Positions 1-64,000 of a stretch of DNA of 64,000 nucleotides are shown piece after piece (within the stretch, counting starts at the first letter, position 1; every line of letters begins with the position of its first letter). The DNA comes from a bacterium. GTDB taxonomy: Bacteria > CAIWAD01. The notes beneath the pieces were generated by a model that saw only the letters and a program-made list of their open reading frames with translations, was not told the origin of the DNA and searched no databases. The DNA is taken from the NCBI GenBank assembly GCA_030429345.1, contig JAUIFJ010000001.1:186001-250000 (forward strand). Direction: 5' to 3'. A program made the translations under genes and the position numbers.

Positions 1-244
1 CGCGCTTCTCCAAGAGCGATTGCACCTCATCCCAGCTTTCGGAAGAGAATATCAGGTTTACGATCGGCGAAAAGAAGGCCATTCCCTGGCTCGCGACAAA
101 GTTCATCGGGCGCATGCTCTCCAGGAAGAAGATGGCCGCCGCGGTCAGACGACGCTGAACGACTCCGCGGGCGAAGCTCAAACAGAGCTGCCGTTCCCGC
201 TCGTCAAAGCTCGTCGGAGCCGTCGGGGGGCGGTGTTCCAACAT
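1..244 (-). CDS. conserved small protein, C-terminus cut by window edge
   Basis: Reading the minus strand from an ATG at 244 gives an open frame running off the left edge (81 codons visible). It begins MLEHRPPTAPTSFDE and continues through a predicted amphipathic/hydrophobic stretch around residues 36-65 that includes the segment FFLESMRPMNFVASQG. The frame overlaps the 3' end of the upstream minus-strand gene by 41 bp, so the two are probably translated together. The pattern resembles small conserved proteins annotated only as hypothetical in many phyla. No catalytic motif is visible, and I assign no function. It could continue for an unknown length beyond the window. Confidence 0.6.
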   Translation of the reverse strand, partial: MLEHRPPTAPTSFDERERQLCLSFARGVVQRRLTAAAIFFLESMRPMNFVASQGMAFFSPIVNLIFSSESWDEVQSLLEKR

Positions 245-647
245 GGGCGTCCAGAAAGTGGTGGATCTTTGCCAGGTCTTCGCGGCTTTCCGCGGGTGGG
301 AGCTTCAGGCTGCCGCCCCCCTTGAGGTGCAGCTTCAGTTCCCGCTGCCCCTGGTACCAGCGTTCCACGGATTCCCAGCCTTCGCGCCGCGTCCCGGTCA
401 GGGGGGCGGAAAGGCTGAAGCCCGCCTCGTCGAGCAGGCAGCTGGAAGGAAAGAAGAAGTCGCGCAGGCTGAAGACCAGGGCCACGATCAGCGCGGCGCT
501 GACCGCGCTTCCTCCCAGCCAGTAGACCACCAGGCTGGCCAGGATCAGCAGCAGCAGCAAGACCAGCGCGGCGCGAGAGGGATTGGCGGCCAGGGGATGG
601 TGGGTCCACTGCAGGAAGGTCGGGCTGTGGTCTTGGTCCGTCTTCAT
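204..647 (-). CDS. small membrane-anchored hypothetical protein
   Basis: 147 residues. Two closely spaced hydrophobic segments (about residues 25-43 and 46-63) suggest a membrane hairpin near the N-terminus. The C-terminal 80 residues form a soluble part with alternating beta-like character containing ESVERWYQGQRELKLHLKG. This layout (two TM helices followed by a PH-like beta domain) resembles small bacterial PH-like/DUF membrane proteins, but the match is only by pattern. It overlaps the next minus-strand gene by 41 bp, indicating a two-gene unit. It diverges from the XPB helicase gene across a roughly 200-bp gap. Function unknown. Confidence 0.65.
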   Translation of the reverse strand: MKTDQDHSPTFLQWTHHPLAANPSRAALVLLLLLILASLVVYWLGGSAVSAALIVALVFSLRDFFFPSSCLLDEAGFSLSAPLTGTRREGWESVERWYQGQRELKLHLKGGGSLKLPPAESREDLAKIHHFLDAHVGTPPPDGSDEL

Positions 648-844
648 GCGGCCAAGCTAGTGAAGAGCGATTGCAGCGCTTCGCGCCTCGCGGCCCTGCT
701 ACAATGCCTTGTAAATGCCACCTTTGCTCCTCCGCCAGTTTTTCGGCCCGGACCGCCCCTCGGCGGCACGGGCGACACGCGGCCCGGCGGGGTCGAAGTG
801 GATGAAGCGCGCACGGCCGCAGCGCCCGCAGCTGGAGTGTTTCC

Positions 845-2515
845 TTGTATAATCCCAACAATCCGCTGATCGTCCAGTCCGACCGGACGATCTTCCTGGA
901 AACCGCCAATCCGCAGTTCGAGGACGCCCGCGACGAGCTGGCGCGCTTCGCCGAGCTCGAGAAGAGTCCGGAACACCTCCACACCTACCGCCTCTCCCCC
1001 CTGAGCCTGTGGAACGCCGCCTCCAGCGGCATGGCCAGTGGGGACATCATCAACATCCTGAACCGCTTCTCGAAGTACATGGTGCCGACCAACGTGGTGG
1101 CCGACATCCGCGATTATGTGTCACGCTACGGCCGCGTCAAGCTCGACCGCCTGGACGAGCACGCGCTGGTGCTCATGTGTGACAACCCGACGCTGATGAT
1201 CGAGCTCTCGCGCCACAAGACCGTCGCCCCCCTGCTTTCGCAGCAGATCGACGAGACGCGCTTCCGCGTCCAGCCCGGCAATCGCGGACACCTGAAGCAG
1301 GCGCTGATCAAGATCGGCTTCCCCGTCGAGGACCTGGCCGGGTATACGGACGGCGACCGGCTGGAGATCCCGCTGAGACAGCGAACGCTGGGCGGCATGA
1401 ACTTCGGCCTGCGCAGCTACCAGCAGGATGCCGTCGATGTATACTGGGCCGGGGGCGAGAGCCGCGGCGGCAGCGGCGTGCTGGTGCTGCCCTGCGGGGC
1501 CGGCAAGACCGTGATCGGCATCGGGGCCATGGCGAAGGTCGGCATGCACACGCTCGTCTTGACGACCAATGTGACCGCCCTGCGGCAGTGGCGCAGCGAG
1601 ATCCTGGACAAGACGGAACTCACGGAGAACGACATTGCCGAGTACAGCGGCGAGTCCAAGGAGATCGCGCCGGTTACCATCGCCACCTACCAGATCATCA
1701 CCTACCGCAAGAACAAGAAGAGCCCATTCCTGCACTTCGACATCTTCAACAAGCACAACTGGGGCCTGATCATCTACGACGAGGTGCATCTGCTGCCGGC
1801 GCCGATCTTCCGCGCGGTCGCCGAGATCCAGAGCCGGCGCCGCCTGGGGCTGACGGCGACCCTAGTGCGCGAGGACAACAAGGAAGACGATGTCTTCAGC
1901 CTGATCGGTCCCAAGAAGATCGACGTGCCCTGGAAGGAGCTCGAGCGCCAGGGCTGGATCGCCACCGCCAACTGCGTGGAGTACAGGCTTTCCATGGACG
2001 CCGACCTGCGGCTGGAGTACGCCCTGGCCGAGACGCGTCGCAAGTATACGGTGGCCAGCACCAACCCGGCCAAGATGGAGGTGATCGACCACCTGCTGGA
2101 GAAGCACCCCAACGACCAGGTGCTGATTATCGGGCAGTTCATCGACCAGCTGAAAACCATCGCCAAGGTGCTCGACGCCCCGCTGATCACCGGCAGTGTG
2201 CGCAACAACCTGCGCGACGAACTCTACAACCGCTTCCGCAGCGGCGAACTGCGCGTGCTCGTCGTCAGCAAGGTGGCCAATTTCGCCATCGACCTGCCGG
2301 AAGCCAGCGTGGCGATCCAGGTCTCGGGCACCTTCGGCAGCCGCCAGGAGGAGGCCCAGCGCCTGGGCCGCGTGCTGCGGCCGAAGAGCGGCAGCAACCA
2401 GGCCTGGTTCTACACCCTTGTCACACGGGACACCATCGACCAGGAATTCGCCATGAACCGCCAGCTCTTCCTCACCGAGCAGGGCTACCGCTACGAGATC
2501 CGCAGTTTCGAATAG
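845..2515 (+). CDS. XPB/Rad25-family DNA repair helicase
   Basis: 556 residues, close to the length of actinobacterial XPB. The N-terminus (PLIVQSDRTIFLE, then a HTYRLSPLSLWNA segment) matches the bacterial XPB N-terminal damage-recognition region as I know it from Mycobacterium XPB. Two RecA-like helicase domains follow: Walker A PCGAGKT with Lys221, the DEVH box at Asp312, a GLTAT motif III, and a C-terminal motif VI containing QRLGRVLRPK. Family role: ATP-dependent 3'-5' DNA unwinding in repair. The TTG start at 845 is chosen because homology begins almost at once; no better ATG/GTG is in frame. A TATAAT string lies inside codons 2-3. No Bax1-type partner nuclease is adjacent. Confidence 0.92.
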   Translation: MYNPNNPLIVQSDRTIFLETANPQFEDARDELARFAELEKSPEHLHTYRLSPLSLWNAASSGMASGDIINILNRFSKYMVPTNVVADIRDYVSRYGRVKLDRLDEHALVLMCDNPTLMIELSRHKTVAPLLSQQIDETRFRVQPGNRGHLKQALIKIGFPVEDLAGYTDGDRLEIPLRQRTLGGMNFGLRSYQQDAVDVYWAGGESRGGSGVLVLPCGAGKTVIGIGAMAKVGMHTLVLTTNVTALRQWRSEILDKTELTENDIAEYSGESKEIAPVTIATYQIITYRKNKKSPFLHFDIFNKHNWGLIIYDEVHLLPAPIFRAVAEIQSRRRLGLTATLVREDNKEDDVFSLIGPKKIDVPWKELERQGWIATANCVEYRLSMDADLRLEYALAETRRKYTVASTNPAKMEVIDHLLEKHPNDQVLIIGQFIDQLKTIAKVLDAPLITGSVRNNLRDELYNRFRSGELRVLVVSKVANFAIDLPEASVAIQVSGTFGSRQEEAQRLGRVLRPKSGSNQAWFYTLVTRDTIDQEFAMNRQLFLTEQGYRYEIRSFE

Positions 2516-2596
2516 CCCGGCGGATTCCTCTTGCGGCGCAGCCCCCTCTCTGCCTTGTTGCCTTCCGCACACGGACCGAACTCCGGAAGGAACACC

Positions 2597-3583
2597 ATGG
2601 ATCGCCGCGACTCCCTGAAGAAACTGGGCCTGCTGGGACTGGGCGCCGTCCTGCCCGCCGGAACGGGCGCCTTCACTCTGTCGAAAGAGCGCCGGACGGC
2701 GCGTGACTGCTTCCTCTCCCCGCAGACCACGGAAGGCCCCTTCTATTTCGACCCGGGCTTCCTGCGCCAGGATATCCGCACCGACAGCGAGTCCGGGGAT
2801 TTCCATGACGGCCTGCCGCTTTCGCTGACGATCTCTGTAGTCAACAGCGACTGCGAGCCGATTCCGGGTATCCTGGTCGACATCTGGCACTGTGATACGG
2901 ACGGCCTGTACTCGGGCTATGTGCAGCCCGAGGGCAACACGACCGGACAGAACTTCATGCGCGGGACGCAGGTTACCGACGCGCAGGGTCGAGTGCAGTT
3001 TATCACCAGCTATCCGGGCTGGTACCCCGGTCGTGCGACGCACATCCACTTCAAGGCCCGGCTCGACGCCTTCAGCTATGTTACCAGCCAGTTCGCATTC
3101 GACGAGGCGATCAATCAGGCCGTATACGAGACGCCGCTGTACTCGGAGCGGGGACAGAACACGACCTCCAACGCATCCGACGGGGTCTTCGGCGGAGTGG
3201 ACATCGAACAGTTGATGGCCGTATGCGAAGCGAACACGGACACCGGCGGCTACGACGGGAGCTTCACCATCGGCATCGATGCCCAGACCTCGGTGCGGGA
3301 GCCGGAGCCTGCTCCGGACCAGTTCTTCCTGGCCCCCAATCACCCCAATCCCTTCAATCCGCAGACCACATTGCGCTTTCATTTACCGGTGGCCGAACGC
3401 GCCGAAATCCGCGTTTACGATGCCCTGGGGCGGGAAGTGGCCGTACCCCTGCGGGGGAGCCGCCTGGAGGCGGGGTGGCACCAGGTTGACTTCGATGGCT
3501 CCAGTCTGGCCAGCGGGTACTACATCGCCCGCTTCACTGCCGGAAGCCATGCCCAGGCCCGGCAGATGCTGCTGGTCAAGTGA
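2597..3583 (+). CDS. secreted intradiol dioxygenase-like protein with T9SS sorting domain
   Basis: 328 residues from an ATG with a strong GGAAGGA ribosome site 5 nt upstream; the longer frame upstream lacks support. The N-terminus has a twin-arginine-like RRDSLKK followed by a hydrophobic segment (Tat signal, inferred). Residues about 38-230 match the intradiol ring-cleavage dioxygenase fold (protocatechuate 3,4-dioxygenase beta type). Likely Fe(III) ligands are Tyr105 or Tyr108, Tyr143 in GWYPGR, and His149/His151 in THIHFK. Residues about 235-328 are a sorting domain with NHPNPFNPQTT and a terminal LLVK. Family members oxidise catechols, although many secreted homologues are uncharacterised. 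Whether it is enzymatically active is not shown by the sequence. Confidence 0.85.
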   Translation: MDRRDSLKKLGLLGLGAVLPAGTGAFTLSKERRTARDCFLSPQTTEGPFYFDPGFLRQDIRTDSESGDFHDGLPLSLTISVVNSDCEPIPGILVDIWHCDTDGLYSGYVQPEGNTTGQNFMRGTQVTDAQGRVQFITSYPGWYPGRATHIHFKARLDAFSYVTSQFAFDEAINQAVYETPLYSERGQNTTSNASDGVFGGVDIEQLMAVCEANTDTGGYDGSFTIGIDAQTSVREPEPAPDQFFLAPNHPNPFNPQTTLRFHLPVAERAEIRVYDALGREVAVPLRGSRLEAGWHQVDFDGSSLASGYYIARFTAGSHAQARQMLLVK

Positions 3584-3814
3584 CCGCCGGGCCCACAGGC
3601 AGAACCAGGTAGACGGGCCCTGCGCGATCTCCGCATCCTTCTTCCAGGAGGTGTTCCCCCTTCTCCTTCCCGGTTTCCCGGGACCAGGCCGAGCAACGCC
3701 CCGCCAAAGCGCGCGCTCCACTATCTTGGTCCGGTTCGGTGCCAGCGGGCACCGCTTGCCAGCGAAACCGGCCGTCCCCCCGCGGCCCGCCACCAGGCGG
3801 AAAGGATATTCGGA

Positions 3815-6800
3815 GTGTTTCCCTCCTTCAGACGAATCCAGGACCGCGCCCCCCTGCTGGCCGGCCTGTTTCTCATTGCGAGTACCGGTCTTCCGGCCCA
3901 GGCGCTCGAGGTGGCGCAGAACAGCCGTCTTCAAATCGAATCCGGCGTCGATGGACTTCGAATCCGCTCGGCGCGGGAGGTGTCCAGGGCCAGCAGCGAG
4001 CAGATTCTCGTGGACTGCCGGCTTTCGCGGCTGGTGGCGACCGACCTGCAGGGGCGGCCGGTCAAGACCACCGAACGCGAGCTCTGGCGCAAGCGCAACC
4101 TGCGGCGTGTCGCGCTGGAAGTTCCCGAGGCCCTTTTGCAGGAGGGGCTGCAGCTCAGGGAAGAAGGTCCTCCCGTGCAGCCGCGCGAGTCCGCCAGCCT
4201 GCGGCAGGCGCCGCGCCCGGAAGTGCAGAACTATCGCCTGCGCATTTCCGTAGACAGCGAAGGCCTCTACCGCCTGGGCTACACGGACCTGTTGGCCGTC
4301 GGGGACGGTCTTACGCCCGCCGGACTGGGAGACCCGCGCCGGCTCAAGCTCTTCCTGGGAAACGAGGAGGTCCCGCTGCGGATCACGGGGGAAAGCGACG
4401 GCAGCTGGGACCCCGGCGACCAGCTCGAGTTCTGGGCCGGGAATCCTGGACCCGCCGGCGAAGGCTTCGGCCCCGATACGCGCCGTGATCCATGGTCGGA
4501 CGAATGGTGCTACTTCCTGGCCGCCGCCGCCACGCCCGGATTACGCATGGGCCAGGAGAGCGCGGCGATCGTCGAGACGGACCCCGGCCAGTACCGGAAT
4601 CCGCGCGCCTTCTACTCCAGCGCCCATTTCGAGGAAGACCTCTTCCACAGTCAGCTCGGCTTCGTGCTCGGCGAAGAAAGGCCGGATCATTTCTTCTGGG
4701 ACATCTCGATCCGCGCGGGCCAGCTGCGCAGTTTTCCTTTTGTCACACCGGGAATCGATACCCGCTCGACGGATCCGGTGCGCCTGACCCTCTGCCTTCG
4801 CGGCGGCTCCGCCCCTTCTTCCGGGGATCCCTACAGCCAGCGTGTCCAGGCCTATGTCAACGGCAGTTCGGCCCAGGCGCTGGATATCGGCGCCGACGGC
4901 AGCTGGCAGAACCAGGAACTCGTGATCCAGTCCTTCGGCGAAGAGAGCTTTCCGGACCACCAGGGCTTCCAGACGGAGAACACGCTGACGATCGTCGGCC
5001 TGGAACTGCCTCCGGCGAACGCCTTCAGCAACGCCATGCTCAACTGGTTCGACGTGGAGTACAAACGCAGCTACCGCGCCGACGAGGAACAGCTGGTCTT
5101 TTCCGTCGATCCGGAGTATACGGGGCAGCTCGTCGACCTGACGATCAGCGGCTTCGGCGGGGAGGACATCCAGCTCTACAAGATCGGCCAGAGCCGCATG
5201 TTCGGCGGCCTGGTGCGCCCGGAAAGCGGAGGCTTCCGCCTGCGCCTGCAGGACGTGCCGGCGAGCGGCGACCGCTACATTGCCTTGCGTGAGACAGCGA
5301 AAAAGACCCCCCTGCGCGTCGAGGCCTGGGAGCCACGGGACCTGCGCGCGCCGGGTGACGAGGGTCTGCTGGTGATCGTGGCCGACAGCCTGCTGCGCGA
5401 GAACGGCGCCGCATTGCTGGACCCCCTGCAGCCGCTCTGGCAGCGGGATGCCGGCGGCGCGCGCATTCTGAGCGACTACTGGATCTATGACCAGTTCGGC
5501 GACGGCCGGGTCAACCCTTCGGCGATCCGCGCCTACCTGAGACACGTGGAAAGCGCCTGGCCGACGCCGCCCGGAAAGATCCTGCTGCTGGGGGACGGCG
5601 CACTCGAGCAGCACGCGATTCGCCGCGAGTCGCTGCCCGTTCTGCCCATTCAGTTCGAGCAGGTCTATCGCTGGGGGGCGGCGGCCAACGACACGTGGTA
5701 TGTGTCCGGCAGCGGCGGCGTGGAAAGCGCGGCGCTGATCTCCCGCTGGCCGGTCAAGAGCCCGGAAGAGCTGCAGAACATGGTCGCCAAGCGCCTGGCC
5801 TACGACCAGGCTCCGGCAGGCGAATGGATGAACAGCACCTATTTCATCTCTGCGAGCCGCGTCAGCGAGGGCGACATTTTCATCGAACAGCGTGAAAGCC
5901 TGGTCAACCAGAACATTCCCGAAGACATCTTCGTGAGACGGCTGGATGTCGGCCTGCAGGACAGCCCCTACGACGGCCTGACGACCGAGTTGATCCGCCA
6001 GTTCGATCGCGGCGCCGTGCTCTGCAACTATTTCGGGCATGGCGGCGGGGCCGTGTGGTACGACTTCAACCTGCTGCGCAGCGACGATGTCTCACGTTTC
6101 AACAACGACCAGGTCCTGCCGCTGATCACCAACACGACCTGCCACATAGCCTCCATCGAACTGGAGGACGCGCTGGGCAAGGCCCTGCTCAACGCCGGGC
6201 CGATGGGCGCGATCGGCGTGCTCGGCGCCTCGGGGCTGAGCTTCTTCTATGCCAGCATGGAGCTGATCCGCCTGTACTACGATTTCCAGCTCGCCAATCC
6301 CGAACTGCCGGTGGCAGGGGCCCTGCGCCTGGCGGAGGACCAGTTCCGCGTCGACCGGCTTTCCTTCAGCAACGATTCGCTGACCCTCGACATTGCCGAC
6401 ACGGTGATCCGCCTGACACAGTTCCTCGGCGACCCGAGCCAGCGCCTGAGGATTGCCAGAAGCGGAGCGCAGGTAACTCCGCCCTCGGCCGAAACACAGG
6501 CCGGCGCGAGCCTGTCCCTGCAGGGGCAGAGCAGCCTGGCCGATGCACAAGGGCGGCTGGAATTCTACTCCTCGTTGTCTCACCCCGTGGTCGAGGGGGG
6601 CGATTTCATTGACGGGATCCAGGGCTACGCCTTCCAGACCGACGCGGCGGGCAACTGGTCGCTGGAGGCGGAAGCGCCCTCGACCCTGTATCCGCTCGGG
6701 CTCTGGTCGACGGCGCGTGTGCTCGTCTACGACGATGAGCAGGCCGAGCGCGGCTCGTCCACCCTTTTCTATGGCGACAGCCTGCAGACCGGCTGGATGA

Positions 6801-8395
6801 GCGACGCGGTGCTGGTGCCCGAGTTTCCCCAGGCGGGCGAAGCCATCGAGCTGTGGATCACGGCCGCTGCACCGGAGGGCGTGGACAGCCTGTCCGCCGC
6901 CATTCGGGCGTATACGGCGGACGGCGATTCGCTGGACCTGGACCGCCACTTTCTGCAGCAGCAGGAAAACCCGGTGCGCTGGAAGGCAGAAACGACCATC
7001 GGCCCTTTCCCTGACGAAACGGACCTGCGGGTGATCTATACGCTCTACAGTGCCGGGGAAGCGCAGGCCTCCAACCCGACCTGGTTCCGCGTCGAAGAGC
7101 GCCGAGCGCAGATCGTCGGCGAGCTGCTGGGCCATGGGGAAAGCGAAGAGGGCCGCGTCGCCCTGCGCCTGCGCAATCGCGGACGGGGGGACCTGGCCAG
7201 CGTCGAGCTCAGGCTGCTGAATGCCGCTGGCGACTCGCTGGACAGCTGGTTCGCCGGTCCGCTCGCGGCAGGCGAGGCCCTGGACAGCAGCTTCCACCTG
7301 GGCGCGGGGCGCCTGGGCGAGACGGTCCGCCTGCAGGTGGATCCGGGCTTTGCCCAGAGCGACAGTGCCACCGCCGGCACCTTCGACCTGCAGCTCGCCG
7401 AGCTGGCCCTGGAGATTCCCTCCGGGCAGGGCGAGCGGCGGAGGGAAGTCCTGCCGGGTCTGGAGCTGCGTGTAACAGGCACGGAGGGAACACGCATCCG
7501 CCTGCGCGACCTTTCCGTCCATGCCCTGGAACGCCAGCCGGGGCTGCAGCTGCACACGGCCCTGCTTGCCGCGGATGTATACGAAGGCTCCTTGCAGGGC
7601 CTCGGCCTGGCTGTCGACACAAGCCGTGTGCCGACGGACCCCGGCGTGTGGACACGGCTGGATCGGGATCCGCTGCTGGCCCTGGCTCTTCCGCTGTCCT
7701 CCGTTCCCGTATACGAATCCGGCTTTCTTGTATACCCGGAGCAGCCGGCGGCGGGCATCGGCCTGGGGCGTCTCGCGGACAGCGAAAGCCCGGCGGCCGA
7801 ATTGAGCGTCGAGAACCAGGTCTTCCGCAGCGGCGACTATGTGCCCGACCGGCCGGCCTTCAGCTGGCTGCTGCTGGACGCCAACGGCATCGACTCGCGC
7901 AGCCTCGCGCTGAGCCTCGATGGCGCGCCCGTGGACAGCAGCGCCTTCAGCCTGGAGCCGGTGGGCCAGGGCAACAACCTGCTGCTGCGTTTCGCCCCCG
8001 AGCTGGAACAGGACGGCGAGGAACGCAACCTGGCCCTGTCCTTCAGCGACGCCGCCGGGAATCCCGCTTCCGAGGACGTGTCCTTCACCGCCAGCGATCG
8101 CTTCGGCCTGCAATACCTGGGCGCCTACCCCACGCCCTTCAAGAACGACACGCGCTTCGTCTACAACCTGAGCGGCGTCGCCGACCGGGTCGAGGTGCGC
8201 ATCTACACCGTCTCCGGCCGGAAGATCCGCACCCTGCTCCGCGAAGGACCGGTGATCAACTACGACGAGATCTACTGGGACGGCCGCGATGAAGGCGGCG
8301 CCGTGATCGCCAACGGGGTCTACTTCTACCTCTTCAAGGCCACCGGCGGCCGCGGGGAGATCACGCGAAGAGGGAAACTGGCGAAGCTGAAGTAA
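3815..8395 (+). CDS. porU: PorU-like C25 (gingipain-family) cysteine peptidase of the type IX system
   Basis: 1,526 residues from a GTG start followed by a signal peptide (cleavage near residue 31). The C25 catalytic core lies around residues 520-850: His742 in NYFGHGGG and Cys776 in NTTCHIAS give the gingipain-type His/Cys dyad. Long beta-rich regions flank it, and a sorting domain occupies about residues 1440-1526 (VRIYTVSGRKIRTLL, ending KLAKLK). PorU is the T9SS sortase that removes the C-terminal signal from cargo and attaches it at the cell surface. The assignment as PorU rather than a secreted gingipain-like protease rests on length, the sorting domain, and a PorV-like gene 4.3 kb downstream on the same strand. 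Peptidase family is firm; sortase role is inferred. Confidence 0.82.
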   Translation: MFPSFRRIQDRAPLLAGLFLIASTGLPAQALEVAQNSRLQIESGVDGLRIRSAREVSRASSEQILVDCRLSRLVATDLQGRPVKTTERELWRKRNLRRVALEVPEALLQEGLQLREEGPPVQPRESASLRQAPRPEVQNYRLRISVDSEGLYRLGYTDLLAVGDGLTPAGLGDPRRLKLFLGNEEVPLRITGESDGSWDPGDQLEFWAGNPGPAGEGFGPDTRRDPWSDEWCYFLAAAATPGLRMGQESAAIVETDPGQYRNPRAFYSSAHFEEDLFHSQLGFVLGEERPDHFFWDISIRAGQLRSFPFVTPGIDTRSTDPVRLTLCLRGGSAPSSGDPYSQRVQAYVNGSSAQALDIGADGSWQNQELVIQSFGEESFPDHQGFQTENTLTIVGLELPPANAFSNAMLNWFDVEYKRSYRADEEQLVFSVDPEYTGQLVDLTISGFGGEDIQLYKIGQSRMFGGLVRPESGGFRLRLQDVPASGDRYIALRETAKKTPLRVEAWEPRDLRAPGDEGLLVIVADSLLRENGAALLDPLQPLWQRDAGGARILSDYWIYDQFGDGRVNPSAIRAYLRHVESAWPTPPGKILLLGDGALEQHAIRRESLPVLPIQFEQVYRWGAAANDTWYVSGSGGVESAALISRWPVKSPEELQNMVAKRLAYDQAPAGEWMNSTYFISASRVSEGDIFIEQRESLVNQNIPEDIFVRRLDVGLQDSPYDGLTTELIRQFDRGAVLCNYFGHGGGAVWYDFNLLRSDDVSRFNNDQVLPLITNTTCHIASIELEDALGKALLNAGPMGAIGVLGASGLSFFYASMELIRLYYDFQLANPELPVAGALRLAEDQFRVDRLSFSNDSLTLDIADTVIRLTQFLGDPSQRLRIARSGAQVTPPSAETQAGASLSLQGQSSLADAQGRLEFYSSLSHPVVEGGDFIDGIQGYAFQTDAAGNWSLEAEAPSTLYPLGLWSTARVLVYDDEQAERGSSTLFYGDSLQTGWMSDAVLVPEFPQAGEAIELWITAAAPEGVDSLSAAIRAYTADGDSLDLDRHFLQQQENPVRWKAETTIGPFPDETDLRVIYTLYSAGEAQASNPTWFRVEERRAQIVGELLGHGESEEGRVALRLRNRGRGDLASVELRLLNAAGDSLDSWFAGPLAAGEALDSSFHLGAGRLGETVRLQVDPGFAQSDSATAGTFDLQLAELALEIPSGQGERRREVLPGLELRVTGTEGTRIRLRDLSVHALERQPGLQLHTALLAADVYEGSLQGLGLAVDTSRVPTDPGVWTRLDRDPLLALALPLSSVPVYESGFLVYPEQPAAGIGLGRLADSESPAAELSVENQVFRSGDYVPDRPAFSWLLLDANGIDSRSLALSLDGAPVDSSAFSLEPVGQGNNLLLRFAPELEQDGEERNLALSFSDAAGNPASEDVSFTASDRFGLQYLGAYPTPFKNDTRFVYNLSGVADRVEVRIYTVSGRKIRTLLREGPVINYDEIYWDGRDEGGAVIANGVYFYLFKATGGRGEITRRGKLAKLK

Positions 8396-8428
8396 GGGGG
8401 TCTTTCCGGGATGGCCGTTGATCTGCCG

Positions 8429-9196
8429 CCTCGGACTGAAGCCCGGGGCAATCCAGTGCGCCCCTGAGCAGGGGCGATTTGTCGGATTCACTGTTCAGCC
8501 GCTGCGGGCGCGTGTGCTGCGGGCTGTCGGCCGCAGCTACCCTGAGCCGCCCCTTCGGGGCAGTCACTCCTGCACTACAGACGACTTCCGAGAACGGAGC
8601 CGCCATCGAATCGCTATTGGTGCATCACACCCTTCCCTGACCCGCAGAGCAGCCCTCCGCAGGGGCCACGCCGACAGCCTCGGACTGAAGCCCGGGACTA
8701 TCCAGTGCGCCCCTGGGCAGGGGCGATTTGTTGGATTCACTGTTCAGCCGCTGCGGGCGCGTGCGCTGCGGGCTGTCGGCCGCAGCTACCCTGAGCCGCC
8801 CCTTCGGGGCAGTCACTCCTGCACGGCAGACGACTTCCGAGGACGGAGCGGCCATCGAATCGCTATTGGTCCATCACACCTTTCCCTGGCCCGGAGACTA
8901 TCCCCCCAGCTGGGGCCACGCAGACAGCCCCGGGCTTCAGTCCGGGTATATCCAGTGCGCCCCTAGGCAGGGGCGATTTGTTGGATTCACTGTTCAGCCG
9001 CTGCGGGCGCGTGCGCTGCGGGCTGGCGGCCGCAGCTACCCTGAGCCGCCCCTTCGGGGCAGTCACTCCTGCACGGCAGACGACTTCCGAGGACGGAGCG
9101 GCCATCGAATCGCTATTGGTCCATCACACACTTCCCAAGCCCGGAGAGCAGCCTCCCGCAGGGGCCACGCCGACAGCCCCGGGCTTCAGTCCGGTG
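8429..9196. repeat. three tandem copies of a ~249-bp structured repeat plus a partial fourth
   Basis: Units start at about 8429, 8678 and 8928, with a fourth truncated start at 9177, giving a 249-250 bp period and about 90% or better identity. Each unit opens with a dyad around CGGACTGAAGCCCGG or its variant CGGGCTTCAGTCCGG. It then has a CGCCCCTG-AG-CAGGGGCG hairpin (8459-8476 in unit 1) and a GCCCC-TTC-GGGGC hairpin. Some differences between units fall in the hairpin loops. The array fills the gap after porU. Open frames exist on both strands but differ in phase between copies and look spurious, so I call this non-coding repetitive DNA of REP/BIME character. Confidence 0.9.
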
Positions 9197-9339
9197 CAAG
9201 GGTGCCTGCCGCAATCCAATCTGGGGCGAGGGGATGGAGTTCGTTGATTCGCCTCCTTGTGGGAACGCCGCAGCCAACAGTAGTGGGCCAAGGCTGTAAG
9301 CGCAACTCATTGCATGGGAAAGCCCGTATTCCACCATCA

Positions 9340-9419
9340 CCCCAATCCGCGAAGCGGAGGCTCAGGGTAGCTGCAGCCGCCAGCCCGCAGCGCAAGTTTC
9401 TGCCGCCAGCCCGCAGCGC
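9340..9419. repeat. 78-bp direct repeat, copy A (inverted relative to the tandem array)
   Basis: Begins CCCCAATCCGCGAAGCGGAG. Its middle part is the reverse complement of the CTGAGCCGCCCC-flanking core of the 249-bp repeats. A copy in the same orientation with only a few substitutions lies at 12248-12327. This copy sits just beyond the 3' end of the beta-helix gene. Confidence 0.85.
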
Positions 9420-9437
9420 GCCATGCCTGCCGTCGCA

Positions 9438-11888
9438 TCACTTCAACAGCAACACCTTCCGGCATTCCCGCACTTCGCCCGCCTCCAGCTCGACGATGTA
9501 TACACCGCTGGCCAATCCGCCACCATGGAAGCGGAACTCATGCCGCCCGGCGGGTAGTTGCTGGTCGACAAGTAGCTGCACCAGTTGTCCCTGCAGGTTG
9601 TATACGCGCAGCGCCGCATGCGCCGGACGGGAAAGGACCAGGGGAAGAATTGTCTGCGGGTTGAAGGGATTGGGGTAGGGCGGCAGCAGGGAAATGCCGG
9701 AGGGCAATACCTGGCCTTCGGTCTTCGGCCACGGAAGGGAAACCCAGTTCGTGTCCGTCACTGCAGCGCGCGGGCCGCCGAAGTAGCCGATGTCGTTCCG
9801 CAGCAGTCCCTGGGCGGGCCAGGCCGCCAGTTCCGGGTTGTCCGTGTCCGGGGGATCGTTGTAGACCTCGTCCGGATCACCCGCATCGATGCAGGGTGAG
9901 GCGGGCGAAAGGTAGGGCGCTCCCAGCTCTTCGTCGAAGAGGGGGTCCGTGCCCTGTATATTCCCTTCGCCCTCGAGGGCAATGTCCGTGTAGTTGTAGC
10001 TGAAGACTTGCCACTCAGGGAATGGGAAGTAGGGGCTGTTGAAGTATTCATATTGGTTGTTCCATGCGATGCTATTTTTTAGCCCCCTTGCAAGGCTGGT
10101 CAATACGGCTAGGCTACAGCCCTCGATGACGCAGTTCACCGGTGTATTTCCCAGTTCGGAACTGTAGTGAAGAGCTCTCTGCATTGCCCAGCCGTCGTCG
10201 GGAGCGCGAAAGTTGTCCTGTTCACGAACTCCGCGAATGTAAATATTACTTACAACATCTTCGGGATTGGCGTACAGATTGAAGACACGAACGCCCATGC
10301 GACGGACATCTGTCAGATGCAAATTGTATACATGATTTAGCGTGGCCCTGCTTGTGTAGTACATCCCTCCATCATCAATGCCTTCCATTGTGATGTCGTG
10401 TACGGATACCCAGTCGGGAAAGAGGGAGTCGTCGCAGTCCAGGAAGAAGTCGCAGCCCACGGACTGGTTGTCGCCGGGGCGCTCCGGCACATGGTTGGGT
10501 TGGCGGTTGTTTCTGAAGATCAAATGGTCTACTTCTATGAACTGTGCGGGCATGTTCAGCGGGACACTCACGTGCAGTGAGCGGCCCCAGTTTGGGTTGG
10601 CAAGAGCGTCTGCGGGTGTGTAGACATCGTGATCCACAAGCAGGTTGTCCTCGAATACACAGTTGCGCACGCGGGCCGTGTCTCCCGGCAGGGAGAAGTT
10701 TGCCCTGGCAAGCGGGCCATCGGCGGAATACAACTCATTATTTGTTCCGGCGAAGACATGCATAGTATTGTTGCTGAAATCGCAACCTTCAAAAGAAATG
10801 TTATTCGCCTTGACTGCGGCGGGTCGACAGTTTGCTACACCTGCGCGTACTGTATCACCGATCACATTGTTTCGAAAGGTCAGGTCGCGAACTACGGGGT
10901 AGGGGTGTTCCCCGGGTTCATCGGGGTCGTAGTCCAGGTAGAGCAGTCGGTACTCGTTCGTTGTAGGAGCGATCCCACTGTGCCGCGTAGAGTTTGTAAT
11001 GGACAGTTTGCCTACTTCCAGGCGCTCTGTTGCCCTCAGGTCGATTCCAGCGTTTCCGCTGCCAAGCACGTGAAGGGAGTCAAGAAATATTGAATCTGCG
11101 ACGGTTGTTGCGGCGATTGCCTGAATACCTACAGAGGCCGCACCCGACGCCCCAACATCCATAAACTCCACATGTCCATCTGCAAGAACACTCATTCCTG
11201 CGCCATTCGCCTGATTAAAGTGGATGCTTCTTGCGGTGAGGGTATCCGACAAAATCACGTTAATGCCAGTTTCATAGCCCCATGAGGATGCGCGGTAGTC
11301 GATGTTCCGCAGTCGTACCGATCCCTTAAGGAACAAGAGGAAGGAATGGTTTGCCTCTTCAAATGTACTACGCAGGTTGTTGTCATATAAGACAATATTA
11401 CTCATGGCCACCGTTACAGTATCTTCGTTCATAACACGGCAGATTGCACTGCCACGCCAGCCATTGACATGACCATGGAGCACGCAATTCAACACATCTG
11501 CACTGAAGGCCCCATCAAAGTGAATGCCACCCGCAACAAGTGATTCATTTGAGAAGCCGTTCCTGATCGTAAACCCATTGATGATTGCGGTAGCGGCTAC
11601 CGACGAGTTCAGTGTCAAGACTGTTCCTGCTCCTGCGCCGTCCAGGATTGTGTTTAGAATGTCGACAGAATCCCGGGTCTGATGATAGTGCGAAAGTAGG
11701 CTGAATGAGTGCGGTGGACTAGCCAAATGCTCGGTGAACACTCCTTGTGACACCAGAACCGTATCACCCTCCTGTGTTGCATCAAATGCATCTTGTATGC
11801 TGGGATATTGTGTCGGCACCAGAATTACAGAGGCGTTAACACCAAAGACGGCTAGAATGTGTAGAAATATGTAGTACATGTTGTCCAT
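9438..11888 (-). CDS. secreted right-handed beta-helix protein with T9SS sorting domain
   Basis: 816 residues from ATG 11888, or 813 from ATG 11879, which has a better-placed GGATGG. The first 20 residues are a short hydrophobic signal. A typical beta-helix entry motif follows (VPTQYPSIQDAFDATQEGDT) and then irregular parallel beta-helix repeats to about residue 690. A sorting domain (YPNPFNPQT, LRVYNLQGQLVQLL, terminal VLLLK) occupies about residues 735-816. Such folds are common in surface adhesins and polysaccharide-binding or -cleaving proteins; no catalytic site is recognisable. The passenger DNA (about 10,050-11,880) is visibly AT-richer, with codons such as ATA and CTA that are rare nearby, while the sorting-domain DNA has the local high GC. 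It lies antisense within the porU-porV interval. Confidence 0.82.
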   Translation of the reverse strand: MDNMYYIFLHILAVFGVNASVILVPTQYPSIQDAFDATQEGDTVLVSQGVFTEHLASPPHSFSLLSHYHQTRDSVDILNTILDGAGAGTVLTLNSSVAATAIINGFTIRNGFSNESLVAGGIHFDGAFSADVLNCVLHGHVNGWRGSAICRVMNEDTVTVAMSNIVLYDNNLRSTFEEANHSFLLFLKGSVRLRNIDYRASSWGYETGINVILSDTLTARSIHFNQANGAGMSVLADGHVEFMDVGASGAASVGIQAIAATTVADSIFLDSLHVLGSGNAGIDLRATERLEVGKLSITNSTRHSGIAPTTNEYRLLYLDYDPDEPGEHPYPVVRDLTFRNNVIGDTVRAGVANCRPAAVKANNISFEGCDFSNNTMHVFAGTNNELYSADGPLARANFSLPGDTARVRNCVFEDNLLVDHDVYTPADALANPNWGRSLHVSVPLNMPAQFIEVDHLIFRNNRQPNHVPERPGDNQSVGCDFFLDCDDSLFPDWVSVHDITMEGIDDGGMYYTSRATLNHVYNLHLTDVRRMGVRVFNLYANPEDVVSNIYIRGVREQDNFRAPDDGWAMQRALHYSSELGNTPVNCVIEGCSLAVLTSLARGLKNSIAWNNQYEYFNSPYFPFPEWQVFSYNYTDIALEGEGNIQGTDPLFDEELGAPYLSPASPCIDAGDPDEVYNDPPDTDNPELAAWPAQGLLRNDIGYFGGPRAAVTDTNWVSLPWPKTEGQVLPSGISLLPPYPNPFNPQTILPLVLSRPAHAALRVYNLQGQLVQLLVDQQLPAGRHEFRFHGGGLASGVYIVELEAGEVRECRKVLLLK

Positions 11889-11894
11889 CCGAAA

Positions 11895-11916
11895 TTGGGG
11901 GGCCGAAGCCCCCCAA
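11895..11916 (-). terminator. perfect 9-bp stem with UUCG loop between two minus-strand frames
   Basis: On the minus strand the transcript forms a 9-bp G/C-rich stem (TTGGGGGGC paired with GCCCCCCAA) closed by a UUCG tetraloop. It lies after the stop at 11941 and ends only 6 nt before ATG 11888. There is no strong U-tract, so it may act as a terminator, an attenuator, or a block to initiation at ATG 11888. Confidence 0.55.
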
Positions 11917-11940
11917 CTATTGTTGACCAGACACGCTGAC

Positions 11941-12411
11941 CTACTTGAGCAGCATGACCTTGCGGATAGAGGCGGCTCCATCATTCGAGCTGGCATGCAC
12001 GAAATACATACCAGAACTGTAGGCCGCACCATCAAAACGCAGGGCGTGCCTGCCGGGTGCCAGAACACCATCGAAGAGGGTGGTTACCAGCCGCCCCTGC
12101 AGGTTAAAGACCTTGACCAGAGTATGATCCTCTTTAGGAATACTCAAGTCAATTGTCAGCACTGGATTGAAGGGGTTGAACAGGGTATTGCTGGCGTGTG
12201 TGTTCCACACCCGGGTCCCTTGCTCCTTCCATGCATTCATGTCCAAACCCCAATCCGCGAAGCGGAGGCTCAGGGTAGCTGCGGCCGCCAGCCCGCAGCG
12301 CACAGTTCTGCCGCCAGCCCTCGGCGCACACGACTGTTCCCCCATATCCCATACAAGCCGCCCTTGCATGTTGTATACACGCAATGCCAAACGAACCGCC
12401 CGGCTATTCAC
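11941..12411 (-). pseudogene. broken T9SS sorting-domain gene fragment interrupted by the repeat
   Basis: The 156-codon frame is a patchwork. Its first 25 codons read like a sorting-domain middle (LRVYNMQGRLVWDMGE). About 30 codons of translated repeat DNA follow (12248-12327), and then a second, nearly complete sorting domain (NTLFNPFNPVLTIDLSI, VKVFNLQGRLVTTL, SSGMYFVHA, terminal VMLLK). No passenger domain and no signal peptide are present. The best explanation is that the 3' end of a former surface-protein gene remains after loss of its passenger, with a second fragment and the repeat joined to it. It could still be transcribed, but a functional product is unlikely. Confidence 0.65.
12248..12327. 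repeat. 78-bp direct repeat, copy B
   Basis: Same orientation as the copy at 9340-9419, also starting CCCCAATCCGCGAAGCGGAG, with a few substitutions. It is embedded inside the broken sorting-domain frame. The two copies bracket the beta-helix gene and one sorting-domain fragment (about 2.9 kb). Confidence 0.85.
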
Positions 12412-12415
12412 GAAC

Positions 12416-12589
12416 CGATGTATACAATCTGAAGGGACAACGCATTCGCACTCTGCTGGTCAACGCCCTTCCTGCCGGCATGCACCAGGTCCGTTTCCAA
12501 GGTGGCGGATTGGCCAGCGGAGTGTGCCCGGTGAGGCTCAGCGCGCAGGGGCAGACCGCATCACGCAAATTGAAGCAGCTTCGCGAACC
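12416..12589 (+). pseudogene. orphan plus-strand T9SS sorting-domain remnant
   Basis: The frame reads DVYNLKGQRIRTLLVNALPA, then HQVRFQGGGLASG, then VRLSAQGQTASRKLK. This is the second half of a sorting domain, including the L-A-S-G turn. The expected Tyr after S-G-V is Cys, and the passenger, signal peptide and proper terminus are missing. It starts head-to-head with the minus-strand fragment ending at 12411. The two remnants therefore meet at a junction near 12,412, each beginning around a V-Y-N codon set that contains GTATAC (12373 and 12420). Confidence 0.6.
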
Positions 12590-12730
12590 ATATCTTCCAT
12601 CTCGCCTTGAGCTTCCACGCCCCCCTGTGCCATATTGCGCCAAAGCCGCGCAACCTGGCTGGATTCGTGCCTCCCCGTCGTCGATAAGAGGGGAGGATGG
12701 CTCCACAGCAGGCGCCTTTCGGAATACCCA

Positions 12731-13777
12731 ATGCCTGGAACAGCACCCGTGACCTTTCGATTCCCCAGCATCCGCCGGATTGCGGGCAGCGCGCTTCTGC
12801 TCTGCCTGATGCCCGCTGCGGCACTGGCGGGCAAGTACGCCGGCGAATTCCTCGAGCGGGGCGTCGGCGCGCGCGGTCTGGGCATGGGGCAGGCGCTGAC
12901 GGCGCTCAGCGACGACCCCTATTCCTTCTATTGGAACCCCGCCGGGCTGGCCTTTGTCGACCAGCGCAGCGTCTCGGGCATGGCCAACACGCAGTTCGGC
13001 AGCATCACCGACCCCATGGGGCAGTCCCTGCAGCTGGGTTTCACCATGCCCATCGGCCTGGCCAACCTGGCGCTGAACTATCTGCGCTTCCAGGTGGACG
13101 AGATCCCTCGCTTTCCTGACTACCCCGACGCGCTCTACAGCCAGGAGGAACGGCGGCGATTGATCGAGGAAGTCGGCGGCCGGCCCTCCGGCACCTTCCA
13201 GAATGTGGACCAGGCCTTCTTCTTCAGCTTCGCCAAGCTCAACGAGTGGACGCTGAATTTCGGCTGGTTCTACCGCGAACTGCCGCTGACGATTCCCATC
13301 GGGGCGAACTTCAAGCTGATCCACAGCAGCCTCGACGACCAGAGCGCCACCGGCATCGGCGCCGACGCGGGCCTGCAGGTGCTCTTCGAGCTGGAAGACC
13401 TGATCAGCCTGAAGAACCTGGGCCGCATGGGCCTGGGCGCGCGCTTCGAGAACTTCACCAACACTGGCCTCAAGTGGGATGGCGGCAGCGACGCCATCAA
13501 CTACAACTTCGTCATGGGCCTGAGCTGGAGCCGGCAATTCGGCGAGACCCGGCTTTCCCTGGCGCGGGACCTGGATCACCGCTATCGGACCTTTTCGCGC
13601 AACGGCCTGGAAATGGCCTGGCGGGAAAAGGTCTTTCTGCGCGCCGGGCACCAGAGCACCGAGGATCGCTGGACCTATGGCGCCGGCTTCCGCTTTCACC
13701 GCGTGCAGGTCGACTACGCGGGCTTTGACCACGACCTGGGTCGCCTGCATCGCATCAGCCTGGTCCTGGACCTGTGA
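12731..13777 (+). CDS. porV: PorV/PorQ-family (UPF0164-like) outer-membrane protein
   Basis: 348 residues from ATG 12731; a GTG at 12749 is an alternative, and the frame further upstream is unsupported. A signal peptide (hydrophobic, ending near ALAGK) precedes the family signature GVGARGLGMGQALTALSDD and YWNPAGLAF. The rest is an amphipathic beta-barrel pattern with many aromatic turns and a terminal LVLDL. In T9SS, PorV is the outer-membrane shuttle that carries cargo from the translocon to PorU. Here it is the first gene of a run with the lipoprotein (GTGA overlap) and the SLBB and beta-barrel genes. PorV versus PorQ or an unrelated FadL-like member cannot be separated by eye. Confidence 0.78.
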   Translation: MPGTAPVTFRFPSIRRIAGSALLLCLMPAAALAGKYAGEFLERGVGARGLGMGQALTALSDDPYSFYWNPAGLAFVDQRSVSGMANTQFGSITDPMGQSLQLGFTMPIGLANLALNYLRFQVDEIPRFPDYPDALYSQEERRRLIEEVGGRPSGTFQNVDQAFFFSFAKLNEWTLNFGWFYRELPLTIPIGANFKLIHSSLDDQSATGIGADAGLQVLFELEDLISLKNLGRMGLGARFENFTNTGLKWDGGSDAINYNFVMGLSWSRQFGETRLSLARDLDHRYRTFSRNGLEMAWREKVFLRAGHQSTEDRWTYGAGFRFHRVQVDYAGFDHDLGRLHRISLVLDL

Positions 13778-14577
13778 AGAACCGTCTGCTTTATCTGCCC
13801 CTTCTCGCGGCACTGCTTTTCGCCTGCGGGGAAAACACCGGCGACGAGGACACCACGCCGCCCGCTGCTCCGGTGTTGGTCGAGAAATTCTGCGACCCCC
13901 AGGCGCCGGAATACCCGGAAGAGGGAATCGACGCTGAAGCAGCGGGAGCCGGCATCAAGCTGGAATGGTTGCTGGCGGAAACCACCGCCGACCTGGAAGG
14001 CTTTGTCGTCTACCGCGCCCTGAGCACCAACCAGGATTCACTGAGCCCTTTCGTGGATATCAGCCCGGATCCGACGGAATACCTGATCGGTTCGCCGCAG
14101 GTCTTCCGCCATCTGGATGCGACCGCGGGCATCAGCCCGGACATTCATGGCAACTACCATGAATACTGGTACTTCGTCAGGGGCCTGGACCAATCCGGCA
14201 ACCTGAGCGCCCCCTCGGATACGGCCCGCTTCACACTTTTGCGCAGTCCGCGAGTTCTTTCGCTGGATGCCGCCGGAGACAGCCTGCGGCTGGTCTGGGG
14301 TTACGATCTGCTGGACGCCAGCCTGGCGGGTTTTCACATCCTGATCCTGGACGATGCGGATCAGCTGGCCTGGTATGCCGATGTGCAGACCGGCTTCGGT
14401 GGGCAGGATTACGAGCGGGCCTGGTCCCTGCCGGAGGAGGACTTGCCGGCCGGCAGCTACCGCCTGCGGGTCGACGCGATTTTCGCGCGCCCGACGAATG
14501 AGGAAAACATTGACTCCAACCCCTTGTTTTGTCCCTTGGCGGGTGGGGAATCGGAGTGGATTTCTTTTCAGCGCTAG
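13774..14577 (+). CDS. lipoprotein with fibronectin-III-like repeats
   Basis: 267 residues. The GTG start overlaps the stop of the PorV-like gene (GTGA). A lipobox LLFACG gives an acylated Cys at residue 18, and the next residues (GENTGDED) suggest an outer-membrane or periplasmic lipoprotein. Two beta-sandwich units follow, around residues 50-150 (IKLEWLLAETTADLEGFVVY, typical of an Fn3-type strand order) and 160-265. No enzyme motif is present. Tight coupling to the PorV-like gene suggests a role in the same outer-membrane complex or as a surface lipoprotein, but this is inference. Confidence 0.75.
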   Translation: MKNRLLYLPLLAALLFACGENTGDEDTTPPAAPVLVEKFCDPQAPEYPEEGIDAEAAGAGIKLEWLLAETTADLEGFVVYRALSTNQDSLSPFVDISPDPTEYLIGSPQVFRHLDATAGISPDIHGNYHEYWYFVRGLDQSGNLSAPSDTARFTLLRSPRVLSLDAAGDSLRLVWGYDLLDASLAGFHILILDDADQLAWYADVQTGFGGQDYERAWSLPEEDLPAGSYRLRVDAIFARPTNEENIDSNPLFCPLAGGESEWISFQR

Positions 14578-14598
14578 ACGATAAAGGATCGACACCGC

Positions 14599-15099
14599 AT
14601 GCTAAGACGACGACTGGAACCCTTCGCCCGGATCCTGCTGCTTGTGGCAGCCTTGATGATGCCTGTGCACATTGCGGCCCAGGAAGCCGGCGGCCTGATG
14701 TTGGACCAGAACCGGGCGGCCCAGTACTACCTTGGCGCGCGGAACGCGATCCACATCACGATCAATGTCTGGGGTCAGGTCCTCAAGCCGGGACAGTACC
14801 ACGTGCCCAGCGGCACGGATTTGCTGACATTACTGTCCGCCGCCGGCGGGCCGACCGACCGTTCCCGTGTAGACAACGTGCGCATCGTTCGTCGCTACAA
14901 CCAGCGGGAAGAGATATTGGAAGTGGATGTTCGTCGTTATCTTAAGACCGGTGACGTCAGCCTGATTCCCGAGTTGAATCCGGGTGATACGATTGTCGTG
15001 TCGGGCAGCGTCTTCAACCTTGTCAGCCGTGTCATCGGCGTGGTCGGGCAGCTGGCGGTCATTCTGAACGCCATCTACCTCTATCAGCGAATCGACTGA
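14599..15099 (+). CDS. single SLBB-domain exported protein
   Basis: 166 residues. The ATG is preceded by AAAGGA. A signal peptide (about residues 1-27) is followed by a short segment, then an SLBB (soluble ligand-binding beta-grasp) domain around residues 50-132: INVWGQVLKPGQYHVPSGTD, LLTLLSAAGGPTDRSRVDNV, and the closing LNPGDTIVVSG. The last 30 residues form a hydrophobic or amphipathic helix (VSRVIGVVGQLAVILNAIYL). Its size and order recall the periplasmic part of Wza/OPX polysaccharide-export proteins, but with only one SLBB and no N-terminal PES domain. It sits between a lipoprotein and a beta-barrel gene and 12 nt from the latter, so it may link inner- and outer-membrane parts of an export or adhesion structure. 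Confidence 0.8.
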   Translation: MLRRRLEPFARILLLVAALMMPVHIAAQEAGGLMLDQNRAAQYYLGARNAIHITINVWGQVLKPGQYHVPSGTDLLTLLSAAGGPTDRSRVDNVRIVRRYNQREEILEVDVRRYLKTGDVSLIPELNPGDTIVVSGSVFNLVSRVIGVVGQLAVILNAIYLYQRID

Positions 15100-15111
15100 A
15101 AGGAGTAACAC

Positions 15112-16287
15112 ATGAGGACGGCTTTACTGCTGCTTATCGGAACGGCCCTGTTGGCCGGACCGCCCGCGCAGGCCTCCAACCAGTTCCTCGGCGGCTACTC
15201 ACTGGCGAATACGCATTCGGCCCACATTCTCGACCCCGGCAGGTTGAGCGTGACCTGGCATTCCCGCGCCTGGGCCAAGACCATCGAGGGCTTCAGCTAC
15301 TCGAATGTCTCACAGGCCTTCGCCATCAACTTCGGCTTTTCGCGGCACCTGGAATTCGAGATCATCCCGATCATGTACCAGGACCTGAACCTGAAGACCA
15401 CCGTCTACAACGTTCCCGACGACTTCTATTTCCGCATGAAGTTCGCAGAGTACCGCATGCGCATGTTCGATCGCGTGGTCAACTGGGGTATTCACACCGG
15501 TGTCCGCGTCAACAGTTCGCGCTTTTCCAACGTCTACCTCGAACCCTACAACGGCGGCGCCAACGAGCTGATGCTGGGCGGCATCTTCTCCTACTTCAGC
15601 AACCAGCTCTATCCGCAGGAAAGCTGGAGCGCCCATTTCAACCTGGGCTACATCAACCACAACGACGGCAACAGCGAATCGGCGCTCAACATCTTCAGCG
15701 ATGTGTCTCACCAGCTGGAATACAGCCTGGCCTACCGCTATCCCACCCTGCGCTGGATCTACAGCGCGGAGCTCTTCGGCAACATCTTCCTGAAGGAGCC
15801 GACCGCCGAAATGTTCAGCCGGGCCAACGCCCTCTGGTTCAAGCCCGTTGCCCGTTATCGGGTCTTCCAGGGCCTGAGCCTCGGCATTGGCGCGGACATT
15901 CTGCTTATGGAATCCGGTCCGGAACTCTTCTACGGCGATGCCGCCACGCGTCCCACCGGCGTCTTCGCCGGCGAGTTCCGCCAGACCAAAGAGTTCCCGG
16001 ACTACTACCCCGGCTGGCGCCTGAACTTCCAGCTGCAGGCTGACATTTCGACCCCCTTCTCCCGCTATGACACCTTTGCCTCCGTGCAGAAGGACAGCCA
16101 GCGGGACTGGGAAATGCGCCGCAAGACGGGGCTGACCCAGCGGGAGGTCATTGACTGGCTGGGCAGCGATGCCGAGTCCGCCGACTTCATCGACCTGGAG
16201 CTGGAAAAGATCCGCGCCGAGCGCCGCAAGGCCGAAGAGGACCTGGAGAAGCTCAAGGAGAAGATGGAGAAGGAAGGCGGCAAGTAA
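15112..16287 (+). CDS. putative outer-membrane beta-barrel protein with C-terminal coiled coil
   Basis: 391 residues. The start has AAGGAG 9 nt upstream. A signal peptide (cleavage near QAS, residue 22) leads into about 310 residues of alternating hydrophobic/polar beta strands rich in Tyr, Phe and Trp, consistent with a 12- to 16-strand barrel. The final 45 residues, after a short link, are strongly charged and heptad-like (LELEKIRAERRKAEEDLEKL), predicting a coiled coil presumably facing the periplasm. I do not recognise the family. It ends the porV-lipoprotein-SLBB run and is followed by a clear terminator, so it probably works with the SLBB protein. Confidence 0.7.
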   Translation: MRTALLLLIGTALLAGPPAQASNQFLGGYSLANTHSAHILDPGRLSVTWHSRAWAKTIEGFSYSNVSQAFAINFGFSRHLEFEIIPIMYQDLNLKTTVYNVPDDFYFRMKFAEYRMRMFDRVVNWGIHTGVRVNSSRFSNVYLEPYNGGANELMLGGIFSYFSNQLYPQESWSAHFNLGYINHNDGNSESALNIFSDVSHQLEYSLAYRYPTLRWIYSAELFGNIFLKEPTAEMFSRANALWFKPVARYRVFQGLSLGIGADILLMESGPELFYGDAATRPTGVFAGEFRQTKEFPDYYPGWRLNFQLQADISTPFSRYDTFASVQKDSQRDWEMRRKTGLTQREVIDWLGSDAESADFIDLELEKIRAERRKAEEDLEKLKEKMEKEGGK

Positions 16288-16317
16288 TCGCCTCCTGAAC
16301 CCAGAACGAACCGTATA

Positions 16318-16340
16318 CGCCGCCTTCCGGGCGGCGTTTT
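16318..16340 (+). terminator. rho-independent terminator after the porV-SLBB-barrel run
   Basis: CGCCGCC and GGCGGCG form a 7-bp stem around TTCCG, followed directly by TTTT. It closes the run ending at 16287 and lies just before mutY. Confidence 0.8.
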
Positions 16341-16353
16341 CTCTCCGGGAATC

Positions 16354-17460
16354 ATGTACGACACCCATTGCATCAGCCGCGGGCAGTGGCGCCTTCTGCA
16401 CGAATGGTTCGAGCGCGAGGCCCGGGACCTTCCCTGGCGCACTCGGCGCACGCCCTACCGCGTCTGGATCAGCGAGGCCATGCTGCAGCAGACGCGGGTC
16501 GAGACGGTGATCCCGTACTACAAGCGCTTCCTGAAAGCGCTGCCCAGCCTGGACGCCCTATCCCGGGCGGAAGAGGACACGCTGCTGCAGCTGTGGTCGG
16601 GCCTGGGCTACTACTCCCGGGCGCGGAACCTGGGCAAGGCCGCCCGCGTGATCCGCGAGGAGCACGGCGGCCGCTTCCCTTCCGACCCCGCGGTCGTGCG
16701 CCGCCTGCCGGGCTTCGGTCCCTACACCACCGCTGCCGTGCTCAGCCTGAGCCGGGGAGTCGACCTGGCCGTGCTCGACGGAAACGTGATCCGCGTGCTC
16801 TGCCGCCTCTTCGACCTGGACGAGGATGTCTCGCAGGGAAGCGTCCAGCGCGCCCTGCAGGCCCTGGCCGACCGCAGCCTGTGGCACGGGCGCGCGGGAC
16901 TGTGCAACGAAAGCCTGATGGAGCTGGGCGCCCTGGTCTGCACTCCCTCCAACCCGGTCTGCGAGGTCTGTCCCTTGTCCGCGGGCTGTCTTTCCAGAAA
17001 GGCGGGCCGGCAATCGGAATTACCGCGGAAAAAGAAGAAAGCGCCGCGCCCCTTTTATCGTCAGGCCGTCCTGCTGCTGCTGAACGGGCAGGGTGGAATC
17101 CTGCTGCGCCGCAGGCCGGCCCGGGGCATGCTCGGCGGCTTGTGGGAACTGCCATCGCTGCGCGGCGAAGCCCTGGAGCGCAGGCACTTGCCTTCTCCCG
17201 AAAAGGACCTCGCCCTGCAGTTGCTTGCAAGCGTTTTTTCCGGGTCCCCCCCGAAAAAGGATCCGGAGTTCATTGGCACCCTGAAGCACGAGTATTCCCA
17301 TTTCGGGCTGCGATTGGAAAGCTGGAAACTGGAGATTGCTCGAAGCGTCGTGCGCGAAAGCGGCCCCAACGAACGCTGGGTGCAGCAGGAGGAGTTGGAC
17401 GAAGTCGGCATGTCGGCCAGTGACCGGAAAATACTGGCGGATGCGCTGCAAGCTCGCTAG
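16354..17460 (+). CDS. mutY: A/G-specific adenine DNA glycosylase MutY
   Basis: 368 residues, normal for MutY. It removes adenine mispaired with 8-oxoguanine in base-excision repair. Visible features: catalytic Glu41 in VWISEAMLQQT, helix-hairpin-helix LPGFGPYTTAAV, catalytic Asp142 in LDGNVIRV, and the [4Fe-4S] ligands Cys196, Cys203, Cys206 and Cys212 with C-x6-C-x2-C-x5-C spacing. The C-terminal Nudix-like 8-oxoG recognition domain starts near residue 238 and carries the KHEYSHF loop that replaces the usual F-S-H. The ATG lies 14 nt after the terminator's T-run, so it probably has its own promoter, which I cannot define. Confidence 0.95.
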   Translation: MYDTHCISRGQWRLLHEWFEREARDLPWRTRRTPYRVWISEAMLQQTRVETVIPYYKRFLKALPSLDALSRAEEDTLLQLWSGLGYYSRARNLGKAARVIREEHGGRFPSDPAVVRRLPGFGPYTTAAVLSLSRGVDLAVLDGNVIRVLCRLFDLDEDVSQGSVQRALQALADRSLWHGRAGLCNESLMELGALVCTPSNPVCEVCPLSAGCLSRKAGRQSELPRKKKKAPRPFYRQAVLLLLNGQGGILLRRRPARGMLGGLWELPSLRGEALERRHLPSPEKDLALQLLASVFSGSPPKKDPEFIGTLKHEYSHFGLRLESWKLEIARSVVRESGPNERWVQQEELDEVGMSASDRKILADALQAR

Positions 17461-17522
17461 AGTTGGAACCTGCGCGTCGACATGGCAGTTGACAGCCAGA
17501 AGCCTTTCCCGGAGTGAAGCGA

Positions 17523-17885
17523 ATGAAGATCCTGATGATTCCCCTGCTGGCCTCGGCTCTTGTTCTGGGCGGATGCGACCAGGAAGAAGGGGCGAGCAGC
17601 CAGTTGACGGTCAAGGTGGCGGGAACGGTCGCCGCGGCGACGATCCACTTGGACACTCCTGAAGGTATCCAGGTGCTTGAAAGTCAGCCCCTGCCCTTCG
17701 TGCACGACTTCAGCGGCACCATTGGCGAAGCGGTGCATGTCTACGCGTCGGCACCCAGCGCCACAGCCACGCTCTACATCCAGCTGCTGGAAGAGGACCG
17801 GCCCGTGCAAAGCGACCAGGGCTGCCTGTGCAACGGGGACCACGTCAGCGCGACCCTGTCGGCGGTCATCGGCAACTGGGAATAG
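17523..17885 (+). CDS. small lipoprotein of unknown function
   Basis: 120 residues from ATG 17523, which has GGAG 8 nt upstream; a GTG three codons earlier overlaps that ribosome site and is less likely. A signal peptide with lipobox LGGC gives acylated Cys18. The mature part has a beta-sandwich-like middle (LTVKVAGTVAAATIHLD) and two further Cys in GCLCNGD that could form a disulfide. No family recognised. The gene sits 62 nt after mutY and ends before a 340-bp promoter region. Confidence 0.65.
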   Translation: MKILMIPLLASALVLGGCDQEEGASSQLTVKVAGTVAAATIHLDTPEGIQVLESQPLPFVHDFSGTIGEAVHVYASAPSATATLYIQLLEEDRPVQSDQGCLCNGDHVSATLSAVIGNWE

Positions 17886-17970
17886 CCGGCCAGTAGACTC
17901 TTTGTTCATCCGCCAGCGAAGCTGTACTTGTTCAACTTCCGCCGGCTCCGACAGCAAGCTTTGAACACAT

Positions 17971-18000
17971 TTGACATTATTGGCGCAACCGAACGATAAA
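17971..18000 (+). promoter_or_regulatory. possible sigma-70 promoter
   Basis: TTGACA at 17971 and GATAAA at 17995 with an 18-bp spacer. It lies in the 339-bp non-coding gap 17886-18224 upstream of the giant gene, in a notably AT-rich patch. It could provide a second start site upstream of the sigma-54-type element. Confidence 0.4.
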
Positions 18001-18026
18001 ACAAACGCTTAGCACTCCTTCCTGGC

Positions 18027-18042
18027 TGGCACAGCTCTTGCC
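18027..18042 (+). promoter_or_regulatory. sigma-54-type (-24/-12) promoter for the giant surface protein
   Basis: TGGCACAGCTCTTGCC matches TGGCAC-N5-TTGC with exactly 10 nt between the GG and GC dinucleotides. The predicted start is near 18053, giving a leader of about 170 nt to ATG 18225. No enhancer-binding-protein site was identified in the upstream 140 bp. Confidence 0.7.
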
Positions 18043-18224
18043 TCTTTATATGGTTAGCAAAATCAGACCCTCCTGAACGATCAACATCCAGACCACCACT
18101 GTTCGGCACTCTGCCACTTCTGCCGGACACACCGGTCGCACCTGCTGGCGTCATTCCCTGCGGCGGGAAGTGGACGCGATTCCTGTTTGATGCTCAGGGG
18201 GGCATTCATCACAGGGGTGAGATC

Positions 18225-21200
18225 ATGGTACCCGTCCTTCGCAACACAGCCCGGACTCTGCTCGGCGCTCTCGGCGCTTCCATTTTCCTGAGTGCTTCCC
18301 TTGGGGCGCAAGGGATTGACAGCCGAAAGGGTCCTTCCAGCGGCGGCGACAGTCCTTTGACCTACGATGCGGTCTTCAATCCGTCCAGTTTCGATGTCGC
18401 CCTGAGCGCGGGGGACACCCTGACGCTCACCCTGGACATCGAAAACACTCACGACGATGTTCTCGAAGACCTGACCTGGGAACTGGCCCTCGAGTTCGAT
18501 GGCGAAACGGGGCCGGCGCCCCTGCTTCCCGGCAGCAACCTGCAGCAAGCCTATGTCGCTTCCGACGGGCGGGTGCATCCGGTCGGCGAGGCTCCGGCAG
18601 CCTCTTACGAGACGGAAAGCTGGACACTTCCCCTGCGCGATGGCGAGCGCACGGGCAATGTGCTGCTGCTGGCGGACGGGGGCAGCCAGACCGATGTGCA
18701 GGGCGTGCTCGATGAACTCGGCGGCTATAGCGTGACCGTCGTCGCCGACGACGCTCTCTACAACGGCGACAATCCTTCGCTGGATGGCTTCGACCTGGTG
18801 ATCTACCTGGACGGCATTGCCTATGGCTCCGACATGCCCTTGAGCGGCCAGCAGGAAATCGTCGACTTCGTCGGCAACGGGGGCGGCCTCATCGTCACGG
18901 AATGGGTGGGCTATGAAGTCGCTGATGGCCGTCTGCAGACCCTGGCGCCCATTCTGCCGATGGCGAGAACCGGAGGAGGAACGGCGACCCGCACCTACAC
19001 GGTCGACAGCCCAAGCCACCCGGTCACCGCAGGCGTAGCCTCGTCCTTCACTGTGGCTCAGGGCTACAGCATCATGGACCTCAACTTCGGCCAGTCCCTG
19101 GTTTCCATGGTGGACATCGGTCCGGCGGTCGCGGTTTCCGAAGAGCACGGCGGGCGTGTGCTGCAGTTTTCCCACGCGGCGAACTACAGCGGCTACGCGC
19201 CCTTCCTTGAGGGCAATATGCGCCAGCTGCTGGCCAACGGCATTGACTGGGCGTCCAGGGGCGGCGACTGGATGGAGGCTTCTCCCCTTTCCGGCACGGT
19301 GACCGCCGGCACCACGGCGACGATCGAGCTCTTCGTCGACACCTCGAACCTGATCGCCGGGGACTACACGGCGACGCTTCTTGTCAGCAGCAACCTGCTC
19401 GACGATGTGCAGATTCCCTTCCACCTTTCCCTGGACGGCGAACCGGACATTGTCGCCCTGCCGCCCGTGCTGGAATTCCCGGAAACCTTCGTCACACAAA
19501 GCGAAGCCCGGGAACTCGAACTGCGCAACGGGGGAACCGACACGCTGACGGTCAGCTCCATTCTTCCCGAGCTTTCCCACTTCAGCGTGGATGGCGACCA
19601 GTTCACCATCCTGCCTGGCCAGTCCGTCCTGGTGACGGTGTTCTACAGCCCGACGGATGCCGGCGACCACTCCAGCCTGCTGCAGGTCTTCAGCGATGAT
19701 CCGGACCTGCCGGTGCTCAATGTGTCGCTCAATGCCGCGGCGGTGTATACGCCGGTCATGGAGCTCAGCCCCGCCTTCTTCGACTTCGCCGCCGAGACCG
19801 GTTCGTCGGATAATGGCGTCCTGCTGCTGGACAACAGCCTGGGCGGCAGCGAACTGGTCTACCAGGTGCAAGTGCTGCCTCCCGTCGAGGAGACCCGCGC
19901 GCAACCGGCCACGGAGCCTTCCCCGCAGGCCGTATACAATGCCCGCCGCCATGTGGATGTGGCCAAGGGCGCCGAGGACCCCCGCGCCGGGGACGCGCGC
20001 GCGACCCGCGACAGCGGCGGTCCCGACGAGTTCGGCTATGTCTACATCGATTCCGACGAGCCCGGCGGCCCCGAGTTCCTCTGGCAGGACATCTCGGAGC
20101 TGGGCGACCCCATTTTCCTCTACGGTGACGACGAGGACGAGACGATCTTTCTGCCCTTCGAGTTTCCCTTCTACGGGGAACCCTTCGAGGCCATCGAAAT
20201 CAGCACCAACGGCTTCCTGACTTTCGGCGACGATGCCGAAAGCAACAGCCCGGATCCCTTCCCGACCCCCGACGAGCCCAATGGCGTGATCGCCCCCTTC
20301 TGGACCGATCAGATCAGCTACGACAGCGAGATCTTCATCTGGTACGACGAGGACAACGGCACCTTCACCATTCAGTGGGACCAGATCGAGGACTACGACG
20401 AGTCCGGCGATTACACCTACCAGGCCGTGTTGCACGAGAACGGCGACATCTTCTTCTACTATCTGACGCTGAACGGCGAGACCGACGATGTCGGCATCGG
20501 CATCGAGGATCCCAATGGCTTCGACGGCCTGGAGGTCGATTTCTACAACGACTACGCCGAAGAAGGCAAGGCCGTCCGCATCAGCCCCAACAGCCTCTTC
20601 GACTGGCTCTCGTTGGACAGCTATTCCGGCGAGGTTCCCGCCGGACAGAGCCTCGGCCTCAACGTCTTCGCCGACGCGCTGCCCACTCTGCCCGAGGGCG
20701 TATACGAAGCCAACATCCAGGTGGAAAGCAACGCCCTGGACAATGACTTCCAGATGATCCCGGTGAACTTCACCGTGACCGGCGTCCCGATGATCGAGCT
20801 GGGCGATGAAAGCCTCGACTTCGGCGAGGTCTTCGTGGAGCAGGCCGCCAGCCTGTACCTGTGGGTCGAGAACGTCGGCACCAGCGAGCTGACGATCAGT
20901 CCCTCGCTGGGCGGCAGCGACTTCAGCGTCGACACGACGCCATTCGCGCTGGCCCCCTTCAGCGGCCAGCTGCTGGAAGTGCAGTTCAGCACTTCGATCA
21001 CAGGCAGCTACGATGACGTGCTGACCTTGACGCACAATGACCTGCCCGACAATCCTTCTCTCGTGCTGCTGAGCGCGGAGGCGATCGACCCGCCCGCCGG
21101 CGAAGTCAGCCCGCTTTCCTTCGATGTGACACTTTCCGCCGGCGCGCAGCAGACGGAAGACCTCAACATCAACAACCTGCTCGGCGGCAGCGAGCTGGTG

Positions 21201-24200
21201 TATGACAGCGAGATCGTCGACCTGGAGCAGAGCATGGCGCGCGGCCGGCCCATCGGTTTCCATGCCGACAACCAGACCCAGGTTTCCCGTCCGCGGCCCC
21301 AGCTGCCAAGCGGAGCGGAGGATACGGTCGGCCCCCTGGCCGATCTGGGCGACATTGTCAACTATTGGGATGATTTCGTATACGGCACCATGAGCATCGC
21401 CTTCGCAGGCGACGAGTTCTGGGTGATGATCGAAGGATACGGCGGCGGCGAGGAGTTCGGCGGCGGCGGCAGCGGCACCTACGGCATGTTGCTGCGAGTC
21501 TCCGAAGAGGGCGACATCGAGTACGGCTTCGAACTGAACGACTACGATTATCCGCAGAGCATGTGCTACGACGGCGAGAATTTCTGGGTCGTCGACTGGA
21601 GCGGCCTGGTCACCGGCTATGACGAGGGAGGCAACATCATCGGCGATTTCTGGGTGCCGAACTGGGACTACTACGAAACCTGCATGACCTTCGACGGCCA
21701 GCATTTCTGGTTCCTGGACGACAGCGGCAACGATTTCCAGGTCGTCGGCTACGACGGCAGCCTGGTCGCCTCCATCCCCAACCAGGGCGAAAACTACCTC
21801 GACCCGGAAGCCTGCACCTGGGTGCCCGGCCACTTCGGAGGCGAGCTCTGGATCTATGACGGCGACAACGAGCGCATTCTGCAGACAAATCCCGAGGTCG
21901 ACGGGCTGCAGATCCTGCGCGAGCAGGAGACCGGCTACATCGGCTGGATCCGCGCCATGGCGCACAACGGCGACAATCTCTTCCTGGCGAACTACGGCGG
22001 CGAGCTGTGGGAGATCGACGACGACGTGGACGAGATCGACTTCTTCTCGCTCGATCCTTCCGAGGCCTCGGTTCCCGCCGGACAGAGCCATGCGGCCCAG
22101 CTGACCTTTGCCTCGCCGACCAGCTTCGCGGGAACGATGACGGCCACGCTGATGCTGTATACAAACGATCCCCAGCTCGGGGACCTGGCGATTCCGCTGG
22201 TCCTGAATGTCAATGGCCGACCCGTGATCGCCACCGACGAGATGGCCATGGATTTCGGCGAGCGCTACATTGGCAGCACGCTCCTTGAAGGTGTCACAAT
22301 CGCCAACCAGGGCAGCGAGGAGCTGGTGATCAGCAATGTCGTCGCCGGCCTGGCGGATTACACTCCCGACCTGACCATGGCGACTCTCGCCCCCGGCGAG
22401 ACCGTCGACCTGGGGGTCGAGTTCTCGCCGCAGGCCAGCGGGGACCGCAGCACGGTGCTCAGCATCATCAGCAACGATCCCATGCAGCCGATCCTCGACC
22501 TGGTCCTGACGGGCAGCGGCCTGGCGGCTCCGGAGCTGGGGCTGGACCCCGAATCCTTCACGGAATGGCTGGCCTCGGGCAGCGAGGAGGACTACACGCT
22601 GACCTTGTCGAACTCCGGCGATGGCGTTCTGGACTACACGCTGAGCCTGCTCAACGGCAGCCGCTCGCTGGAAAGCGGTACACGCGTCGTCGACCCGGGC
22701 CTCGAGCTGGCCAAGGGCGAGGCGGACCCCCGGCCCGGCTACGCGCCTGGTCGTGATTCCGGCGGGCCGGACGGTTTCGGCTACACCTGGCGCGACAGCA
22801 ACGAACCCGGCGGACCGATCTTCGACTGGGTCGAGATCGCGGACGGCACGGGCACGAACCTCTTCCTGAACGGCGACGACAACTATGCCAACGTGGAGCT
22901 GCCCTTCGCCTTCCCCTTCTATGGAGTGGACAAGACCTTCGTCAAGGTCAGCACCAACGGCTACCTGGGATTCGACTTCGACGGAACGGACTATTCCAAT
23001 GACCCGATTCCGAGCAGTATTGCTCCCAACGACTTCATCGCCCCCTTCTGGGACGACCTCAACGGCAGCAACGGCGACTTCTACACCTGGCATGACACGG
23101 ACAACAATCGTTTCGTGATCACCTGGGACCAGGTGTGGCACCTGAACGGCAGCGGAGACAACACCTTCCAGGCCATCCTCTACCCCTCCGGGCGCATGCT
23201 CTTCCAGTATCTGGACATGAACGGCACGCTGGAAAGCTGCACCATCGGCCTGGAGGACGCGAGCGGAACCGATGGTCTTCCGGTCGTATACAACGCGCCC
23301 TACGTGCAGGACGGCCTGGCCATTTCCCTGGGGAATGCCCCCAACTGGCTCGCCGTGATGCCCGGCGGCGGAAGCATCGAGCCCGGCGAGAGCGAAGAGA
23401 TCACGGTCTCCGTCGACGCCACCTCCCTGCTGGACGGCGCCTATGACGCCCTGATCCAGGTGGGCAGCAACGATCCGCTGAACCCGGCTCCGCTGGTGCC
23501 CTTCCACCTGACGATCGCCGGTTTCCCGGAGATCGAGGTCGGCGTGGCCGAGCTGGATTTCGGAACCGTGTATACGAACACGGACAACCTGCTCACGTTG
23601 CCGGTGCAGAACCTGGGCACCGGGCACCTGACCCTGAGCGCCCTGGATATCGATGATCCGCGCTTCACCACCGAGAGCGCCCCCATCGTGATCGCACCTG
23701 GGACGACCTACCCCCTGGAAGTGGTCTTCCATCCGGACGCCCTGGGAGGCTTCAGCGGCACCCTGGGCATCACCTCGGATGATGACGACGAGGGACTGAT
23801 CCAGGTGGCCCTGCTGGGCGAAAGCCAGGATCCGCCGGTGATGGTGGTGCAGCCGGCGGCCATCGAGGACAGCCTGGTCTCGGGCGAGAGCGCGGAACAC
23901 TGGCTGACGGTCGGCAACGAGACCGGCGGCAGCTTCCTGGAGTACACCATCGAGTTCGATGACAACACCGGTCCCCTGACTCTGCTCTCCAGCCGCAGCG
24001 GCAAGCAGGGCCCGGCCCGCAGCAGCCGCGAGGCCCGCGAGGCCTGGGCCTCCTTCAGCGCCTACCAGGGCGTGGTCGAGGCCGGCGGCGTCGATTCGAT
24101 TCTGGTCACCCTGCAATCGACGCTGGATTACGCGGGAAGCTACAGCGGAACGATCACGGTGCTGTCCAATGACCCCTTCAACCCGGAAGCGGTCCTGCCC

Positions 24201-27200
24201 CTGACCCTGGAAGTCCAGGGCATTCCCGTGCTCGCCGCGAACACGGACACGCTGGACTTCGGCAGCGTGTTCCAGAACTACAGCGACTCGCGGAGCCTGA
24301 CCATCAGCAATACGGGCAGCGCCCTCTTGACCGTCACCACGGCGACCATCGCCGACGCCTCCTTCGAGGTGGCGCCGGACAACTTCAGCCTGCAACCGCA
24401 GCAGTCCGTCGAGCTGGAGATCACCTTCTCGCCGACGGACGCGGCCATCCATGACAGCGAGCTGGTCCTGACCAGCAACAGTCACGAGGCCCCGGTGACA
24501 CAGATCGTCCTGCTCGCCGAATCCGAGCCGGTACCGGTCATGGCCGTTTACCCGGACAGCCTCTCCAGCGACCTGGAATCCGCGGAAAGCGAGACGCAGA
24601 CCCTGACCGTCGACAACACGGCGGGCGGAAGCGACCTGGTCTACAACATCGATGTGATCAGCGACCTGGTGCGCGCCCGCAACGCCGCGAACGCGCGGCC
24701 CCGCCCCTACGATCCCCGCGTGGACGACATGCCGGGCAAGGACGAGCGTGACACGCGTCAGGGCCTGGGCGCCCTGCGCAACTCCGGCGGGCCGGACGCC
24801 TACGGCTATTCCTGGAAGGACAGCGACGAGCCCAACGGCGTCGTCTACGACTGGACGGACATCCGCAGCCAGGGCACGCAGCTGAACCTGGGCGGAGACG
24901 ATTCGCAGACGCAGGTCACGCTGCCCTTCCCCTTCCCCTTCTATGGATCGCAGTACTCGACGGTGCTGGCCAGCACCAACGGATACATCAGCTTCGGCAA
25001 CAACGCGACCTCCTACGGAAACCAGTTCCTGCCCAGCGCGAACCAGCCCAACGCGGTGGTGGCCGCCTTCTGGGACGACCTGCATTTCCGCAGTTCCGGC
25101 CGGGCGCACACGCTGTATGACGTGGCCCAGGAGCGCTTCATCCTGCAGTACTCGGATGTGCAGCGCTATTCCGGCACAGGCAGCTACACCTTCCAGATCA
25201 TCCTCTACCGCAGCGGACGCATTGTCACACAGTACGCCTCGATGAGCGGCGTGCTGACCAGCGCCACGGTCGGCATCGAGAATGCCGACGGCACGGTGGG
25301 CCTGACGGCGGCCTTCAACCAGACCTACGTGCAGAACGGCCTGGCCGTGCAGTTCGCCTCCTCGCCGGACTGGATCACGGTGCTGCCCTCCGGCGGTGTC
25401 GTTCCCATGGGCGAGACCCGCGAGGTCGAGGTCACCTTCGACGCGGTGGGCCTGCTCGACTTCGATGACACGGCGGCCCTGCAGGTCAGCGGCAACGATC
25501 CGCTGAACCCGGTGGAGACGATCCCGGTCTCCCTGCATGTCACGGGCAACTACGACCTGCTGCCCGGCGTCGTCAGCAATCCCTTCCCCGCGAACGGCGA
25601 GCTGGAAGTGGTGACCAGCCCTGTGCTCAGCTGGCTTCCCGCCGATGGGGCGGAGTACTACAATGTCTACCTCTGGCACGAGGATTCCCCCGTGCCCGAT
25701 TTCCCCACGGTCACGGTGAGTGACATCTCCTGGCAGGCCAACGGGCTGCTCTTCGGCGAAACCTACAACTGGAAGGTCGACGCGGGCAATCTCTACGGCC
25801 AGTCGGAGGGTCCGATCTGGAACTTCACGATCCGCACCCAGCCGGACCTGGAGGTTGTAGACATTCAGGTTCCGAACCAGGTCTTCACGGAGCAGGAATA
25901 CGAGGTCAGCTGGACCATCACCAACAACGGGCCCGGCGCGACGACCGTGCCGGCCTGGAATGACCGCCTGTACTACTCCGAGTTCCAGGAGTTCGCCTGG
26001 GCCACGGTGAACTACCTGGGCCAGTTCAGCAACGCCTCCTACCTGGGTGCCGGCGACAGCTACTTGAACACGGGAACCTTCACCGTTCCCCAGGGCCTGA
26101 CGGGCGACTTCTACGTCCACGTGATCACCGACTACAACAACCACGTGAGCGAAGGCGACGAGTCCAACAACATGGGCGTCAGCACGACGAGCATGGAGTT
26201 CGTCTTGACTCCGCCCCCCGACCTGATCGTCAGCGATGTCGACGCTCCGGGCAGCGGCTTCAGCGGCCAGGACTTCCTGGTCAGCTGGACGGTCGAGAAC
26301 CAGGGCAGCGGCGATGTGGCCGGCGGAAGCTGGTGGGATGCCGTCTACGTGGCTCCGGATTCGGTCACGGACGCCGGCCAGGCCACCTACATCGGCCGCG
26401 TGCAGCACAGCGCGCCCTTCGTCTCCGGCGGCAGCTACGACGCCTCCGGCAGCTTCACGGTGCCGCTGAACCTTTTCGGCGACCTGCACTTCATCGTGGT
26501 CACCGACTACCTGAACAACGTCTTCGAACACGCCTGGGAAAGCAACAACAGCAACTTCAGCGGCACGTCCAACGTGACCCTGCAGCCGCCTGCCGACCTG
26601 GAGATCACAGCCTTCACCTCGCCGGACACGGCCTCGATCCGCGAAAGCCTGCCGCTTTCCTGGACCATCGAGAACGCCGGCTTCGCGCCGACCGAGACCG
26701 GCTCCTGGTATGACCGGATCTACCTCTCGAGTGACACGGTCCTCGACGAGGACGACACCCACCTGGGCGGCAACTACTGGCACAGCGGCGTGCTTCAGCC
26801 CGGCGAGGAGTATACACGGAATACTACGGTCAACCTGCCGGACAACCTGGAAGGCCCCTGGTTCCTCCTGCTTTCCACGGATCACGGCAACCATGTCTTC
26901 GAGCACATCTTCGAGGCCAACAATCGCCAGTCCAACATGCTGGAAGTGCTGCGTCCCGACCTGGATCCGCTGGAACTGCTGATCAGCGGCCCGGCCATGT
27001 CCGGCGAGCCCCTGCTGCTGGAATGGACCGTGTTCAACAACGGGCCGGGCGCCGTGATCGGCGGCGCGGAATGGTGGACCGACGCCATCTACCTGACGGA
27101 CAGCGAGGTGCTCGACCTGGACGGCCAGTCCCCGATCGGCATCTTCAACAGCAATCCGATGCTTCCGGCTGGAGGCAGCTACAGCAACAGCCAGAGCGTC

Positions 27201-30200
27201 CTGCTTCCCGAGGGAGCACAGGGCACCTGGTACCTGCACTTGCTGACGGACGCCACGGATCACGTGGCCGAAACCGACGAGGACAACAACTCGGAACTGA
27301 ATGTCAGCACCGTCGAGATCCTGCTCAGCGCGTGGGCCAACCTGCAGCCGAACACGATCAGCATTCTCAACATGGAAAGCCTGGCCGCCGGCGGCCCGAT
27401 CGAGATTCTCTACGACGCCGACAACACGGGCGCCGGGGAAATCGATTCCACCGAGACCTGGACCGACCGCTTCTACCTGTCGCTCTACCCGGATTTCGAG
27501 GTGGGGCCGAACTACCAGGTGGGCAGCATCAACAACAGCGGTATGCTGGAGTCCGGAGGCGGCTACACGCACTACGAGACCTTCAGCATTCCGAACCTGG
27601 CCGCGGACCAGTACTACCTGCACCTGGTGTGCGACGCCAACTCGGCGATCTACGAACACACGCAGGAAGACGACAACCTGCTGACTTCCATTCCCCTGAC
27701 CATCCAGGGCGTGCAGCCGCACGACATGGTCGTCAGCGAGTTCGATGCTCCGGCCACTGGCGGTTCCGGGCAGCCGATCAGCGTCAGCTGGACCTCCACC
27801 AACCAGGGCGCGGGCAACAGCCCGTACTACATGTCGGAAACCATCGTGATTTCCGAAGACGACGTGCTCTCGCTGGCCGAGGATACGGTGATCCACGAGC
27901 TCACCCACTACGGCCTGGTGGCGCCCGGGGTCAGCTATTCCTACGAACGCGCGCCGACCCTGCCCAACGGTCTTTCCGGTGACTACTGGCTCTTTGCGGT
28001 CAGCAACCGCTACAACAATGGCCCGGAAAGCGACTTCTCCAACAACACGGCCCAGCGGCTGATCACGATCAGTCTCACGCCGCCGCCCGACCTGGCGATC
28101 TCCGCGTTCAACGCCAGCGCCGGGGCGACTTCCGGCCAGCCGCTGCAGGTCTCCTGGACGACCCTCAACCAGGGTGCCGGAGCGACGCAGGGCCTGTTCT
28201 ACGAGAACATCTACCTGAGCAGCAACAGCTCCTGGGACAACGGGGATCTGCTGCTGGCCGGCACCAACAGCGGCGGAACGCTGGAGGTCGACAGCACTCT
28301 GATGCGCGAGGTCAGCGTCAACATTCCCGTCTACCTGGCGGGCAACTACTACCTGATCCTGCGCACGGACAGCAACAACCGCCAATACGAGAGCGACGAG
28401 AACAACAACACCTTCTCGCAGCTGCTGACGATCACGCAACCGGATCCCTCCGACCTGGTCGTGGACGCGATTGCCGCGCCTGATTCCGTGATCACCGGCG
28501 AGCCCCTCTCGCTGAGCTGGACCCTGGTCAACCAGGGCATCAACCCGGCCCAGGGCTACATGTGTGACGCCGTCTACTTCTCGACGGACGCGGTCTGGGA
28601 CATCAACGATGCCCAGGTCGGCCTCGATTGCCGCGTGATCGACATCAGCCCCGGCGGCCGTGTCGAGTTCAGTGCCGAGGTCGATGTGAGCCAGAGCATC
28701 CGCACCAACGAGCAGGGCGAGACCAGCGACCAGCTGCCGGGCCTGACGCCGGGCGACTACTATGTCATCGTCCGCACGGACCTGCTGAACAACATCAACG
28801 AGAGCGACGTGGACAACAATACGGGCGTCAGCCTGGGCACGGTCCACGTGGACATGCCGACCCTGGCGCTTGGGTTCGCGGAGCCGCTCATCCTCAACGA
28901 CGGCGACTTCTACCACTACCGCGTGAATGTGCCGCTCGGCGAAACCCTGCGCATCACGGTCAGCGGAGAGGAAGGCAGCCTCTATTCCGAGCTGTATACC
29001 TCCGGCGGCCAGGTGCCCAGCCGCAGCAGCTATGATGAAGTCGGTGCCGAACCCTACCGCCTGAACCAGGTGGCCCTGGTGCCGGAAACCACTTCCGAGG
29101 ACTACTTCGTCATGGTCTACGGCACGGGTTCCGGCAGCGAGGAGATCGAGATCCTGGCCGAGCTGGTCGAGTTCAGCATTACCTCCGTGGAGCCGGACTA
29201 CGGCGGCCGCGGCGGACAGGTGACCATGCTCATCGAGGGCGCGCGCTTCAACGAGGACAGCAGCGTGGCGCTGACCGACGGCATGGGCCATGACGCGGAG
29301 CTGATCCAGCAGGAAGTGCTAGACGCCTCGCACATTCGCGCCACCTTCGAGCTGCCGGCGGACATGCCGCTGGGCGCCTACGACCTGGTCGTCAGCAATC
29401 CCGAGCGCGTCGACACGATTCTGCCTGCCGGCTTCACGGTGCAGGAGCCCACCGGCGCCAGCGTCTCCTTCGGGTATACGCGGCCGGGCAGCATGCGCCG
29501 CAACGGTTCGGGCCTCTACCAGTTCAGCGTGGTCAACACGGCGAACAACGACATTCCCTTCCTGAGCGCCATGCTGGCGATTCCCGAGGGCACGTCGTAT
29601 ACACTGGACAGCGACCGCCTGCACTCGAACAGCTTCTTCATGCCGGACAGCCTGGCCGACCTGATGGAGATCAGCGACCACTTCGACGAGCAGGGCTGGA
29701 GGATCATTCCGCTGGTGGCGACCAATGTCGCCGTAGGCGAGGTACTCGACCTGCACCTGCGCGTCTCCGGCGTGCAGGGGGATTCCTTCCCGCTGAAGTT
29801 CTTCGTCGACGGGTATACGCGCGACGAGTTCGTCCAGGGCCAGCTGGCCTATGCCGAGCTGCTGCGCCAGGCGGTGCTGGAGGACGAGTCGGACCTCTTC
29901 CCGCCCGAGTTCTACGACCTGGCCGAGTTCCCGGACGACTTCAGCGCCATGATCCTGGATGTATACGTCGACCTGGGCCTGCTGGACCAGAGCGATGTGG
30001 ACGGCGTCACCTCCGCCATGGTCAGCGCGGCCATCCAGACCGTGCTCGAGCTGCCGGCGGAAGTCCAGAACCTGCTCAACCGCGACCTGACCACCTGCGA
30101 GACCGTGCTCAACTGGCTGGAACTGCTGGGCCGCCTGGGAATCATCGCGGTCGGCATCATCACCGGCGCCCTGCTGGCTCCGGTGACACTCGGCGCGAGC

Positions 30201-33200
30201 GCCGTGCTCGCCGTGTTGAGCGGCCTGGGCCTGGGCATGAACATCGGCGCCATTCTGACCAACAACCCGGGCCTGCTGGCCAAGATCTTCTGTGATGACA
30301 CGCCGGTCGTCGCCTCGCGGGACCCGAACGACATCCTGGGGCCCGTCGGCTACGGAGACGAGAACTTTGTCGCACGCAGCCAGAAGATGGACTTCATGAT
30401 CCGCTTCGAGAACGATCCCGAACTGGCCACCGCGCCGGCGCAGGTCGTCACCATCGAGCAGGTCTTCGACGAGGACGCGGACCTGAGCAGTTTCCGCCTG
30501 GGCGATTTCGGCTTCGGGCCCTTCAACTTCGATGTGCCCAGCAACCGCTCCTTCTTCCAGAGTCGCCTCGACGTGACCGATTCGCTGGGCATCTACGTGG
30601 ACTTCACGGCCGGCCTGGACGTGGTCGAGAATCGCGCCTTCTGGATTCTGAGTTCCATTGACCCGGCAACCGGCGAGGCCCCGGCGGATCCCTTCGCGGG
30701 CTTCCTGGCGGTCAACGACTCGACCGGCGCGGGCGAAGGCTTCGTGACCTATTCCATCTATCCCGAAGACGACGCCCTGACCGGGGACGTGATCGAGAGC
30801 GAGGCGCGGATCGTCTTCGACGACAACGAGCCCATCGACACGCCGCTGATCTTCCATACCATCGACGCCTTCGGCGGCACGAGCATGGTGACCAGCGCGC
30901 CGGCGGTCAGCGACTCCGTGGCCTTCAGCATTGCCTGGGAAGGCGAGGACGACGAGGGCGGATCCGGCGTGGCGAGCTGGGATGTCTACCGCAGTATCAA
31001 CGACAACAACAACTTCGAGCTCTACCAGGTGGAGCTGCGTGATACCTCGACGGTCTTCGTCGGCTCCTTCGGCAACACCTACCACTTCTTCTCGATCGCG
31101 AGAGACAACGTGGGCAACACGGAACCGCTGAAGACGACTGCCGAAGCCTCGGTCCAGGTGATCAGCGGGAACCTGCCGCTGGCGCTGGAGCTGCCGGACA
31201 GCCTGTACTTCAACGAGGACGGTATGCTGAGCGAGGACTTCTCGGCCTACGCCGGCGGCGGCTTCGAAGAGAACTACGCGCTGAGCGTGGACGCGCCTGC
31301 CGAACTGATCGTCAATATCAGCGGCCTGATGGTCGACTTCAGCGCGCAGCCCGACTGGAATGGCGACGCGGAAGTCACCTTCACCCTGAGTGACGACGAC
31401 AGCCGCGAGACCGTTATGGCCTCGACCATCGTCAGCGTGATCCCCGTGAACGACGCGCCGATGATCGCCAGCAGCCTGGACAGCCTCTGGATTCCGGAGG
31501 ACGGCAGCGACTGCAGCATCGACCTGGACGATGTCTTCACGGATGTAGACGGCGACCCGCTGAGCTACACCTTCGACGGCAACACCATGCTCGATGTCGA
31601 GATCACGGACGGAGTGGTCTGCATCACGCCTGTCGCCGACTGGAGCGGCAGCGAGACCCTGGTCTTCACCGCGGACGACGGGCAGGCGCGCACCAGCCTG
31701 AGCGCCTTCGACGGCCGTGACAGCGCGCGCCGCGTCCTGAACGTGGCCAGCCGCGCCAAGGGCCGCCTGGAAGCGGATCACGGCAAGCGCAGCCGGAACG
31801 GCGCGCTGCGGGATACGGCGGACGAGGACCTGGTCGTCATCGTGGTGCCGGAGAACGACGCGCCGCTGATCGACATTCCGGAGGATTTCTCCTTTGACGA
31901 GGACGGCGAGCTGGTGGTGGATTTCAGTTCCTTCATCGAGGACATCGACAGTGCCACGCTCACGCTGAGCGCCAGCGGCCAGAACAACGTGACCGTCTCG
32001 ATTGTGGATCACGAAGTGACCTTCGGCGCCGCTCCGGACTGGAACGGCAGTGAGCAGGTGGTCTTCAGCGTGGACGACGGTGTGCGCACCGTGTCCAGCG
32101 ACACGACCCTGGTCACCGTCAACGCGGTCAACGACGCGCCGATGGTCAGCGGCCTGCCGGACACGCTCTTCATTGCCGAGGACAGCGGCTTGTCCAGCGT
32201 GAACCTGTCGCAGTACTTCTCGGATGTAGACGGCGATGACCTGAGTTACATGGTGGAAGGCGCCAGCATCCTGCAGACGGAGATCGACGGCGACATGCTG
32301 GAGATCACGCCGCTGGCCGACCTCTTCGGGACGGACGACCTGGTGATCACGGCGGACGACGGCGCGACGCTGGCTTCGGTCACGATCCTGCGCCAGGACG
32401 GCGGCAAGGCTTCCCGGCGCGCCGCGCTCGAACTGGCCGGCGATGGCCGCGCACAGAAGCGTGACCGCGCCCTGAAAGGCAATCCGCTGGTCGCGCGCAG
32501 CGGCGAACGCGAACACACTCCGCTGCTGGACACCGCCGCAGGAACGCTGGTGGTTGTCGTCGCCCCGGTCAACGATCCGCCGGAACTGGATCTGCCGGTC
32601 AGCTTCTCCTTCAACGAGGACGAAAGCCTGACCGTGGACTTCTTGTCCTACATCACGGACATGGATTCCGGAAGCGTCACGCTCTACGGCAACAGCGGCA
32701 GCAATGTGACCGTGGACATCATCGGCACGATGGTGACCTTCAGCGCCGCGCCGGACTGGAATGGCAGCGAAGAGCTGAGTTTCACGGTCGAGGACGACTA
32801 CGGCCAGACCGCAATGGGCATGACGAATGTCATCGTGCTGCCGGTAAACGACGCACCCGCGGTCGTCGCCGGCCTGGACACGCTGATGATCCTGAGCGGC
32901 GGCTTCGACAATACCATCGACCTGTCGACGATCTTCGAAGACGTGGACGGCGATCCGCTGAGCTACAGCGTCAGCGGCCAGACCATGCTGGACGTGGACA
33001 TCAGCCCGGAAGGCCTGGTGATGATCGAGGCGCCGAACGGCTTCGTCGGCGAAGAGCTGCTGCTCTTCACCGCGGATGACGGCCAGATGCTGGCCAGCAT
33101 CGGCAAGGGCGGAATGTCCCTGCGCCACGCCGTGGCCGGCAAGGGACGCGAAGCGGCCGACGATCGTGACACGGCGAGCGAGGACCTGCTGGTCATCGTC

Positions 33201-33500
33201 TACGAGGACGGCACGACGAATGCCGACGAGCGTCCGTTGGCCTTCGAGCTGAAGCAGAACTTCCCCAACCCCTTCAACCCGGGGACGACAATCCGCTTCA
33301 CGCTGCCCGAGACCGGTTCCGTCAGCCTGGCCGTATACGACCTGCAGGGGCGCAAGGTGGCCCAGCTGCTGGACGGCCTGCTGGACCGCGGCGAACACGA
33401 ACTGTACTACCAGGCGACGCACCTGCCGAGCGGTGTCTACATCTACCGCCTGGAAAGCGAACGCAACCGGGCCCACCGCAAGATGGTCCTGGTCAAGTGA
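18225..33500 (+). CDS. giant (5,091-residue) modular T9SS-exported surface protein
   Basis: ATG with AGGGGTGA upstream; signal peptide residues 1-29. Modules in order (approximate residues): a GATase/flavodoxin-like segment 143-340; many ASPM/SPD-2/Hydin-type (choice-of-anchor D) beta-sandwiches to about 2445; within them three copies of an F-P-F-Y-G plus S-T-N-G module near 600-790, 1506-1706 and 2183-2380; a propeller-like stretch 1046-1280; an Fn3-like domain 2446-2540; eight CARDB repeats 2540-3545; PPC- and TIG-like domains to about 3740; a hydrophobic pair 3964-4020; a D-P-N-D-I domain to about 4220; Fn3; tandem cadherin-like N-D-A-P domains 4316-4995; sorting domain 5003-5091 ending MVLVK. 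Likely a cell-surface adhesin or sheath protein. Acidic overall, with basic inserts between modules. A terminator follows. Domain names are by pattern, not search. Confidence 0.9.
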   Translation: MVPVLRNTARTLLGALGASIFLSASLGAQGIDSRKGPSSGGDSPLTYDAVFNPSSFDVALSAGDTLTLTLDIENTHDDVLEDLTWELALEFDGETGPAPLLPGSNLQQAYVASDGRVHPVGEAPAASYETESWTLPLRDGERTGNVLLLADGGSQTDVQGVLDELGGYSVTVVADDALYNGDNPSLDGFDLVIYLDGIAYGSDMPLSGQQEIVDFVGNGGGLIVTEWVGYEVADGRLQTLAPILPMARTGGGTATRTYTVDSPSHPVTAGVASSFTVAQGYSIMDLNFGQSLVSMVDIGPAVAVSEEHGGRVLQFSHAANYSGYAPFLEGNMRQLLANGIDWASRGGDWMEASPLSGTVTAGTTATIELFVDTSNLIAGDYTATLLVSSNLLDDVQIPFHLSLDGEPDIVALPPVLEFPETFVTQSEARELELRNGGTDTLTVSSILPELSHFSVDGDQFTILPGQSVLVTVFYSPTDAGDHSSLLQVFSDDPDLPVLNVSLNAAAVYTPVMELSPAFFDFAAETGSSDNGVLLLDNSLGGSELVYQVQVLPPVEETRAQPATEPSPQAVYNARRHVDVAKGAEDPRAGDARATRDSGGPDEFGYVYIDSDEPGGPEFLWQDISELGDPIFLYGDDEDETIFLPFEFPFYGEPFEAIEISTNGFLTFGDDAESNSPDPFPTPDEPNGVIAPFWTDQISYDSEIFIWYDEDNGTFTIQWDQIEDYDESGDYTYQAVLHENGDIFFYYLTLNGETDDVGIGIEDPNGFDGLEVDFYNDYAEEGKAVRISPNSLFDWLSLDSYSGEVPAGQSLGLNVFADALPTLPEGVYEANIQVESNALDNDFQMIPVNFTVTGVPMIELGDESLDFGEVFVEQAASLYLWVENVGTSELTISPSLGGSDFSVDTTPFALAPFSGQLLEVQFSTSITGSYDDVLTLTHNDLPDNPSLVLLSAEAIDPPAGEVSPLSFDVTLSAGAQQTEDLNINNLLGGSELVYDSEIVDLEQSMARGRPIGFHADNQTQVSRPRPQLPSGAEDTVGPLADLGDIVNYWDDFVYGTMSIAFAGDEFWVMIEGYGGGEEFGGGGSGTYGMLLRVSEEGDIEYGFELNDYDYPQSMCYDGENFWVVDWSGLVTGYDEGGNIIGDFWVPNWDYYETCMTFDGQHFWFLDDSGNDFQVVGYDGSLVASIPNQGENYLDPEACTWVPGHFGGELWIYDGDNERILQTNPEVDGLQILREQETGYIGWIRAMAHNGDNLFLANYGGELWEIDDDVDEIDFFSLDPSEASVPAGQSHAAQLTFASPTSFAGTMTATLMLYTNDPQLGDLAIPLVLNVNGRPVIATDEMAMDFGERYIGSTLLEGVTIANQGSEELVISNVVAGLADYTPDLTMATLAPGETVDLGVEFSPQASGDRSTVLSIISNDPMQPILDLVLTGSGLAAPELGLDPESFTEWLASGSEEDYTLTLSNSGDGVLDYTLSLLNGSRSLESGTRVVDPGLELAKGEADPRPGYAPGRDSGGPDGFGYTWRDSNEPGGPIFDWVEIADGTGTNLFLNGDDNYANVELPFAFPFYGVDKTFVKVSTNGYLGFDFDGTDYSNDPIPSSIAPNDFIAPFWDDLNGSNGDFYTWHDTDNNRFVITWDQVWHLNGSGDNTFQAILYPSGRMLFQYLDMNGTLESCTIGLEDASGTDGLPVVYNAPYVQDGLAISLGNAPNWLAVMPGGGSIEPGESEEITVSVDATSLLDGAYDALIQVGSNDPLNPAPLVPFHLTIAGFPEIEVGVAELDFGTVYTNTDNLLTLPVQNLGTGHLTLSALDIDDPRFTTESAPIVIAPGTTYPLEVVFHPDALGGFSGTLGITSDDDDEGLIQVALLGESQDPPVMVVQPAAIEDSLVSGESAEHWLTVGNETGGSFLEYTIEFDDNTGPLTLLSSRSGKQGPARSSREAREAWASFSAYQGVVEAGGVDSILVTLQSTLDYAGSYSGTITVLSNDPFNPEAVLPLTLEVQGIPVLAANTDTLDFGSVFQNYSDSRSLTISNTGSALLTVTTATIADASFEVAPDNFSLQPQQSVELEITFSPTDAAIHDSELVLTSNSHEAPVTQIVLLAESEPVPVMAVYPDSLSSDLESAESETQTLTVDNTAGGSDLVYNIDVISDLVRARNAANARPRPYDPRVDDMPGKDERDTRQGLGALRNSGGPDAYGYSWKDSDEPNGVVYDWTDIRSQGTQLNLGGDDSQTQVTLPFPFPFYGSQYSTVLASTNGYISFGNNATSYGNQFLPSANQPNAVVAAFWDDLHFRSSGRAHTLYDVAQERFILQYSDVQRYSGTGSYTFQIILYRSGRIVTQYASMSGVLTSATVGIENADGTVGLTAAFNQTYVQNGLAVQFASSPDWITVLPSGGVVPMGETREVEVTFDAVGLLDFDDTAALQVSGNDPLNPVETIPVSLHVTGNYDLLPGVVSNPFPANGELEVVTSPVLSWLPADGAEYYNVYLWHEDSPVPDFPTVTVSDISWQANGLLFGETYNWKVDAGNLYGQSEGPIWNFTIRTQPDLEVVDIQVPNQVFTEQEYEVSWTITNNGPGATTVPAWNDRLYYSEFQEFAWATVNYLGQFSNASYLGAGDSYLNTGTFTVPQGLTGDFYVHVITDYNNHVSEGDESNNMGVSTTSMEFVLTPPPDLIVSDVDAPGSGFSGQDFLVSWTVENQGSGDVAGGSWWDAVYVAPDSVTDAGQATYIGRVQHSAPFVSGGSYDASGSFTVPLNLFGDLHFIVVTDYLNNVFEHAWESNNSNFSGTSNVTLQPPADLEITAFTSPDTASIRESLPLSWTIENAGFAPTETGSWYDRIYLSSDTVLDEDDTHLGGNYWHSGVLQPGEEYTRNTTVNLPDNLEGPWFLLLSTDHGNHVFEHIFEANNRQSNMLEVLRPDLDPLELLISGPAMSGEPLLLEWTVFNNGPGAVIGGAEWWTDAIYLTDSEVLDLDGQSPIGIFNSNPMLPAGGSYSNSQSVLLPEGAQGTWYLHLLTDATDHVAETDEDNNSELNVSTVEILLSAWANLQPNTISILNMESLAAGGPIEILYDADNTGAGEIDSTETWTDRFYLSLYPDFEVGPNYQVGSINNSGMLESGGGYTHYETFSIPNLAADQYYLHLVCDANSAIYEHTQEDDNLLTSIPLTIQGVQPHDMVVSEFDAPATGGSGQPISVSWTSTNQGAGNSPYYMSETIVISEDDVLSLAEDTVIHELTHYGLVAPGVSYSYERAPTLPNGLSGDYWLFAVSNRYNNGPESDFSNNTAQRLITISLTPPPDLAISAFNASAGATSGQPLQVSWTTLNQGAGATQGLFYENIYLSSNSSWDNGDLLLAGTNSGGTLEVDSTLMREVSVNIPVYLAGNYYLILRTDSNNRQYESDENNNTFSQLLTITQPDPSDLVVDAIAAPDSVITGEPLSLSWTLVNQGINPAQGYMCDAVYFSTDAVWDINDAQVGLDCRVIDISPGGRVEFSAEVDVSQSIRTNEQGETSDQLPGLTPGDYYVIVRTDLLNNINESDVDNNTGVSLGTVHVDMPTLALGFAEPLILNDGDFYHYRVNVPLGETLRITVSGEEGSLYSELYTSGGQVPSRSSYDEVGAEPYRLNQVALVPETTSEDYFVMVYGTGSGSEEIEILAELVEFSITSVEPDYGGRGGQVTMLIEGARFNEDSSVALTDGMGHDAELIQQEVLDASHIRATFELPADMPLGAYDLVVSNPERVDTILPAGFTVQEPTGASVSFGYTRPGSMRRNGSGLYQFSVVNTANNDIPFLSAMLAIPEGTSYTLDSDRLHSNSFFMPDSLADLMEISDHFDEQGWRIIPLVATNVAVGEVLDLHLRVSGVQGDSFPLKFFVDGYTRDEFVQGQLAYAELLRQAVLEDESDLFPPEFYDLAEFPDDFSAMILDVYVDLGLLDQSDVDGVTSAMVSAAIQTVLELPAEVQNLLNRDLTTCETVLNWLELLGRLGIIAVGIITGALLAPVTLGASAVLAVLSGLGLGMNIGAILTNNPGLLAKIFCDDTPVVASRDPNDILGPVGYGDENFVARSQKMDFMIRFENDPELATAPAQVVTIEQVFDEDADLSSFRLGDFGFGPFNFDVPSNRSFFQSRLDVTDSLGIYVDFTAGLDVVENRAFWILSSIDPATGEAPADPFAGFLAVNDSTGAGEGFVTYSIYPEDDALTGDVIESEARIVFDDNEPIDTPLIFHTIDAFGGTSMVTSAPAVSDSVAFSIAWEGEDDEGGSGVASWDVYRSINDNNNFELYQVELRDTSTVFVGSFGNTYHFFSIARDNVGNTEPLKTTAEASVQVISGNLPLALELPDSLYFNEDGMLSEDFSAYAGGGFEENYALSVDAPAELIVNISGLMVDFSAQPDWNGDAEVTFTLSDDDSRETVMASTIVSVIPVNDAPMIASSLDSLWIPEDGSDCSIDLDDVFTDVDGDPLSYTFDGNTMLDVEITDGVVCITPVADWSGSETLVFTADDGQARTSLSAFDGRDSARRVLNVASRAKGRLEADHGKRSRNGALRDTADEDLVVIVVPENDAPLIDIPEDFSFDEDGELVVDFSSFIEDIDSATLTLSASGQNNVTVSIVDHEVTFGAAPDWNGSEQVVFSVDDGVRTVSSDTTLVTVNAVNDAPMVSGLPDTLFIAEDSGLSSVNLSQYFSDVDGDDLSYMVEGASILQTEIDGDMLEITPLADLFGTDDLVITADDGATLASVTILRQDGGKASRRAALELAGDGRAQKRDRALKGNPLVARSGEREHTPLLDTAAGTLVVVVAPVNDPPELDLPVSFSFNEDESLTVDFLSYITDMDSGSVTLYGNSGSNVTVDIIGTMVTFSAAPDWNGSEELSFTVEDDYGQTAMGMTNVIVLPVNDAPAVVAGLDTLMILSGGFDNTIDLSTIFEDVDGDPLSYSVSGQTMLDVDISPEGLVMIEAPNGFVGEELLLFTADDGQMLASIGKGGMSLRHAVAGKGREAADDRDTASEDLLVIVYEDGTTNADERPLAFELKQNFPNPFNPGTTIRFTLPETGSVSLAVYDLQGRKVAQLLDGLLDRGEHELYYQATHLPSGVYIYRLESERNRAHRKMVLVK

Positions 33501-33560
33501 CCCCCTGGGTGAATTGCATCACCCTGCGCCCCTTCTTGGCTTCGGCCGGGGAGGGGCGCA
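33420..33560 (+). repeat. 140-bp direct repeat, copy A (end of giant gene plus terminator)
   Basis: Covers the last 27 codons of the giant gene, its TGA stop, and the terminator. It is about 90% identical to 36342-36481, at a constant offset of 2,922 bp. The two copies bracket the 905-residue gene. Confidence 0.9.
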
Positions 33561-33570
33561 TCATTTTTTC
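33525..33570 (+). terminator. rho-independent terminator of the giant gene
   Basis: TGCGCCCC at 33525 pairs with GGGGCGCA at 33553, with further pairing inside, followed by TCATTTTTT. It separates the giant gene from the next one, whose ribosome site begins only about 10 nt after the T-run. Confidence 0.8.
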
Positions 33571-33598
33571 CCTGCCGGAAAAGGAAAGGAGAAAGGAC

Positions 33599-36316
33599 TT
33601 GCGGAACGGATTTCCTGGGGGCCTCCTGCAAGCTTGTCTGCTGTGTCTGTGCTTTTTCGCCCTTCCGGCCCATGCCTGGAACGTGGTAGCCGACACGGGC
33701 CACCCCCTGGACGAATGGCCCGCATACGATTTCGGCTACCAGGCATACGAGTTGGACGGCGTGCTGGGCCTGGTATGCAACACGCAGCCCAACCTTCATT
33801 TTCTTGCCGTCGAGATGGAGTTGGATTCCAGCCTGCCCGCGGCCCGCGCGCCATCCCGCTTGCGCCGTTTTCCCTACAGCCCGGAACTGCTGCCAACGGC
33901 TTTCCATGAAGCGAGCCGCTGCCTTGCCATCGGGGGAGTCCTCGACGCAAAGGGTGTTGCGCGGCCCGTGCTGCAGTGCGTGAGCTATGTGGGCGGGGAC
34001 GCTCTGTACTTCACGATGAGCGACCCGTTGGCCAGGGACGAACTATTCGGCAATCCGCACAGCATCCGCCTTTCCAGCCTGCCCCACCTGCCCGTGATGG
34101 ACGCCGTGGCCGACCGTCACGGCAACTATTTCTTCTCCCACTACGGCAGCTCGAAGGGGGGAGTGTTTCACCTGAGCCTCGACAAGGGCCGGAACTGGAC
34201 CGGAGGCGCGCTGAGCAGTGAAAGGCTCCAGAAGGAAGTCAGCGTACACAGGCTCTTTGGAGGAGAGAAAGACAACGGTACGAGCTATCCCTTCTTCCTG
34301 GAGTGTTTCGAGAATGGGCGCACGGGCGACGGCTGGTTCTCCTATCAGGCGGACGGGGGCCTGCTGCATCTGTATCACTACCTGGACCGCAACGGGCCGA
34401 GGGAGCGGGTGGAACGGAAGGTTGTCGAGCTGTCCCCCGAAGGGCTGCAGTCACCGGCCTACACGCTCTTCGAGCGGCAGGGGCAATCCCTTCTGCTGGT
34501 TTCGAATCGCGTCGCGGGCAGCCAGACCCGCATCATCAGGGAGCTGACGCTCCCGGACGGCAAGGAACGGCGCTGGGAGGGGGGCTTCGAGGACGGCTAC
34601 GGGCGCTATTCCCTGAGCGTCTTCGGCGGAAAGGCCGTGTTGCACGACGGCCGTCGCGAAGTCCGACTGGATCTCGCCGGGAAGACCTTCGAGTCCAGAA
34701 CCCTGGCGGCGCGCGCCGAGACCGACTGGACGGACAACCGCCTGCAACACGCCCATGCGATCCGGAAGGACGGCCGGGGATTCCGCCTGACCGGAGAGCA
34801 GAAGCTGCTGTGCTACCTGGGGCTTACCGAGGGAAAGAACGACAACGAGCAGCTTCGTGTCCTGGACCGGGAGCACAGGGGCTGGGAGGGCTCGATCCTG
34901 TCCACCTTCTACGAGCAGGCGGAAGCCGTGTTCGCTGGCGTCCAGCCCGTTGGCGGCAGCGAGGTGCGCTGCCTGGCGCCGCTGGGGGAGCATCTGTTTT
35001 ATCGCGGGCAGGGCAGCTTGTTGCATGTCGACCTGGCAGGCAACGGCGACAGGCAGGCGCTGCCCGTGATGCCAGGGTATCACGCCATGACCGGCTGGCT
35101 GGACCCCGGCGGGACCGCGCGGCTCTTCGCCGGAGGGTACTGGGGGGCGGCCTGGACACGCCTCAGCCTGCAGCAGGGCCGATTGCGCGAAGACCTGGGG
35201 CCCTTCGTACCGAAAGCCAAGCCATGCGGGTATCCAGCGATCAATGTCCGTCTCAGGGACTTCCTGGCCGCCCGCGACCAGGCCGGCCGGGAGATCATCC
35301 TCTCCTGTACTACGCCCTCCGTATACCTGGACAACCCCGACGTGCTCGGCGGGGATCCGAGTCGCGGCCAGCTCGTCTGGTTCGACCCGCTGAACTGGAC
35401 CGGATCCGGACAGGATTGCTTTTTCGACGGGGTTGCCCGGTTCTACACGAGCGCATCGGGCAAGGAGGGCGCGGTCCTCGACGACTCGCCCGATCCGGAA
35501 TTGCAGTTGGCGGAAGGTGTCGAATGCGTCGTGCCCTGCCGCAGGGATGGGGAATTCATTGTCGGAGTCGCCTGGCACAGCAGAGAGGCCAACCGACGCA
35601 TCCGGCATGGCGACCTGTATCGAGTACTCATCGAAGGCACGGAGATCCTGGAATGCCGCCGGTTGTTTGCCGGAGCGGAACATGCCGGCTCGGAGATCCT
35701 TCTTGCCGCCGTCAACGGGGATCGCGTCGCCTGGACCGACTACGAAGCCCTGCGCGTATTGCGGATCACGGATGGGCACGTGCTTCACACGATCCGCCGT
35801 GAGGATGTTCCGCAAATCGACCACTTCGGCGCTGTATACCCCTGGAAAGACGGATTCGTTTTCAGCGAGCGCGTGGTCCAGGAGGGAGCGGATCTGGGGT
35901 ATGTGGACGCGAAGGGTCGCTGGGTGATTCTGGATCACGAACAAATGCCGCTCGGGCCGGCCAGCATCAAGGGTCGCCCAGCCGGCTCGACTGCGCTGGC
36001 AGATGGTCGCCTGTACATTGGGTCGCGCACAGGCTATCTGGATGGGCGGAAGTCTTCCTTCGTATACGAGATCGATCTGGAACACGCCGCCCGCCTGGTA
36101 CTGGGCGAAGACCTGGCAACCCTTTCCGAGGCGATCGAGTATGCCAAAGCGCGGTGGAGCTTTTCGGACCGCTGGGAAATCGAGGTGCCCTCGGGCCCGG
36201 AAGCACGGATGAAGGCGCTCGATGTCCCCGCGTTGTCAAAGCTTGACTCGCTGACCTTGCACGACGAGGAGCGCAGCCTGCGCGTCGTTCTGATCGACTC
36301 CGCGGAGTCCGAGTAG
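33599..36316 (+). CDS. large exported protein of unknown function (905 residues)
   Basis: The TTG at 33599 is chosen because AAGGAAAGGAG lies 7 nt upstream and a good signal peptide begins there (LLQACLLCLCFFALPAHA, cleaved before WNVV). The longer frame would run back through the terminator. The mature protein is beta-rich with recurring G-x-x-x-x-W/Y blocks, suggesting WD/Kelch-like propeller blades, but no family signature is clear. It has no T9SS sorting domain, unlike the other large exported proteins here. Directly after its stop lies a decayed, out-of-frame copy of the giant gene's sorting-domain end. A former sorting domain or a duplication-mediated insertion are both possible. Confidence 0.7.
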   Translation: MRNGFPGGLLQACLLCLCFFALPAHAWNVVADTGHPLDEWPAYDFGYQAYELDGVLGLVCNTQPNLHFLAVEMELDSSLPAARAPSRLRRFPYSPELLPTAFHEASRCLAIGGVLDAKGVARPVLQCVSYVGGDALYFTMSDPLARDELFGNPHSIRLSSLPHLPVMDAVADRHGNYFFSHYGSSKGGVFHLSLDKGRNWTGGALSSERLQKEVSVHRLFGGEKDNGTSYPFFLECFENGRTGDGWFSYQADGGLLHLYHYLDRNGPRERVERKVVELSPEGLQSPAYTLFERQGQSLLLVSNRVAGSQTRIIRELTLPDGKERRWEGGFEDGYGRYSLSVFGGKAVLHDGRREVRLDLAGKTFESRTLAARAETDWTDNRLQHAHAIRKDGRGFRLTGEQKLLCYLGLTEGKNDNEQLRVLDREHRGWEGSILSTFYEQAEAVFAGVQPVGGSEVRCLAPLGEHLFYRGQGSLLHVDLAGNGDRQALPVMPGYHAMTGWLDPGGTARLFAGGYWGAAWTRLSLQQGRLREDLGPFVPKAKPCGYPAINVRLRDFLAARDQAGREIILSCTTPSVYLDNPDVLGGDPSRGQLVWFDPLNWTGSGQDCFFDGVARFYTSASGKEGAVLDDSPDPELQLAEGVECVVPCRRDGEFIVGVAWHSREANRRIRHGDLYRVLIEGTEILECRRLFAGAEHAGSEILLAAVNGDRVAWTDYEALRVLRITDGHVLHTIRREDVPQIDHFGAVYPWKDGFVFSERVVQEGADLGYVDAKGRWVILDHEQMPLGPASIKGRPAGSTALADGRLYIGSRTGYLDGRKSSFVYEIDLEHAARLVLGEDLATLSEAIEYAKARWSFSDRWEIEVPSGPEARMKALDVPALSKLDSLTLHDEERSLRVVLIDSAESE

Positions 36317-36341
36317 CTGCCAACCCTTCTGCCGCGCAACC

Positions 36342-36481
36342 CACCTGCCGAGCGGTGTATACAACTACCGCCCGGAAAGCGAGAAGAACCGGGCCCGCCG
36401 CAAGATGGTCCTGGTCAAGAAACCCCCTGGGTGAATTGCATCACCCTGCGCCCCTTCCTGGCTTCGGCCGGGGAGGGGCGC
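36342..36481 (+). repeat. 140-bp direct repeat, copy B (decayed sorting-domain end)
   Basis: Repeats 33420-33560. The former TGA stop after MVLVK is AAA here, and GTCTAC has become GTATAC (36357). It is out of frame with the preceding gene, so it is non-coding. Confidence 0.9.
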
Positions 36482-36489
36482 GCTTTTTG
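36448..36489 (+). terminator. duplicated terminator after the 905-residue gene
   Basis: GCGCCCC pairs with GGGGCGC, followed by a T-run (CTTTTTG). It is the second copy of the giant gene's terminator and probably serves the 905-residue gene. Confidence 0.75.
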
Positions 36490-36498
36490 TAGTACGGG

Positions 36499-36538
36499 AA
36501 ACGGCCCATCTCCTGCCGGGGCAGCAAATGGGCCGTTT
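36499..36538 (-). terminator. 11-bp perfect hairpin, likely terminator for doxX
   Basis: AAACGGCCCAT and ATGGGCCGTTT pair perfectly across an 18-nt loop. It lies just past the 3' end of the minus-strand DoxX gene, with only a weak T-run on that strand. Confidence 0.6.
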
Positions 36539-36558
36539 GGGAATCGGTCAGAGTCGGA

Positions 36559-36984
36559 CTAGTTCTTCCCGAAGAACCGCGCGTCCAGCGAGAACCTCCC
36601 CGCGCCGCTGAAGGCCAGCGTCAGGAAAGGGATCGCGTATACGAGCGCGAACTCCATCTTGCGGAAGGGGTCGTCGGCGTGGATGATGAAGGCGGCGACG
36701 AGCATGGTGATCACCAGCGGGACGGCGGCAAGGCGCGTGAAGAGACCCAGGGCGATCAGGGCCGCGCAGAAGACTTCGGCGAAGACCGCCAGCGCCAGGC
36801 TGAGCGGCGAGCCGAGGCCCAGCGGATCCGGAAAGACTGCCGCCTTGTCGCCGAAGCCCAGCAGTTTGGGCATGCCGTGGGCGAAAAGCATCAGCAGGCC
36901 CGTGCCCAGCCTCAGCATGAGCAGTCCGACATCCGTGCCCTGCCCGTGCGTGGTCGCCCCCAGGCGATGGATCCATTCCTTCAT
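36559..36984 (-). CDS. DoxX-family membrane protein
   Basis: 141 residues with four hydrophobic helices (about residues 18-38, 57-77, 80-101 and 112-130). Signatures fit Dox[21 protein letters not shown], then [20 protein letters not shown], then [13 protein letters not shown]. The minus-strand ATG has GGAGGG upstream. DoxX proteins are small inner-membrane proteins linked to oxidative or sulfur stress or to quinone pools, but their biochemical role is poorly defined. It is transcribed divergently from the aldehyde dehydrogenase unit with 155 bp between starts. Confidence 0.85.
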
Positions 36985-37069
36985 GCTGCGCCCTCCCTAT
37001 GATTGCTGCTTGTGTCTTGCTGTAGTCGTTTCAGACGCCGCGAAGCTGACGGGGTTCCCCGCCAAGGTC

Positions 37070-37097
37070 TTGCGGGATGGCCCCGCGCCCATATAAT
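37070..37097 (+). promoter_or_regulatory. sigma-70 promoter for the aldehyde dehydrogenase unit
   Basis: TTGCGG at 37070 and a perfect TATAAT at 37092, with a 16-bp spacer. Predicted start near 37104, giving a leader of about 36 nt to ATG 37140. Confidence 0.6.
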
Positions 37098-37139
37098 CCT
37101 ACATTTCCTGTTTCCATTGAAGCAAGGCAGAGGCGCCCC

Positions 37140-38669
37140 ATGGACAAGGATCTGGCCTCCGTACAGGAAGTGCGGGACATGCTGCGCAAGGCGCGCGAAG
37201 CAGCCGACCAGTTCAAGAATTTCTCGCAGGATCAGGTGGACCGCATCGTCCAGGCCATGGCCGAACGCAGCCTGGCGGCGGCCAAGCGGCTGGCGGAAAT
37301 GGCCTGCGAGGAGACCGGCTACGGCCGGGTCGAGGACAAGACCACCAAGAATGTCTTCGCCAGCCGGCATCTGCTGGAGCATGTGCGCGGCATCAAGACC
37401 TGCGGCATCGTTCATCACAACGAGCAGACCAAGGTCGTCGAGATCGCCGTTCCCATGGGCATCGTCGCCGCCCTGGTGCCCTGCACCAATCCCACCTCCA
37501 CAACGATCTACAAATCGATCATTGCCCTGAAGGCCCGCAACGCGATCGTCTTCAGCCCTCATCCCAAAGCGCTGAACAGCATTCTGGAAAGCGTGCGCAT
37601 TCTGAACGAGGCCGCCGCCAGCGTCGGCGCTCCGCGCAACCTGATCCAGTGCATGACCACCCCGACCCTGGAAGGCACCCAGGAGCTGATGAAGCACGAG
37701 CTGACCAGCGTGATTCTCGCCACCGGCGGATCACCGATGGTCAAGGCCGCTTACAGCGCCGGCAAACCGGCCTACGGCGTCGGCCCGGGCAATGTGCCGG
37801 CCTATGTGGATCGCAGCGCGGATGTCGCAAAGGCCGCCCGCGACATCGTCGCCGGCAAGTCCTTCGACTGGGGCACGGTCTGCGCCTCCGAGCAGAGCGT
37901 CGTCGCTGATCGGCCCATTTCGGGCAAGCTGCTCGAGGAGCTGCGCAAGGCGGGAGCCTACATCTGCACCGCCGAGGAGAAGCGCGCGTTGCAGTCGACC
38001 ATGATCGACAGCCGCGGCGGACTCAATCCGGCCATCGTCGGCCAGTCGCCGGAGACCATTGCCGACTTGGCGGGCCTGAAGGTGCCGCGCGGCACGCGCT
38101 GCCTGCTGGTGATGCTGGACAAGGTCGGCCGCGAAGACCCGCTGAGCCGCGAAAAGCTGAGCCCCGTGCTGGGCTTCTATGTCGAGGATGGCTGGAAGAA
38201 GGGCTGCGAACGGGCCATCGAGGTCCTGCAGTACGGCGGCGTAGGCCACACCTTCGCCATTCATTGCCGCGACCAGGACATCATCCTGGAATTCGGCCTG
38301 CACAAGCCGGCCTTCCGCATTGTGGTGAATAGTCCGGCGACTCACGGCGCCATCGGCTACACCACCGGTCTGCCTCCCGCCATGACTCTCGGTCCGGGCA
38401 CCTGGGGCGGCAGCATCACCACGGACAACGTAGGGCCGCTGCATCTGGTCAACATCAAGCGCATGGCCTTCGAGATCAATCCTCTGGATCCCGCGGACAA
38501 CCCGGAACCCTCCAGCCGCTGGGGCTACGACGAGAACTATCGCTACCGTCCCAAGGGGGAGGAAGCGCAGGCAGCCGGATCCTCGCCCGCTCCCCGCAGC
38601 TACGGCAAGTCGCGCTTGAGTGACGCCGACATCGAGAGCATCATCAAGGACTTCAAGAAGAACCCATGA
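37140..38669 (+). CDS. CoA-acylating aldehyde dehydrogenase (EutE/PduP-like)
   Basis: 509 residues from ATG 37140, downstream of a sigma-70 promoter. NAD-dependent, CoA-acylating aldehyde dehydrogenases convert an aldehyde to acyl-CoA. Visible features: the PMGIVAALVPCTNPTST entry segment, ATGGSPMVKAAYSAGKPAYG with the YGVGPGNVPAYVD cofactor region, and the catalytic Cys248 in SFDWGTVCASEQ. The N-terminal 30 residues (VRDMLRKAREAADQFKNFSQ) form an amphipathic helix like those of microcompartment-targeted EutE/PduP, but no shell gene lies in the window. The last 4 bp overlap a PduL-fold gene (ATGA), suggesting an aldehyde to acyl-CoA to acyl-phosphate pair. Confidence 0.88.
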   Translation: MDKDLASVQEVRDMLRKAREAADQFKNFSQDQVDRIVQAMAERSLAAAKRLAEMACEETGYGRVEDKTTKNVFASRHLLEHVRGIKTCGIVHHNEQTKVVEIAVPMGIVAALVPCTNPTSTTIYKSIIALKARNAIVFSPHPKALNSILESVRILNEAAASVGAPRNLIQCMTTPTLEGTQELMKHELTSVILATGGSPMVKAAYSAGKPAYGVGPGNVPAYVDRSADVAKAARDIVAGKSFDWGTVCASEQSVVADRPISGKLLEELRKAGAYICTAEEKRALQSTMIDSRGGLNPAIVGQSPETIADLAGLKVPRGTRCLLVMLDKVGREDPLSREKLSPVLGFYVEDGWKKGCERAIEVLQYGGVGHTFAIHCRDQDIILEFGLHKPAFRIVVNSPATHGAIGYTTGLPPAMTLGPGTWGGSITTDNVGPLHLVNIKRMAFEINPLDPADNPEPSSRWGYDENYRYRPKGEEAQAAGSSPAPRSYGKSRLSDADIESIIKDFKKNP

Positions 38670-39442
38670 GCCTGGATCCGCGGATACGGATCCTCCCGCC
38701 CCGGGTCTTCCTGGATCGAGCCGGCTTTCAGCGCCTTTTCGGCGAAGACGGCTACCTGGAATTCGGCGAGGCGGTGGGAACGCAAGGCGGCTTCCTCAGC
38801 CGTCAGCGCCTCTCCGTCTCCACGGCCCTCGGGCGGATCGACGATCTGCCGATCCACGGACCCCTTGCCTCCCACTGCGGTGCCGAATTGCCGGCCAGCC
38901 TTTGCGCGCGGCTTGGCTGCGAGGCTCCGGTGCGCCAGAGCGGCGACTACGAAGGCTGCCCCTCGCTGACCCTGATCGGACCGGCGGGCCACCTGCATCT
39001 GGAAGAGGGCCTGCTGGTTCCCATGCGCCGTCTTTGCCTGACACCGGAAAACGCGCGCCGCCTCGGCCTGCTGCAGGGAGACGCCGTGCTCTGCCTTGCC
39101 CGCAGCCACCGCCGCACCGATTGGCGCGAAGCCACCCGTGACACCATCTTCTCGGATGTCGAAGTCAGCGTGGGAACGGACTACGACCTGGAACTGCATC
39201 TGGACCGGGACGACGCCGCAGCAGCAGGTCTGCGCTGCGGGGACCGCGCCAGCCTGCTCAACCTGTCGCGCCTGCACCAGGATCGCCCTGAACTCTGGCT
39301 GCCCGTCGGCCGGCTGGTTGGGGAAGCGGATGTGCAGAGGGCCCGCGAAAAGGGGCTGCGCATTCGTGTCACGAAGGGAATGATCCTGACGCCCGCGGCC
39401 CGCGAAAAAGGCCGGGAATTCGGAGTGTTGGACTTCGACTAG
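38666..39442 (+). CDS. PduL-fold phosphotransacylase-like protein lacking canonical metal-ligand histidines
   Basis: 258 residues. ATGA overlap with the aldehyde dehydrogenase. The frame follows PduL (phosphate propanoyltransferase) from residue 8 to about 190: FQRLFG, then PVRQSGDYEGCPSLTLIGP, GLLVPMRRLCLTPENA, and YDLELHLDRDDAAAAGL. In PduL the two R-H-x-H motifs bind zinc. Here the first reads P-R13-V-F15-L and the second R121-R122-L-C124-L, so four histidines are gone, while His179 of the third site remains. Residues 190-258 add an extension ending VTKGMILTPAAREKGREF, similar to tails seen on microcompartment-associated enzymes. Either catalysis is lost, giving a regulatory or structural paralog, or the metal site is rebuilt (Cys124). 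Confidence 0.7.
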   Translation: MSLDPRIRILPPRVFLDRAGFQRLFGEDGYLEFGEAVGTQGGFLSRQRLSVSTALGRIDDLPIHGPLASHCGAELPASLCARLGCEAPVRQSGDYEGCPSLTLIGPAGHLHLEEGLLVPMRRLCLTPENARRLGLLQGDAVLCLARSHRRTDWREATRDTIFSDVEVSVGTDYDLELHLDRDDAAAAGLRCGDRASLLNLSRLHQDRPELWLPVGRLVGEADVQRAREKGLRIRVTKGMILTPAAREKGREFGVLDFD

Positions 39443-39624
39443 GGAAATGTCAGGGAAAGATTTCGGACAGGGACTTTTTTGTTGTGCCTGCCTTGAGGCA
39501 TTGTCTACTTGGTGGCGGCTGGACAGGGCACTCCGCGACCTCGTTCCGCCGAACGGTGAAATCCCCTATCAGTCAATGTGACACAGTGCGGACCGCAGCC
39601 CCGCACCTTGCCCGAGGACAGCAT

Positions 39625-39780
39625 ATGACGATTGGTTCCGCAAGACGGCGCGAAAGGCGTCGTATACACGATCGCCGCAGCTTCCAGCGAGCAGGATCGG
39701 ATCGCCGCACAGGCGAAGACCGACGCAGCCGGGCCGAGGACTTTTCCGGTCCCGAACGGCGGGGCATGCGCCTCGGCTGA
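39625..39780 (+). CDS. possible Arg-rich microprotein
   Basis: 51 codons from ATG 39625, with GAGG 7 nt upstream. One third of the residues are Arg, arranged as repeated R-R and D-R-R units (RRRERRRIHDRR, GSDRRTGEDRR). Similar D-R-R-S-G-x-D-R-R runs occur as tails or linkers in other bacterial proteins. It stands alone in the 409-bp gap after the PduL-like gene; the rest of that gap shows no other gene. It may be a real nucleic-acid-binding microprotein or a chance frame. Confidence 0.35.
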   Translation: MTIGSARRRERRRIHDRRSFQRAGSDRRTGEDRRSRAEDFSGPERRGMRLG

Positions 39781-39811
39781 TCACCCCCAAACCGCTTTTC
39801 CATTTTTGCTG

Positions 39812-39840
39812 TTGGATTTTAGGAGCCATCTCCTTAGAAT
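39812..39840 (+). promoter_or_regulatory. sigma-70 promoter, near-leaderless start for DUF3098 gene
   Basis: TTGGAT at 39812 and TAGAAT at 39835, 17-bp spacer. The predicted start is near 39847, only about 5 nt before ATG 39852, so the mRNA would be almost leaderless. The transcript would run on into the two tRNAs. Confidence 0.5.
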
Positions 39841-39851
39841 CGGGGTCTGTT

Positions 39852-40070
39852 ATGCCGAAAAGCGAAACGACAAGCGGGACCCTCCCTTTTACCAAAGAGA
39901 ATTACCTGCTCTTCGGTCTGGGTTGCCTGCTGTTGATCGCCGGGTTCGCGCTGAGCGCCCAGGGGCCCCATGACGGGTTCCTGTCTTTGACACTATCGCC
40001 GATTCTCCTGGTCTCCGCCTATGTGGTGGTGCTGCCGGCGGCGATACTGTACGAGAAGAAGGGCGATTAG
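39852..40070 (+). CDS. DUF3098-like small membrane protein
   Basis: 72 residues with two hydrophobic helices (about 18-36 and 45-64) separated by a short polar loop, in the pattern FTKENYLLFGLGCLLLIAGF then LTLSPILLVSAYVVVLPAAI. This matches DUF3098, a small two-helix family found in Bacteroidetes and relatives; function unknown. Its last four codons and TAG stop overlap the first 10 nt of tRNA-Val, so processing of the tRNA 5' end would cut the mRNA within the coding region. Confidence 0.7.
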   Translation: MPKSETTSGTLPFTKENYLLFGLGCLLLIAGFALSAQGPHDGFLSLTLSPILLVSAYVVVLPAAILYEKKGD

Positions 40071-40135
40071 CTCAGTTGGTTCAGAGCACCTGCCTTACAA
40101 GCAGGGGGTCACTGGTTCGAGCCCAGTATCGCCCA
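40061..40135 (+). tRNA. tRNA-Val (anticodon TAC)
   Basis: 75 nt. Acceptor GGGCGAT pairs with ATCGCCC, D-loop AGTTGGTTCA, anticodon stem CCTGC/GCAGG around CTTACAA, T-arm ACTGG-TTCGAGC-CCAGT, discriminator A. CCA is not encoded. The 5' end overlaps the end of the preceding gene by 10 nt. Confidence 0.95.
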
Positions 40136-40148
40136 TAACGGAATTGTT

Positions 40149-40222
40149 GGTCCGGTAGTTCAATTGGTTAGAGCGCCAGCCTGTCACGCTGGAAGTTGCG
40201 AGTTCGAGTCTCGTCCGGACCG
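40149..40222 (+). tRNA. tRNA-Asp (anticodon GTC)
   Basis: 74 nt. Acceptor GGTCCGG pairs with CCGGACC, anticodon stem CCAGC/GCTGG around CTGTCAC, T-loop TTCGAGT, discriminator G. CCA is not encoded. It lies 13 nt after tRNA-Val, so the pair is probably one transcript. Confidence 0.95.
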
Positions 40223-40225
40223 TTG

Positions 40226-40255
40226 GCCCCGTCTTTTCGACGGGGCTTTCTTTTT
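40226..40255 (+). terminator. rho-independent terminator after the tRNA pair
   Basis: GCCCCGTC and GACGGGGC form an 8-bp stem around TTTTC, followed by TTTCTTTTT. Confidence 0.9.
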
Positions 40256-40296
40256 GCCCAAAAGTGAACCTGTATAGTCCGATTTGTGCTCCGGAA

Positions 40297-40310
40297 TTGA
40301 CAACGGTCAA
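40297..40310 (+). promoter_or_regulatory. FNR/DNR-type operator upstream of the hemerythrin operon
   Basis: TTGACAACGGTCAA is a perfect dyad of the CRP/FNR-family type (TTGAC-N4-GTCAA). Its centre is 63 bp before the hemerythrin ATG. If it sits at -41.5 (class II activation), transcription starts near 40345, with TACCCT at 40332 as -10. Suggests control by oxygen or NO through an FNR/DNR/NnrR-type regulator, which is not in the window. Confidence 0.6.
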
Positions 40311-40366
40311 GTACTTCGGTGCTGGTCTTGGTACCCTCTGGAGTCGATCCCCAAATGAGGTTCACC

Positions 40367-40801
40367 ATGATCCAAGACTATCTCTCCGACGATCACAAGA
40401 CCTGCGATCAACTCTACGCCAAGGCGGAGGAGGCGGTCGTCCAGGAGGACTGGACCCGCGCCGACGGACTCTGGAGCGAGTTCCATGGGCACACCTTGCA
40501 CCACTTCGCCATGGAGGAACAGGTGCTGTTTCCGGAGCTGGAGCGCATGCACGGAAGCCCCATGGGGCCGACCCAGGTGATGCGCATGGAGCACGACCAG
40601 GTGCGGCGCATCGCCTCCCAGCTGGAAGCTGCCCTGAAGGAGCGGGATCGCGAGGCCTTCCTGGGCTACGGCGAAACCATGCTGGTCTTGTTGCAGCAGC
40701 ACAACATGAAGGAAGAACAGATCCTTTATCCCATGGCCGACGGCAGTCTGCCGGGAGGGCAGGAGGTGCTGGAAAGGATGAAGCATGTGCCGCGAAGCTA
40801 G
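40367..40801 (+). CDS. hemerythrin-like HHE-domain protein
   Basis: 144 residues from ATG 40367 with TGAGG 6 nt upstream; an ATG four codons earlier overlaps that site. Four-helix hemerythrin pattern with likely di-iron ligands His10 (DDHKTCD), His46 and Glu50 (HHFAMEE), His76 (MEHDQVR), His112 and Glu116 (QHNMKEEQ). HHE proteins bind oxygen or NO, or repair iron-sulfur centres. An FNR/DNR-type operator lies just upstream, and the overlapping DUF2249 and NnrS-like genes follow, so the unit fits an NO or low-oxygen response. Confidence 0.88.
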   Translation: MIQDYLSDDHKTCDQLYAKAEEAVVQEDWTRADGLWSEFHGHTLHHFAMEEQVLFPELERMHGSPMGPTQVMRMEHDQVRRIASQLEAALKERDREAFLGYGETMLVLLQQHNMKEEQILYPMADGSLPGGQEVLERMKHVPRS

Positions 40802-41060
40802 TCCCTTCCTGGATGTGCGTCTGCTGCCCAGTCCGGAACCCTTCCAGAAAATCCAGACGGCCATTTCGACCCTGGAAGAGGATCAGTTCCTGCATGTGCT
40901 GCATCGCCGCGAGCCCGTGCCCCTCTTCGAATACCTGCGAGCCCACGGCTTCGGCTGGCGCGTCCTGAAGGAGGACGAGCCGGATCGGGTCCATCTGCTC
41001 ATCTGGAGAAGCAACGATCCGCGCGCCGAGGCAGCGGCCTTGGCCTGGAGCCTTTCATGA
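40785..41060 (+). CDS. DUF2249 (TusA-like) protein
   Basis: 91 residues. The ATG lies inside the end of the hemerythrin gene (17-bp overlap). Pattern LDVRLLPSPEPFQKIQTAIS, then FLHVLHRREPVPLFEYLRAH and FGWRVL matches DUF2249, a small TusA/SirA-like beta-alpha fold. DUF2249 genes often accompany hemerythrins and nitric-oxide or denitrification genes. The exact role is unknown; the usual TusA catalytic Cys is not conserved in the expected N-terminal position. Confidence 0.82.
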   Translation: MCREASPFLDVRLLPSPEPFQKIQTAISTLEEDQFLHVLHRREPVPLFEYLRAHGFGWRVLKEDEPDRVHLLIWRSNDPRAEAAALAWSLS

Positions 41061-42355
41061 GCCTTCCCCGCGTCGATGCGGGGCTGCTGCCGGCCTTCCA
41101 CCTTCCCATGCGCTTCTTCCTGACGGCCTTGTGCTTTGCCCTGGCCGCTCTCTGCTGGCTGGGGCTGGCGGGTCCGGCAGTCTGGCTGACCCGCTGGCAT
41201 CCCGTGCTGCTGGGCGTGACACACCTGCAGGTCCTGGGCCTGATGGCGATGACGATGATCGGCGCGCTGGCGCAGGTGGTACCCGTTTTGGCCCTGCGCC
41301 CCCTTCCGGGAGCTGCCCGCCTGCTGCCCCTGGTGCATCTGCTGTTGCTGGCGGGTGTTTCCTTCTTAAGCCTCGGTCTGGGACTGCATCGCGGCGGCCT
41401 GCTGAAAGCGGCCCTGCCCCTGCTGGCGGCCGCCTTCCTGTTGGTCCTGGCCCAATTGGGCGGAGCGCTGCTGCGCCGCAGCAGCGGACGCGGGTCCGTG
41501 CATTCGGTGCGCCTGGCCGGTTTTGCCCTGGCCCTGACCGTCGGCCTGGGTGTCTGGCTCGGGCTTGCCAGGGCCCTTCCGGGCCGCCTGGCGACATCGC
41601 TGCATCTGACGGACACCCATGCCCTGCTCGGTCTGGGCGGCTGGGTCGGCCTGCTGATCCTGGGTGTCGGCAGCCAGGTCATTCCCATGTTCCATGTCAC
41701 ACCGGCGATTCCCCCTCGCCGCTTGCAGGTCCTGAACGCCCTCGCCCTTGCCGGCCTGCTGCTGGTGTCTTCCGGCAGCCTCGGGTGCATGCGGTGCTGG
41801 TACGCCGGGGCTCTGCTCCTTTCCCTGGCCCTTGCCGGCTTCGGCCTGCAGGCCCTGCACCTCTTGGCCCAGCGCGCCCGCAAGATTCCCGACGCGACCA
41901 TCGAGGCCTGGCGGATCGCCATTCTGTATCTGCTCGTCGCCCTCTTTCTCTTCGCCTGTTCCAGCATGGCTCCCCTGTCCCTGCTGCATTCCATGAAGCT
42001 GCAGCTGGCGGCGGCCCTGCTGGTGCTCTTCGGTGTGATCCAGACGGTAATCCTGGGCATGCTGCTCAAGATCGTCCCTTTCCTGGCCTGGACCCACCTG
42101 CAGAATCAGGCCGGCCTCGACTTCGAGAGGCTTTCCCGAGTGCCTCACATGCACGCCTTCATCGCCAAAAGGCCGGGACAGCGGGTGATCCGGCTGCAGG
42201 CGGCGGGCGCAGGCCTGCTGGCCTTCGCGCCCTTCATCTCCGCCGCCCACTGGCCGGGGCTGTTCCTGCTGGCACTGGCCAATGGCTGGATGCTGCTGCT
42301 GCTAGGGAAGAGTCTGAAGACCTATCTCTCCTGCGCGAAGGTCTTTCAGGACTGA
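41057..42355 (+). CDS. 12-TM NnrS-like / heme-copper-oxidase-like membrane protein
   Basis: 432 residues, almost entirely hydrophobic, with about 12 predicted transmembrane helices. Conserved-looking His residues occur at helix starts or ends (THLQVLGLMAMTMIGALAQV, TDTHALLGLGGW, IPMFHVTPA, VPHMHAF), a pattern of heme-copper oxidase subunit I or NnrS relatives. ATGA overlap with the DUF2249 gene places it in the hemerythrin operon. Likely a heme or NO-related membrane protein in respiration or NO tolerance. I cannot decide between NnrS and other oxidase-like families, and no accessory subunits are present. Confidence 0.68.
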   Translation: MSLPRVDAGLLPAFHLPMRFFLTALCFALAALCWLGLAGPAVWLTRWHPVLLGVTHLQVLGLMAMTMIGALAQVVPVLALRPLPGAARLLPLVHLLLLAGVSFLSLGLGLHRGGLLKAALPLLAAAFLLVLAQLGGALLRRSSGRGSVHSVRLAGFALALTVGLGVWLGLARALPGRLATSLHLTDTHALLGLGGWVGLLILGVGSQVIPMFHVTPAIPPRRLQVLNALALAGLLLVSSGSLGCMRCWYAGALLLSLALAGFGLQALHLLAQRARKIPDATIEAWRIAILYLLVALFLFACSSMAPLSLLHSMKLQLAAALLVLFGVIQTVILGMLLKIVPFLAWTHLQNQAGLDFERLSRVPHMHAFIAKRPGQRVIRLQAAGAGLLAFAPFISAAHWPGLFLLALANGWMLLLLGKSLKTYLSCAKVFQD

Positions 42356-42435
42356 ATTCCCCGGCCGCAAACGAAGGGCTAACCCTGTTTCGCTAGAATG
42401 CGATCTGCTGGAAGTCCGTTCAATCGAGGCAAGCC

Positions 42436-44520
42436 ATGAGCCGCGAAACTCTTGATCCCCGCCGCCACAATCGCAGCGGGAACCGCCATCTGTCTGACCT
42501 GATCGATTCCGAAGTCCGTCGCGCCGACGCAGGCCGCCGCGCTTTCCTGAAGAGTGGCGCCAGCCTGGCGGCGCTCTCGATGGTCGGCAGTTTCGGTGCG
42601 GCCGGCTTCGGTGCGGCCGGCTTCGGCCTCTTGTCTTGCGGCCGCCAGGAAGAAGCGCTCTCCAACGCGGGTGCGGGACTGCCCCGGCCGCTGGGCTTCG
42701 ATTCGATTGCCGGATCGAAGGCCAACGCGATCCGGGTGCCGGAAGGGTATACGGCGCAGGTGCTGGCTCCCTGGGGCACGCCGATCGACGAAGCGGGCGT
42801 CGACTGGAAGGCGGACGGGAGCAACACGGCGGAGGAGCAGGCGCACTCGATGGGGATGCATCACGACGGCCAGCATTTTTTCGCACTGGATGGCCGCAGC
42901 GACGACGGCCTGCTCTGCGTGAATCACGAGTACCTGGACGTGCGGGCCCTGCACCCTGACGGCCCGACTGTCGATCCGCAGAGCGAACAGCGGACCAGCG
43001 CGGATGAGGCGCGCAAGGAGTTGAACGGCCACGGGCTGAGCGTGATCCGCATCCGCCTGGTGGACGGTCGCTGGCAATTAGTCCGCGGGGACGAACACAA
43101 TCGACGCATCACGGGGTACACGCCGTTCGATGTCACGGGTCCCCTGGGCGGACACGAGGCGCTGCGAACGCCCTGGTCGCCGGATGGGCGACGCACACGC
43201 GGCACCTTCCAGAACTGCGGTTGCGGGTACACGCCCTGGGGCACCTACCTGAGCGGTGAAGAGAACTGGCCCGAGTACTATGTGAATCACGGGGAGAAGA
43301 CCGCCAACCAGCTCCGCATCGGCCAGGACCGGGAGCGAACGAGCTATGGGTGGGATCATCTGGCAGGCCACCCGTCGGAAAAGGAGGGCGAGTTCAGCCG
43401 TTTCGACCTGACGGAGCGGGGCGCGTCGTCTACGGAAGACTGGCGCAACGAGGCCCACGGCGTCGGCTACGTGGTCGAGCTGGATCCGCACGATCCGCAA
43501 AGCCGCCCCGCCAAGCGGACGGCTCTTGGCCGCTTCCGCCACGAGAGCGCCACCCTGGGCGAGCTGAAGCCCGGCAGGCCGGTCGTCTTCTACACCGGGC
43601 ACGACGCACGCTTCGAGTATGTCTACAAGTTCGTCAGTCGAGAGCCCTGGGACCCCGCCGACGCGAAACTCAAGGACCGGATGGCTGTCGGCTCCAAGTA
43701 CATGGATCACGGAACACTCTTCGTCGCGCGCTTCGACGAGGGTGGATTCGGCCAATGGCTGCCGCTGACCCTGGAGAGCCCCACCACCGATGGAGGCCGA
43801 CTGGCGGACCACTTCGCCGACCTGGGCGAGTTGATCCTCAACACGCCGGCGGCCGCCGACCTGCTGGGCGCGACCCCCATGGATCGCCCCGAATGGCTGG
43901 CGCTGAATCCGGAGGACGGAAGCGTCTTCCTGGCCCTGACCAACAACTCGAAGCGCAGCGCGGAGACGGGTACCAACCCTGCCAATCCGCGCCTGCGGAA
44001 TGTATACGGCCACATCCTGCGCTGGACCGAACTGGACGGAGACCGCATGCGCTGGGAGGTCTTCGTCTACGGTTCCTCCGCCGATTCGCCGACAGAGATC
44101 AACCGCTCGGGCCTGGTGGAATCCAACATGTTCGCCAGTCCCGATTCGGTGACCTTCGACCCTCGCGGAATCCTCTGGGTGCTGACGGACAACAGCGCGG
44201 AAGCCGTCGACCGCTACACCAACGACCAGGTGCTGGCGGTGATTCCCGGCCGCCTGCGTGATACAGAAGGCCGCGAACGCCCCCTGCAGCCCGGGGACGA
44301 GAACGAGCTGCGGCGCTTCATCACGGGGCCATTGGGGGCGGAGATGACGGGCCTGACCCTGACCCCCGACGGCCGCAACCTCTTCGTCAATGTGCAGCAT
44401 CCGGCCAACTGGCCGGTTTCGGACAATGCCACCGAAGCACCCGCCGAGGGGCAGAAAGTGCGCCCGCGCAGCACGACCGTCGTAATCCGCCGGGAGGATG
44501 GCGGGCCTGTGGGGGTGTAG
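42436..44520 (+). CDS. PhoX-family alkaline phosphatase/phosphoesterase (DUF839)
   Basis: 694 residues. Twin-arginine signal (GRRAFLKSGASL, residues about 33-44) followed by a hydrophobic stretch with an exact 15-bp duplication (GAAGF twice) and LLSCG. The body matches PhoX/DUF839: SMGMHHDGQHFF, LLCVNHEYLD, GFGHSNVA-type region replaced by NCGCGYTPWGTYLSGEENW, and GRFRHESATLG. PhoX enzymes bind Ca and Fe at a propeller centre and release phosphate from phosphomonoesters outside the cytoplasm. TAGAAT at 42392 could be its -10; no Pho box recognised. A large negatively charged propeller is consistent with export. Confidence 0.85.
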   Translation: MSRETLDPRRHNRSGNRHLSDLIDSEVRRADAGRRAFLKSGASLAALSMVGSFGAAGFGAAGFGLLSCGRQEEALSNAGAGLPRPLGFDSIAGSKANAIRVPEGYTAQVLAPWGTPIDEAGVDWKADGSNTAEEQAHSMGMHHDGQHFFALDGRSDDGLLCVNHEYLDVRALHPDGPTVDPQSEQRTSADEARKELNGHGLSVIRIRLVDGRWQLVRGDEHNRRITGYTPFDVTGPLGGHEALRTPWSPDGRRTRGTFQNCGCGYTPWGTYLSGEENWPEYYVNHGEKTANQLRIGQDRERTSYGWDHLAGHPSEKEGEFSRFDLTERGASSTEDWRNEAHGVGYVVELDPHDPQSRPAKRTALGRFRHESATLGELKPGRPVVFYTGHDARFEYVYKFVSREPWDPADAKLKDRMAVGSKYMDHGTLFVARFDEGGFGQWLPLTLESPTTDGGRLADHFADLGELILNTPAAADLLGATPMDRPEWLALNPEDGSVFLALTNNSKRSAETGTNPANPRLRNVYGHILRWTELDGDRMRWEVFVYGSSADSPTEINRSGLVESNMFASPDSVTFDPRGILWVLTDNSAEAVDRYTNDQVLAVIPGRLRDTEGRERPLQPGDENELRRFITGPLGAEMTGLTLTPDGRNLFVNVQHPANWPVSDNATEAPAEGQKVRPRSTTVVIRREDGGPVGV

Positions 44521-44997
44521 GGGAGAACGCGACGAAGGGGGTGTCCTGGTGGATCTGCGAATGTGTCAGGTGGGGTGGACCGATTTGTGGATAGCGATGT
44601 GGATGGGGGTGGATTGGGGAGAAGCCTTACACGCTCCTACTCACAGTGCACGGCTTTATTGCCACAAAAATCAGTCCCCTGGGTTGGACACTCCCTAGCA
44701 CCACTCACCAGCGGCTCTACAAATCAAACGGCCGTGCAACGGCCGACCAATAACAGCCGCATGTGAAACATGCGGAAACCGTCGCGCCCATTTGCCAACC
44801 GATTCATCCAGACGCATTGTTCGCCACCGGTCTTTGGCGCGGAGACCCCTTCGCCCCCGCGGCTTCGCCGCTGCCGGCCCCTCTCCTTTCACCGCTTCGC
44901 GGCCGATTGTGGTTTTTGGGCCGGCGCTCTCTTGCGGGCGTAGCGGTGTTGGTTTCTTGGCGTGTGATACACGATCAGTGAGACAGGATCTATTCGA
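44521..44997. other. non-coding gap with two adjacent perfect hairpins
   Basis: No supported gene. CGGCCGTGCAACGGCCG (44729-44745) and CCGCATGTGAAACATGCGG (44757-44775) each fold as a 7- to 8-bp stem with a 3-nt loop. A GC-rich stretch (44850-44910) contains several GCTTCGCCGC-like inverted units. The gap separates convergent phoX and the dienelactone hydrolase gene, so a bidirectional terminator is likely. Confidence 0.5.
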
Positions 44998-45738
44998 TCA
45001 ATCCCCTAGTGTCTCGTCCAGGTAGTCCAGGAACCGTGCCCAGGATTTCTTGTCCGGGACTTCGCGGTAGCGCTCGCTGCCGAAGACGCTGAAGGCGTGG
45101 GGTGCGGCACTGTAGGTGATCATTTCGTGCGACACGCCCGCTTCTTCCAGGCCGGTCACCATGTCGGCGAAGCGGCTGATCGGCACGAAGGAGTCCGCGG
45201 AGCCGTGGAACACGATCACGCTGCCCTTGACCTGGCTGTAGTCCTGGCCCCCCGGCAGTTCGAGCCCGCCGTGGAAGCTGGCGAAGCCCTTCAGTTCCGC
45301 GCCCGAGCGGGCCAGTTCCATAATGGCGCTGCCGCCGAAGCAATAGCCCATGGCGACTGCGTTCTCCGTGTTGGCGCCCTGGCGTTCCGCCTCAGCCAGA
45401 CCCGCATTCAATCGTTCGCGCATTGCCGCGCGGTCGGCGTAGAGTTCGCCGGTCAGGCGCTGCTTCTCGCTGGTCTCTTCCGGGCGCACGCCCTTGCCGA
45501 AGAGATCGACGGCGAAGACCGAATAGCCTTCCGCGGCCAGCATCTTCGAGCGCTCGATTTCATAGTCCGTCAGCCCGTCCCAGTCGTGCACCAGCAGGAC
45601 AAGCGGCCCGTCTACCGTCGGAGAGATCCAATAACCCTCGCAGCCAAGATCGCCGGCCTTGTACTCCACCGCCGCCCCCTTGGCCAGCGCAAGCACCGGC
45701 AGGCAAAGCGCCGCAATCAATGTATTCCGAACAGACAT
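44998..45738 (-). CDS. exported dienelactone hydrolase-family protein
   Basis: 246 residues from ATG 45738, placed just after GGGGAGG; the longer TTG frame at 45765 is less likely. Signal peptide residues 1-21. Alpha/beta hydrolase of the DLH type with the triad Cys133 (GYCFGGS), Asp182 (GSADSFVP) and His214 (AAPHAFSV). These enzymes open lactones in chlorocatechol degradation, but exported homologues often have unknown esterase activity. The adjacent Glu that activates Cys in classic DLH is not obvious. It stands alone on the minus strand. Confidence 0.85.
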   Translation of the reverse strand: MSVRNTLIAALCLPVLALAKGAAVEYKAGDLGCEGYWISPTVDGPLVLLVHDWDGLTDYEIERSKMLAAEGYSVFAVDLFGKGVRPEETSEKQRLTGELYADRAAMRERLNAGLAEAERQGANTENAVAMGYCFGGSAIMELARSGAELKGFASFHGGLELPGGQDYSQVKGSVIVFHGSADSFVPISRFADMVTGLEEAGVSHEMITYSAAPHAFSVFGSERYREVPDKKSWARFLDYLDETLGD

Positions 45739-45839
45739 CCATCCTCCCCATCGCTGTGTATTCAATCACACGCGTCCCAACGTATACAATCATCCCCAAC
45801 CACCAAAGGCGCGCAGCGCCTTGGAACGATAGCCCCGGG

Positions 45840-46010
45840 CTTCAGTCCGGGGCGAAGGCGGCAAACGATTTCAGGTTCCGACCCCGCAATCGATGATCAG
45901 CCCTCCGTCCGGGGCGAAGGCGGCCAACGATTTCAGGTTCCTGCCCCCGCAATCATTTCTCCCGACACCCGTCCGGGAAAACGGCGGCCAGCGCCATCCG
46001 GTTCCCGGTC
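45840..46010. repeat. three degenerate tandem copies of a 62-64 bp unit
   Basis: Copies begin at GTCCGG 45845, 45907 and 45971. Copies 1 and 2 share GGGGCGAAGGCGGC followed by ACGATTTCAGGTTCC and a CCCCGCAATC end; copy 3 is more diverged. The first starts with the same CGGGCTTCAGTCCGG dyad as the 249-bp repeats near 8.4-9.2 kb, so the families are related. Confidence 0.75.
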
Positions 46011-46042
46011 CAGTTCCGTATGGCGCAGCAGTGTCCAAAAAG

Positions 46043-46083
46043 TGAAAACGGCCGTGGCACAGGGGGAGCCACGACCGTTTTCA
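46043..46083 (-). terminator. long hairpin with T-run on the minus strand
   Basis: TGAAAACGG-x-CGTGGC pairs with GCCACG-x-CCGTTTTCA (15 pairs, one mismatch). On the minus strand it is followed by CTTTTTGG. It could end transcripts coming from the AI-2E-type transporter gene. Confidence 0.6.
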
Positions 46084-46112
46084 GAAGCATTGTGTTGAGG
46101 TGCTCACAAAGT

Positions 46113-46268
46113 GGCGCTCTGTCCCAATGGGCATGTCGCGCGCTGCCGCTGAGCCTGCGATCGCGACCTGTGCTGCCAATCTCGGCTGCGAAAAAAGGGG
46201 GAAACGCAGCCTGTTCACTTGCTCGGAGTGTCGTCCATCAGGACCGGTTCCCATTGGGACAGAGCGCC
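46113..46268. mobile_element. 156-bp MITE-like element with 19-bp perfect terminal inverted repeats
   Basis: GGCGCTCTGTCCCAATGGG at 46113 is exactly inverted at 46250-46268. The 118-bp interior has no credible gene; short frames on both strands share the same translated ends because of the inversion. No flanking target-site duplication is obvious (GT on the left, GA on the right). It may be a MITE or a structured RNA/REP element. Confidence 0.5.
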
Positions 46269-46453
46269 GATCTGGAAACACCTGGTTCGTCTAACACAAG
46301 ATTCATGCCAAACAAACATGGGTGGCTCTCAAAGCTGCAAGTGCTTGTTTGAGGGAAAAATAGCCCTGGAGCCCCTGGCAAGTTCGCCAGATCGGGCGGA
46401 AGTCCCGCCACGACAGGCACTACTGATAACAGTGCCGCCAAGCCCAGGGTGGC

Positions 46454-47677
46454 TTATTCGGGGTCTTCGAGCGGTTCCCGATCCAGCCTGCTCAGCCAAT
46501 GATGGTGCAGGTCCCTGGCAATCAACAACAGGATTCCTCCCAGCGGAATCGCCACGATCATGCCGGCCACGCCGAAGAGCGAGCCGAAGAAGAGTAGGCA
46601 GAAGAGGGCCAGCACGGGGCTCAAGCCGACGGCGTTGCCCAGGATCCGCGGACTGATGACGAAGCCCTCCAGGTTCTGCACCACGACGAAGACCGAAACC
46701 ACCCGCAGCGCGCCGCCCATGGGATCCATCGTCACCATGGCCACCGTCAGGCTGACCAGGAAAATGAAGCTGATGCCGATGTAGGGAATCACGTTCAGCA
46801 GGCCGGTTGCCAGCCCAAGCAGCAGGGGATAGGGCACACCCGTCAGCCACAGCCCAAGCCAGGTCAGCAGGGCGATGATCGAGCTGACCATCAACTGCCC
46901 GCGCACATAGCCGGACAAGACGCGGTCCACCTGGGAGGCGTAGTGCTTGACCGGCTCTTCCCATTCCGGCTTCAGGCTGTGCCGAACCTGCCTCAAGATC
47001 CTCGGAGAGCCCAGGCTGAAGCTGTAGACCAGAAAGGGGATCAGGAAGAGGTTGACCAGCGAGCCGCCCAGGCCGACCATCCAGCTGACCAGGGCCTGGC
47101 TGCCGGAACCGACCATGTCCAGCAGGCGGCGCAGCAGCTGAGGACCTTTCTGCTGCAGGAAGGAGTTCACTTCCTCCAGGGAAATGCCGGTTGCCTCCAG
47201 GACTTGCGGCAGCCTGGCGCGGCTCCAGGTTTCCGCTTCCCGGGCCATGCGCGGCACTTCCTTCAACAGATCGCTGCTTTCCCGCACCAGTACTGGAAGA
47301 GTCAGCGAAACCAGGGTCAGCACGACGACCAGGAAGACCAGCAGAACCAGTCCAGTGGCCAGGCTCCGTTTCATGTGCCGGGACAGCAGGGAGATCAGCG
47401 GCTCGAGCAGGTAGGAAATGACAAAGGCCACGACGAAGGGGCTGAGCACGGACCAGCTTTGCACCGCGAGCTGCAGCAGCCCGAGCCCGGTGACGATCCA
47501 CAGCAGCCGGCTGACGCTGGTTTCCCGCCGCCAGGGCCAGGCCAGCCACCAGGCAAGGGCGAGGAAGAGCGGCAATCCTGCCAGGTGCGGCAGGCGCAGG
47601 ATCATGGCCGCCGCGAGGGCGAGAAGTCCCAGCAGGATCGGCCAGTTGGATCGAAGTTTTTCCGGAAGGTCGCTCAT
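46454..47677 (-). CDS. AI-2E/PerM-family permease
   Basis: 407 residues with about eight transmembrane helices: an N-terminal pair or triple (residues 13-90), a long central periplasmic or cytosolic segment (about 130-210), then helices to 390. Family signatures are SPFVVAFVISYLLEPLISLL, LVNLFLIPFLVYSFSL, GYVRGQLMVSSIIALLTWLG and LLNVIPYIG near the end. Members move small molecules or sodium/protons; the AI-2 link is known for few. A TATAAT reading on the minus strand (47740-47745) lies 63 nt upstream of its start and overlaps a plus-strand TATACT, suggesting a shared divergent promoter region with gpmA. Confidence 0.9.
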   Translation of the reverse strand: MSDLPEKLRSNWPILLGLLALAAAMILRLPHLAGLPLFLALAWWLAWPWRRETSVSRLLWIVTGLGLLQLAVQSWSVLSPFVVAFVISYLLEPLISLLSRHMKRSLATGLVLLVFLVVVLTLVSLTLPVLVRESSDLLKEVPRMAREAETWSRARLPQVLEATGISLEEVNSFLQQKGPQLLRRLLDMVGSGSQALVSWMVGLGGSLVNLFLIPFLVYSFSLGSPRILRQVRHSLKPEWEEPVKHYASQVDRVLSGYVRGQLMVSSIIALLTWLGLWLTGVPYPLLLGLATGLLNVIPYIGISFIFLVSLTVAMVTMDPMGGALRVVSVFVVVQNLEGFVISPRILGNAVGLSPVLALFCLLFFGSLFGVAGMIVAIPLGGILLLIARDLHHHWLSRLDREPLEDPE

Positions 47678-47864
47678 AGGGTCTCCGCGTCGCGGCAGCC
47701 GAAGGGCTGCGCCGGCCGACTGTCGGCTGGGCCTACATTATTATACTCGGCAACTTGAGATTCAATTTGCCGCATCGGCCGGATGCATGTATTACGCGGC
47801 CGGCGGCGAAGCCTTGGACTGCGCGCTCGTATACCCGCGATGCGCGCCCAGAACGGGATGACGC

Positions 47865-48608
47865 ATGTACAAGCTGATTCTGCTGCGACACGGCCAGAGC
47901 GAGTGGAACAAGGAAAACCGTTTCACCGGCTGGAAGGATGTCCCTCTTTCCGAGCAGGGCACCGCCGAAGCCCGCAAGGCGGGCGAACTGATTGCCGAAG
48001 CAGGCCTGGATTTCGATGTCGCCTATACCTCTCTGCTCAAGAGAGCCATTGGAACGCTGTGGCAGGTCATGGAGACCATGGACCGCATGTGGGTGCCGGT
48101 ACACCGCGACTGGCGGCTGAACGAGCGCCACTACGGCGCTCTGCAGGGCCTGGACAAGAAGGAGACCGTCGAAAAGCACGGCGCGGAGCAGGTGCAGGTC
48201 TGGCGCCGCAGTTTCGACACGCCGCCGCCGCCGATGAAACACGACGATGTGCGGCTCCCGCGCTACGAGCGGCGCTATTCCGGCGTCGACGAGGCCCTGC
48301 TTCCGCGCAGCGAATCGCTGAAGGACACGATCCAGCGCTTCATGCCCTGCTGGACGGAGGAGATCTCCCCCCGCATCCGCCAGGGCGAGCGCGTGTTGAT
48401 TGTCGCACACGGAAACAGCCTGCGCGCCCTGGTCAAGCACCTGGACCGGATCAGCGACGAGGAGATCACGGGGCTGAACATTCCCACGGGAATCCCGCTC
48501 GTATACGAACTGGACGAGGACCTTTCGCCCCTGCGCCACTACTACCTGGGCGATCCGGAGGCGGCCGCCCGCGCCGCCGCCGCTGTGGCCGCGCAGACCG
48601 GCAAGTGA
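47865..48608 (+). CDS. gpmA: 2,3-bisphosphoglycerate-dependent phosphoglycerate mutase
   Basis: 247 residues, typical of dPGM. Interconverts 3- and 2-phosphoglycerate in glycolysis and gluconeogenesis. The phospho-acceptor His9 is in [10 protein letters not shown], the conserved Glu87 in [10 protein letters not shown], and the second catalytic His182 in [10 protein letters not shown]. The C-terminus has a short Ala-rich tail after LGD. First gene of a long same-strand run; its stop overlaps the GTG of engB (GTGA). Confidence 0.95.
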
Positions 48609-49265
48609 GCGAAGGCGGCGCCGCAGGCCCTCCTCGCGTGCCGGTCAAGCGGGATCGGCAGCTGCAGATCCTCGAAAGCCGCTTCGAGATCAGCGCGGCG
48701 AGCCTGAAGCAGCTGCCGCAGCCACCGCGCACGGAAGTGGCCTTCGTCGGACGATCCAACGTCGGCAAGTCGAGCCTGATCAACCTGCTGCTGGGCCGGA
48801 AGGCCCTGGCGAAGATCAGCGCCCGGCCGGGCAAGACGCGTTTGCTGAACTACTTCCTGGTCAACGGGGAGATCCATTTCGTCGATCTGCCCGGCTACGG
48901 CTATGCCAAGACCCCGGAAGAGATGCGCCAGGACTGGGCGAAACTGATCGAGGGCTACCTGGTCGCGCCCAGGCGCAAGCTGATCCTGCAGCTGGTCGAC
49001 GCCCGTCACGGCATGACCCGCCTGGATCGCGAGAGCCTGCTGTGGCTGCTGCATCACATGCTTCCCGTCGTGGTCGTCCTGACGAAGGCGGACAAGCTCT
49101 CGGCGGCCGACCTGCGGGAACAGCAGCAGCGTATACGCCGTTCGCTGAAGGACCTGTCCGTGCTGCAGGTCGTCTCGACGAGCACGCGCTCGCGCAATGG
49201 CCGCGACGAGCTGCTCGAATACCTGGGGCACTGGCTGTCCCGCAATTCCAGGAAGAGAGGCAAGG

Positions 49266-49273
<8 letters not shown>
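48605..49273 (+). CDS. engB: ribosome biogenesis GTPase EngB/YihA
   Basis: 222 residues from the GTG overlapping gpmA's stop; the frame extends upstream but homology starts about 20 codons in. Signatures: G1 [10 protein letters not shown]3 [10 protein letters not shown]4 TKADK, with the usual switch region ([12 protein letters not shown]). EngB is an essential GTPase for large-subunit assembly. Its TGA lies inside the start of the next gene. Confidence 0.93.
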
Positions 49274-50252
<979 letters not shown>

Positions 50253-50258
50253 ACCGCC

Positions 50259-51143
50259 ATGGCTGTGCGACTCGACGCGGAACTGCTGGGACGGTTCGAT
50301 TCCCTGGACCTGATCGCCCGCTACCTGGTGGAGGGCTTCATTACCGGTCTGCACCGCTCGCCCTACCACGGCTTCAGCGTCGAATTCAGCCAGCACCGCC
50401 CCTACATGCCCGGGGACGACACGCGTCACATCGACTGGAAGCTCTTCGCCCGCACCGACCGGTATCACATCAAGCAGTACGAGGAGGAGACCAACCTGCG
50501 GGCCTGGATCCTGCTCGACTGCAGCGCGTCCATGTCCTTCGGCACCACCGGCACCACCAAGTACCGCTATGCCAGCCTGCTGGCGGCCAGCCTGGCCTAC
50601 ATGATGATCCGCCAGCGCGACGCGGCGGGGCTGGTGCTCTACGACGAGAAGACCCGTCTCAAGCTGCCGGCGCGCAGCGTGCGCAGTCACCTGAACCGCA
50701 TTCTTGCCACCCTGGAGGCCGAGAAGCCAGGGCAAGGCACGGCCACCGAGACCACCCTGCACGAGATGGCGGCGGGACTCAAGCGCCGCGGGCTTGTGGT
50801 CCTGATCAGCGACTTCTTCGACGACGAGGAGGGCGTGATCCGCGGGCTGAAGCACTTCCGGCACATGGGGCACGAAGTGATCGTCTTCCAGGTGCTGGAC
50901 CCCGCCGAGCTGGACTTCCGGCTGCTGGAGGGCGAGAACTTCGTCGACCTTGAAAGCGGCGAGCGCTTCACCAGCGACCCGCGCCAGGTAGGGGCCGCCG
51001 TCAACCGCGAAGTGAGACAGTTCCTTGCCAAGGTGCGCGGCGCCTGTCACCGGGAAGGCATCGATCACGTGCTGGTCGACACGGGCCGCGACTTCGAGCG
51101 CAACCTGATGGAGTACCTGATCAAGAGGAAACGGCAGGCCTGA
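50259..51143 (+). CDS. DUF58 protein with von Willebrand A-like domain
   Basis: 294 residues. DUF58 signature HRSPYHGFSVEFSQHRPYMP and GDDTRHIDWKLFARTD near the N-terminus, then a vWA-like fold with MIDAS DCSASMS (D-x-S-x-S). No transmembrane helix. It follows the MoxR ATPase directly, the usual partner order. It ends with TGATG overlap to the next gene. Confidence 0.92.
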   Translation: MAVRLDAELLGRFDSLDLIARYLVEGFITGLHRSPYHGFSVEFSQHRPYMPGDDTRHIDWKLFARTDRYHIKQYEEETNLRAWILLDCSASMSFGTTGTTKYRYASLLAASLAYMMIRQRDAAGLVLYDEKTRLKLPARSVRSHLNRILATLEAEKPGQGTATETTLHEMAAGLKRRGLVVLISDFFDDEEGVIRGLKHFRHMGHEVIVFQVLDPAELDFRLLEGENFVDLESGERFTSDPRQVGAAVNREVRQFLAKVRGACHREGIDHVLVDTGRDFERNLMEYLIKRKRQA

Positions 51144-51970
51144 TGCGCTTTTTCGTGCGTCCTTTCCTGGTGTCCCTTGTGCTGCTGGCTCTTCTGGGCC
51201 TGCTGGCGGCCAGCCCCGTGCCGGAGATCCTCATCGGCGAACTGGGCTGGGAAGACAACTGGGCGCGGGAAAACCAGGGCCGGGCCCACGAGCGCAGCCG
51301 GCTACACCAGGAAGCCTCCGAGGAGGCAAGGGAGCTGCAGGCCCGCCTGGATGCCCGCCGGCGCGAGGCGGGCGAGCTGTCGACGATCAGCGAACTGAGG
51401 CGCTACCTGCAGCGCTACGGCGAGGCGGACCTGGGCCTGCGCCTCTTCCTGCTGTGGTACAACAGCCTGCCGACAGTCGAGTCCGAGGGCGTGATCGATC
51501 CCCAGCTGCTGCTCAACCTCGTCTACAGCGGGCGTGTGACAACCGTTCGCCTGGCCTGGGCCGAGTCCGGGGAGGGCGAGGCGGCCACCGGCGAGCGGCC
51601 GATCCGCCTGCGCCTGCTGGACGACATGGGCCGCCTGGTCCACGAGGGCCGCTTCCTGACCTCGCGCCTGAAGGGCGGCCTGCGGGACCTCGAATGGATC
51701 GACAGCTCCTATGAACCGGCGAGCATGGACTCCTCCGTGCTCAGTCTGGAACCGGACCGCTGGGTGGAGAACCGGGACCTGCTGCCCTTCGAGTATCACG
51801 ATCGCCTGACCCGCCTGCTGCTGGACCCGGAAGTGCGCATTCGCAGCCTCTACCGTACGCCCGAAGACGAACTCTACCTGGAGACCGTCGAGGACAGCCT
51901 GTATACCCTCTACCGCATGCCCGCCGCCGGCGGGGACGAACCCTGGAGGTTTCCGTGGTTCGGTGGCTGA
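51143..51970 (+). CDS. membrane-anchored protein of unknown function in MoxR operon
   Basis: 275 residues. One N-terminal hydrophobic helix (RPFLVSLVLLALLGLLAAS) acts as anchor or signal. Residues about 45-85 are charged and coiled-coil-like (HERSRLHQEASEEARELQAR). The rest is mixed alpha/beta with no recognised motif. It occupies the position where TPR/Bat proteins often sit in MoxR operons. Overlaps the DUF58 gene by TGATG and the PBP gene by 16 bp. Confidence 0.7.
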   Translation: MRFFVRPFLVSLVLLALLGLLAASPVPEILIGELGWEDNWARENQGRAHERSRLHQEASEEARELQARLDARRREAGELSTISELRRYLQRYGEADLGLRLFLLWYNSLPTVESEGVIDPQLLLNLVYSGRVTTVRLAWAESGEGEAATGERPIRLRLLDDMGRLVHEGRFLTSRLKGGLRDLEWIDSSYEPASMDSSVLSLEPDRWVENRDLLPFEYHDRLTRLLLDPEVRIRSLYRTPEDELYLETVEDSLYTLYRMPAAGGDEPWRFPWFGG

Positions 51971-53943
51971 TTCTATTGTTGCGCATTCTGCTGGGCCTGA
52001 CGGTCTCCGCCGGCGCCCTGGCCGGACTGGCCGTGCTGGCCGTCATGGGCCTGGTCTCCAGCGACCTGCCCCGTCTTCCGGCGCGGCTGGATGCCCTTGC
52101 GCCGCCGGAGCAGACGCTGATCCTGGACCGCAACGGCGTGACGCTCGACCGCGTGGGCAGCAGCCAGCGTGTGACGCTTGATCGCATCAGCCCCTATTTC
52201 ATCGAGGCCCTGCTGGCGACGGAGGATCGCCGCTTCTACGAGCACCAGGGCATCAGCAAGCGGGCCCTCTTGCGCGTGATGCGCGACATGCTGCTCCGCG
52301 AGCGCGCGGGCGGCGGCTCGACCCTGACCCAGCAGCTGGCGAAGAACCTGTTCTACAACTTCGACCGCCGCATCGACCGCAAGCTGAAAGAGATGCTGAC
52401 CGCGGCGGCCATGGAGCAGCGCTACAGCAAGGACGAGATCCTGCTGGCCTACTGCAACACGGTCAGTTTCGGCTCCGGCTGCCTGGGCGTCGAAAGCGCC
52501 TCCCGCGAATATTTCGGCGTGGGGGCGGACCGCCTGAGCCGGGCCGAGGCGGCGACGCTGGTCGGCATTCTCAACGCGCCAGGGCGCTACCATCCCCGCC
52601 TGCATCCCGAACGCTGCCTGGCCAAGCGCAACCGCATCCTCTCCAACCTGCTCGCCGAGGGGCGGATCACGGAAGAGGAGCTGCGCCAGGAGGCAGGCCT
52701 CGCGCTGGGCGTCCGCGAGTCCACGCGCACGCGTTTCGGCCACCTGCGCGATCTCGTGATGCTCGAGCTGCGCCAGGAGTTCGCCCGCCAGGGACTGGAG
52801 GCGGAGGCGGTCTCCTACAGCGGCCTTGTCGTACAGACGACGATCGATGTCCGCGTGCAGGACCTGGCGCGGCGCGAGATCGAGCGCCAGTGCTCGCGGC
52901 TCGACGAGAACCTGCTGGCGGACTCCCCCCTGGAGGGCGCCTTCGTCGCCATGGACCCGTATACGGGGGACATCCTTTCCCTGGTCGGCGGCCGCGACCA
53001 TTCGCGCAGCGCCTTCAACTGCGCGACGGGGCGCAACCGCCAGCCCGGCAGCGCCTTCAAGCCCGTTTTCTACTACACGGCGCTGCGGGAAGGCCTGTCG
53101 CCGCTGGACCTTTTTGCCGACAGCATGCGTGTACGCGGGATCGGCTTCGGCCAGGAATGGGCGCCGCGCAACTGGGACCTGAGCGAAGGGCCGCCGATGA
53201 CCGCCTGGAGGGGCATGGCCAACAGCCTGAACCTGGTGGCGGCGGATATGCTCTTCAGCATGGATTCGACGATCGCCTCCGGCAATCGCGAGGGACTGCT
53301 GGAATCCGTGAGACAGAACGCCATCCGCCTCGGCTTCGACGAGGAGCGCATCGAAGCCGTTCCCTCCATGATCCTGGGAGCCGGGTCCGTCAGCCCTCTG
53401 CAGCTCTGCGGTGTATACAGCACCTTCGTCAACGAGGGCATCCGGGTGGAACCGCAGCTGATCCGCCGCGTGGAGGACCGCCGCGGTGGCGTGGTCTTCT
53501 CCTTCCAGTCGGGACAGAGGCGCGTCCTGGATCCCGTCGAGTCCTACCTGGTGCTGGACATGCTCAAGGGCGCCGTGGACCAGGGCACCGGGCGCAGCCT
53601 GAAGAGCCAGTCCTGGCGCGGGGAACTGGGCGGCAAGACCGGCACGACCAACGACTACCGCGACAGCTGGTTCTGCAGTGTCACACCCTACATGACCACC
53701 GTTTCCTGGATCGGCCATCTGGACAACCGCAGCATGCGCTACCCCGGCGGCATCGGCGGCGTGACCGGAGGCGGAGGAGCGCTGAAGATCTTTCGCGGCC
53801 TGGTCGGCGAGCTGGATCGGCTGTACAACACGGAGGCCGCCTTCCGTGTGCCCCAGGGGGTCGAGTTCCGCGAAGTGGACACCGTCAGCGGACGAGAGGA
53901 TGCGTCAGGCACACGCGTGGCCCTGCGCATGATCGACTATTGA
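51955..53943 (+). CDS. class A penicillin-binding protein (PBP1A/PbpC-like transglycosylase-transpeptidase)
   Basis: 662 residues from GTG 51955 with GGAGG 6 nt upstream. An N-terminal membrane helix precedes a GT51 transglycosylase with Glu90 in TEDRRFYEHQG and GGSTLTQQLAKN. The transpeptidase domain has the serine box S366-x-x-K369 (PGSAFKP), an SLN-type motif (ANSLNLV), and K561-T-G (GGKTGTTNDYRD). It builds and cross-links peptidoglycan. The C-terminus is short, without extra domains. Its stop overlaps the TTG of the next gene. Confidence 0.93.
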   Translation: MVRWLILLLRILLGLTVSAGALAGLAVLAVMGLVSSDLPRLPARLDALAPPEQTLILDRNGVTLDRVGSSQRVTLDRISPYFIEALLATEDRRFYEHQGISKRALLRVMRDMLLRERAGGGSTLTQQLAKNLFYNFDRRIDRKLKEMLTAAAMEQRYSKDEILLAYCNTVSFGSGCLGVESASREYFGVGADRLSRAEAATLVGILNAPGRYHPRLHPERCLAKRNRILSNLLAEGRITEEELRQEAGLALGVRESTRTRFGHLRDLVMLELRQEFARQGLEAEAVSYSGLVVQTTIDVRVQDLARREIERQCSRLDENLLADSPLEGAFVAMDPYTGDILSLVGGRDHSRSAFNCATGRNRQPGSAFKPVFYYTALREGLSPLDLFADSMRVRGIGFGQEWAPRNWDLSEGPPMTAWRGMANSLNLVAADMLFSMDSTIASGNREGLLESVRQNAIRLGFDEERIEAVPSMILGAGSVSPLQLCGVYSTFVNEGIRVEPQLIRRVEDRRGGVVFSFQSGQRRVLDPVESYLVLDMLKGAVDQGTGRSLKSQSWRGELGGKTGTTNDYRDSWFCSVTPYMTTVSWIGHLDNRSMRYPGGIGGVTGGGGALKIFRGLVGELDRLYNTEAAFRVPQGVEFREVDTVSGREDASGTRVALRMIDY

Positions 53944-55265
53944 GAGCGCTGTACATCACGCTCAACCGGCTGACTGTCCGGCTGGAGGCCCTGGGCCACT
54001 TCCTCTTCGCCTCGATGCTGGCGGCCTGGCTGTGTTACGCGATTCTGGTCAAGGCCCTTCCGCCGGGAGAGGGCGGTTCGCGCGCCCTGCAGGTGCTGCT
54101 GGTCTTCCTGGCCGGCTTCCTGCTGGCGCTTCCCGTAAGACTTTTTCTGCGCCGGGGAGCCCTGCGCCGCCTGGACCGCCGCTGGACGCGCACCGACCGC
54201 CAGAGCCGCAAGGACCTGCTGGCCATGGTTGAGGCGCTCGACAACGATGCCGTGCTGCTCGATGGACGGGGCCTGGCCGAGTACCGCGAACGGCTGCGCA
54301 GCGCTTTCTGCGCGCTGGATCCCGCGGATCACACGCGGACCAGCATCCGCATCTTGCTCGAGCTGGCCCTTGCGACCTCTAGGCGGGACGGGAAGGCCCT
54401 GGCGGAGGTGGCCCGCGCCCTGGGCCGGATTCCCACCTTCCATGCCACACGCCTGCTCAACCTGTGGAACCGCGCCTCGGCGCTGGGCGTGAGGCCTGAA
54501 GCCTCCGAACTCGAGGAGCTCTACAAGCGCAGCGCGCGCCAGACCCTGCCCAGACGCCTGCGCGGTTTCCTGCCCCTGCTCTATTCCTCGATCCGCGAGG
54601 AGCACAAGGGGGCCGATCGCCTGCTGCTGCGCCTGTTGAAGGAGGGCGGCCTGCGCGCTGTCCGCCTGCCTGTAGACATTGGCAACCGCCTGCGCCGTCA
54701 TCCGGACGCGCCTCCGGTTCTTCGGCTGCAGCTCGAAGGGAAGGCCGTTCCCGCGAAGGACCCGACGCCCCGCAAGAAGAAGGCGGAAGGCGGGGCCTCC
54801 TTCGGCAGCCTGGCCGAGCTGCTGAAGGATCGCCGCGCACTGGCTGTGAAAGGGGGCTGGCTGGGCCTGATCCTGCTGGTCCTCGCGGTGGTGCGCCTCC
54901 TGCCGACGGGCCAGGAGCCTGCATCCACAGAGGCGGCCCTTTCCGGGAACCTGCTTCGCTGGACCCCGCCGGATCCGGAACCGGAAGGCGCGCGGGCCTA
55001 TACGATCCAGATCCTGGCCAGCAAGGACAGCCTGCAGGCGGTCAGCGAGGCCAGGCGCCTGGTCGACGAAGGCATCTTCGCCTTCGTCCAGGGCCCAAGG
55101 GAGAACAGTCGCTGGTACAGGGTGCGCGTCGGCTGGTTCGACGGGCGCAGCCTGGCCGACAGTTCGGCGGTGCGCCTGCAGGAGCAGGGACTGATCCAGG
55201 ACCGCTATACGGCGAACTACGAGCCGGATCGAATCGTCTGGCAAGCCCAAGAGGACAAGGAATGA
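53940..55265 (+). CDS. membrane protein with C-terminal SPOR domain
   Basis: 441 residues from the TTG overlapping the PBP stop. Two N-terminal helices (about 18-36 and 47-63), a long helical cytoplasmic-looking region (65-290), a further helix near residue 310 (WLGLILLVLAVVRLLP), then a SPOR domain about residues 361-432 (ARAYTIQILASKDSLQAV, SRWYRVRVGWFDGRSLAD). SPOR domains bind denuded peptidoglycan at division sites. Position next to a class A PBP suggests septal wall synthesis. Confidence 0.8.
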   Translation: MRALYITLNRLTVRLEALGHFLFASMLAAWLCYAILVKALPPGEGGSRALQVLLVFLAGFLLALPVRLFLRRGALRRLDRRWTRTDRQSRKDLLAMVEALDNDAVLLDGRGLAEYRERLRSAFCALDPADHTRTSIRILLELALATSRRDGKALAEVARALGRIPTFHATRLLNLWNRASALGVRPEASELEELYKRSARQTLPRRLRGFLPLLYSSIREEHKGADRLLLRLLKEGGLRAVRLPVDIGNRLRRHPDAPPVLRLQLEGKAVPAKDPTPRKKKAEGGASFGSLAELLKDRRALAVKGGWLGLILLVLAVVRLLPTGQEPASTEAALSGNLLRWTPPDPEPEGARAYTIQILASKDSLQAVSEARRLVDEGIFAFVQGPRENSRWYRVRVGWFDGRSLADSSAVRLQEQGLIQDRYTANYEPDRIVWQAQEDKE

Positions 55266-57004
55266 AGTTTTCGTGTGTCATCCTGATGCTCGCGATCGCG
55301 CCGGCCATCCTGCCGGCCGGTGATACAGGCTATACCCGCGCAGTCGTGGAGCGGCTGGCCTCGCTGGAGCTCGAAGGCCGAGAGTTCGGCACGGCAGGCG
55401 GAGCCAGGGCAGTCCAGGTCGTGGACAGCCTCTTCGAAGCCGAAGGCCTGCTGCCTCCGCCCGGAGCCGAGTCGCGCCTGCAGGCCTTTCGCTCCCTGCT
55501 TTCCGGCGAGGATGGCTCCGGCAGCGTCTCCCTGACCATGCCGGGCCGGCGGGAGCTGGATCCCCTTGAAGAGGATCTGTGGTACATGCCGCCCTGGAGC
55601 GGGGCGGGAACCGCGGAAGGCTCCCTGCTGGCCGCCGGCTACGGCATGCTGACCGGGCCACCCGGCCGCTGGGACGACTATGCCCACCTGGACTGCCGGG
55701 ACCGCATCGTCGTGATCCAGGAAGGCCTTCCCCGCGGAGTGGATGCCGGCGAGGGCACAGACCTTGCCGAGCGTATACGGCTGGCCGAGCGCATGGGCGC
55801 GGCGGCGCTGGTGGTCTGCCGGGACCCCTTCAGCGACGCCCCCCTGGCCGACAACGTGGACCGGGGCCTGTTCCAGGAGCCGGTGTCGATCCCGGTGTTC
55901 TTCGTCCACTCCCAGGTGGCGGACTCGATCTTCAAGTCGAAGGGCTACACGGGGCGCAGCTGGATCTCCCGCATGAACCGGGCCCGCAAGAGCCTCAACC
56001 TGGACCTGCCCGATCGCGGCATGCGCATCGAGAGTCGTCCGTCTCACCAGATGGCCTCCGGCGCCAATGTGATCGGTTGGTGGCCGGGGAGGGGCGAGGG
56101 CGTGCTGGCGATGAGCGCCCACCTGGACCACCTGGGACTGGTGGATCACGAAGCGCCTCCCGCGGAAGGGAATGTATACCGGGGAGCCGACGACAACGCC
56201 TCCGGCGTGGCCGCCATGCTCGCCGCCCTGCGCCGCCTGAAGGAACGCTGGCCGGAGGGGCCGCCCCTGCGCGGCCTCCTGCTGCTTGCCTTTGACGGGG
56301 AGGAGAAAGGCCTGAAGGGAAGCCGGCATTTCGCCGCCACCACGGAGTGGGAAGACCTTCGTCTCACGCTGAACATGGACATGGTCGGCCGCCTGGACGG
56401 GCGTCCGCTGTCGGTCTTCGGAGCGGGGCGTGTTCCGGGACTGCAGGAGGTCCTGGAGCAGGCCGCGGGCGATCTTCCGCTTCGTTTCGCCGACCTGGAA
56501 GCCACTCCGAGCGACCACAGCTCCCTGGTCGAGGCAAGCATTCCGGCGGTCATGCTCTTCAGTGGCACGCACGAGCAGTACAACACGCCGGAGGATTCGC
56601 CGGAGCGCCTGGACTACGGCGGCCTGGCGCAGGTCGGGGATCTTCTGGTCAACAGTCTCGCCCGGATCGCGGAACAGGACCTGCATTTCGAGCTGGAGGG
56701 GGAGGCCCCGCGGCGTGCGACAGGGGCTCCGGTCAAGGTGGCCATGGGGATCACGCCGGGGTACGGAGGCGAAGGGGAGGGCATGGAAATCAGCCGCGTG
56801 GCGCCGGGCAGTCCTGCCGAGCAGGCCGGATTGCTGGCCGGGGATCGCCTGCTGGCGCTGGGCGAGCATCCGGTGACGAACATTTTCGACTACACCTTCG
56901 CCCTGCGCACCTTCACCGTTGGCGAACCCGTCGCGCTGCGTGTCCTGAGAGGCAGCAAGATGCTGGAGCTGCAGGTCGTCATCGGCGAACGCCGCAAACC
57001 CTGA
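55262..57004 (+). CDS. M28 metallopeptidase with PA and PDZ domains
   Basis: 580 residues, ATGA overlap with the SPOR gene. Signal peptide residues 1-19. A PA-like insert (about 100-240) precedes the M28 zinc peptidase core: His287 (SAHLDHLG), Asp310 (GADDNASG), Glu347/Glu348 (DGEEKGLKG), Asp373 (NMDMVGR) and His419 (SDHSSL). A PDZ domain (about 490-575) with EISRVAPGSPAEQAGLLAGD follows. Likely a periplasmic or surface aminopeptidase. Neighbour genes suggest an envelope role, but substrates are unknown. Confidence 0.9.
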   Translation: MKFSCVILMLAIAPAILPAGDTGYTRAVVERLASLELEGREFGTAGGARAVQVVDSLFEAEGLLPPPGAESRLQAFRSLLSGEDGSGSVSLTMPGRRELDPLEEDLWYMPPWSGAGTAEGSLLAAGYGMLTGPPGRWDDYAHLDCRDRIVVIQEGLPRGVDAGEGTDLAERIRLAERMGAAALVVCRDPFSDAPLADNVDRGLFQEPVSIPVFFVHSQVADSIFKSKGYTGRSWISRMNRARKSLNLDLPDRGMRIESRPSHQMASGANVIGWWPGRGEGVLAMSAHLDHLGLVDHEAPPAEGNVYRGADDNASGVAAMLAALRRLKERWPEGPPLRGLLLLAFDGEEKGLKGSRHFAATTEWEDLRLTLNMDMVGRLDGRPLSVFGAGRVPGLQEVLEQAAGDLPLRFADLEATPSDHSSLVEASIPAVMLFSGTHEQYNTPEDSPERLDYGGLAQVGDLLVNSLARIAEQDLHFELEGEAPRRATGAPVKVAMGITPGYGGEGEGMEISRVAPGSPAEQAGLLAGDRLLALGEHPVTNIFDYTFALRTFTVGEPVALRVLRGSKMLELQVVIGERRKP

Positions 57005-57015
57005 GCGAGCGGCGA

Positions 57016-58551
57016 ATGGCGCGCTACAACCTCTACCTCATGGACCCCACCCGCGATCCGCGTGTGATACGCCGGATTGCCGCGCAGACCGGCGTCGACG
57101 CCGGTGTGCTGCGCCCGCACCTTCTGCGCCCGCCCTTCCTGATCCTTCGCGAGTGCACTCTTTCCCAGAGCATCCAGGCGCGGAGGGACCTGGAGCGCCT
57201 GGGCCTGGGCATCAAGCTGGAGCGCCTCGCCCCGGAGCGTATCACAGGGAACACGCGCCATCCCCTGGCCGACCGGGTGGCCGGCACTGGGGAGCAGGAC
57301 GTCGAGGAGATCGTCCTGGAGGAGGGCGAGGACCTGCAGGAACTGGCCGTCGATGAGGCGCTGCCACAGGAAGAGCCCGGGGAGCGGCCCCGCCGCCGCC
57401 GGTGGATCCCGGCAGTCCTCCTGCTGGCCGCCTGTCTTGCCGCGGGCTGGTGGATCACACGAAGCGAGGGAGTGCCCGAGGAAGTACGCAAGCAGCTGGA
57501 CTACGCCTTCCAGCGCCTCGGATCCCAGCTGGAAATGCTGGAGGACTCGCCGGATCGTCCCGAAGTGCTGCAGGCCTTCCAGCAGGAACTGCAGCGAGTC
57601 AGCCGGGAGGCGCGCGCCCGTTGGAAGGACCTGCCGAATTCCTTCCGTTCCCGCCTGGAAGAGCTGGAAGCCCGCGCCCGGACCCTGTCGCTCCGTACGG
57701 CGGAGGAAAAGGAGCAGGACCTGTCGACGGCGCGCATGGATGATTTCACGGAGGCGACCAGCGAAGGGGAGTCCGGCTGGAATCGCCTGCAACAGGCCTT
57801 CAATTCCCTGCAGCGCCCCCGGACCGTGCGGCAGGTGCAGGATCTCTTCAGCCTGGTGCGCCTGGGACAGACCCGCGAGGAAAGCCTGCTGGCCTTCGAG
57901 GAGCGGCGTCGGCAGCTGGTGGAGGAATGCCGCCTGGCCGTCGAGAATCTGCGCCTTCGCCAGCTGGAAGCCAGTCTGCGCCTGAAAGGGGCGGCGATTC
58001 TGCCGGATCCCGGCGGAGCTCGCCTGTTGGCCGACTTGCCCGACGGCAGCGTGCTGGAAGTGGAACAGGGCTCGCGCCTGCATCGCGCGAGCATTCAGAA
58101 CGGCCAGGTGGTGATCGAAGGGCTGGACGCCCTGGACCCGGCGATCCGCTTTCGGCTCGCTCGTTTGGATCAGCAGCCGGGGACCATTCGGAAGCTTCTC
58201 GAACGGGGCCTGGAATGGATGGATCCCGCGGCATGGCATGCCACTCGCCCCGGCAGCACCCTGCCTCGTCGAGGACGGCTGGTGCGCCACCAGCCCGACG
58301 CGCAGCCCTCCGACCTGTTGCGAACACGTCCCTTGCCGGAGGGCGTCGTCCTCAGCAGTACGGGCAACTTTCTGGACGGGGCGGCTCCGCCAGACATGCC
58401 GGATGCCGAACTGCGCCAGCTGCTGGCGCGCTGCGCCCGGGCCTACCTGGCCTGCCGCCAATGGCCGGAGGTCGTGGAAATCCGCCAGGGAGAAAAGCGC
58501 TATCGCCTGAGCGGGATGGATTTGTGGATTCTGAGCCGGGAACTGCTTTAA
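57016..58551 (+). CDS. single-pass membrane protein of unknown function
   Basis: 511 residues from ATG 57016. N-terminal 75 residues form a small alpha/beta unit (ARYNLYLMDPTRDPRVIRRI to LGIKLERL) recalling ribosomal L7/L12 C-terminal or signal-peptide-free regulatory folds. A charged linker, a helix at about 134-152 (WIPAVLLLAACLAAGWWIT), then a large helical coiled-coil-rich region (160-310) and a C-terminal mixed domain. No catalytic motif seen. Last gene of the gpmA-to-here run, 11 nt after the M28 gene. Confidence 0.65.
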   Translation: MARYNLYLMDPTRDPRVIRRIAAQTGVDAGVLRPHLLRPPFLILRECTLSQSIQARRDLERLGLGIKLERLAPERITGNTRHPLADRVAGTGEQDVEEIVLEEGEDLQELAVDEALPQEEPGERPRRRRWIPAVLLLAACLAAGWWITRSEGVPEEVRKQLDYAFQRLGSQLEMLEDSPDRPEVLQAFQQELQRVSREARARWKDLPNSFRSRLEELEARARTLSLRTAEEKEQDLSTARMDDFTEATSEGESGWNRLQQAFNSLQRPRTVRQVQDLFSLVRLGQTREESLLAFEERRRQLVEECRLAVENLRLRQLEASLRLKGAAILPDPGGARLLADLPDGSVLEVEQGSRLHRASIQNGQVVIEGLDALDPAIRFRLARLDQQPGTIRKLLERGLEWMDPAAWHATRPGSTLPRRGRLVRHQPDAQPSDLLRTRPLPEGVVLSSTGNFLDGAAPPDMPDAELRQLLARCARAYLACRQWPEVVEIRQGEKRYRLSGMDLWILSRELL

Positions 58552-58870
58552 GGCTGGCGGGCGCGGCTTTGTGAAGGAACCCTCCAGCCTATGGATTCCT
58601 GCCAAGCGGTTGTATATTCTGTCTTGGTTCCGGTTGGAACCTCCGGATCGTCTGACAAATCATACGCTTGTCGCTTGTTTCGATGGCTTGCGGTCCGGCA
58701 CAGGAACTTTTCATACAGTTTTCAGCGAAACCCTTGGCACGCACCCCATGGAAGCGCCCTTTCAGGGGATGGCCCGGGATTTGCTGTTATGAAGAAGCGC
58801 GCTCCGCAAATCGGGCGCACCCTGTACTCTGCCAACAAAGGTGTATTTCAGTTAAACGAAGAGGTGAGCA
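58552..58870. other. 319-bp promoter-containing gap
   Basis: No gene. Contains GGTTCCGGTTGGAACC (a 6-bp stem with GGTT loop near 58626) and a sigma-54-type element at 58770-58785. Rest unremarkable. Confidence 0.6.
58770..58785 (+). promoter_or_regulatory. sigma-54-type promoter for first propeller paralog
   Basis: TGGCCCGGGATTTGCT fits TGGCAC-G-N4-TTGCW with one change (A to C) and the required 10-nt spacing between GG and GC. Predicted start near 58796, leader about 75 nt to ATG 58871. Confidence 0.62.
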
Positions 58871-61258
58871 ATGCGCAAAGCACTCATTCTTGGCTCCCTG
58901 GTCATGGGCGTCGCGACCGCCTTCGCGTCGATCCAGACCTCCAGCCACCAGGCGATTCGGAAGGGCGTCGATCCGTCGATCGTCCACCAGAAGAACATTT
59001 CGGCCCAGCCCAGCAATGCCGCCGCGGTCTACAAGGCCTCCCCGCGCACGGACACGGAAGTGGGTACTTCCCGCTATGACTACCAGCACAACGGTTCCCA
59101 CGGCAAGATGCTGGCCGTCAGCGCTGACGGTGTCGTGCACGGCGCTTTCATGGGCGGTACGGACATCAGCAGCGGCCGTCGTGTCGTCGCCTGGTGCCTC
59201 GGCGAAGGCGACGTGGTCACCGGACCCACGGAAGTGCTGGCCCAGCACACCGGGTATACGACTTCGGCCGTGACCAGCGAAGCCCCGACCAATGGCCTGG
59301 CCGGCAATTCCGGCGTGGTCGCCATGCACTCCAGCGTTCCCAGCAGCCAGTCCTGGGTTGCCGTCGACTTCGCCGGCTGCACCCTGGCCTTCAATGCCCT
59401 GACCCACAACCAGGTCGATGTGATCTGGCCCCATGTCGCCGTCGATAACGACGACCGCATGCACATCGTCTGCGGTGACGCCAGCACGGGCGAGTTGGAA
59501 GATGCTGTCTGGTACTCTTCTTCCGCCGACGGCCTGGGCTGGGAGCAGAGCTTCATCATGCTGACCGACAACAGCAACGTGCTCTCCATGACCTCCGCCG
59601 CCGCCCGCGGCGCCGGCGGTGCCGCCGTGTTCTTCATGCAGGACGCCCCCGCCGAGACGGACATCGGCGACTTGGCCCCGCAGTGGCATCACGATATTTT
59701 CTACTACCGCAGCGACGTCAACGACATCGAGGCCGAGATCAACGACGGCAACATGGTCAATGTCACACGCTACCGTCACCCGGATTCCAGCGCCCCGCTG
59801 TCCGACGGAGTCTTCGCCTATGCCGATGTCGACGCCATCTTCGACAGCCAGGTGGATCCCCAGCTGCACATCGCCTGGAGCGCTCCCCCGGTCTGGATGG
59901 ATTCGGCGTACTACATCGATCCGCTGGATGGCGAGACCTACCTGCTGGAAGGCGGCACCTTCGCCAACGTCAACGTGAGCTCCTCCCTGTGGCACTTCAA
60001 TGCCGATACGGGCGAGTACGGCCACATCGCGGGCTGGGCCACGGGCGTCGACGAGAACGACGACCGTCCGGATCCCGGTGTGTTCCGTGTCGCCAGCGAC
60101 CGCGTCCAGCTGGCCGTGGATCCTGACACCGGCTACCTCTACGCCATCTGGAACGAGTACTTCAGCGATGACACCCGCGACGCCTGGGACGACGGGCTGA
60201 ACATGCCCAACGGCGAGATCTTCGCCGCCTGCTCGGCCGACAACGGCCTGACCTGGGGTCCCCGCGTCAACCTGACCGACACCCAGACCCCCGGCTGCGA
60301 TGTCGGCGACTGCGCCAGCGAAACCTTTGCCAGCGTGGCCGAGGTGGCCTACGACGGCGAGCTCTTCATCAGCTACATGCTGGACCTGCACGCCGGCGCC
60401 TCGATCCGCAACGACGACGCCAACGACGGTTCCGAAGAGACGGTCAATCCCTGGATGGTGATGCGCGTCCCCGTGGAGAACATTCCTCCCCATGACGGCA
60501 CTCCCTGGGATGCCGACGGCCATGTGGGCCTGTCGACCTACGAGCGTACCTGGAGCTACACCGGCGGCCACGCCGACACGGCCCAGACCTTGGACCGCGT
60601 GCTGATCTTCAACGAGAGCAACAGCAGCGTATACCTGGACATGGTCGAGGTCTTCCACGATGCCATCGACGTCTTCGGCGAGTTCGGCGATCCGCTCTAC
60701 GCGCAGTTCGACGCCTTCAACGAGGGCGCCAACGACTACTTCGCCAATCCGGATGACTGGGACGGCCACGTTCCCGCCTGGAGCACGAACCTGATCCGCC
60801 TTAGCGTCGGCCACATCGGGCTGCCCGTCACCGAGCAGGCCTTCAAGCTGACCTTCAGCGACGGCACCGTGCGCTGGTACCGCTACGTATACGCCGAGAC
60901 CGAGGTCGTTCCCTTCGACATGGACAATCCCGGCAACTACAGCAGCTTCACGCTCTGGCAGCGTAACACGGACGTCAGCGAAGGCGCTGTGCCGGTGAGC
61001 TTCGAGCTGGGCCAGAACTTCCCCAATCCCTTCAACCCGACCACCGAGATCAGCTTCTCGCTGGAGAACAACGCCCAGGCCACCCTGAGCGTGTTCAACC
61101 TGACGGGCCAGAAGGTCGCCACGCTGGTCGACGGCAACCTCGCCGCCGGCAGCCACCAGGTGACCTTCGACGCCAGCGGGCTGTCGAGCGGTCTGTACTT
61201 CTACACCCTGAGCGCCAACGGCATCAGCGAGACCCGCAAGATGCTGCTCAGCAAGTAG
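58871..61258 (+). CDS. T9SS-exported surface protein, sialidase-like propeller (paralog 1)
   Basis: 795 residues. ATG with GAAGAGGTGAG upstream, signal peptide residues 1-19. The passenger has repeated blade-like segments (VVHGAFMGGTD, DDRMHIVCGD, PQLHIAWSAPP, TGYLYAIWNE) with S-A-D-x-G-x-x-W motifs like Asp-boxes of sialidase/BNR propellers. Sorting domain about residues 712-795 (LGQNFPNPFNPTTEI, LSVFNLTGQKVATLV, GLYFYTL, terminal MLLSK). A second paralog follows after 231 bp. A binding or structural role is likelier than enzyme activity, as no catalytic residues are evident. Confidence 0.82.
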   Translation: MRKALILGSLVMGVATAFASIQTSSHQAIRKGVDPSIVHQKNISAQPSNAAAVYKASPRTDTEVGTSRYDYQHNGSHGKMLAVSADGVVHGAFMGGTDISSGRRVVAWCLGEGDVVTGPTEVLAQHTGYTTSAVTSEAPTNGLAGNSGVVAMHSSVPSSQSWVAVDFAGCTLAFNALTHNQVDVIWPHVAVDNDDRMHIVCGDASTGELEDAVWYSSSADGLGWEQSFIMLTDNSNVLSMTSAAARGAGGAAVFFMQDAPAETDIGDLAPQWHHDIFYYRSDVNDIEAEINDGNMVNVTRYRHPDSSAPLSDGVFAYADVDAIFDSQVDPQLHIAWSAPPVWMDSAYYIDPLDGETYLLEGGTFANVNVSSSLWHFNADTGEYGHIAGWATGVDENDDRPDPGVFRVASDRVQLAVDPDTGYLYAIWNEYFSDDTRDAWDDGLNMPNGEIFAACSADNGLTWGPRVNLTDTQTPGCDVGDCASETFASVAEVAYDGELFISYMLDLHAGASIRNDDANDGSEETVNPWMVMRVPVENIPPHDGTPWDADGHVGLSTYERTWSYTGGHADTAQTLDRVLIFNESNSSVYLDMVEVFHDAIDVFGEFGDPLYAQFDAFNEGANDYFANPDDWDGHVPAWSTNLIRLSVGHIGLPVTEQAFKLTFSDGTVRWYRYVYAETEVVPFDMDNPGNYSSFTLWQRNTDVSEGAVPVSFELGQNFPNPFNPTTEISFSLENNAQATLSVFNLTGQKVATLVDGNLAAGSHQVTFDASGLSSGLYFYTLSANGISETRKMLLSK

Positions 61259-61290
61259 TCCCTACGACAGATTGCCAATCCGGCAATTCC

Positions 61291-61325
61291 AGCCCCCGAT
61301 CCGCAAGGATCGGGGGCTTTCTTTG
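61291..61325 (+). terminator. strong rho-independent terminator
   Basis: AGCCCCCGATCC pairs perfectly with GGATCGGGGGCT around a GCAA loop, followed by TTCTTTG. Confidence 0.92.
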
Positions 61326-61420
61326 TCATCCAGCGCCATTCCTCCTGCCGAGCGTCTTGAAAGCTGAACAACTTCGCCTGTTCGCATCTGTAGTCTTGAT
61401 CCTTCAAAGCCGGATCAAGC

Positions 61421-61436
61421 TGGCGCGGCTCTTGCA
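61421..61436 (+). promoter_or_regulatory. sigma-54-type promoter for second propeller paralog
   Basis: TGGCGCGGCTCTTGCA: GG and GC 10 nt apart, TTGCA at -12. Predicted start near 61447, leader about 43 nt to ATG 61490. Confidence 0.72.
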
Positions 61437-61489
61437 ATGGCTAAGGGCAGAGTCTCTGCTTGTCGCTGTTTCAGTGGAGGGCCCAGCCC

Positions 61490-63835
61490 ATGTTGATGCC
61501 GCTCTGCCTGCTGCTTGCCAGCGCTCTGTGCGCCCAGGCCGAGTTCCGGGCCGTCCCGAAAGGGCCGGATGCCACAACGATCCACGGAATGCCCGAGGCA
61601 TCGAAGACCGAAGGGAATCCGGTTCCGCACAAGGTCGCGCCCCTGCGTGAGACACAGGAAGAGGTGGGATCCACCCGCTATGACCTGCAGCAACTCGGCT
61701 CGGTGGGCCAGATGATCGCCGTCGACGAGACGGGCATGGCGCACGGGTGCTACTCTGATCCTCCAGCACCCGGATATGATGATCTGAAGTACTTCTGCGT
61801 CGACCCGGAAGGGGTTGTCGCTAACGAGGGGGCAGTCGCGTTTCCTTACCCCGATTTCATCAATCTTGCCGTCTATGGACCCGGAGCATTGGATATGCCG
61901 ATCAATGGCGCGGTTTTTGGTTTCTACAACCGACTAGCCAACGAGTTGGCAGCCTGCTCGCTAGCTGTTATCCGTAGCATGGTGCCGGGTCCGTCCCACG
62001 ATCGATCCTTCTTGCGTCTTGCCGTGGACGCAGACGAAACCCTGCATATTGTATACATGAGATACTACCCTGATCCTGGACGAATTCTCTACTGGCGCAT
62101 TGCGAACGATTGGACGATCGAGGACTCGCCGGTTGAAATTGCCGATACCTGCAATGTCGTTTCCCATGCGGTCTGTGCTACACCTGATGGCGCATCCGTC
62201 GCGGCCCTGTTCATGCAGGATGCGTTGGCGGCGAATCCGGGAGAGCGCGCCGCGCGACAGTGGCATCACGACATTTTCTACTACAGGTCGGACAGCGGGT
62301 CGCTGGTGGATTTGATCGAGACGGAAGCCCCTGTCGCAGTCACGCGATACCGTCAGGAGGACAGCACGGCCCCACTCTCCGATGTCCTGTTCGCCTTCAC
62401 CGACCTGGACGCCACTTTTTCCTACGGGGAGGGCCCGGATCTGCATATCGCCTGGACCGCACCGATGGTTGTGGCAGATTCCGCCCTTTACCGGATACCA
62501 GGATCGCCGGTAGTCCATCTTGCCGGGGGTGGCCTGTTTCCCGTGACACACAAGCGTAGCAGCATCTGGCACTATTGCGACGGGAGCGGACAATTCTCGC
62601 ACCTCGCCGGCTGGGCGACGGGGACCGGGGAAGAGGATGCGGCTGCGGATCCGGGCATCTTGCGGACCTCCCATTGCCGCCCCCAGCTGGCGGTGGATCC
62701 GCAGAGCGGGTACCTGTACGCGATCTGGAACCAGTTTTCCAGCGATGACACACGCCTGCCCGGAGAAGACGGCCTTCGCATGCCCAACGGCGAGATCTAC
62801 GCCGCCTGCTCGGCGGATAGCGGGCTGACCTGGGGTCCCAGGATCAACCTGAGCAACACGCCGACACCCGATTGCGAGGTGGGAGACTGCGCCTCCGAAA
62901 TCGAGGTGTCCCTTGCTAAGCGGGTGCATGACGGCGAGCTGGTCATTAGCTATCTGCTGGACCTTCATGCCGGCTGCAGCCTGCGAAGCGACGAGCCGAA
63001 CGACGGATCCGAGGAGACCGTCAACCCGATCCTCGTGATGCGTGTTCCCGTGGGGGACATTCCGCCCCACGACGGGACGCCCTGGGATGCCGCGGGCCAT
63101 GTGGGACTGTCGAGCTACTCCCGCACCTGGAGCTATGTCGATGGCCACCCGGACACGATCCAGACCCTGGACCGGGTGCTGGCGGTCAACGAGAGCGACA
63201 CGCAAATCACCCTCGACCGGGTGGATGTGATCCACCATGTCACGGATGTTCTTGGATCGGAGGAGAGTGCGCTCTACGCCGATATCGAAGTATACGATCG
63301 CGAAGGGCAAAACTACCTGGAAGACATCGCCCTCTGGGACGGCCAGATTCACGCCTGGCGCGCGCAGCTCTTGCGGCTGAGCGTGGGCCACCGCGGCCTT
63401 CCATTCTACGAGCAGGCCTTCCGCCTGGTCTTCAGCAACGGGACGGAAAGGCTCTACCGCTACCTCTACGAAGGCACCGAGGTCCTGCCCCTGGATCACG
63501 CGCAGATCGATTCCTACGAGACGACCGTGCTCTGGGAACGCAGTGTCGGCATGGAAGAACCGCAACGACCGACAGTTTTCCATTTGGAGGCCTGCGCGCC
63601 GAATCCCTTCAATCCATCGACCCGGGTCGCCTTCACCCTGGAAGGGGCAGCCGAAGTGGATCTCTCCGTCTACAACCTGGCGGGACAGCATGTCGCCAGG
63701 CTGGGCAGCGGATCCTATGCCTCAGGCAGGCACCAGGTCGTCTTTGACGGCGAGGGGCTGGCCAGCGGGATCTACTTCGTATCCCTGCAGGTGGGAGGAC
63801 AGCGGGCCGTGCGCAAGGCGCTGCTCAGCAAGTAG
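61490..63835 (+). CDS. T9SS-exported surface protein, sialidase-like propeller (paralog 2)
   Basis: 781 residues from ATG 61490 with GTGGAGGG 8 nt upstream; the longer TTG frame is less likely. Signal peptide residues 1-16. Colinear with the upstream paralog: shared blocks WHHDIFYYRSD, SGYLYAIWNQ, SADSGLTWGPR, LDLHAG and PPHDGTPWDA, with sorting domain about residues 700-781 (NPFNPSTRVAF, LSVYNLAGQHVARL, terminal ALLSK). Residues about 85-240 are strongly diverged from the paralog and encoded by visibly less GC-rich DNA, suggesting replacement of several blades. Confidence 0.82.
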   Translation: MLMPLCLLLASALCAQAEFRAVPKGPDATTIHGMPEASKTEGNPVPHKVAPLRETQEEVGSTRYDLQQLGSVGQMIAVDETGMAHGCYSDPPAPGYDDLKYFCVDPEGVVANEGAVAFPYPDFINLAVYGPGALDMPINGAVFGFYNRLANELAACSLAVIRSMVPGPSHDRSFLRLAVDADETLHIVYMRYYPDPGRILYWRIANDWTIEDSPVEIADTCNVVSHAVCATPDGASVAALFMQDALAANPGERAARQWHHDIFYYRSDSGSLVDLIETEAPVAVTRYRQEDSTAPLSDVLFAFTDLDATFSYGEGPDLHIAWTAPMVVADSALYRIPGSPVVHLAGGGLFPVTHKRSSIWHYCDGSGQFSHLAGWATGTGEEDAAADPGILRTSHCRPQLAVDPQSGYLYAIWNQFSSDDTRLPGEDGLRMPNGEIYAACSADSGLTWGPRINLSNTPTPDCEVGDCASEIEVSLAKRVHDGELVISYLLDLHAGCSLRSDEPNDGSEETVNPILVMRVPVGDIPPHDGTPWDAAGHVGLSSYSRTWSYVDGHPDTIQTLDRVLAVNESDTQITLDRVDVIHHVTDVLGSEESALYADIEVYDREGQNYLEDIALWDGQIHAWRAQLLRLSVGHRGLPFYEQAFRLVFSNGTERLYRYLYEGTEVLPLDHAQIDSYETTVLWERSVGMEEPQRPTVFHLEACAPNPFNPSTRVAFTLEGAAEVDLSVYNLAGQHVARLGSGSYASGRHQVVFDGEGLASGIYFVSLQVGGQRAVRKALLSK

Positions 63836-63925
63836 CCAGCGCCCCTGCCCGGCATCCCTTCGCGCCTCTTGCCGCAAGGCGGGGATTCCTACCTTCTGGA
63901 CAGTTCCAGTTCAGAAAGCGGTCCC

Positions 63926-64000
63926 ATGTTTATTGATCATGTAGAAATCGAGGTGCGCAGCGGAAAAGGCGGTGACGGCTGCGTCAGCTTCCACCGGGAA
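63926..64000 (+). CDS. obg: Obg/CgtA GTPase, N-terminus only
   Basis: The final 25 codons begin MFIDHVEIEVRSGKGGDG and continue CVSFHRE, the invariant start of the Obg fold (glycine-rich six-helix N-domain). Obg is a ribosome-associated essential GTPase; the GTPase domain lies beyond the window. Usual partners rplU and rpmA are not directly upstream; the preceding gene is the surface protein paralog 2. Confidence 0.93.
   Translation, partial: MFIDHVEIEVRSGKGGDGCVSFHRE

What the first reader, a model, noticed from the sequence alone, without database searches (positions are those of the whole stretch)
1342..63295. GTATAC is a highly iterated palindrome across the window
By hand I count 52 GTATAC sites, spread through coding DNA of both strands and all functions (for example 1342, 5116, 7709, 7730, 19745, 29474, 33333, 48501, 52959, 60629). 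A base-composition estimate at about 65% GC gives roughly 6. It is kept in different reading frames (V-Y as GTA TAC, Y-T as xxG TAT ACx), so it uses codons otherwise rare here. That argues for selection or a mutational process at the DNA level, like HIP1 in cyanobacteria. Possible causes are a methyltransferase site, a chromosome-organisation signal, or a repair bias.
Basis: seen in the sequence. Interest (0 to 1): 0.7.

Follow-up and report, generated by a model that had tools for sequence, protein, structure and literature searches.

The report
GTATAC spread through a bacterial genome
One uncultured bacterium carries about 1,800 copies of the short mirror-symmetric DNA word GTATAC, five times more than its proteins and codon usage allow and about 70 times more per megabase than its sister genus, so something acting on the DNA itself creates or keeps this word strongly enough to shift amino-acid pairs in its proteins.

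Summary
The window has exactly 52 GTATAC sites; the genome has 1,793 against 128 for the equal-composition control CATATG. GTATAC has the highest observed/codon-shuffled ratio of all 4,096 hexamers, 814 against about 164 in coding DNA, about five-fold in repeat runs (95% interval 4.9-5.7). It is enriched in all three frames and is the top hexamer between genes. The other NTATAN words are avoided (0.09-0.55). The sister genus has 5-7 per Mb against 423. Val-Tyr and Tyr-Thr pairs are inflated (1.45, 1.47; control replicons 0.75-0.83), so the force reaches proteins. Sites are not simply converted GTGTAC, which is equally rare in the sister genus. Spacing is near random. This is the behaviour of a highly iterated palindrome (HIP). 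A methyltransferase-coupled origin is plausible but unproved: the one stand-alone candidate is family-wide and does not track the enrichment. A second word family (GTVTCAC, GTCACAC) is also enriched. This window is the dense end, twice the genome mean.

The parts
1342..1347 (.). GTATAC site 1
1439..1444 (.). GTATAC site 2
2044..2049 (.). GTATAC site 3
3122..3127 (.). GTATAC site 4
5116..5121 (.). GTATAC site 5
6910..6915 (.). GTATAC site 6
7577..7582 (.). GTATAC site 7
7709..7714 (.). GTATAC site 8
7730..7735 (.). GTATAC site 9
9498..9503 (.). GTATAC site 10
9600..9605 (.). GTATAC site 11
10326..10331 (.). GTATAC site 12
12373..12378 (.). GTATAC site 13
12420..12425 (.). GTATAC site 14
16313..16318 (.). 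GTATAC site 15
19745..19750 (.). GTATAC site 16
19932..19937 (.). GTATAC site 17
20700..20705 (.). GTATAC site 18
21378..21383 (.). GTATAC site 19
22157..22162 (.). GTATAC site 20
23286..23291 (.). GTATAC site 21
23570..23575 (.). GTATAC site 22
26810..26815 (.). GTATAC site 23
28994..28999 (.). GTATAC site 24
29474..29479 (.). GTATAC site 25
29597..29602 (.). GTATAC site 26
29813..29818 (.). GTATAC site 27
29961..29966 (.). GTATAC site 28
33333..33338 (.). GTATAC site 29
35321..35326 (.). GTATAC site 30
35834..35839 (.). GTATAC site 31
36062..36067 (.). GTATAC site 32
36357..36362 (.). GTATAC site 33
36637..36642 (.). GTATAC site 34
39662..39667 (.). GTATAC site 35
42747..42752 (.). GTATAC site 36
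44002..44007 (.). GTATAC site 37
45782..45787 (.). GTATAC site 38
47829..47834 (.). GTATAC site 39
48501..48506 (.). GTATAC site 40
49131..49136 (.). GTATAC site 41
49314..49319 (.). GTATAC site 42
51901..51906 (.). GTATAC site 43
52959..52964 (.). GTATAC site 44
53413..53418 (.). GTATAC site 45
55773..55778 (.). GTATAC site 46
56174..56179 (.). GTATAC site 47
59254..59259 (.). GTATAC site 48
60629..60634 (.). GTATAC site 49
60887..60892 (.). GTATAC site 50
62051..62056 (.). GTATAC site 51
63290..63295 (.). GTATAC site 52

Best explanation
GTATAC is a highly iterated palindrome of this lineage: a 6-bp DNA site (weakly extended to YGTATACR) that a sequence-specific DNA-acting protein recognises, and that has been gained and kept across the genome after the split from the sister genus. 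Most likely (inferred, not shown) the protein is a DNA methyltransferase acting on GTATAC, and methylation-dependent repair biases the fate of mismatches so that changes toward the site survive and changes away from it are corrected, as Elhai proposed for HIPs in cyanobacteria. Shown here: DNA-level enrichment in all frames and between genes, lineage specificity, amino-acid-level consequences, near-random placement, a recognition unit not longer than about 8 bp. Inferred: methylation, the enzyme, and the repair bias. I put the HIP description near 0.85 and the methylation-coupled mechanism near 0.4; the confidence below is for the mechanism.
For: Highest of all hexamers against codon-preserving shuffles, about 5-fold, and top between genes, 127 against 17 under an order-1 model. 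All three frames: 6.9x, 12x, 3.3x. Sister genus 5-7 per Mb against 423, so gained since the split, or lost there. Symmetric recognition with information only in the core and at -1/+1, 0.28 bits and at most 0.023 bits beyond: the size of a type II methyltransferase site, too short for known DNA-uptake signals. Force strong enough to change proteins: V-Y 1.45 and Y-T 1.47 against 0.75-0.83 in two control replicons; lower density in the most conserved genes, 0.22 per kb against 0.44, only 9 sites. Similar enrichment appears sporadically in unrelated families, e.g. G043 1,037 against 77, G147 508 against 44, G260 793 against 110, like the alternate HIPs of cyanobacteria. All cyanobacterial genomes with such words had a putative cognate methyltransferase (PMC4390886). 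The genome has MutS and many methyltransferases.
Against: No methyltransferase was shown to recognise GTATAC. The single PF01555 enzyme is family-wide and does not track the trait. Genome-specific cytosine enzymes belong to apparent restriction systems or phage-like contigs. Elhai's model was framed for GmeC, which GTATAC does not contain. Density (0.42 per kb) is below his predicted set point of about 1 per kb. The second enriched family (GTVTCAC, GTCACAC) is not a palindrome and is not predicted by this model.
Confidence: 0.4

Rival explanations
1. Binding site of an abundant dimeric DNA-binding or chromosome-organising protein. The protein contacts two YGT half-sites (YGT-n-ACR) with 2 or 3 bp between them, and selection keeps thousands of sites.
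For: Both enriched families share the outer arms and flanks, YGT-AT-ACR and YGT-N3-ACR; TGT-N3-ACA as a class is 2.3x. Sites occur in coding and non-coding DNA, all frames, both strands.
Against: Near-random spacing (CV 1.07) and only mild clustering (index of dispersion 1.25). Densities of the two families correlate weakly, r = 0.15. The second family is also abundant in G004, where GTATAC is not, so the two are at least partly independent.
Confidence: 0.2
2. DNA uptake signal or other molecular drive. The site is preferred during natural transformation or recombination and spreads without benefit, like Haemophilus USS or Neisseria DUS.
For: Near-random placement, amino-acid cost, lower density in conserved genes, difference between genera; ComEC-like, DprA and PilB-like matches present.
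Against: No information beyond 8 bp, whereas known uptake signals are 9-12 bp and not palindromic (own knowledge). Those genes are common in bacteria.
Confidence: 0.15
3. Context-dependent mutation: one donor word, GTACAC/GTGTAC, mutates to GTATAC (for example by cytosine deamination).
For: GTGTAC is 0.34 of its codon-shuffle expectation, and GTGTAC codon pairs for Val-Tyr are 69 against 504, close to the GTATAC excess.
Against: GTGTAC is just as rare in the sister genus, 36-72 per Mb against 84, where GTATAC is nearly absent. The first base is enriched too: G before TAY-ACN 40% against 18% elsewhere. Val-Tyr and Tyr-Thr themselves are inflated, which a synonymous conversion cannot do.
Confidence: 0.06
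4. Ordinary codon-pair or amino-acid composition effect.
For: The window is rich in large secreted proteins, and V-Y and Y-T pairs are commoner in it than in the genome.
Against: Codon-preserving shuffles, three frames and intergenic DNA all rule it out.
Confidence: 0.02

Closest known systems
HIP1 (GCGATCGC) and alternate HIPs GGCGCC, rCCGGy, GCsGC of cyanobacteria (Elhai 2015, PMC4390886)
   Same: Short palindrome grossly over-represented genome-wide; most over-represented word of the genome; sporadic, lineage-specific appearance of alternates.
   Different: AT core with no GC or GATC; genome shows no cyanobacterial trait that I saw and carries secretion-tail proteins; somewhat lower density (423 per Mb against 500-2,500); no methyltransferase that tracks it; a second non-palindromic word family beside it.
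GTWWAC adenine methyltransferases of Ralstonia and Burkholderia (RSc1982; PMC11460718, PMC7364216)
   Same: Recognition includes GTATAC, so m6A enzymes acting on this word exist.
   Different: In Ralstonia GMI1000 only 392 GTWWAC sites exist. Here GTATAC is up, but GTTAAC (0.02) and GTAAAC (0.28) are strongly avoided.
DNA uptake sequences (USS, DUS)
   Same: Dispersed, lineage-specific words inside genes.
   Different: Longer and asymmetric (own knowledge); here 6-8 bp and symmetric.

Membership tests
Highly iterated palindrome (HIP) | Palindromic word | tested here: met
   GTATAC is its own reverse complement; one weak flank preference, Y before and R after
Highly iterated palindrome (HIP) | Gross over-representation, top word of the genome | tested here: met
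   Highest ratio of 4,096 hexamers, about 5x over codon shuffles
Highly iterated palindrome (HIP) | Dispersed through coding and non-coding DNA in all frames | tested here: met
Highly iterated palindrome (HIP) | Frequency about 500-2,500 per Mb | tested here: inconclusive
   423 per Mb, just below the range given in PMC4390886
Highly iterated palindrome (HIP) | Cognate methyltransferase in the genome | tested here: inconclusive
   Several methyltransferases, none of known GTATAC specificity; the one PF01555 enzyme does not track the trait
HIP1 proper | Single-base variants concentrated at first and last positions | tested here: not met
   One-off words are rarest at the outer positions and commonest at positions 2-3
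GTWWAC methyltransferase site | All four GTWWAC forms methylated | not testable with these tools
   No kinetic data
DNA uptake sequence | Conserved motif of 9 bp or more, often asymmetric | tested here: not met
   No information beyond the -1/+1 flank
VSP-type repair product | Depletion of the deaminated or donor word accompanies gain of the site | tested here: not met
   GTGTAC is equally rare in the sister genus without gain; a Vsr gene exists but beside an Eco29kI-type restriction system

The most novel reading that the evidence does not exclude
A single previously unknown DNA-acting system in this lineage recognises YGT-n-ACR arms with 2 or 3 bp between them, and drives both GTATAC and the GTVTCAC/GTCACAC words to thousands of copies, overriding protein sequence without methylation being the cause.
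Probability: 0.12. Interest if true: 0.85.

Novelty: new variant of a known kind. Interest (0 to 1): 0.62.

Why it matters
Why short palindromes become highly iterated has been open since HIP1 was described. Here is a clean second case, apparently far from cyanobacteria, with a sister genus that lacks it about 70-fold. That allows direct tests of selection, drive or biased repair by aligning orthologs and reading population variants. The effect on amino-acid pairs suggests that a DNA-level process can measurably reshape a proteome, which affects codon-usage and selection analyses.

Tried and rejected
Maximal-order Markov null: rejected as circular. Chance or codon bias: rejected. Donor-word mutation: rejected. 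The C64 methyltransferase as cause: presence does not track the trait. C26 cytosine methyltransferase: sits with an Eco29kI-type nuclease and Vsr on a contig nearly free of GTATAC. The enriched genome G043 shares no methyltransferase close to those of G000 among the loci compared. Regular spacing or saturation: not seen. Strand bias of the 7-mers: none, 724 against 716. Naming the organism: the one genome-contig scan returned only a 50% match in Lactonifactor. Literature searches on GTATAC gave no report of its over-representation.
Full report
CHECK. The window holds exactly 52 GTATAC at the positions given; base composition predicts 6.8. A maximal-order Markov model predicts 49, but 52 of 67 TATA in the window are inside GTATAC, so that null contains the signal. 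In the genes called in the window 45 sites were seen against 6.5 in codon-preserving shuffles, 0 of 300 shuffles reaching it.

GENOME. The window lies in contig C75 of a 4.24 Mb, 92-contig assembly, 98% complete. It has 1,793 GTATAC against 128 CATATG, the same bases read backwards. I took 2.25 Mb (53%) in stretches and called genes with a simple codon-usage caller (1,674 genes, 1.87 Mb). Against synonymous shuffles within each gene GTATAC is 814 against 164 (1,628 against 328 when both strands are counted), the highest ratio of all 4,096 hexamers (z = 48 on the first 1.2 Mb of genes); a repeat run gave 5.26, 95% interval 4.9-5.7 over genes. The expectation varies between about 155 and 170 in different shuffle sets. 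Enrichment holds in each frame: V-Y 443 against 64, x-I-x 47 against 3.9, Y-T 324 against 99. Between genes there are 127 against 17 (order 1) or 31 (order 2), again the top hexamer by the order-1 ratio. All nine other NTATAN words are avoided, 0.09-0.55, so GTATAC stands alone.

LINEAGE. Three genomes of the sister genus have 23, 16 and 21 sites in 3.0-3.6 Mb, 5-7 per Mb against 423. Among 386 genomes surveyed G000 has the highest GTATAC/CATATG ratio that I could see (14); G043 (13.5), G147 (11.5) and G260 (7.2), all from other families, also stand out. This is a crude screen, not corrected for codon usage.

STRENGTH AND ORIGIN. V-Y pairs are 1,457 against 1,002 expected from amino-acid composition (1.45), Y-T 1,022 against 697 (1.47); with the same caller S. 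meliloti pSymB gives 0.80 and 0.75, E. coli 0.79 and 0.83. Removing the GTATAC-coded pairs leaves 1,014 and 698, about the expected numbers, so many GTATAC pairs look added rather than recoded; this is inference, since ortholog alignments were not possible. GTGTAC, the synonymous neighbour one transition away, is rare here (0.34), but equally rare in the sister genus (36-72 per Mb against 84). Before TAY-ACN the preceding base is G in 40% of cases against 18% elsewhere, so position 1 was gained as well as position 4. A one-donor mutation is therefore unlikely. Genes at least 40% identical to control-replicon proteins hold 0.22 sites per kb against 0.44 in genes with no match, but this rests on 9 sites. 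Spacing is near exponential (CV 1.07) and 20-kb counts only mildly over-dispersed, 1.25. Flanks carry information only at -1/+1 (C 50%, T 30%), also between genes.

SECOND FAMILY. The same tests show enriched 7-mers GTCTCAC 6.4x, GTATCAC 5.0x, GTCACAC 4.6x, GTGTCAC 3.6x, in every frame with enough expected counts, both orientations, no replication-strand bias. They share YGT...ACR with GTATAC. GTVTCAC counts are also high in G004 (739 forward in 1.9 Mb) and moderate in G003, where GTATAC is not, so the two traits are at least partly separate.

METHYLTRANSFERASES. Genome-wide family searches found one PF01555 enzyme (C64), five distinct PF00145 enzymes, two phage-like PF02086 fusions and six PF02384 matches; an MmeI-like protein lies on C63 and a type ISP-like frame on C9 (by motif only). 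The C64 enzyme has no restriction gene next to it among the frames listed and has 54-59% orthologs in all three sister genomes, so presence alone does not explain the trait; a change of specificity or expression could. The C26 enzyme sits with Vsr and an Eco29kI-type nuclease, the C13 enzyme with a DUF4928 protein; three near-identical cytosine enzymes lie on contigs low in GTATAC that look like prophages. No enzyme is shown to act on GTATAC. MutS is present in this genome and in the seven others searched.

WHY THE WINDOW IS DENSE. The mean is 8.4 per 20 kb; 52 in 64 kb is about twice that. The window is rich in large secreted proteins with Por secretion tails, including a 5,047-aa Ig-repeat protein with 14 sites. 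My reading is that such proteins tolerate sites; this was not tested directly.

VERDICT. An ordinary composition effect is excluded. The pattern fits a highly iterated palindrome in the sense of Elhai (PMC4390886). Its mechanism here, methylation-coupled repair being the favourite, is inferred by analogy and remains open.

Noticed in passing
genome-wide; in the window 53 copies of GTCTCAC, GTATCAC, GTCACAC, GTGTCAC on either strand: Second DNA-level over-represented word family, 3.6-6.4x over codon shuffles in all frames, sharing YGT...ACR arms with GTATAC; also abundant in G004 of the same class.
   Followed up: partly
genome-wide: GATC is 1.31x and GTGATC 1.85x over codon shuffles, while GTTAAC is nearly absent (0.02) and TTAA is 0.11.
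   Followed up: no
window 18357-33497: 5,047-aa protein of repeated HYDIN/ASH-like Ig, CARDB and Big_9 domains with a Por secretion tail; 14 GTATAC sites.
   Followed up: partly
window 845-2512: XPB/ERCC3-type helicase, 556 aa.
   Followed up: no
window 3815-8392: Peptidase C25 (gingipain-type) protein with FlgD-like C-terminal domain.
   Followed up: no
L053, L054, L055 (contigs C57, C43, C26): Three phage-like contigs with near-identical cytosine methyltransferases and few GTATAC sites (4, 1 and 0).
   Followed up: partly
contigs C24 and C26 ends: The same Vsr plus Eco29kI-type restriction region appears on two contigs with identical or nearly identical scores, probably assembly redundancy.
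   Followed up: no

Follow-up and report, generated by a model that had tools for sequence, protein, structure and literature searches.

A PduL-fold protein without canonical zinc ligands, paired with a CoA-acylating aldehyde dehydrogenase in Delongbacteria

A PduL-like gene and its dehydrogenase neighbor

The window analyzed here, a stretch of 64,000 nt from a member of the poorly known phylum Delongbacteria, carries a gene for a CoA-acylating aldehyde dehydrogenase followed immediately by a gene for a 258-aa protein that matched the PduL profile (PF06130, PTAC; E 9e-29, 100.9 bits, cut-off 25). A preliminary description of this DNA had reported a PduL homolog beside an acylating aldehyde dehydrogenase and a 4-bp overlap of the two genes, and both points were confirmed: the neighbor is of the TIGR02518 type, and the genes share an ATGA. 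The features discussed below are as follows.

37077..38669, + strand: CoA-acylating acetaldehyde dehydrogenase, EutE/AdhE-N type (TIGR02518); likely start at the ATG at 37140
38610..38666, + strand: putative encapsulation peptide at the C-terminus of the dehydrogenase, SRLSDADIESIIKDFKKNP, preceded by a Pro/Ala/Ser linker (by inspection, following the description of encapsulation peptides in PMC8217296)
38666..38669, + strand: ATGA stop-start overlap of the dehydrogenase and PduL-like genes
38666..39442, + strand: PduL-fold (PTAC, PF06130) protein without canonical zinc ligands, 258 aa (ORF, profile match, alignments, AF2 model)
38702..38710, + strand: residues 13-15 (R-V-F), aligned to the Zn1 ligands H48-x-H50 (gap-free alignment to 5CUO and multiple alignment)
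38885..38887, + strand: E74, equivalent of Zn1 ligand E109; present in 4/4 family members, V in G001
39029..39037, + strand: residues 122-124 (R-L-C), aligned to the Zn2 ligands H157-x-H159 (alignments)
39101..39133, + strand: Arg-rich insertion RSHRRTDWREA, residues 146-156 (multiple alignment)
39197..39199, + strand: H178, equivalent of Zn2 ligand H204; present in 3/4 family members, L in G002
39302..39439, + strand: C-terminal module, residues 213-258; also on some canonical PduLs, and weakly similar to the C-terminal part of TIGR02536

We compared this locus with those of four other Delongbacteria genomes: three (G002, G003, and G004) belong to the same family as the window's genome (G000), and the fourth (G001, locus L019) is a Candidatus Delongbacteria MAG of the same class that is more distant. 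The dehydrogenase scored 613 bits against the model for acetylating acetaldehyde dehydrogenase (TIGR02518, cut-off 620) and has the catalytic Cys in the motif TVCASEQ. By inspection, its C-terminus ends in a conserved SDEEIDRIVKEF-type putative encapsulation peptide behind a linker in all five genomes. The 4-bp overlap was also found in G001; in the remaining three genomes the two genes adjoin without overlap.

The downstream protein resembles PduL (PF06130; 5CUO) in fold, in two-domain architecture, and in having the gene for a CoA-acylating aldehyde dehydrogenase next to its own. Its residues 12-150 aligned without gaps to the PduL of Rhodopseudomonas palustris (5CUO), and its score against the NCBIfam model for phosphate propanoyltransferase was 102.9 bits, below the cut-off of 209. 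Unlike 5CUO, it carries the Arg-rich insertion and the C-terminal module, and we found no N-terminal encapsulation peptide on it. The insertion is present in all five Delongbacteria proteins but not in most canonical PduLs; two canonical PduLs (L233 and L234) have an insertion of similar length and other sequence.

An AF2 model of the window protein had a mean pLDDT of 92 and a pTM of 0.75. When the model was searched against the PDB, 5CUO was the sole good match (E 8e-20, TM 0.95 by target length), the next match having an E of 3e-3; the different fold that the preliminary description had named as its possible refutation was thus rejected. Because the 30-row input alignment included canonical PduLs, which help AF2, the model indicates compatibility with the PduL fold rather than independent proof of it. 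On this model, the PduL fold appears intact.

Active-site residues of the PduL-like protein

The Zn1 site of 5CUO is formed by H48, H50, E109, and the sulfur of CoA and its Zn2 site by H157, H159, and H204, and R103 contacts the phosphate; all of the PduL metal ligands are said to be absolutely conserved (PMC4784909). In the window protein, the Zn1 set reads R13, F15, and E74 and the Zn2 set reads R122, C124, and H178, such that neither site is complete: four of the five zinc-ligand histidines are lost, and the equivalents of E109 and H204 are the only ligands left. The two R-H-x-H motifs read P-R-V-F-L and R-R-L-C-L, exactly as first described, in both gap-free pairwise and multiple alignments. 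The two types of alignment also agreed that no histidines are restored at shifted positions, the other refutation that had been named.

The losses extend beyond the metal ligands. The phosphate-contacting arginine is gone (the R103 column holds A in the window protein and Q, A, or G in the other three family genomes), as are Q107 and the conserved CoA contacts R97, which is replaced by P, and N211. The Ser127 equivalent (S92), R90, and D94 are retained. Judged by these active-site residues, the window protein is not a working PduL and annotation as a phosphotransacylase is unsuitable; loss of the known PduL mechanism is well supported by the alignments.

A rival reading is that the cleft has acquired a different function. 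The preliminary description had listed a new metal site or acyl-transfer chemistry among its options. A PduL fold might handle CoA thioesters either free of zinc or with its metal at another place, for example by hydrolyzing acyl-CoA, transferring the acyl group to a different acceptor, or sensing acyl-CoA. Retention of the fold and of S92, R90, and D94 would fit such a role, as would an Arg-rich insertion that is specific to the group. Moreover, a few possible ligand-type residues such as H109 and C143 have become invariant among the family members that were checked, which counts against reading the protein as a pseudoenzyme. However, the invariant residues of these proteins include no evident group of new metal ligands, and loss of R97 and N211, likewise of R103 and Q107, speaks against work on CoA thioesters. 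R13, F15, and R122 are identical in all four family genomes and the H159 column reads C, E, A, and A; judged from the alignment, these replacements are not a metal-binding set, leaving the proposed metal site or acyl-transfer chemistry unsupported. We regard new chemistry as improbable. A particular form of it is a similarly long shot: the fold would have been reused within a deoxyribose metabolosome for a metal-independent CoA-thioester task, and its new working parts would be the Arg/Phe/Arg cleft and the Arg-rich insertion.

Spread of the ligand loss and maintenance of the gene

Zinc-ligand loss was found in all four genomes of the family. Since these are four independent assemblies, an assembly or sequencing error can be rejected. 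The state of the sites varies within the phylum: G002 has lost H204 besides the other ligands, and G001 has H/R at the first motif and has lost E109 and R103, so that Zn1 is gone, but retains H157, H159, and H204. With a full Zn2 site, the G001 protein might retain some activity. Each of the five Delongbacteria genomes has only one PF06130 gene, and a search for a canonical pduL elsewhere, suggested in the preliminary description, accordingly found none: the window's gene is the sole PF06130 gene of its genome.

In the homologs read outside Delongbacteria, the ligands are nearly always complete. When 84,980 species genomes were scanned, the best 80 matches, a list ordered by similarity to the query and thus not a random sample, included 77 homologs from outside the phylum, and E109 and the five histidines are present in all 77. 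From a broader sample, of 386 genomes, 61 homologs outside the phylum were readable, and the six ligands are complete in 59 of them; in the phylum of G324, whose PduL is the most similar outside Delongbacteria, they are intact in 30/30 proteins read. The two exceptions among the 61, which answer the suggested search for homologs with the same changes, are G258, in which Zn1 alone is lost, and G113, in which nearly everything is lost. Both genes lie in clusters with BMC-H and dehydrogenase genes (G258, L231:3704-4382; G113, L230:8157-8960), and the G113 cluster also has a BMC-P gene.

G258 and G113 are apparently separate lineages of ligand loss. Mapped on a tree of 49 proteins, ligand loss requires at least two changes by parsimony; G258 groups with the canonical L025 (93/98), and the placement of G113, on a very long branch, is unsure. 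The count of independent losses is provisional, as long branches are poorly placed in the PduL tree. The unrelated G258 and G001 share the same half-lost state, with Zn1 gone and Zn2 kept, and these states suggest that Zn1 is lost before Zn2, an order that we counted in favor of the pseudoenzyme reading.

Could the window protein nevertheless still be a phosphotransacylase that works through its remaining E74 and H178? Both residues are present, and G001 keeps the whole of Zn2. On the other hand, G002 lacks H204, and the metal ligands are reported as absolutely conserved (PMC4784909) and are complete in 77/77 homologs of the best-80 list and in 59/61 of the others, making continued phosphotransacylase activity extremely improbable.

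An ordinary Pta, the other gene whose presence elsewhere had been raised, is encoded in all five Delongbacteria genomes. In G003, it adjoins a gene that we read by eye as coaD. We considered and rejected an encapsulated Pta as a substitute for PduL: the Pta starts at its domain, without an extra N-terminal peptide. No acetate kinase (PF00871) turned up in G000 (98% complete) or in G001 (67% complete), but genus g2 has one. Given a Pta in every genome and no acetate kinase found in these two, acetyl-phosphate may be an unneeded product in the window's organism.

The PduL-like ORF is unbroken and lies beside the dehydrogenase gene in five of five genomes from two families. Comparisons within g2 gave dN/dS values of about 0.17-0.31 (PduL-like gene) and 0.15-0.21 (dehydrogenase gene), rough figures because dS is near saturation. 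The dN ratio of PduL to dehydrogenase was about 2.2-2.3 in g2, compared with about 1.5-1.6 in the canonical pairs of Gemmatimonadota (L025, L069, and L092). These rough estimates point to a gene under relaxed but present constraint, that is, purifying selection, rather than one that is decaying.

The same figures bear on the idea that the gene is a drifting relic, whose function was lost when Pta took over and which survives only via translational coupling to the dehydrogenase gene. Its evolution about 2.2 times faster than that of the dehydrogenase, above the canonical pairs, and the loss of even H204 in G002 speak for such drift. The unbroken ORF in all five genomes, a dN/dS well under 1, and the identity of R13, F15, and R122 across the four family members speak against it, and because the genes do not overlap in three genomes, coupling cannot hold the reading frame. 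We therefore consider a relic unlikely.

Scattered shell genes and a possible role for the PduL-like protein

The preliminary description had seen no shell gene, which is correct for the window and for its contig but not for the genome: G000 encodes two BMC-H proteins, one tandem BMC-T, and four BMC-P proteins on five other contigs. C35 holds the BMC-H pair; C87 holds the tandem BMC-T, which has a PduT-type CPGK cysteine, behind a PduS-like gene of the RnfC family; C88 holds two BMC-P genes beside DeoB; C11 holds BMC-P, then an ACT-domain gene, then DUF711; and C28 holds BMC-P, then DeoC. A scattered shell set was found in all five Delongbacteria genomes, with four BMC domains and four BMC-P in each of the four family genomes and four and two, respectively, in G001 (67% complete). 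The order BMC-P then DeoC recurs in G000, G002, G003, and G004 (L155:7270-8468, L157:559-1732). DeoC scored 276 bits against TIGR00126 and DeoB scored 418 bits against TIGR01696; by inspection, the DeoC N-terminus carries a DIVDRIVKEVLEQ-type putative encapsulation peptide in the four genomes where it was read.

Two further proteins of these contigs have extensions. The second BMC-H (L011:8467-8955, C35) has a C-terminal extension of ~80 residues that by eye resembles a SAP/Rho-N helix-extension-helix and had no Pfam match; similar BMC-H tails occur in G113 (L230) and in the Gemmatimonadota-type loci L231 and L232. The ACT-domain protein (L154:8952-9404, C11) has an N-terminal extension resembling an encapsulation peptide (LSEQRIREITRKVIDEL).

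In the Gemmatimonadota locus L025, the genes BMC-H, BMC-H, AldDH, PduL, BMC-P, ACT, and DUF711 form one run, so the Delongbacteria set can aptly be seen as a locus of this kind whose genes have been dispersed; the trio of BMC-P, ACT, and DUF711 is common to both. The compact AldDH-PduL clusters of Gemmatimonadota (L025, L069, and L092) share the dehydrogenase-PduL order and the BMC-H pair with Delongbacteria, but their PduL is canonical and their genes lie in one cluster. These observations also bear on the unencapsulated aldehyde module that had been proposed from the absence of shell genes on the window's contig. A shell set elsewhere in every Delongbacteria genome looked at, the predicted encapsulation peptides that the dehydrogenase and DeoC bear wherever found, and the clustering of the same genes with shell genes in Gemmatimonadota all argue against such a module, which we regard as highly unlikely.

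Among known compartments, the gene set is closest to two types. The association of a DeoC-type aldolase (PF01791) with shell genes marks the sugar-phosphate utilizing (SPU) metabolosomes (PMC4207490, PMC8217296), and Delongbacteria share with them a DeoC with a predicted encapsulation peptide, a EutE-type dehydrogenase, BMC-P, and PduS/PduT-like electron-transfer parts. They differ in that the genes are dispersed over six places, the PduL is degenerate, and DeoB, not RpiB, was seen beside shell genes in neighborhoods read by eye (no RpiB, PF02502, was noticed in these). FRAG metabolosomes have scattered shell genes and no obvious signature enzyme (PMC8217296). The likeness to FRAG, matched by description rather than by BMC-P clade, lies in shell genes scattered over up to six places, occurrence in candidate phyla, and few adjacent enzymes; here, however, DeoC adjoins BMC-P and is a candidate signature enzyme. 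By gene content, the set looks like a fragmented deoxyribose-phosphate metabolosome of a FRAG/SPU-like kind. A DeoC with a predicted encapsulation peptide would give a FRAG-like metabolosome a candidate signature enzyme and make its substrate directly testable.

We propose that the window protein is a pseudo-phosphotransacylase that still folds and serves the dehydrogenase as a non-catalytic partner in a fragmented metabolosome for deoxyribose-phosphate, a reading to which we assign a probability of roughly 60%. That the protein lacks an N-terminal encapsulation peptide of its own weighs against its placement in the shell. Of the three options raised at the outset, a non-catalytic partner is the best supported, the role being deduced from ligand loss in a gene that has been kept. 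The ancestor would have been an active PduL working beside the same dehydrogenase, from which both zinc sites and the residues contacting phosphate and CoA were lost later. DeoB would make deoxyribose-5-phosphate, DeoB and DeoC together would deliver acetaldehyde, and the putatively encapsulated dehydrogenase would convert this to acetyl-CoA and NADH, with the PduS-like flavo-Fe/S protein and the PduT-like shell protein passing electrons out. On the usual view, a metabolosome holds a CoA pool of its own, which PduL or EutD recycles. In Delongbacteria, there would be no step from acetyl-CoA to acetyl-phosphate within the shell; instead, acetyl-CoA may exit, or CoA may exchange with that of the cytosol, in which the ordinary Pta could work. 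The PduL-like protein would be kept for assembly or for the dehydrogenase, probably in a structural job.

Retention of a core metabolosome enzyme in a putatively inactive form has a parallel in the GRM1A/B loci (PMC8217296), where it concerns the dehydrogenase. In those loci, however, the inactive protein is a second copy beside another dehydrogenase, whereas the genome with the degenerate PduL has no other PF06130 gene. We found nothing relevant on Delongbacteria microcompartments or on PduL pseudoenzymes in the open-licence papers searched. That the sole PduL of a phylum is without its zinc ligands, together with two apparently separate lineages of loss, suggests that at least one type of metabolosome can skip CoA recycling, and that a PduL-like protein is worth keeping even without that step.

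Elsewhere in the window, positions 18225-33500 hold an ORF of 5091 aa, at the end of which we noted by eye a type IX-like C-terminal sorting signal.
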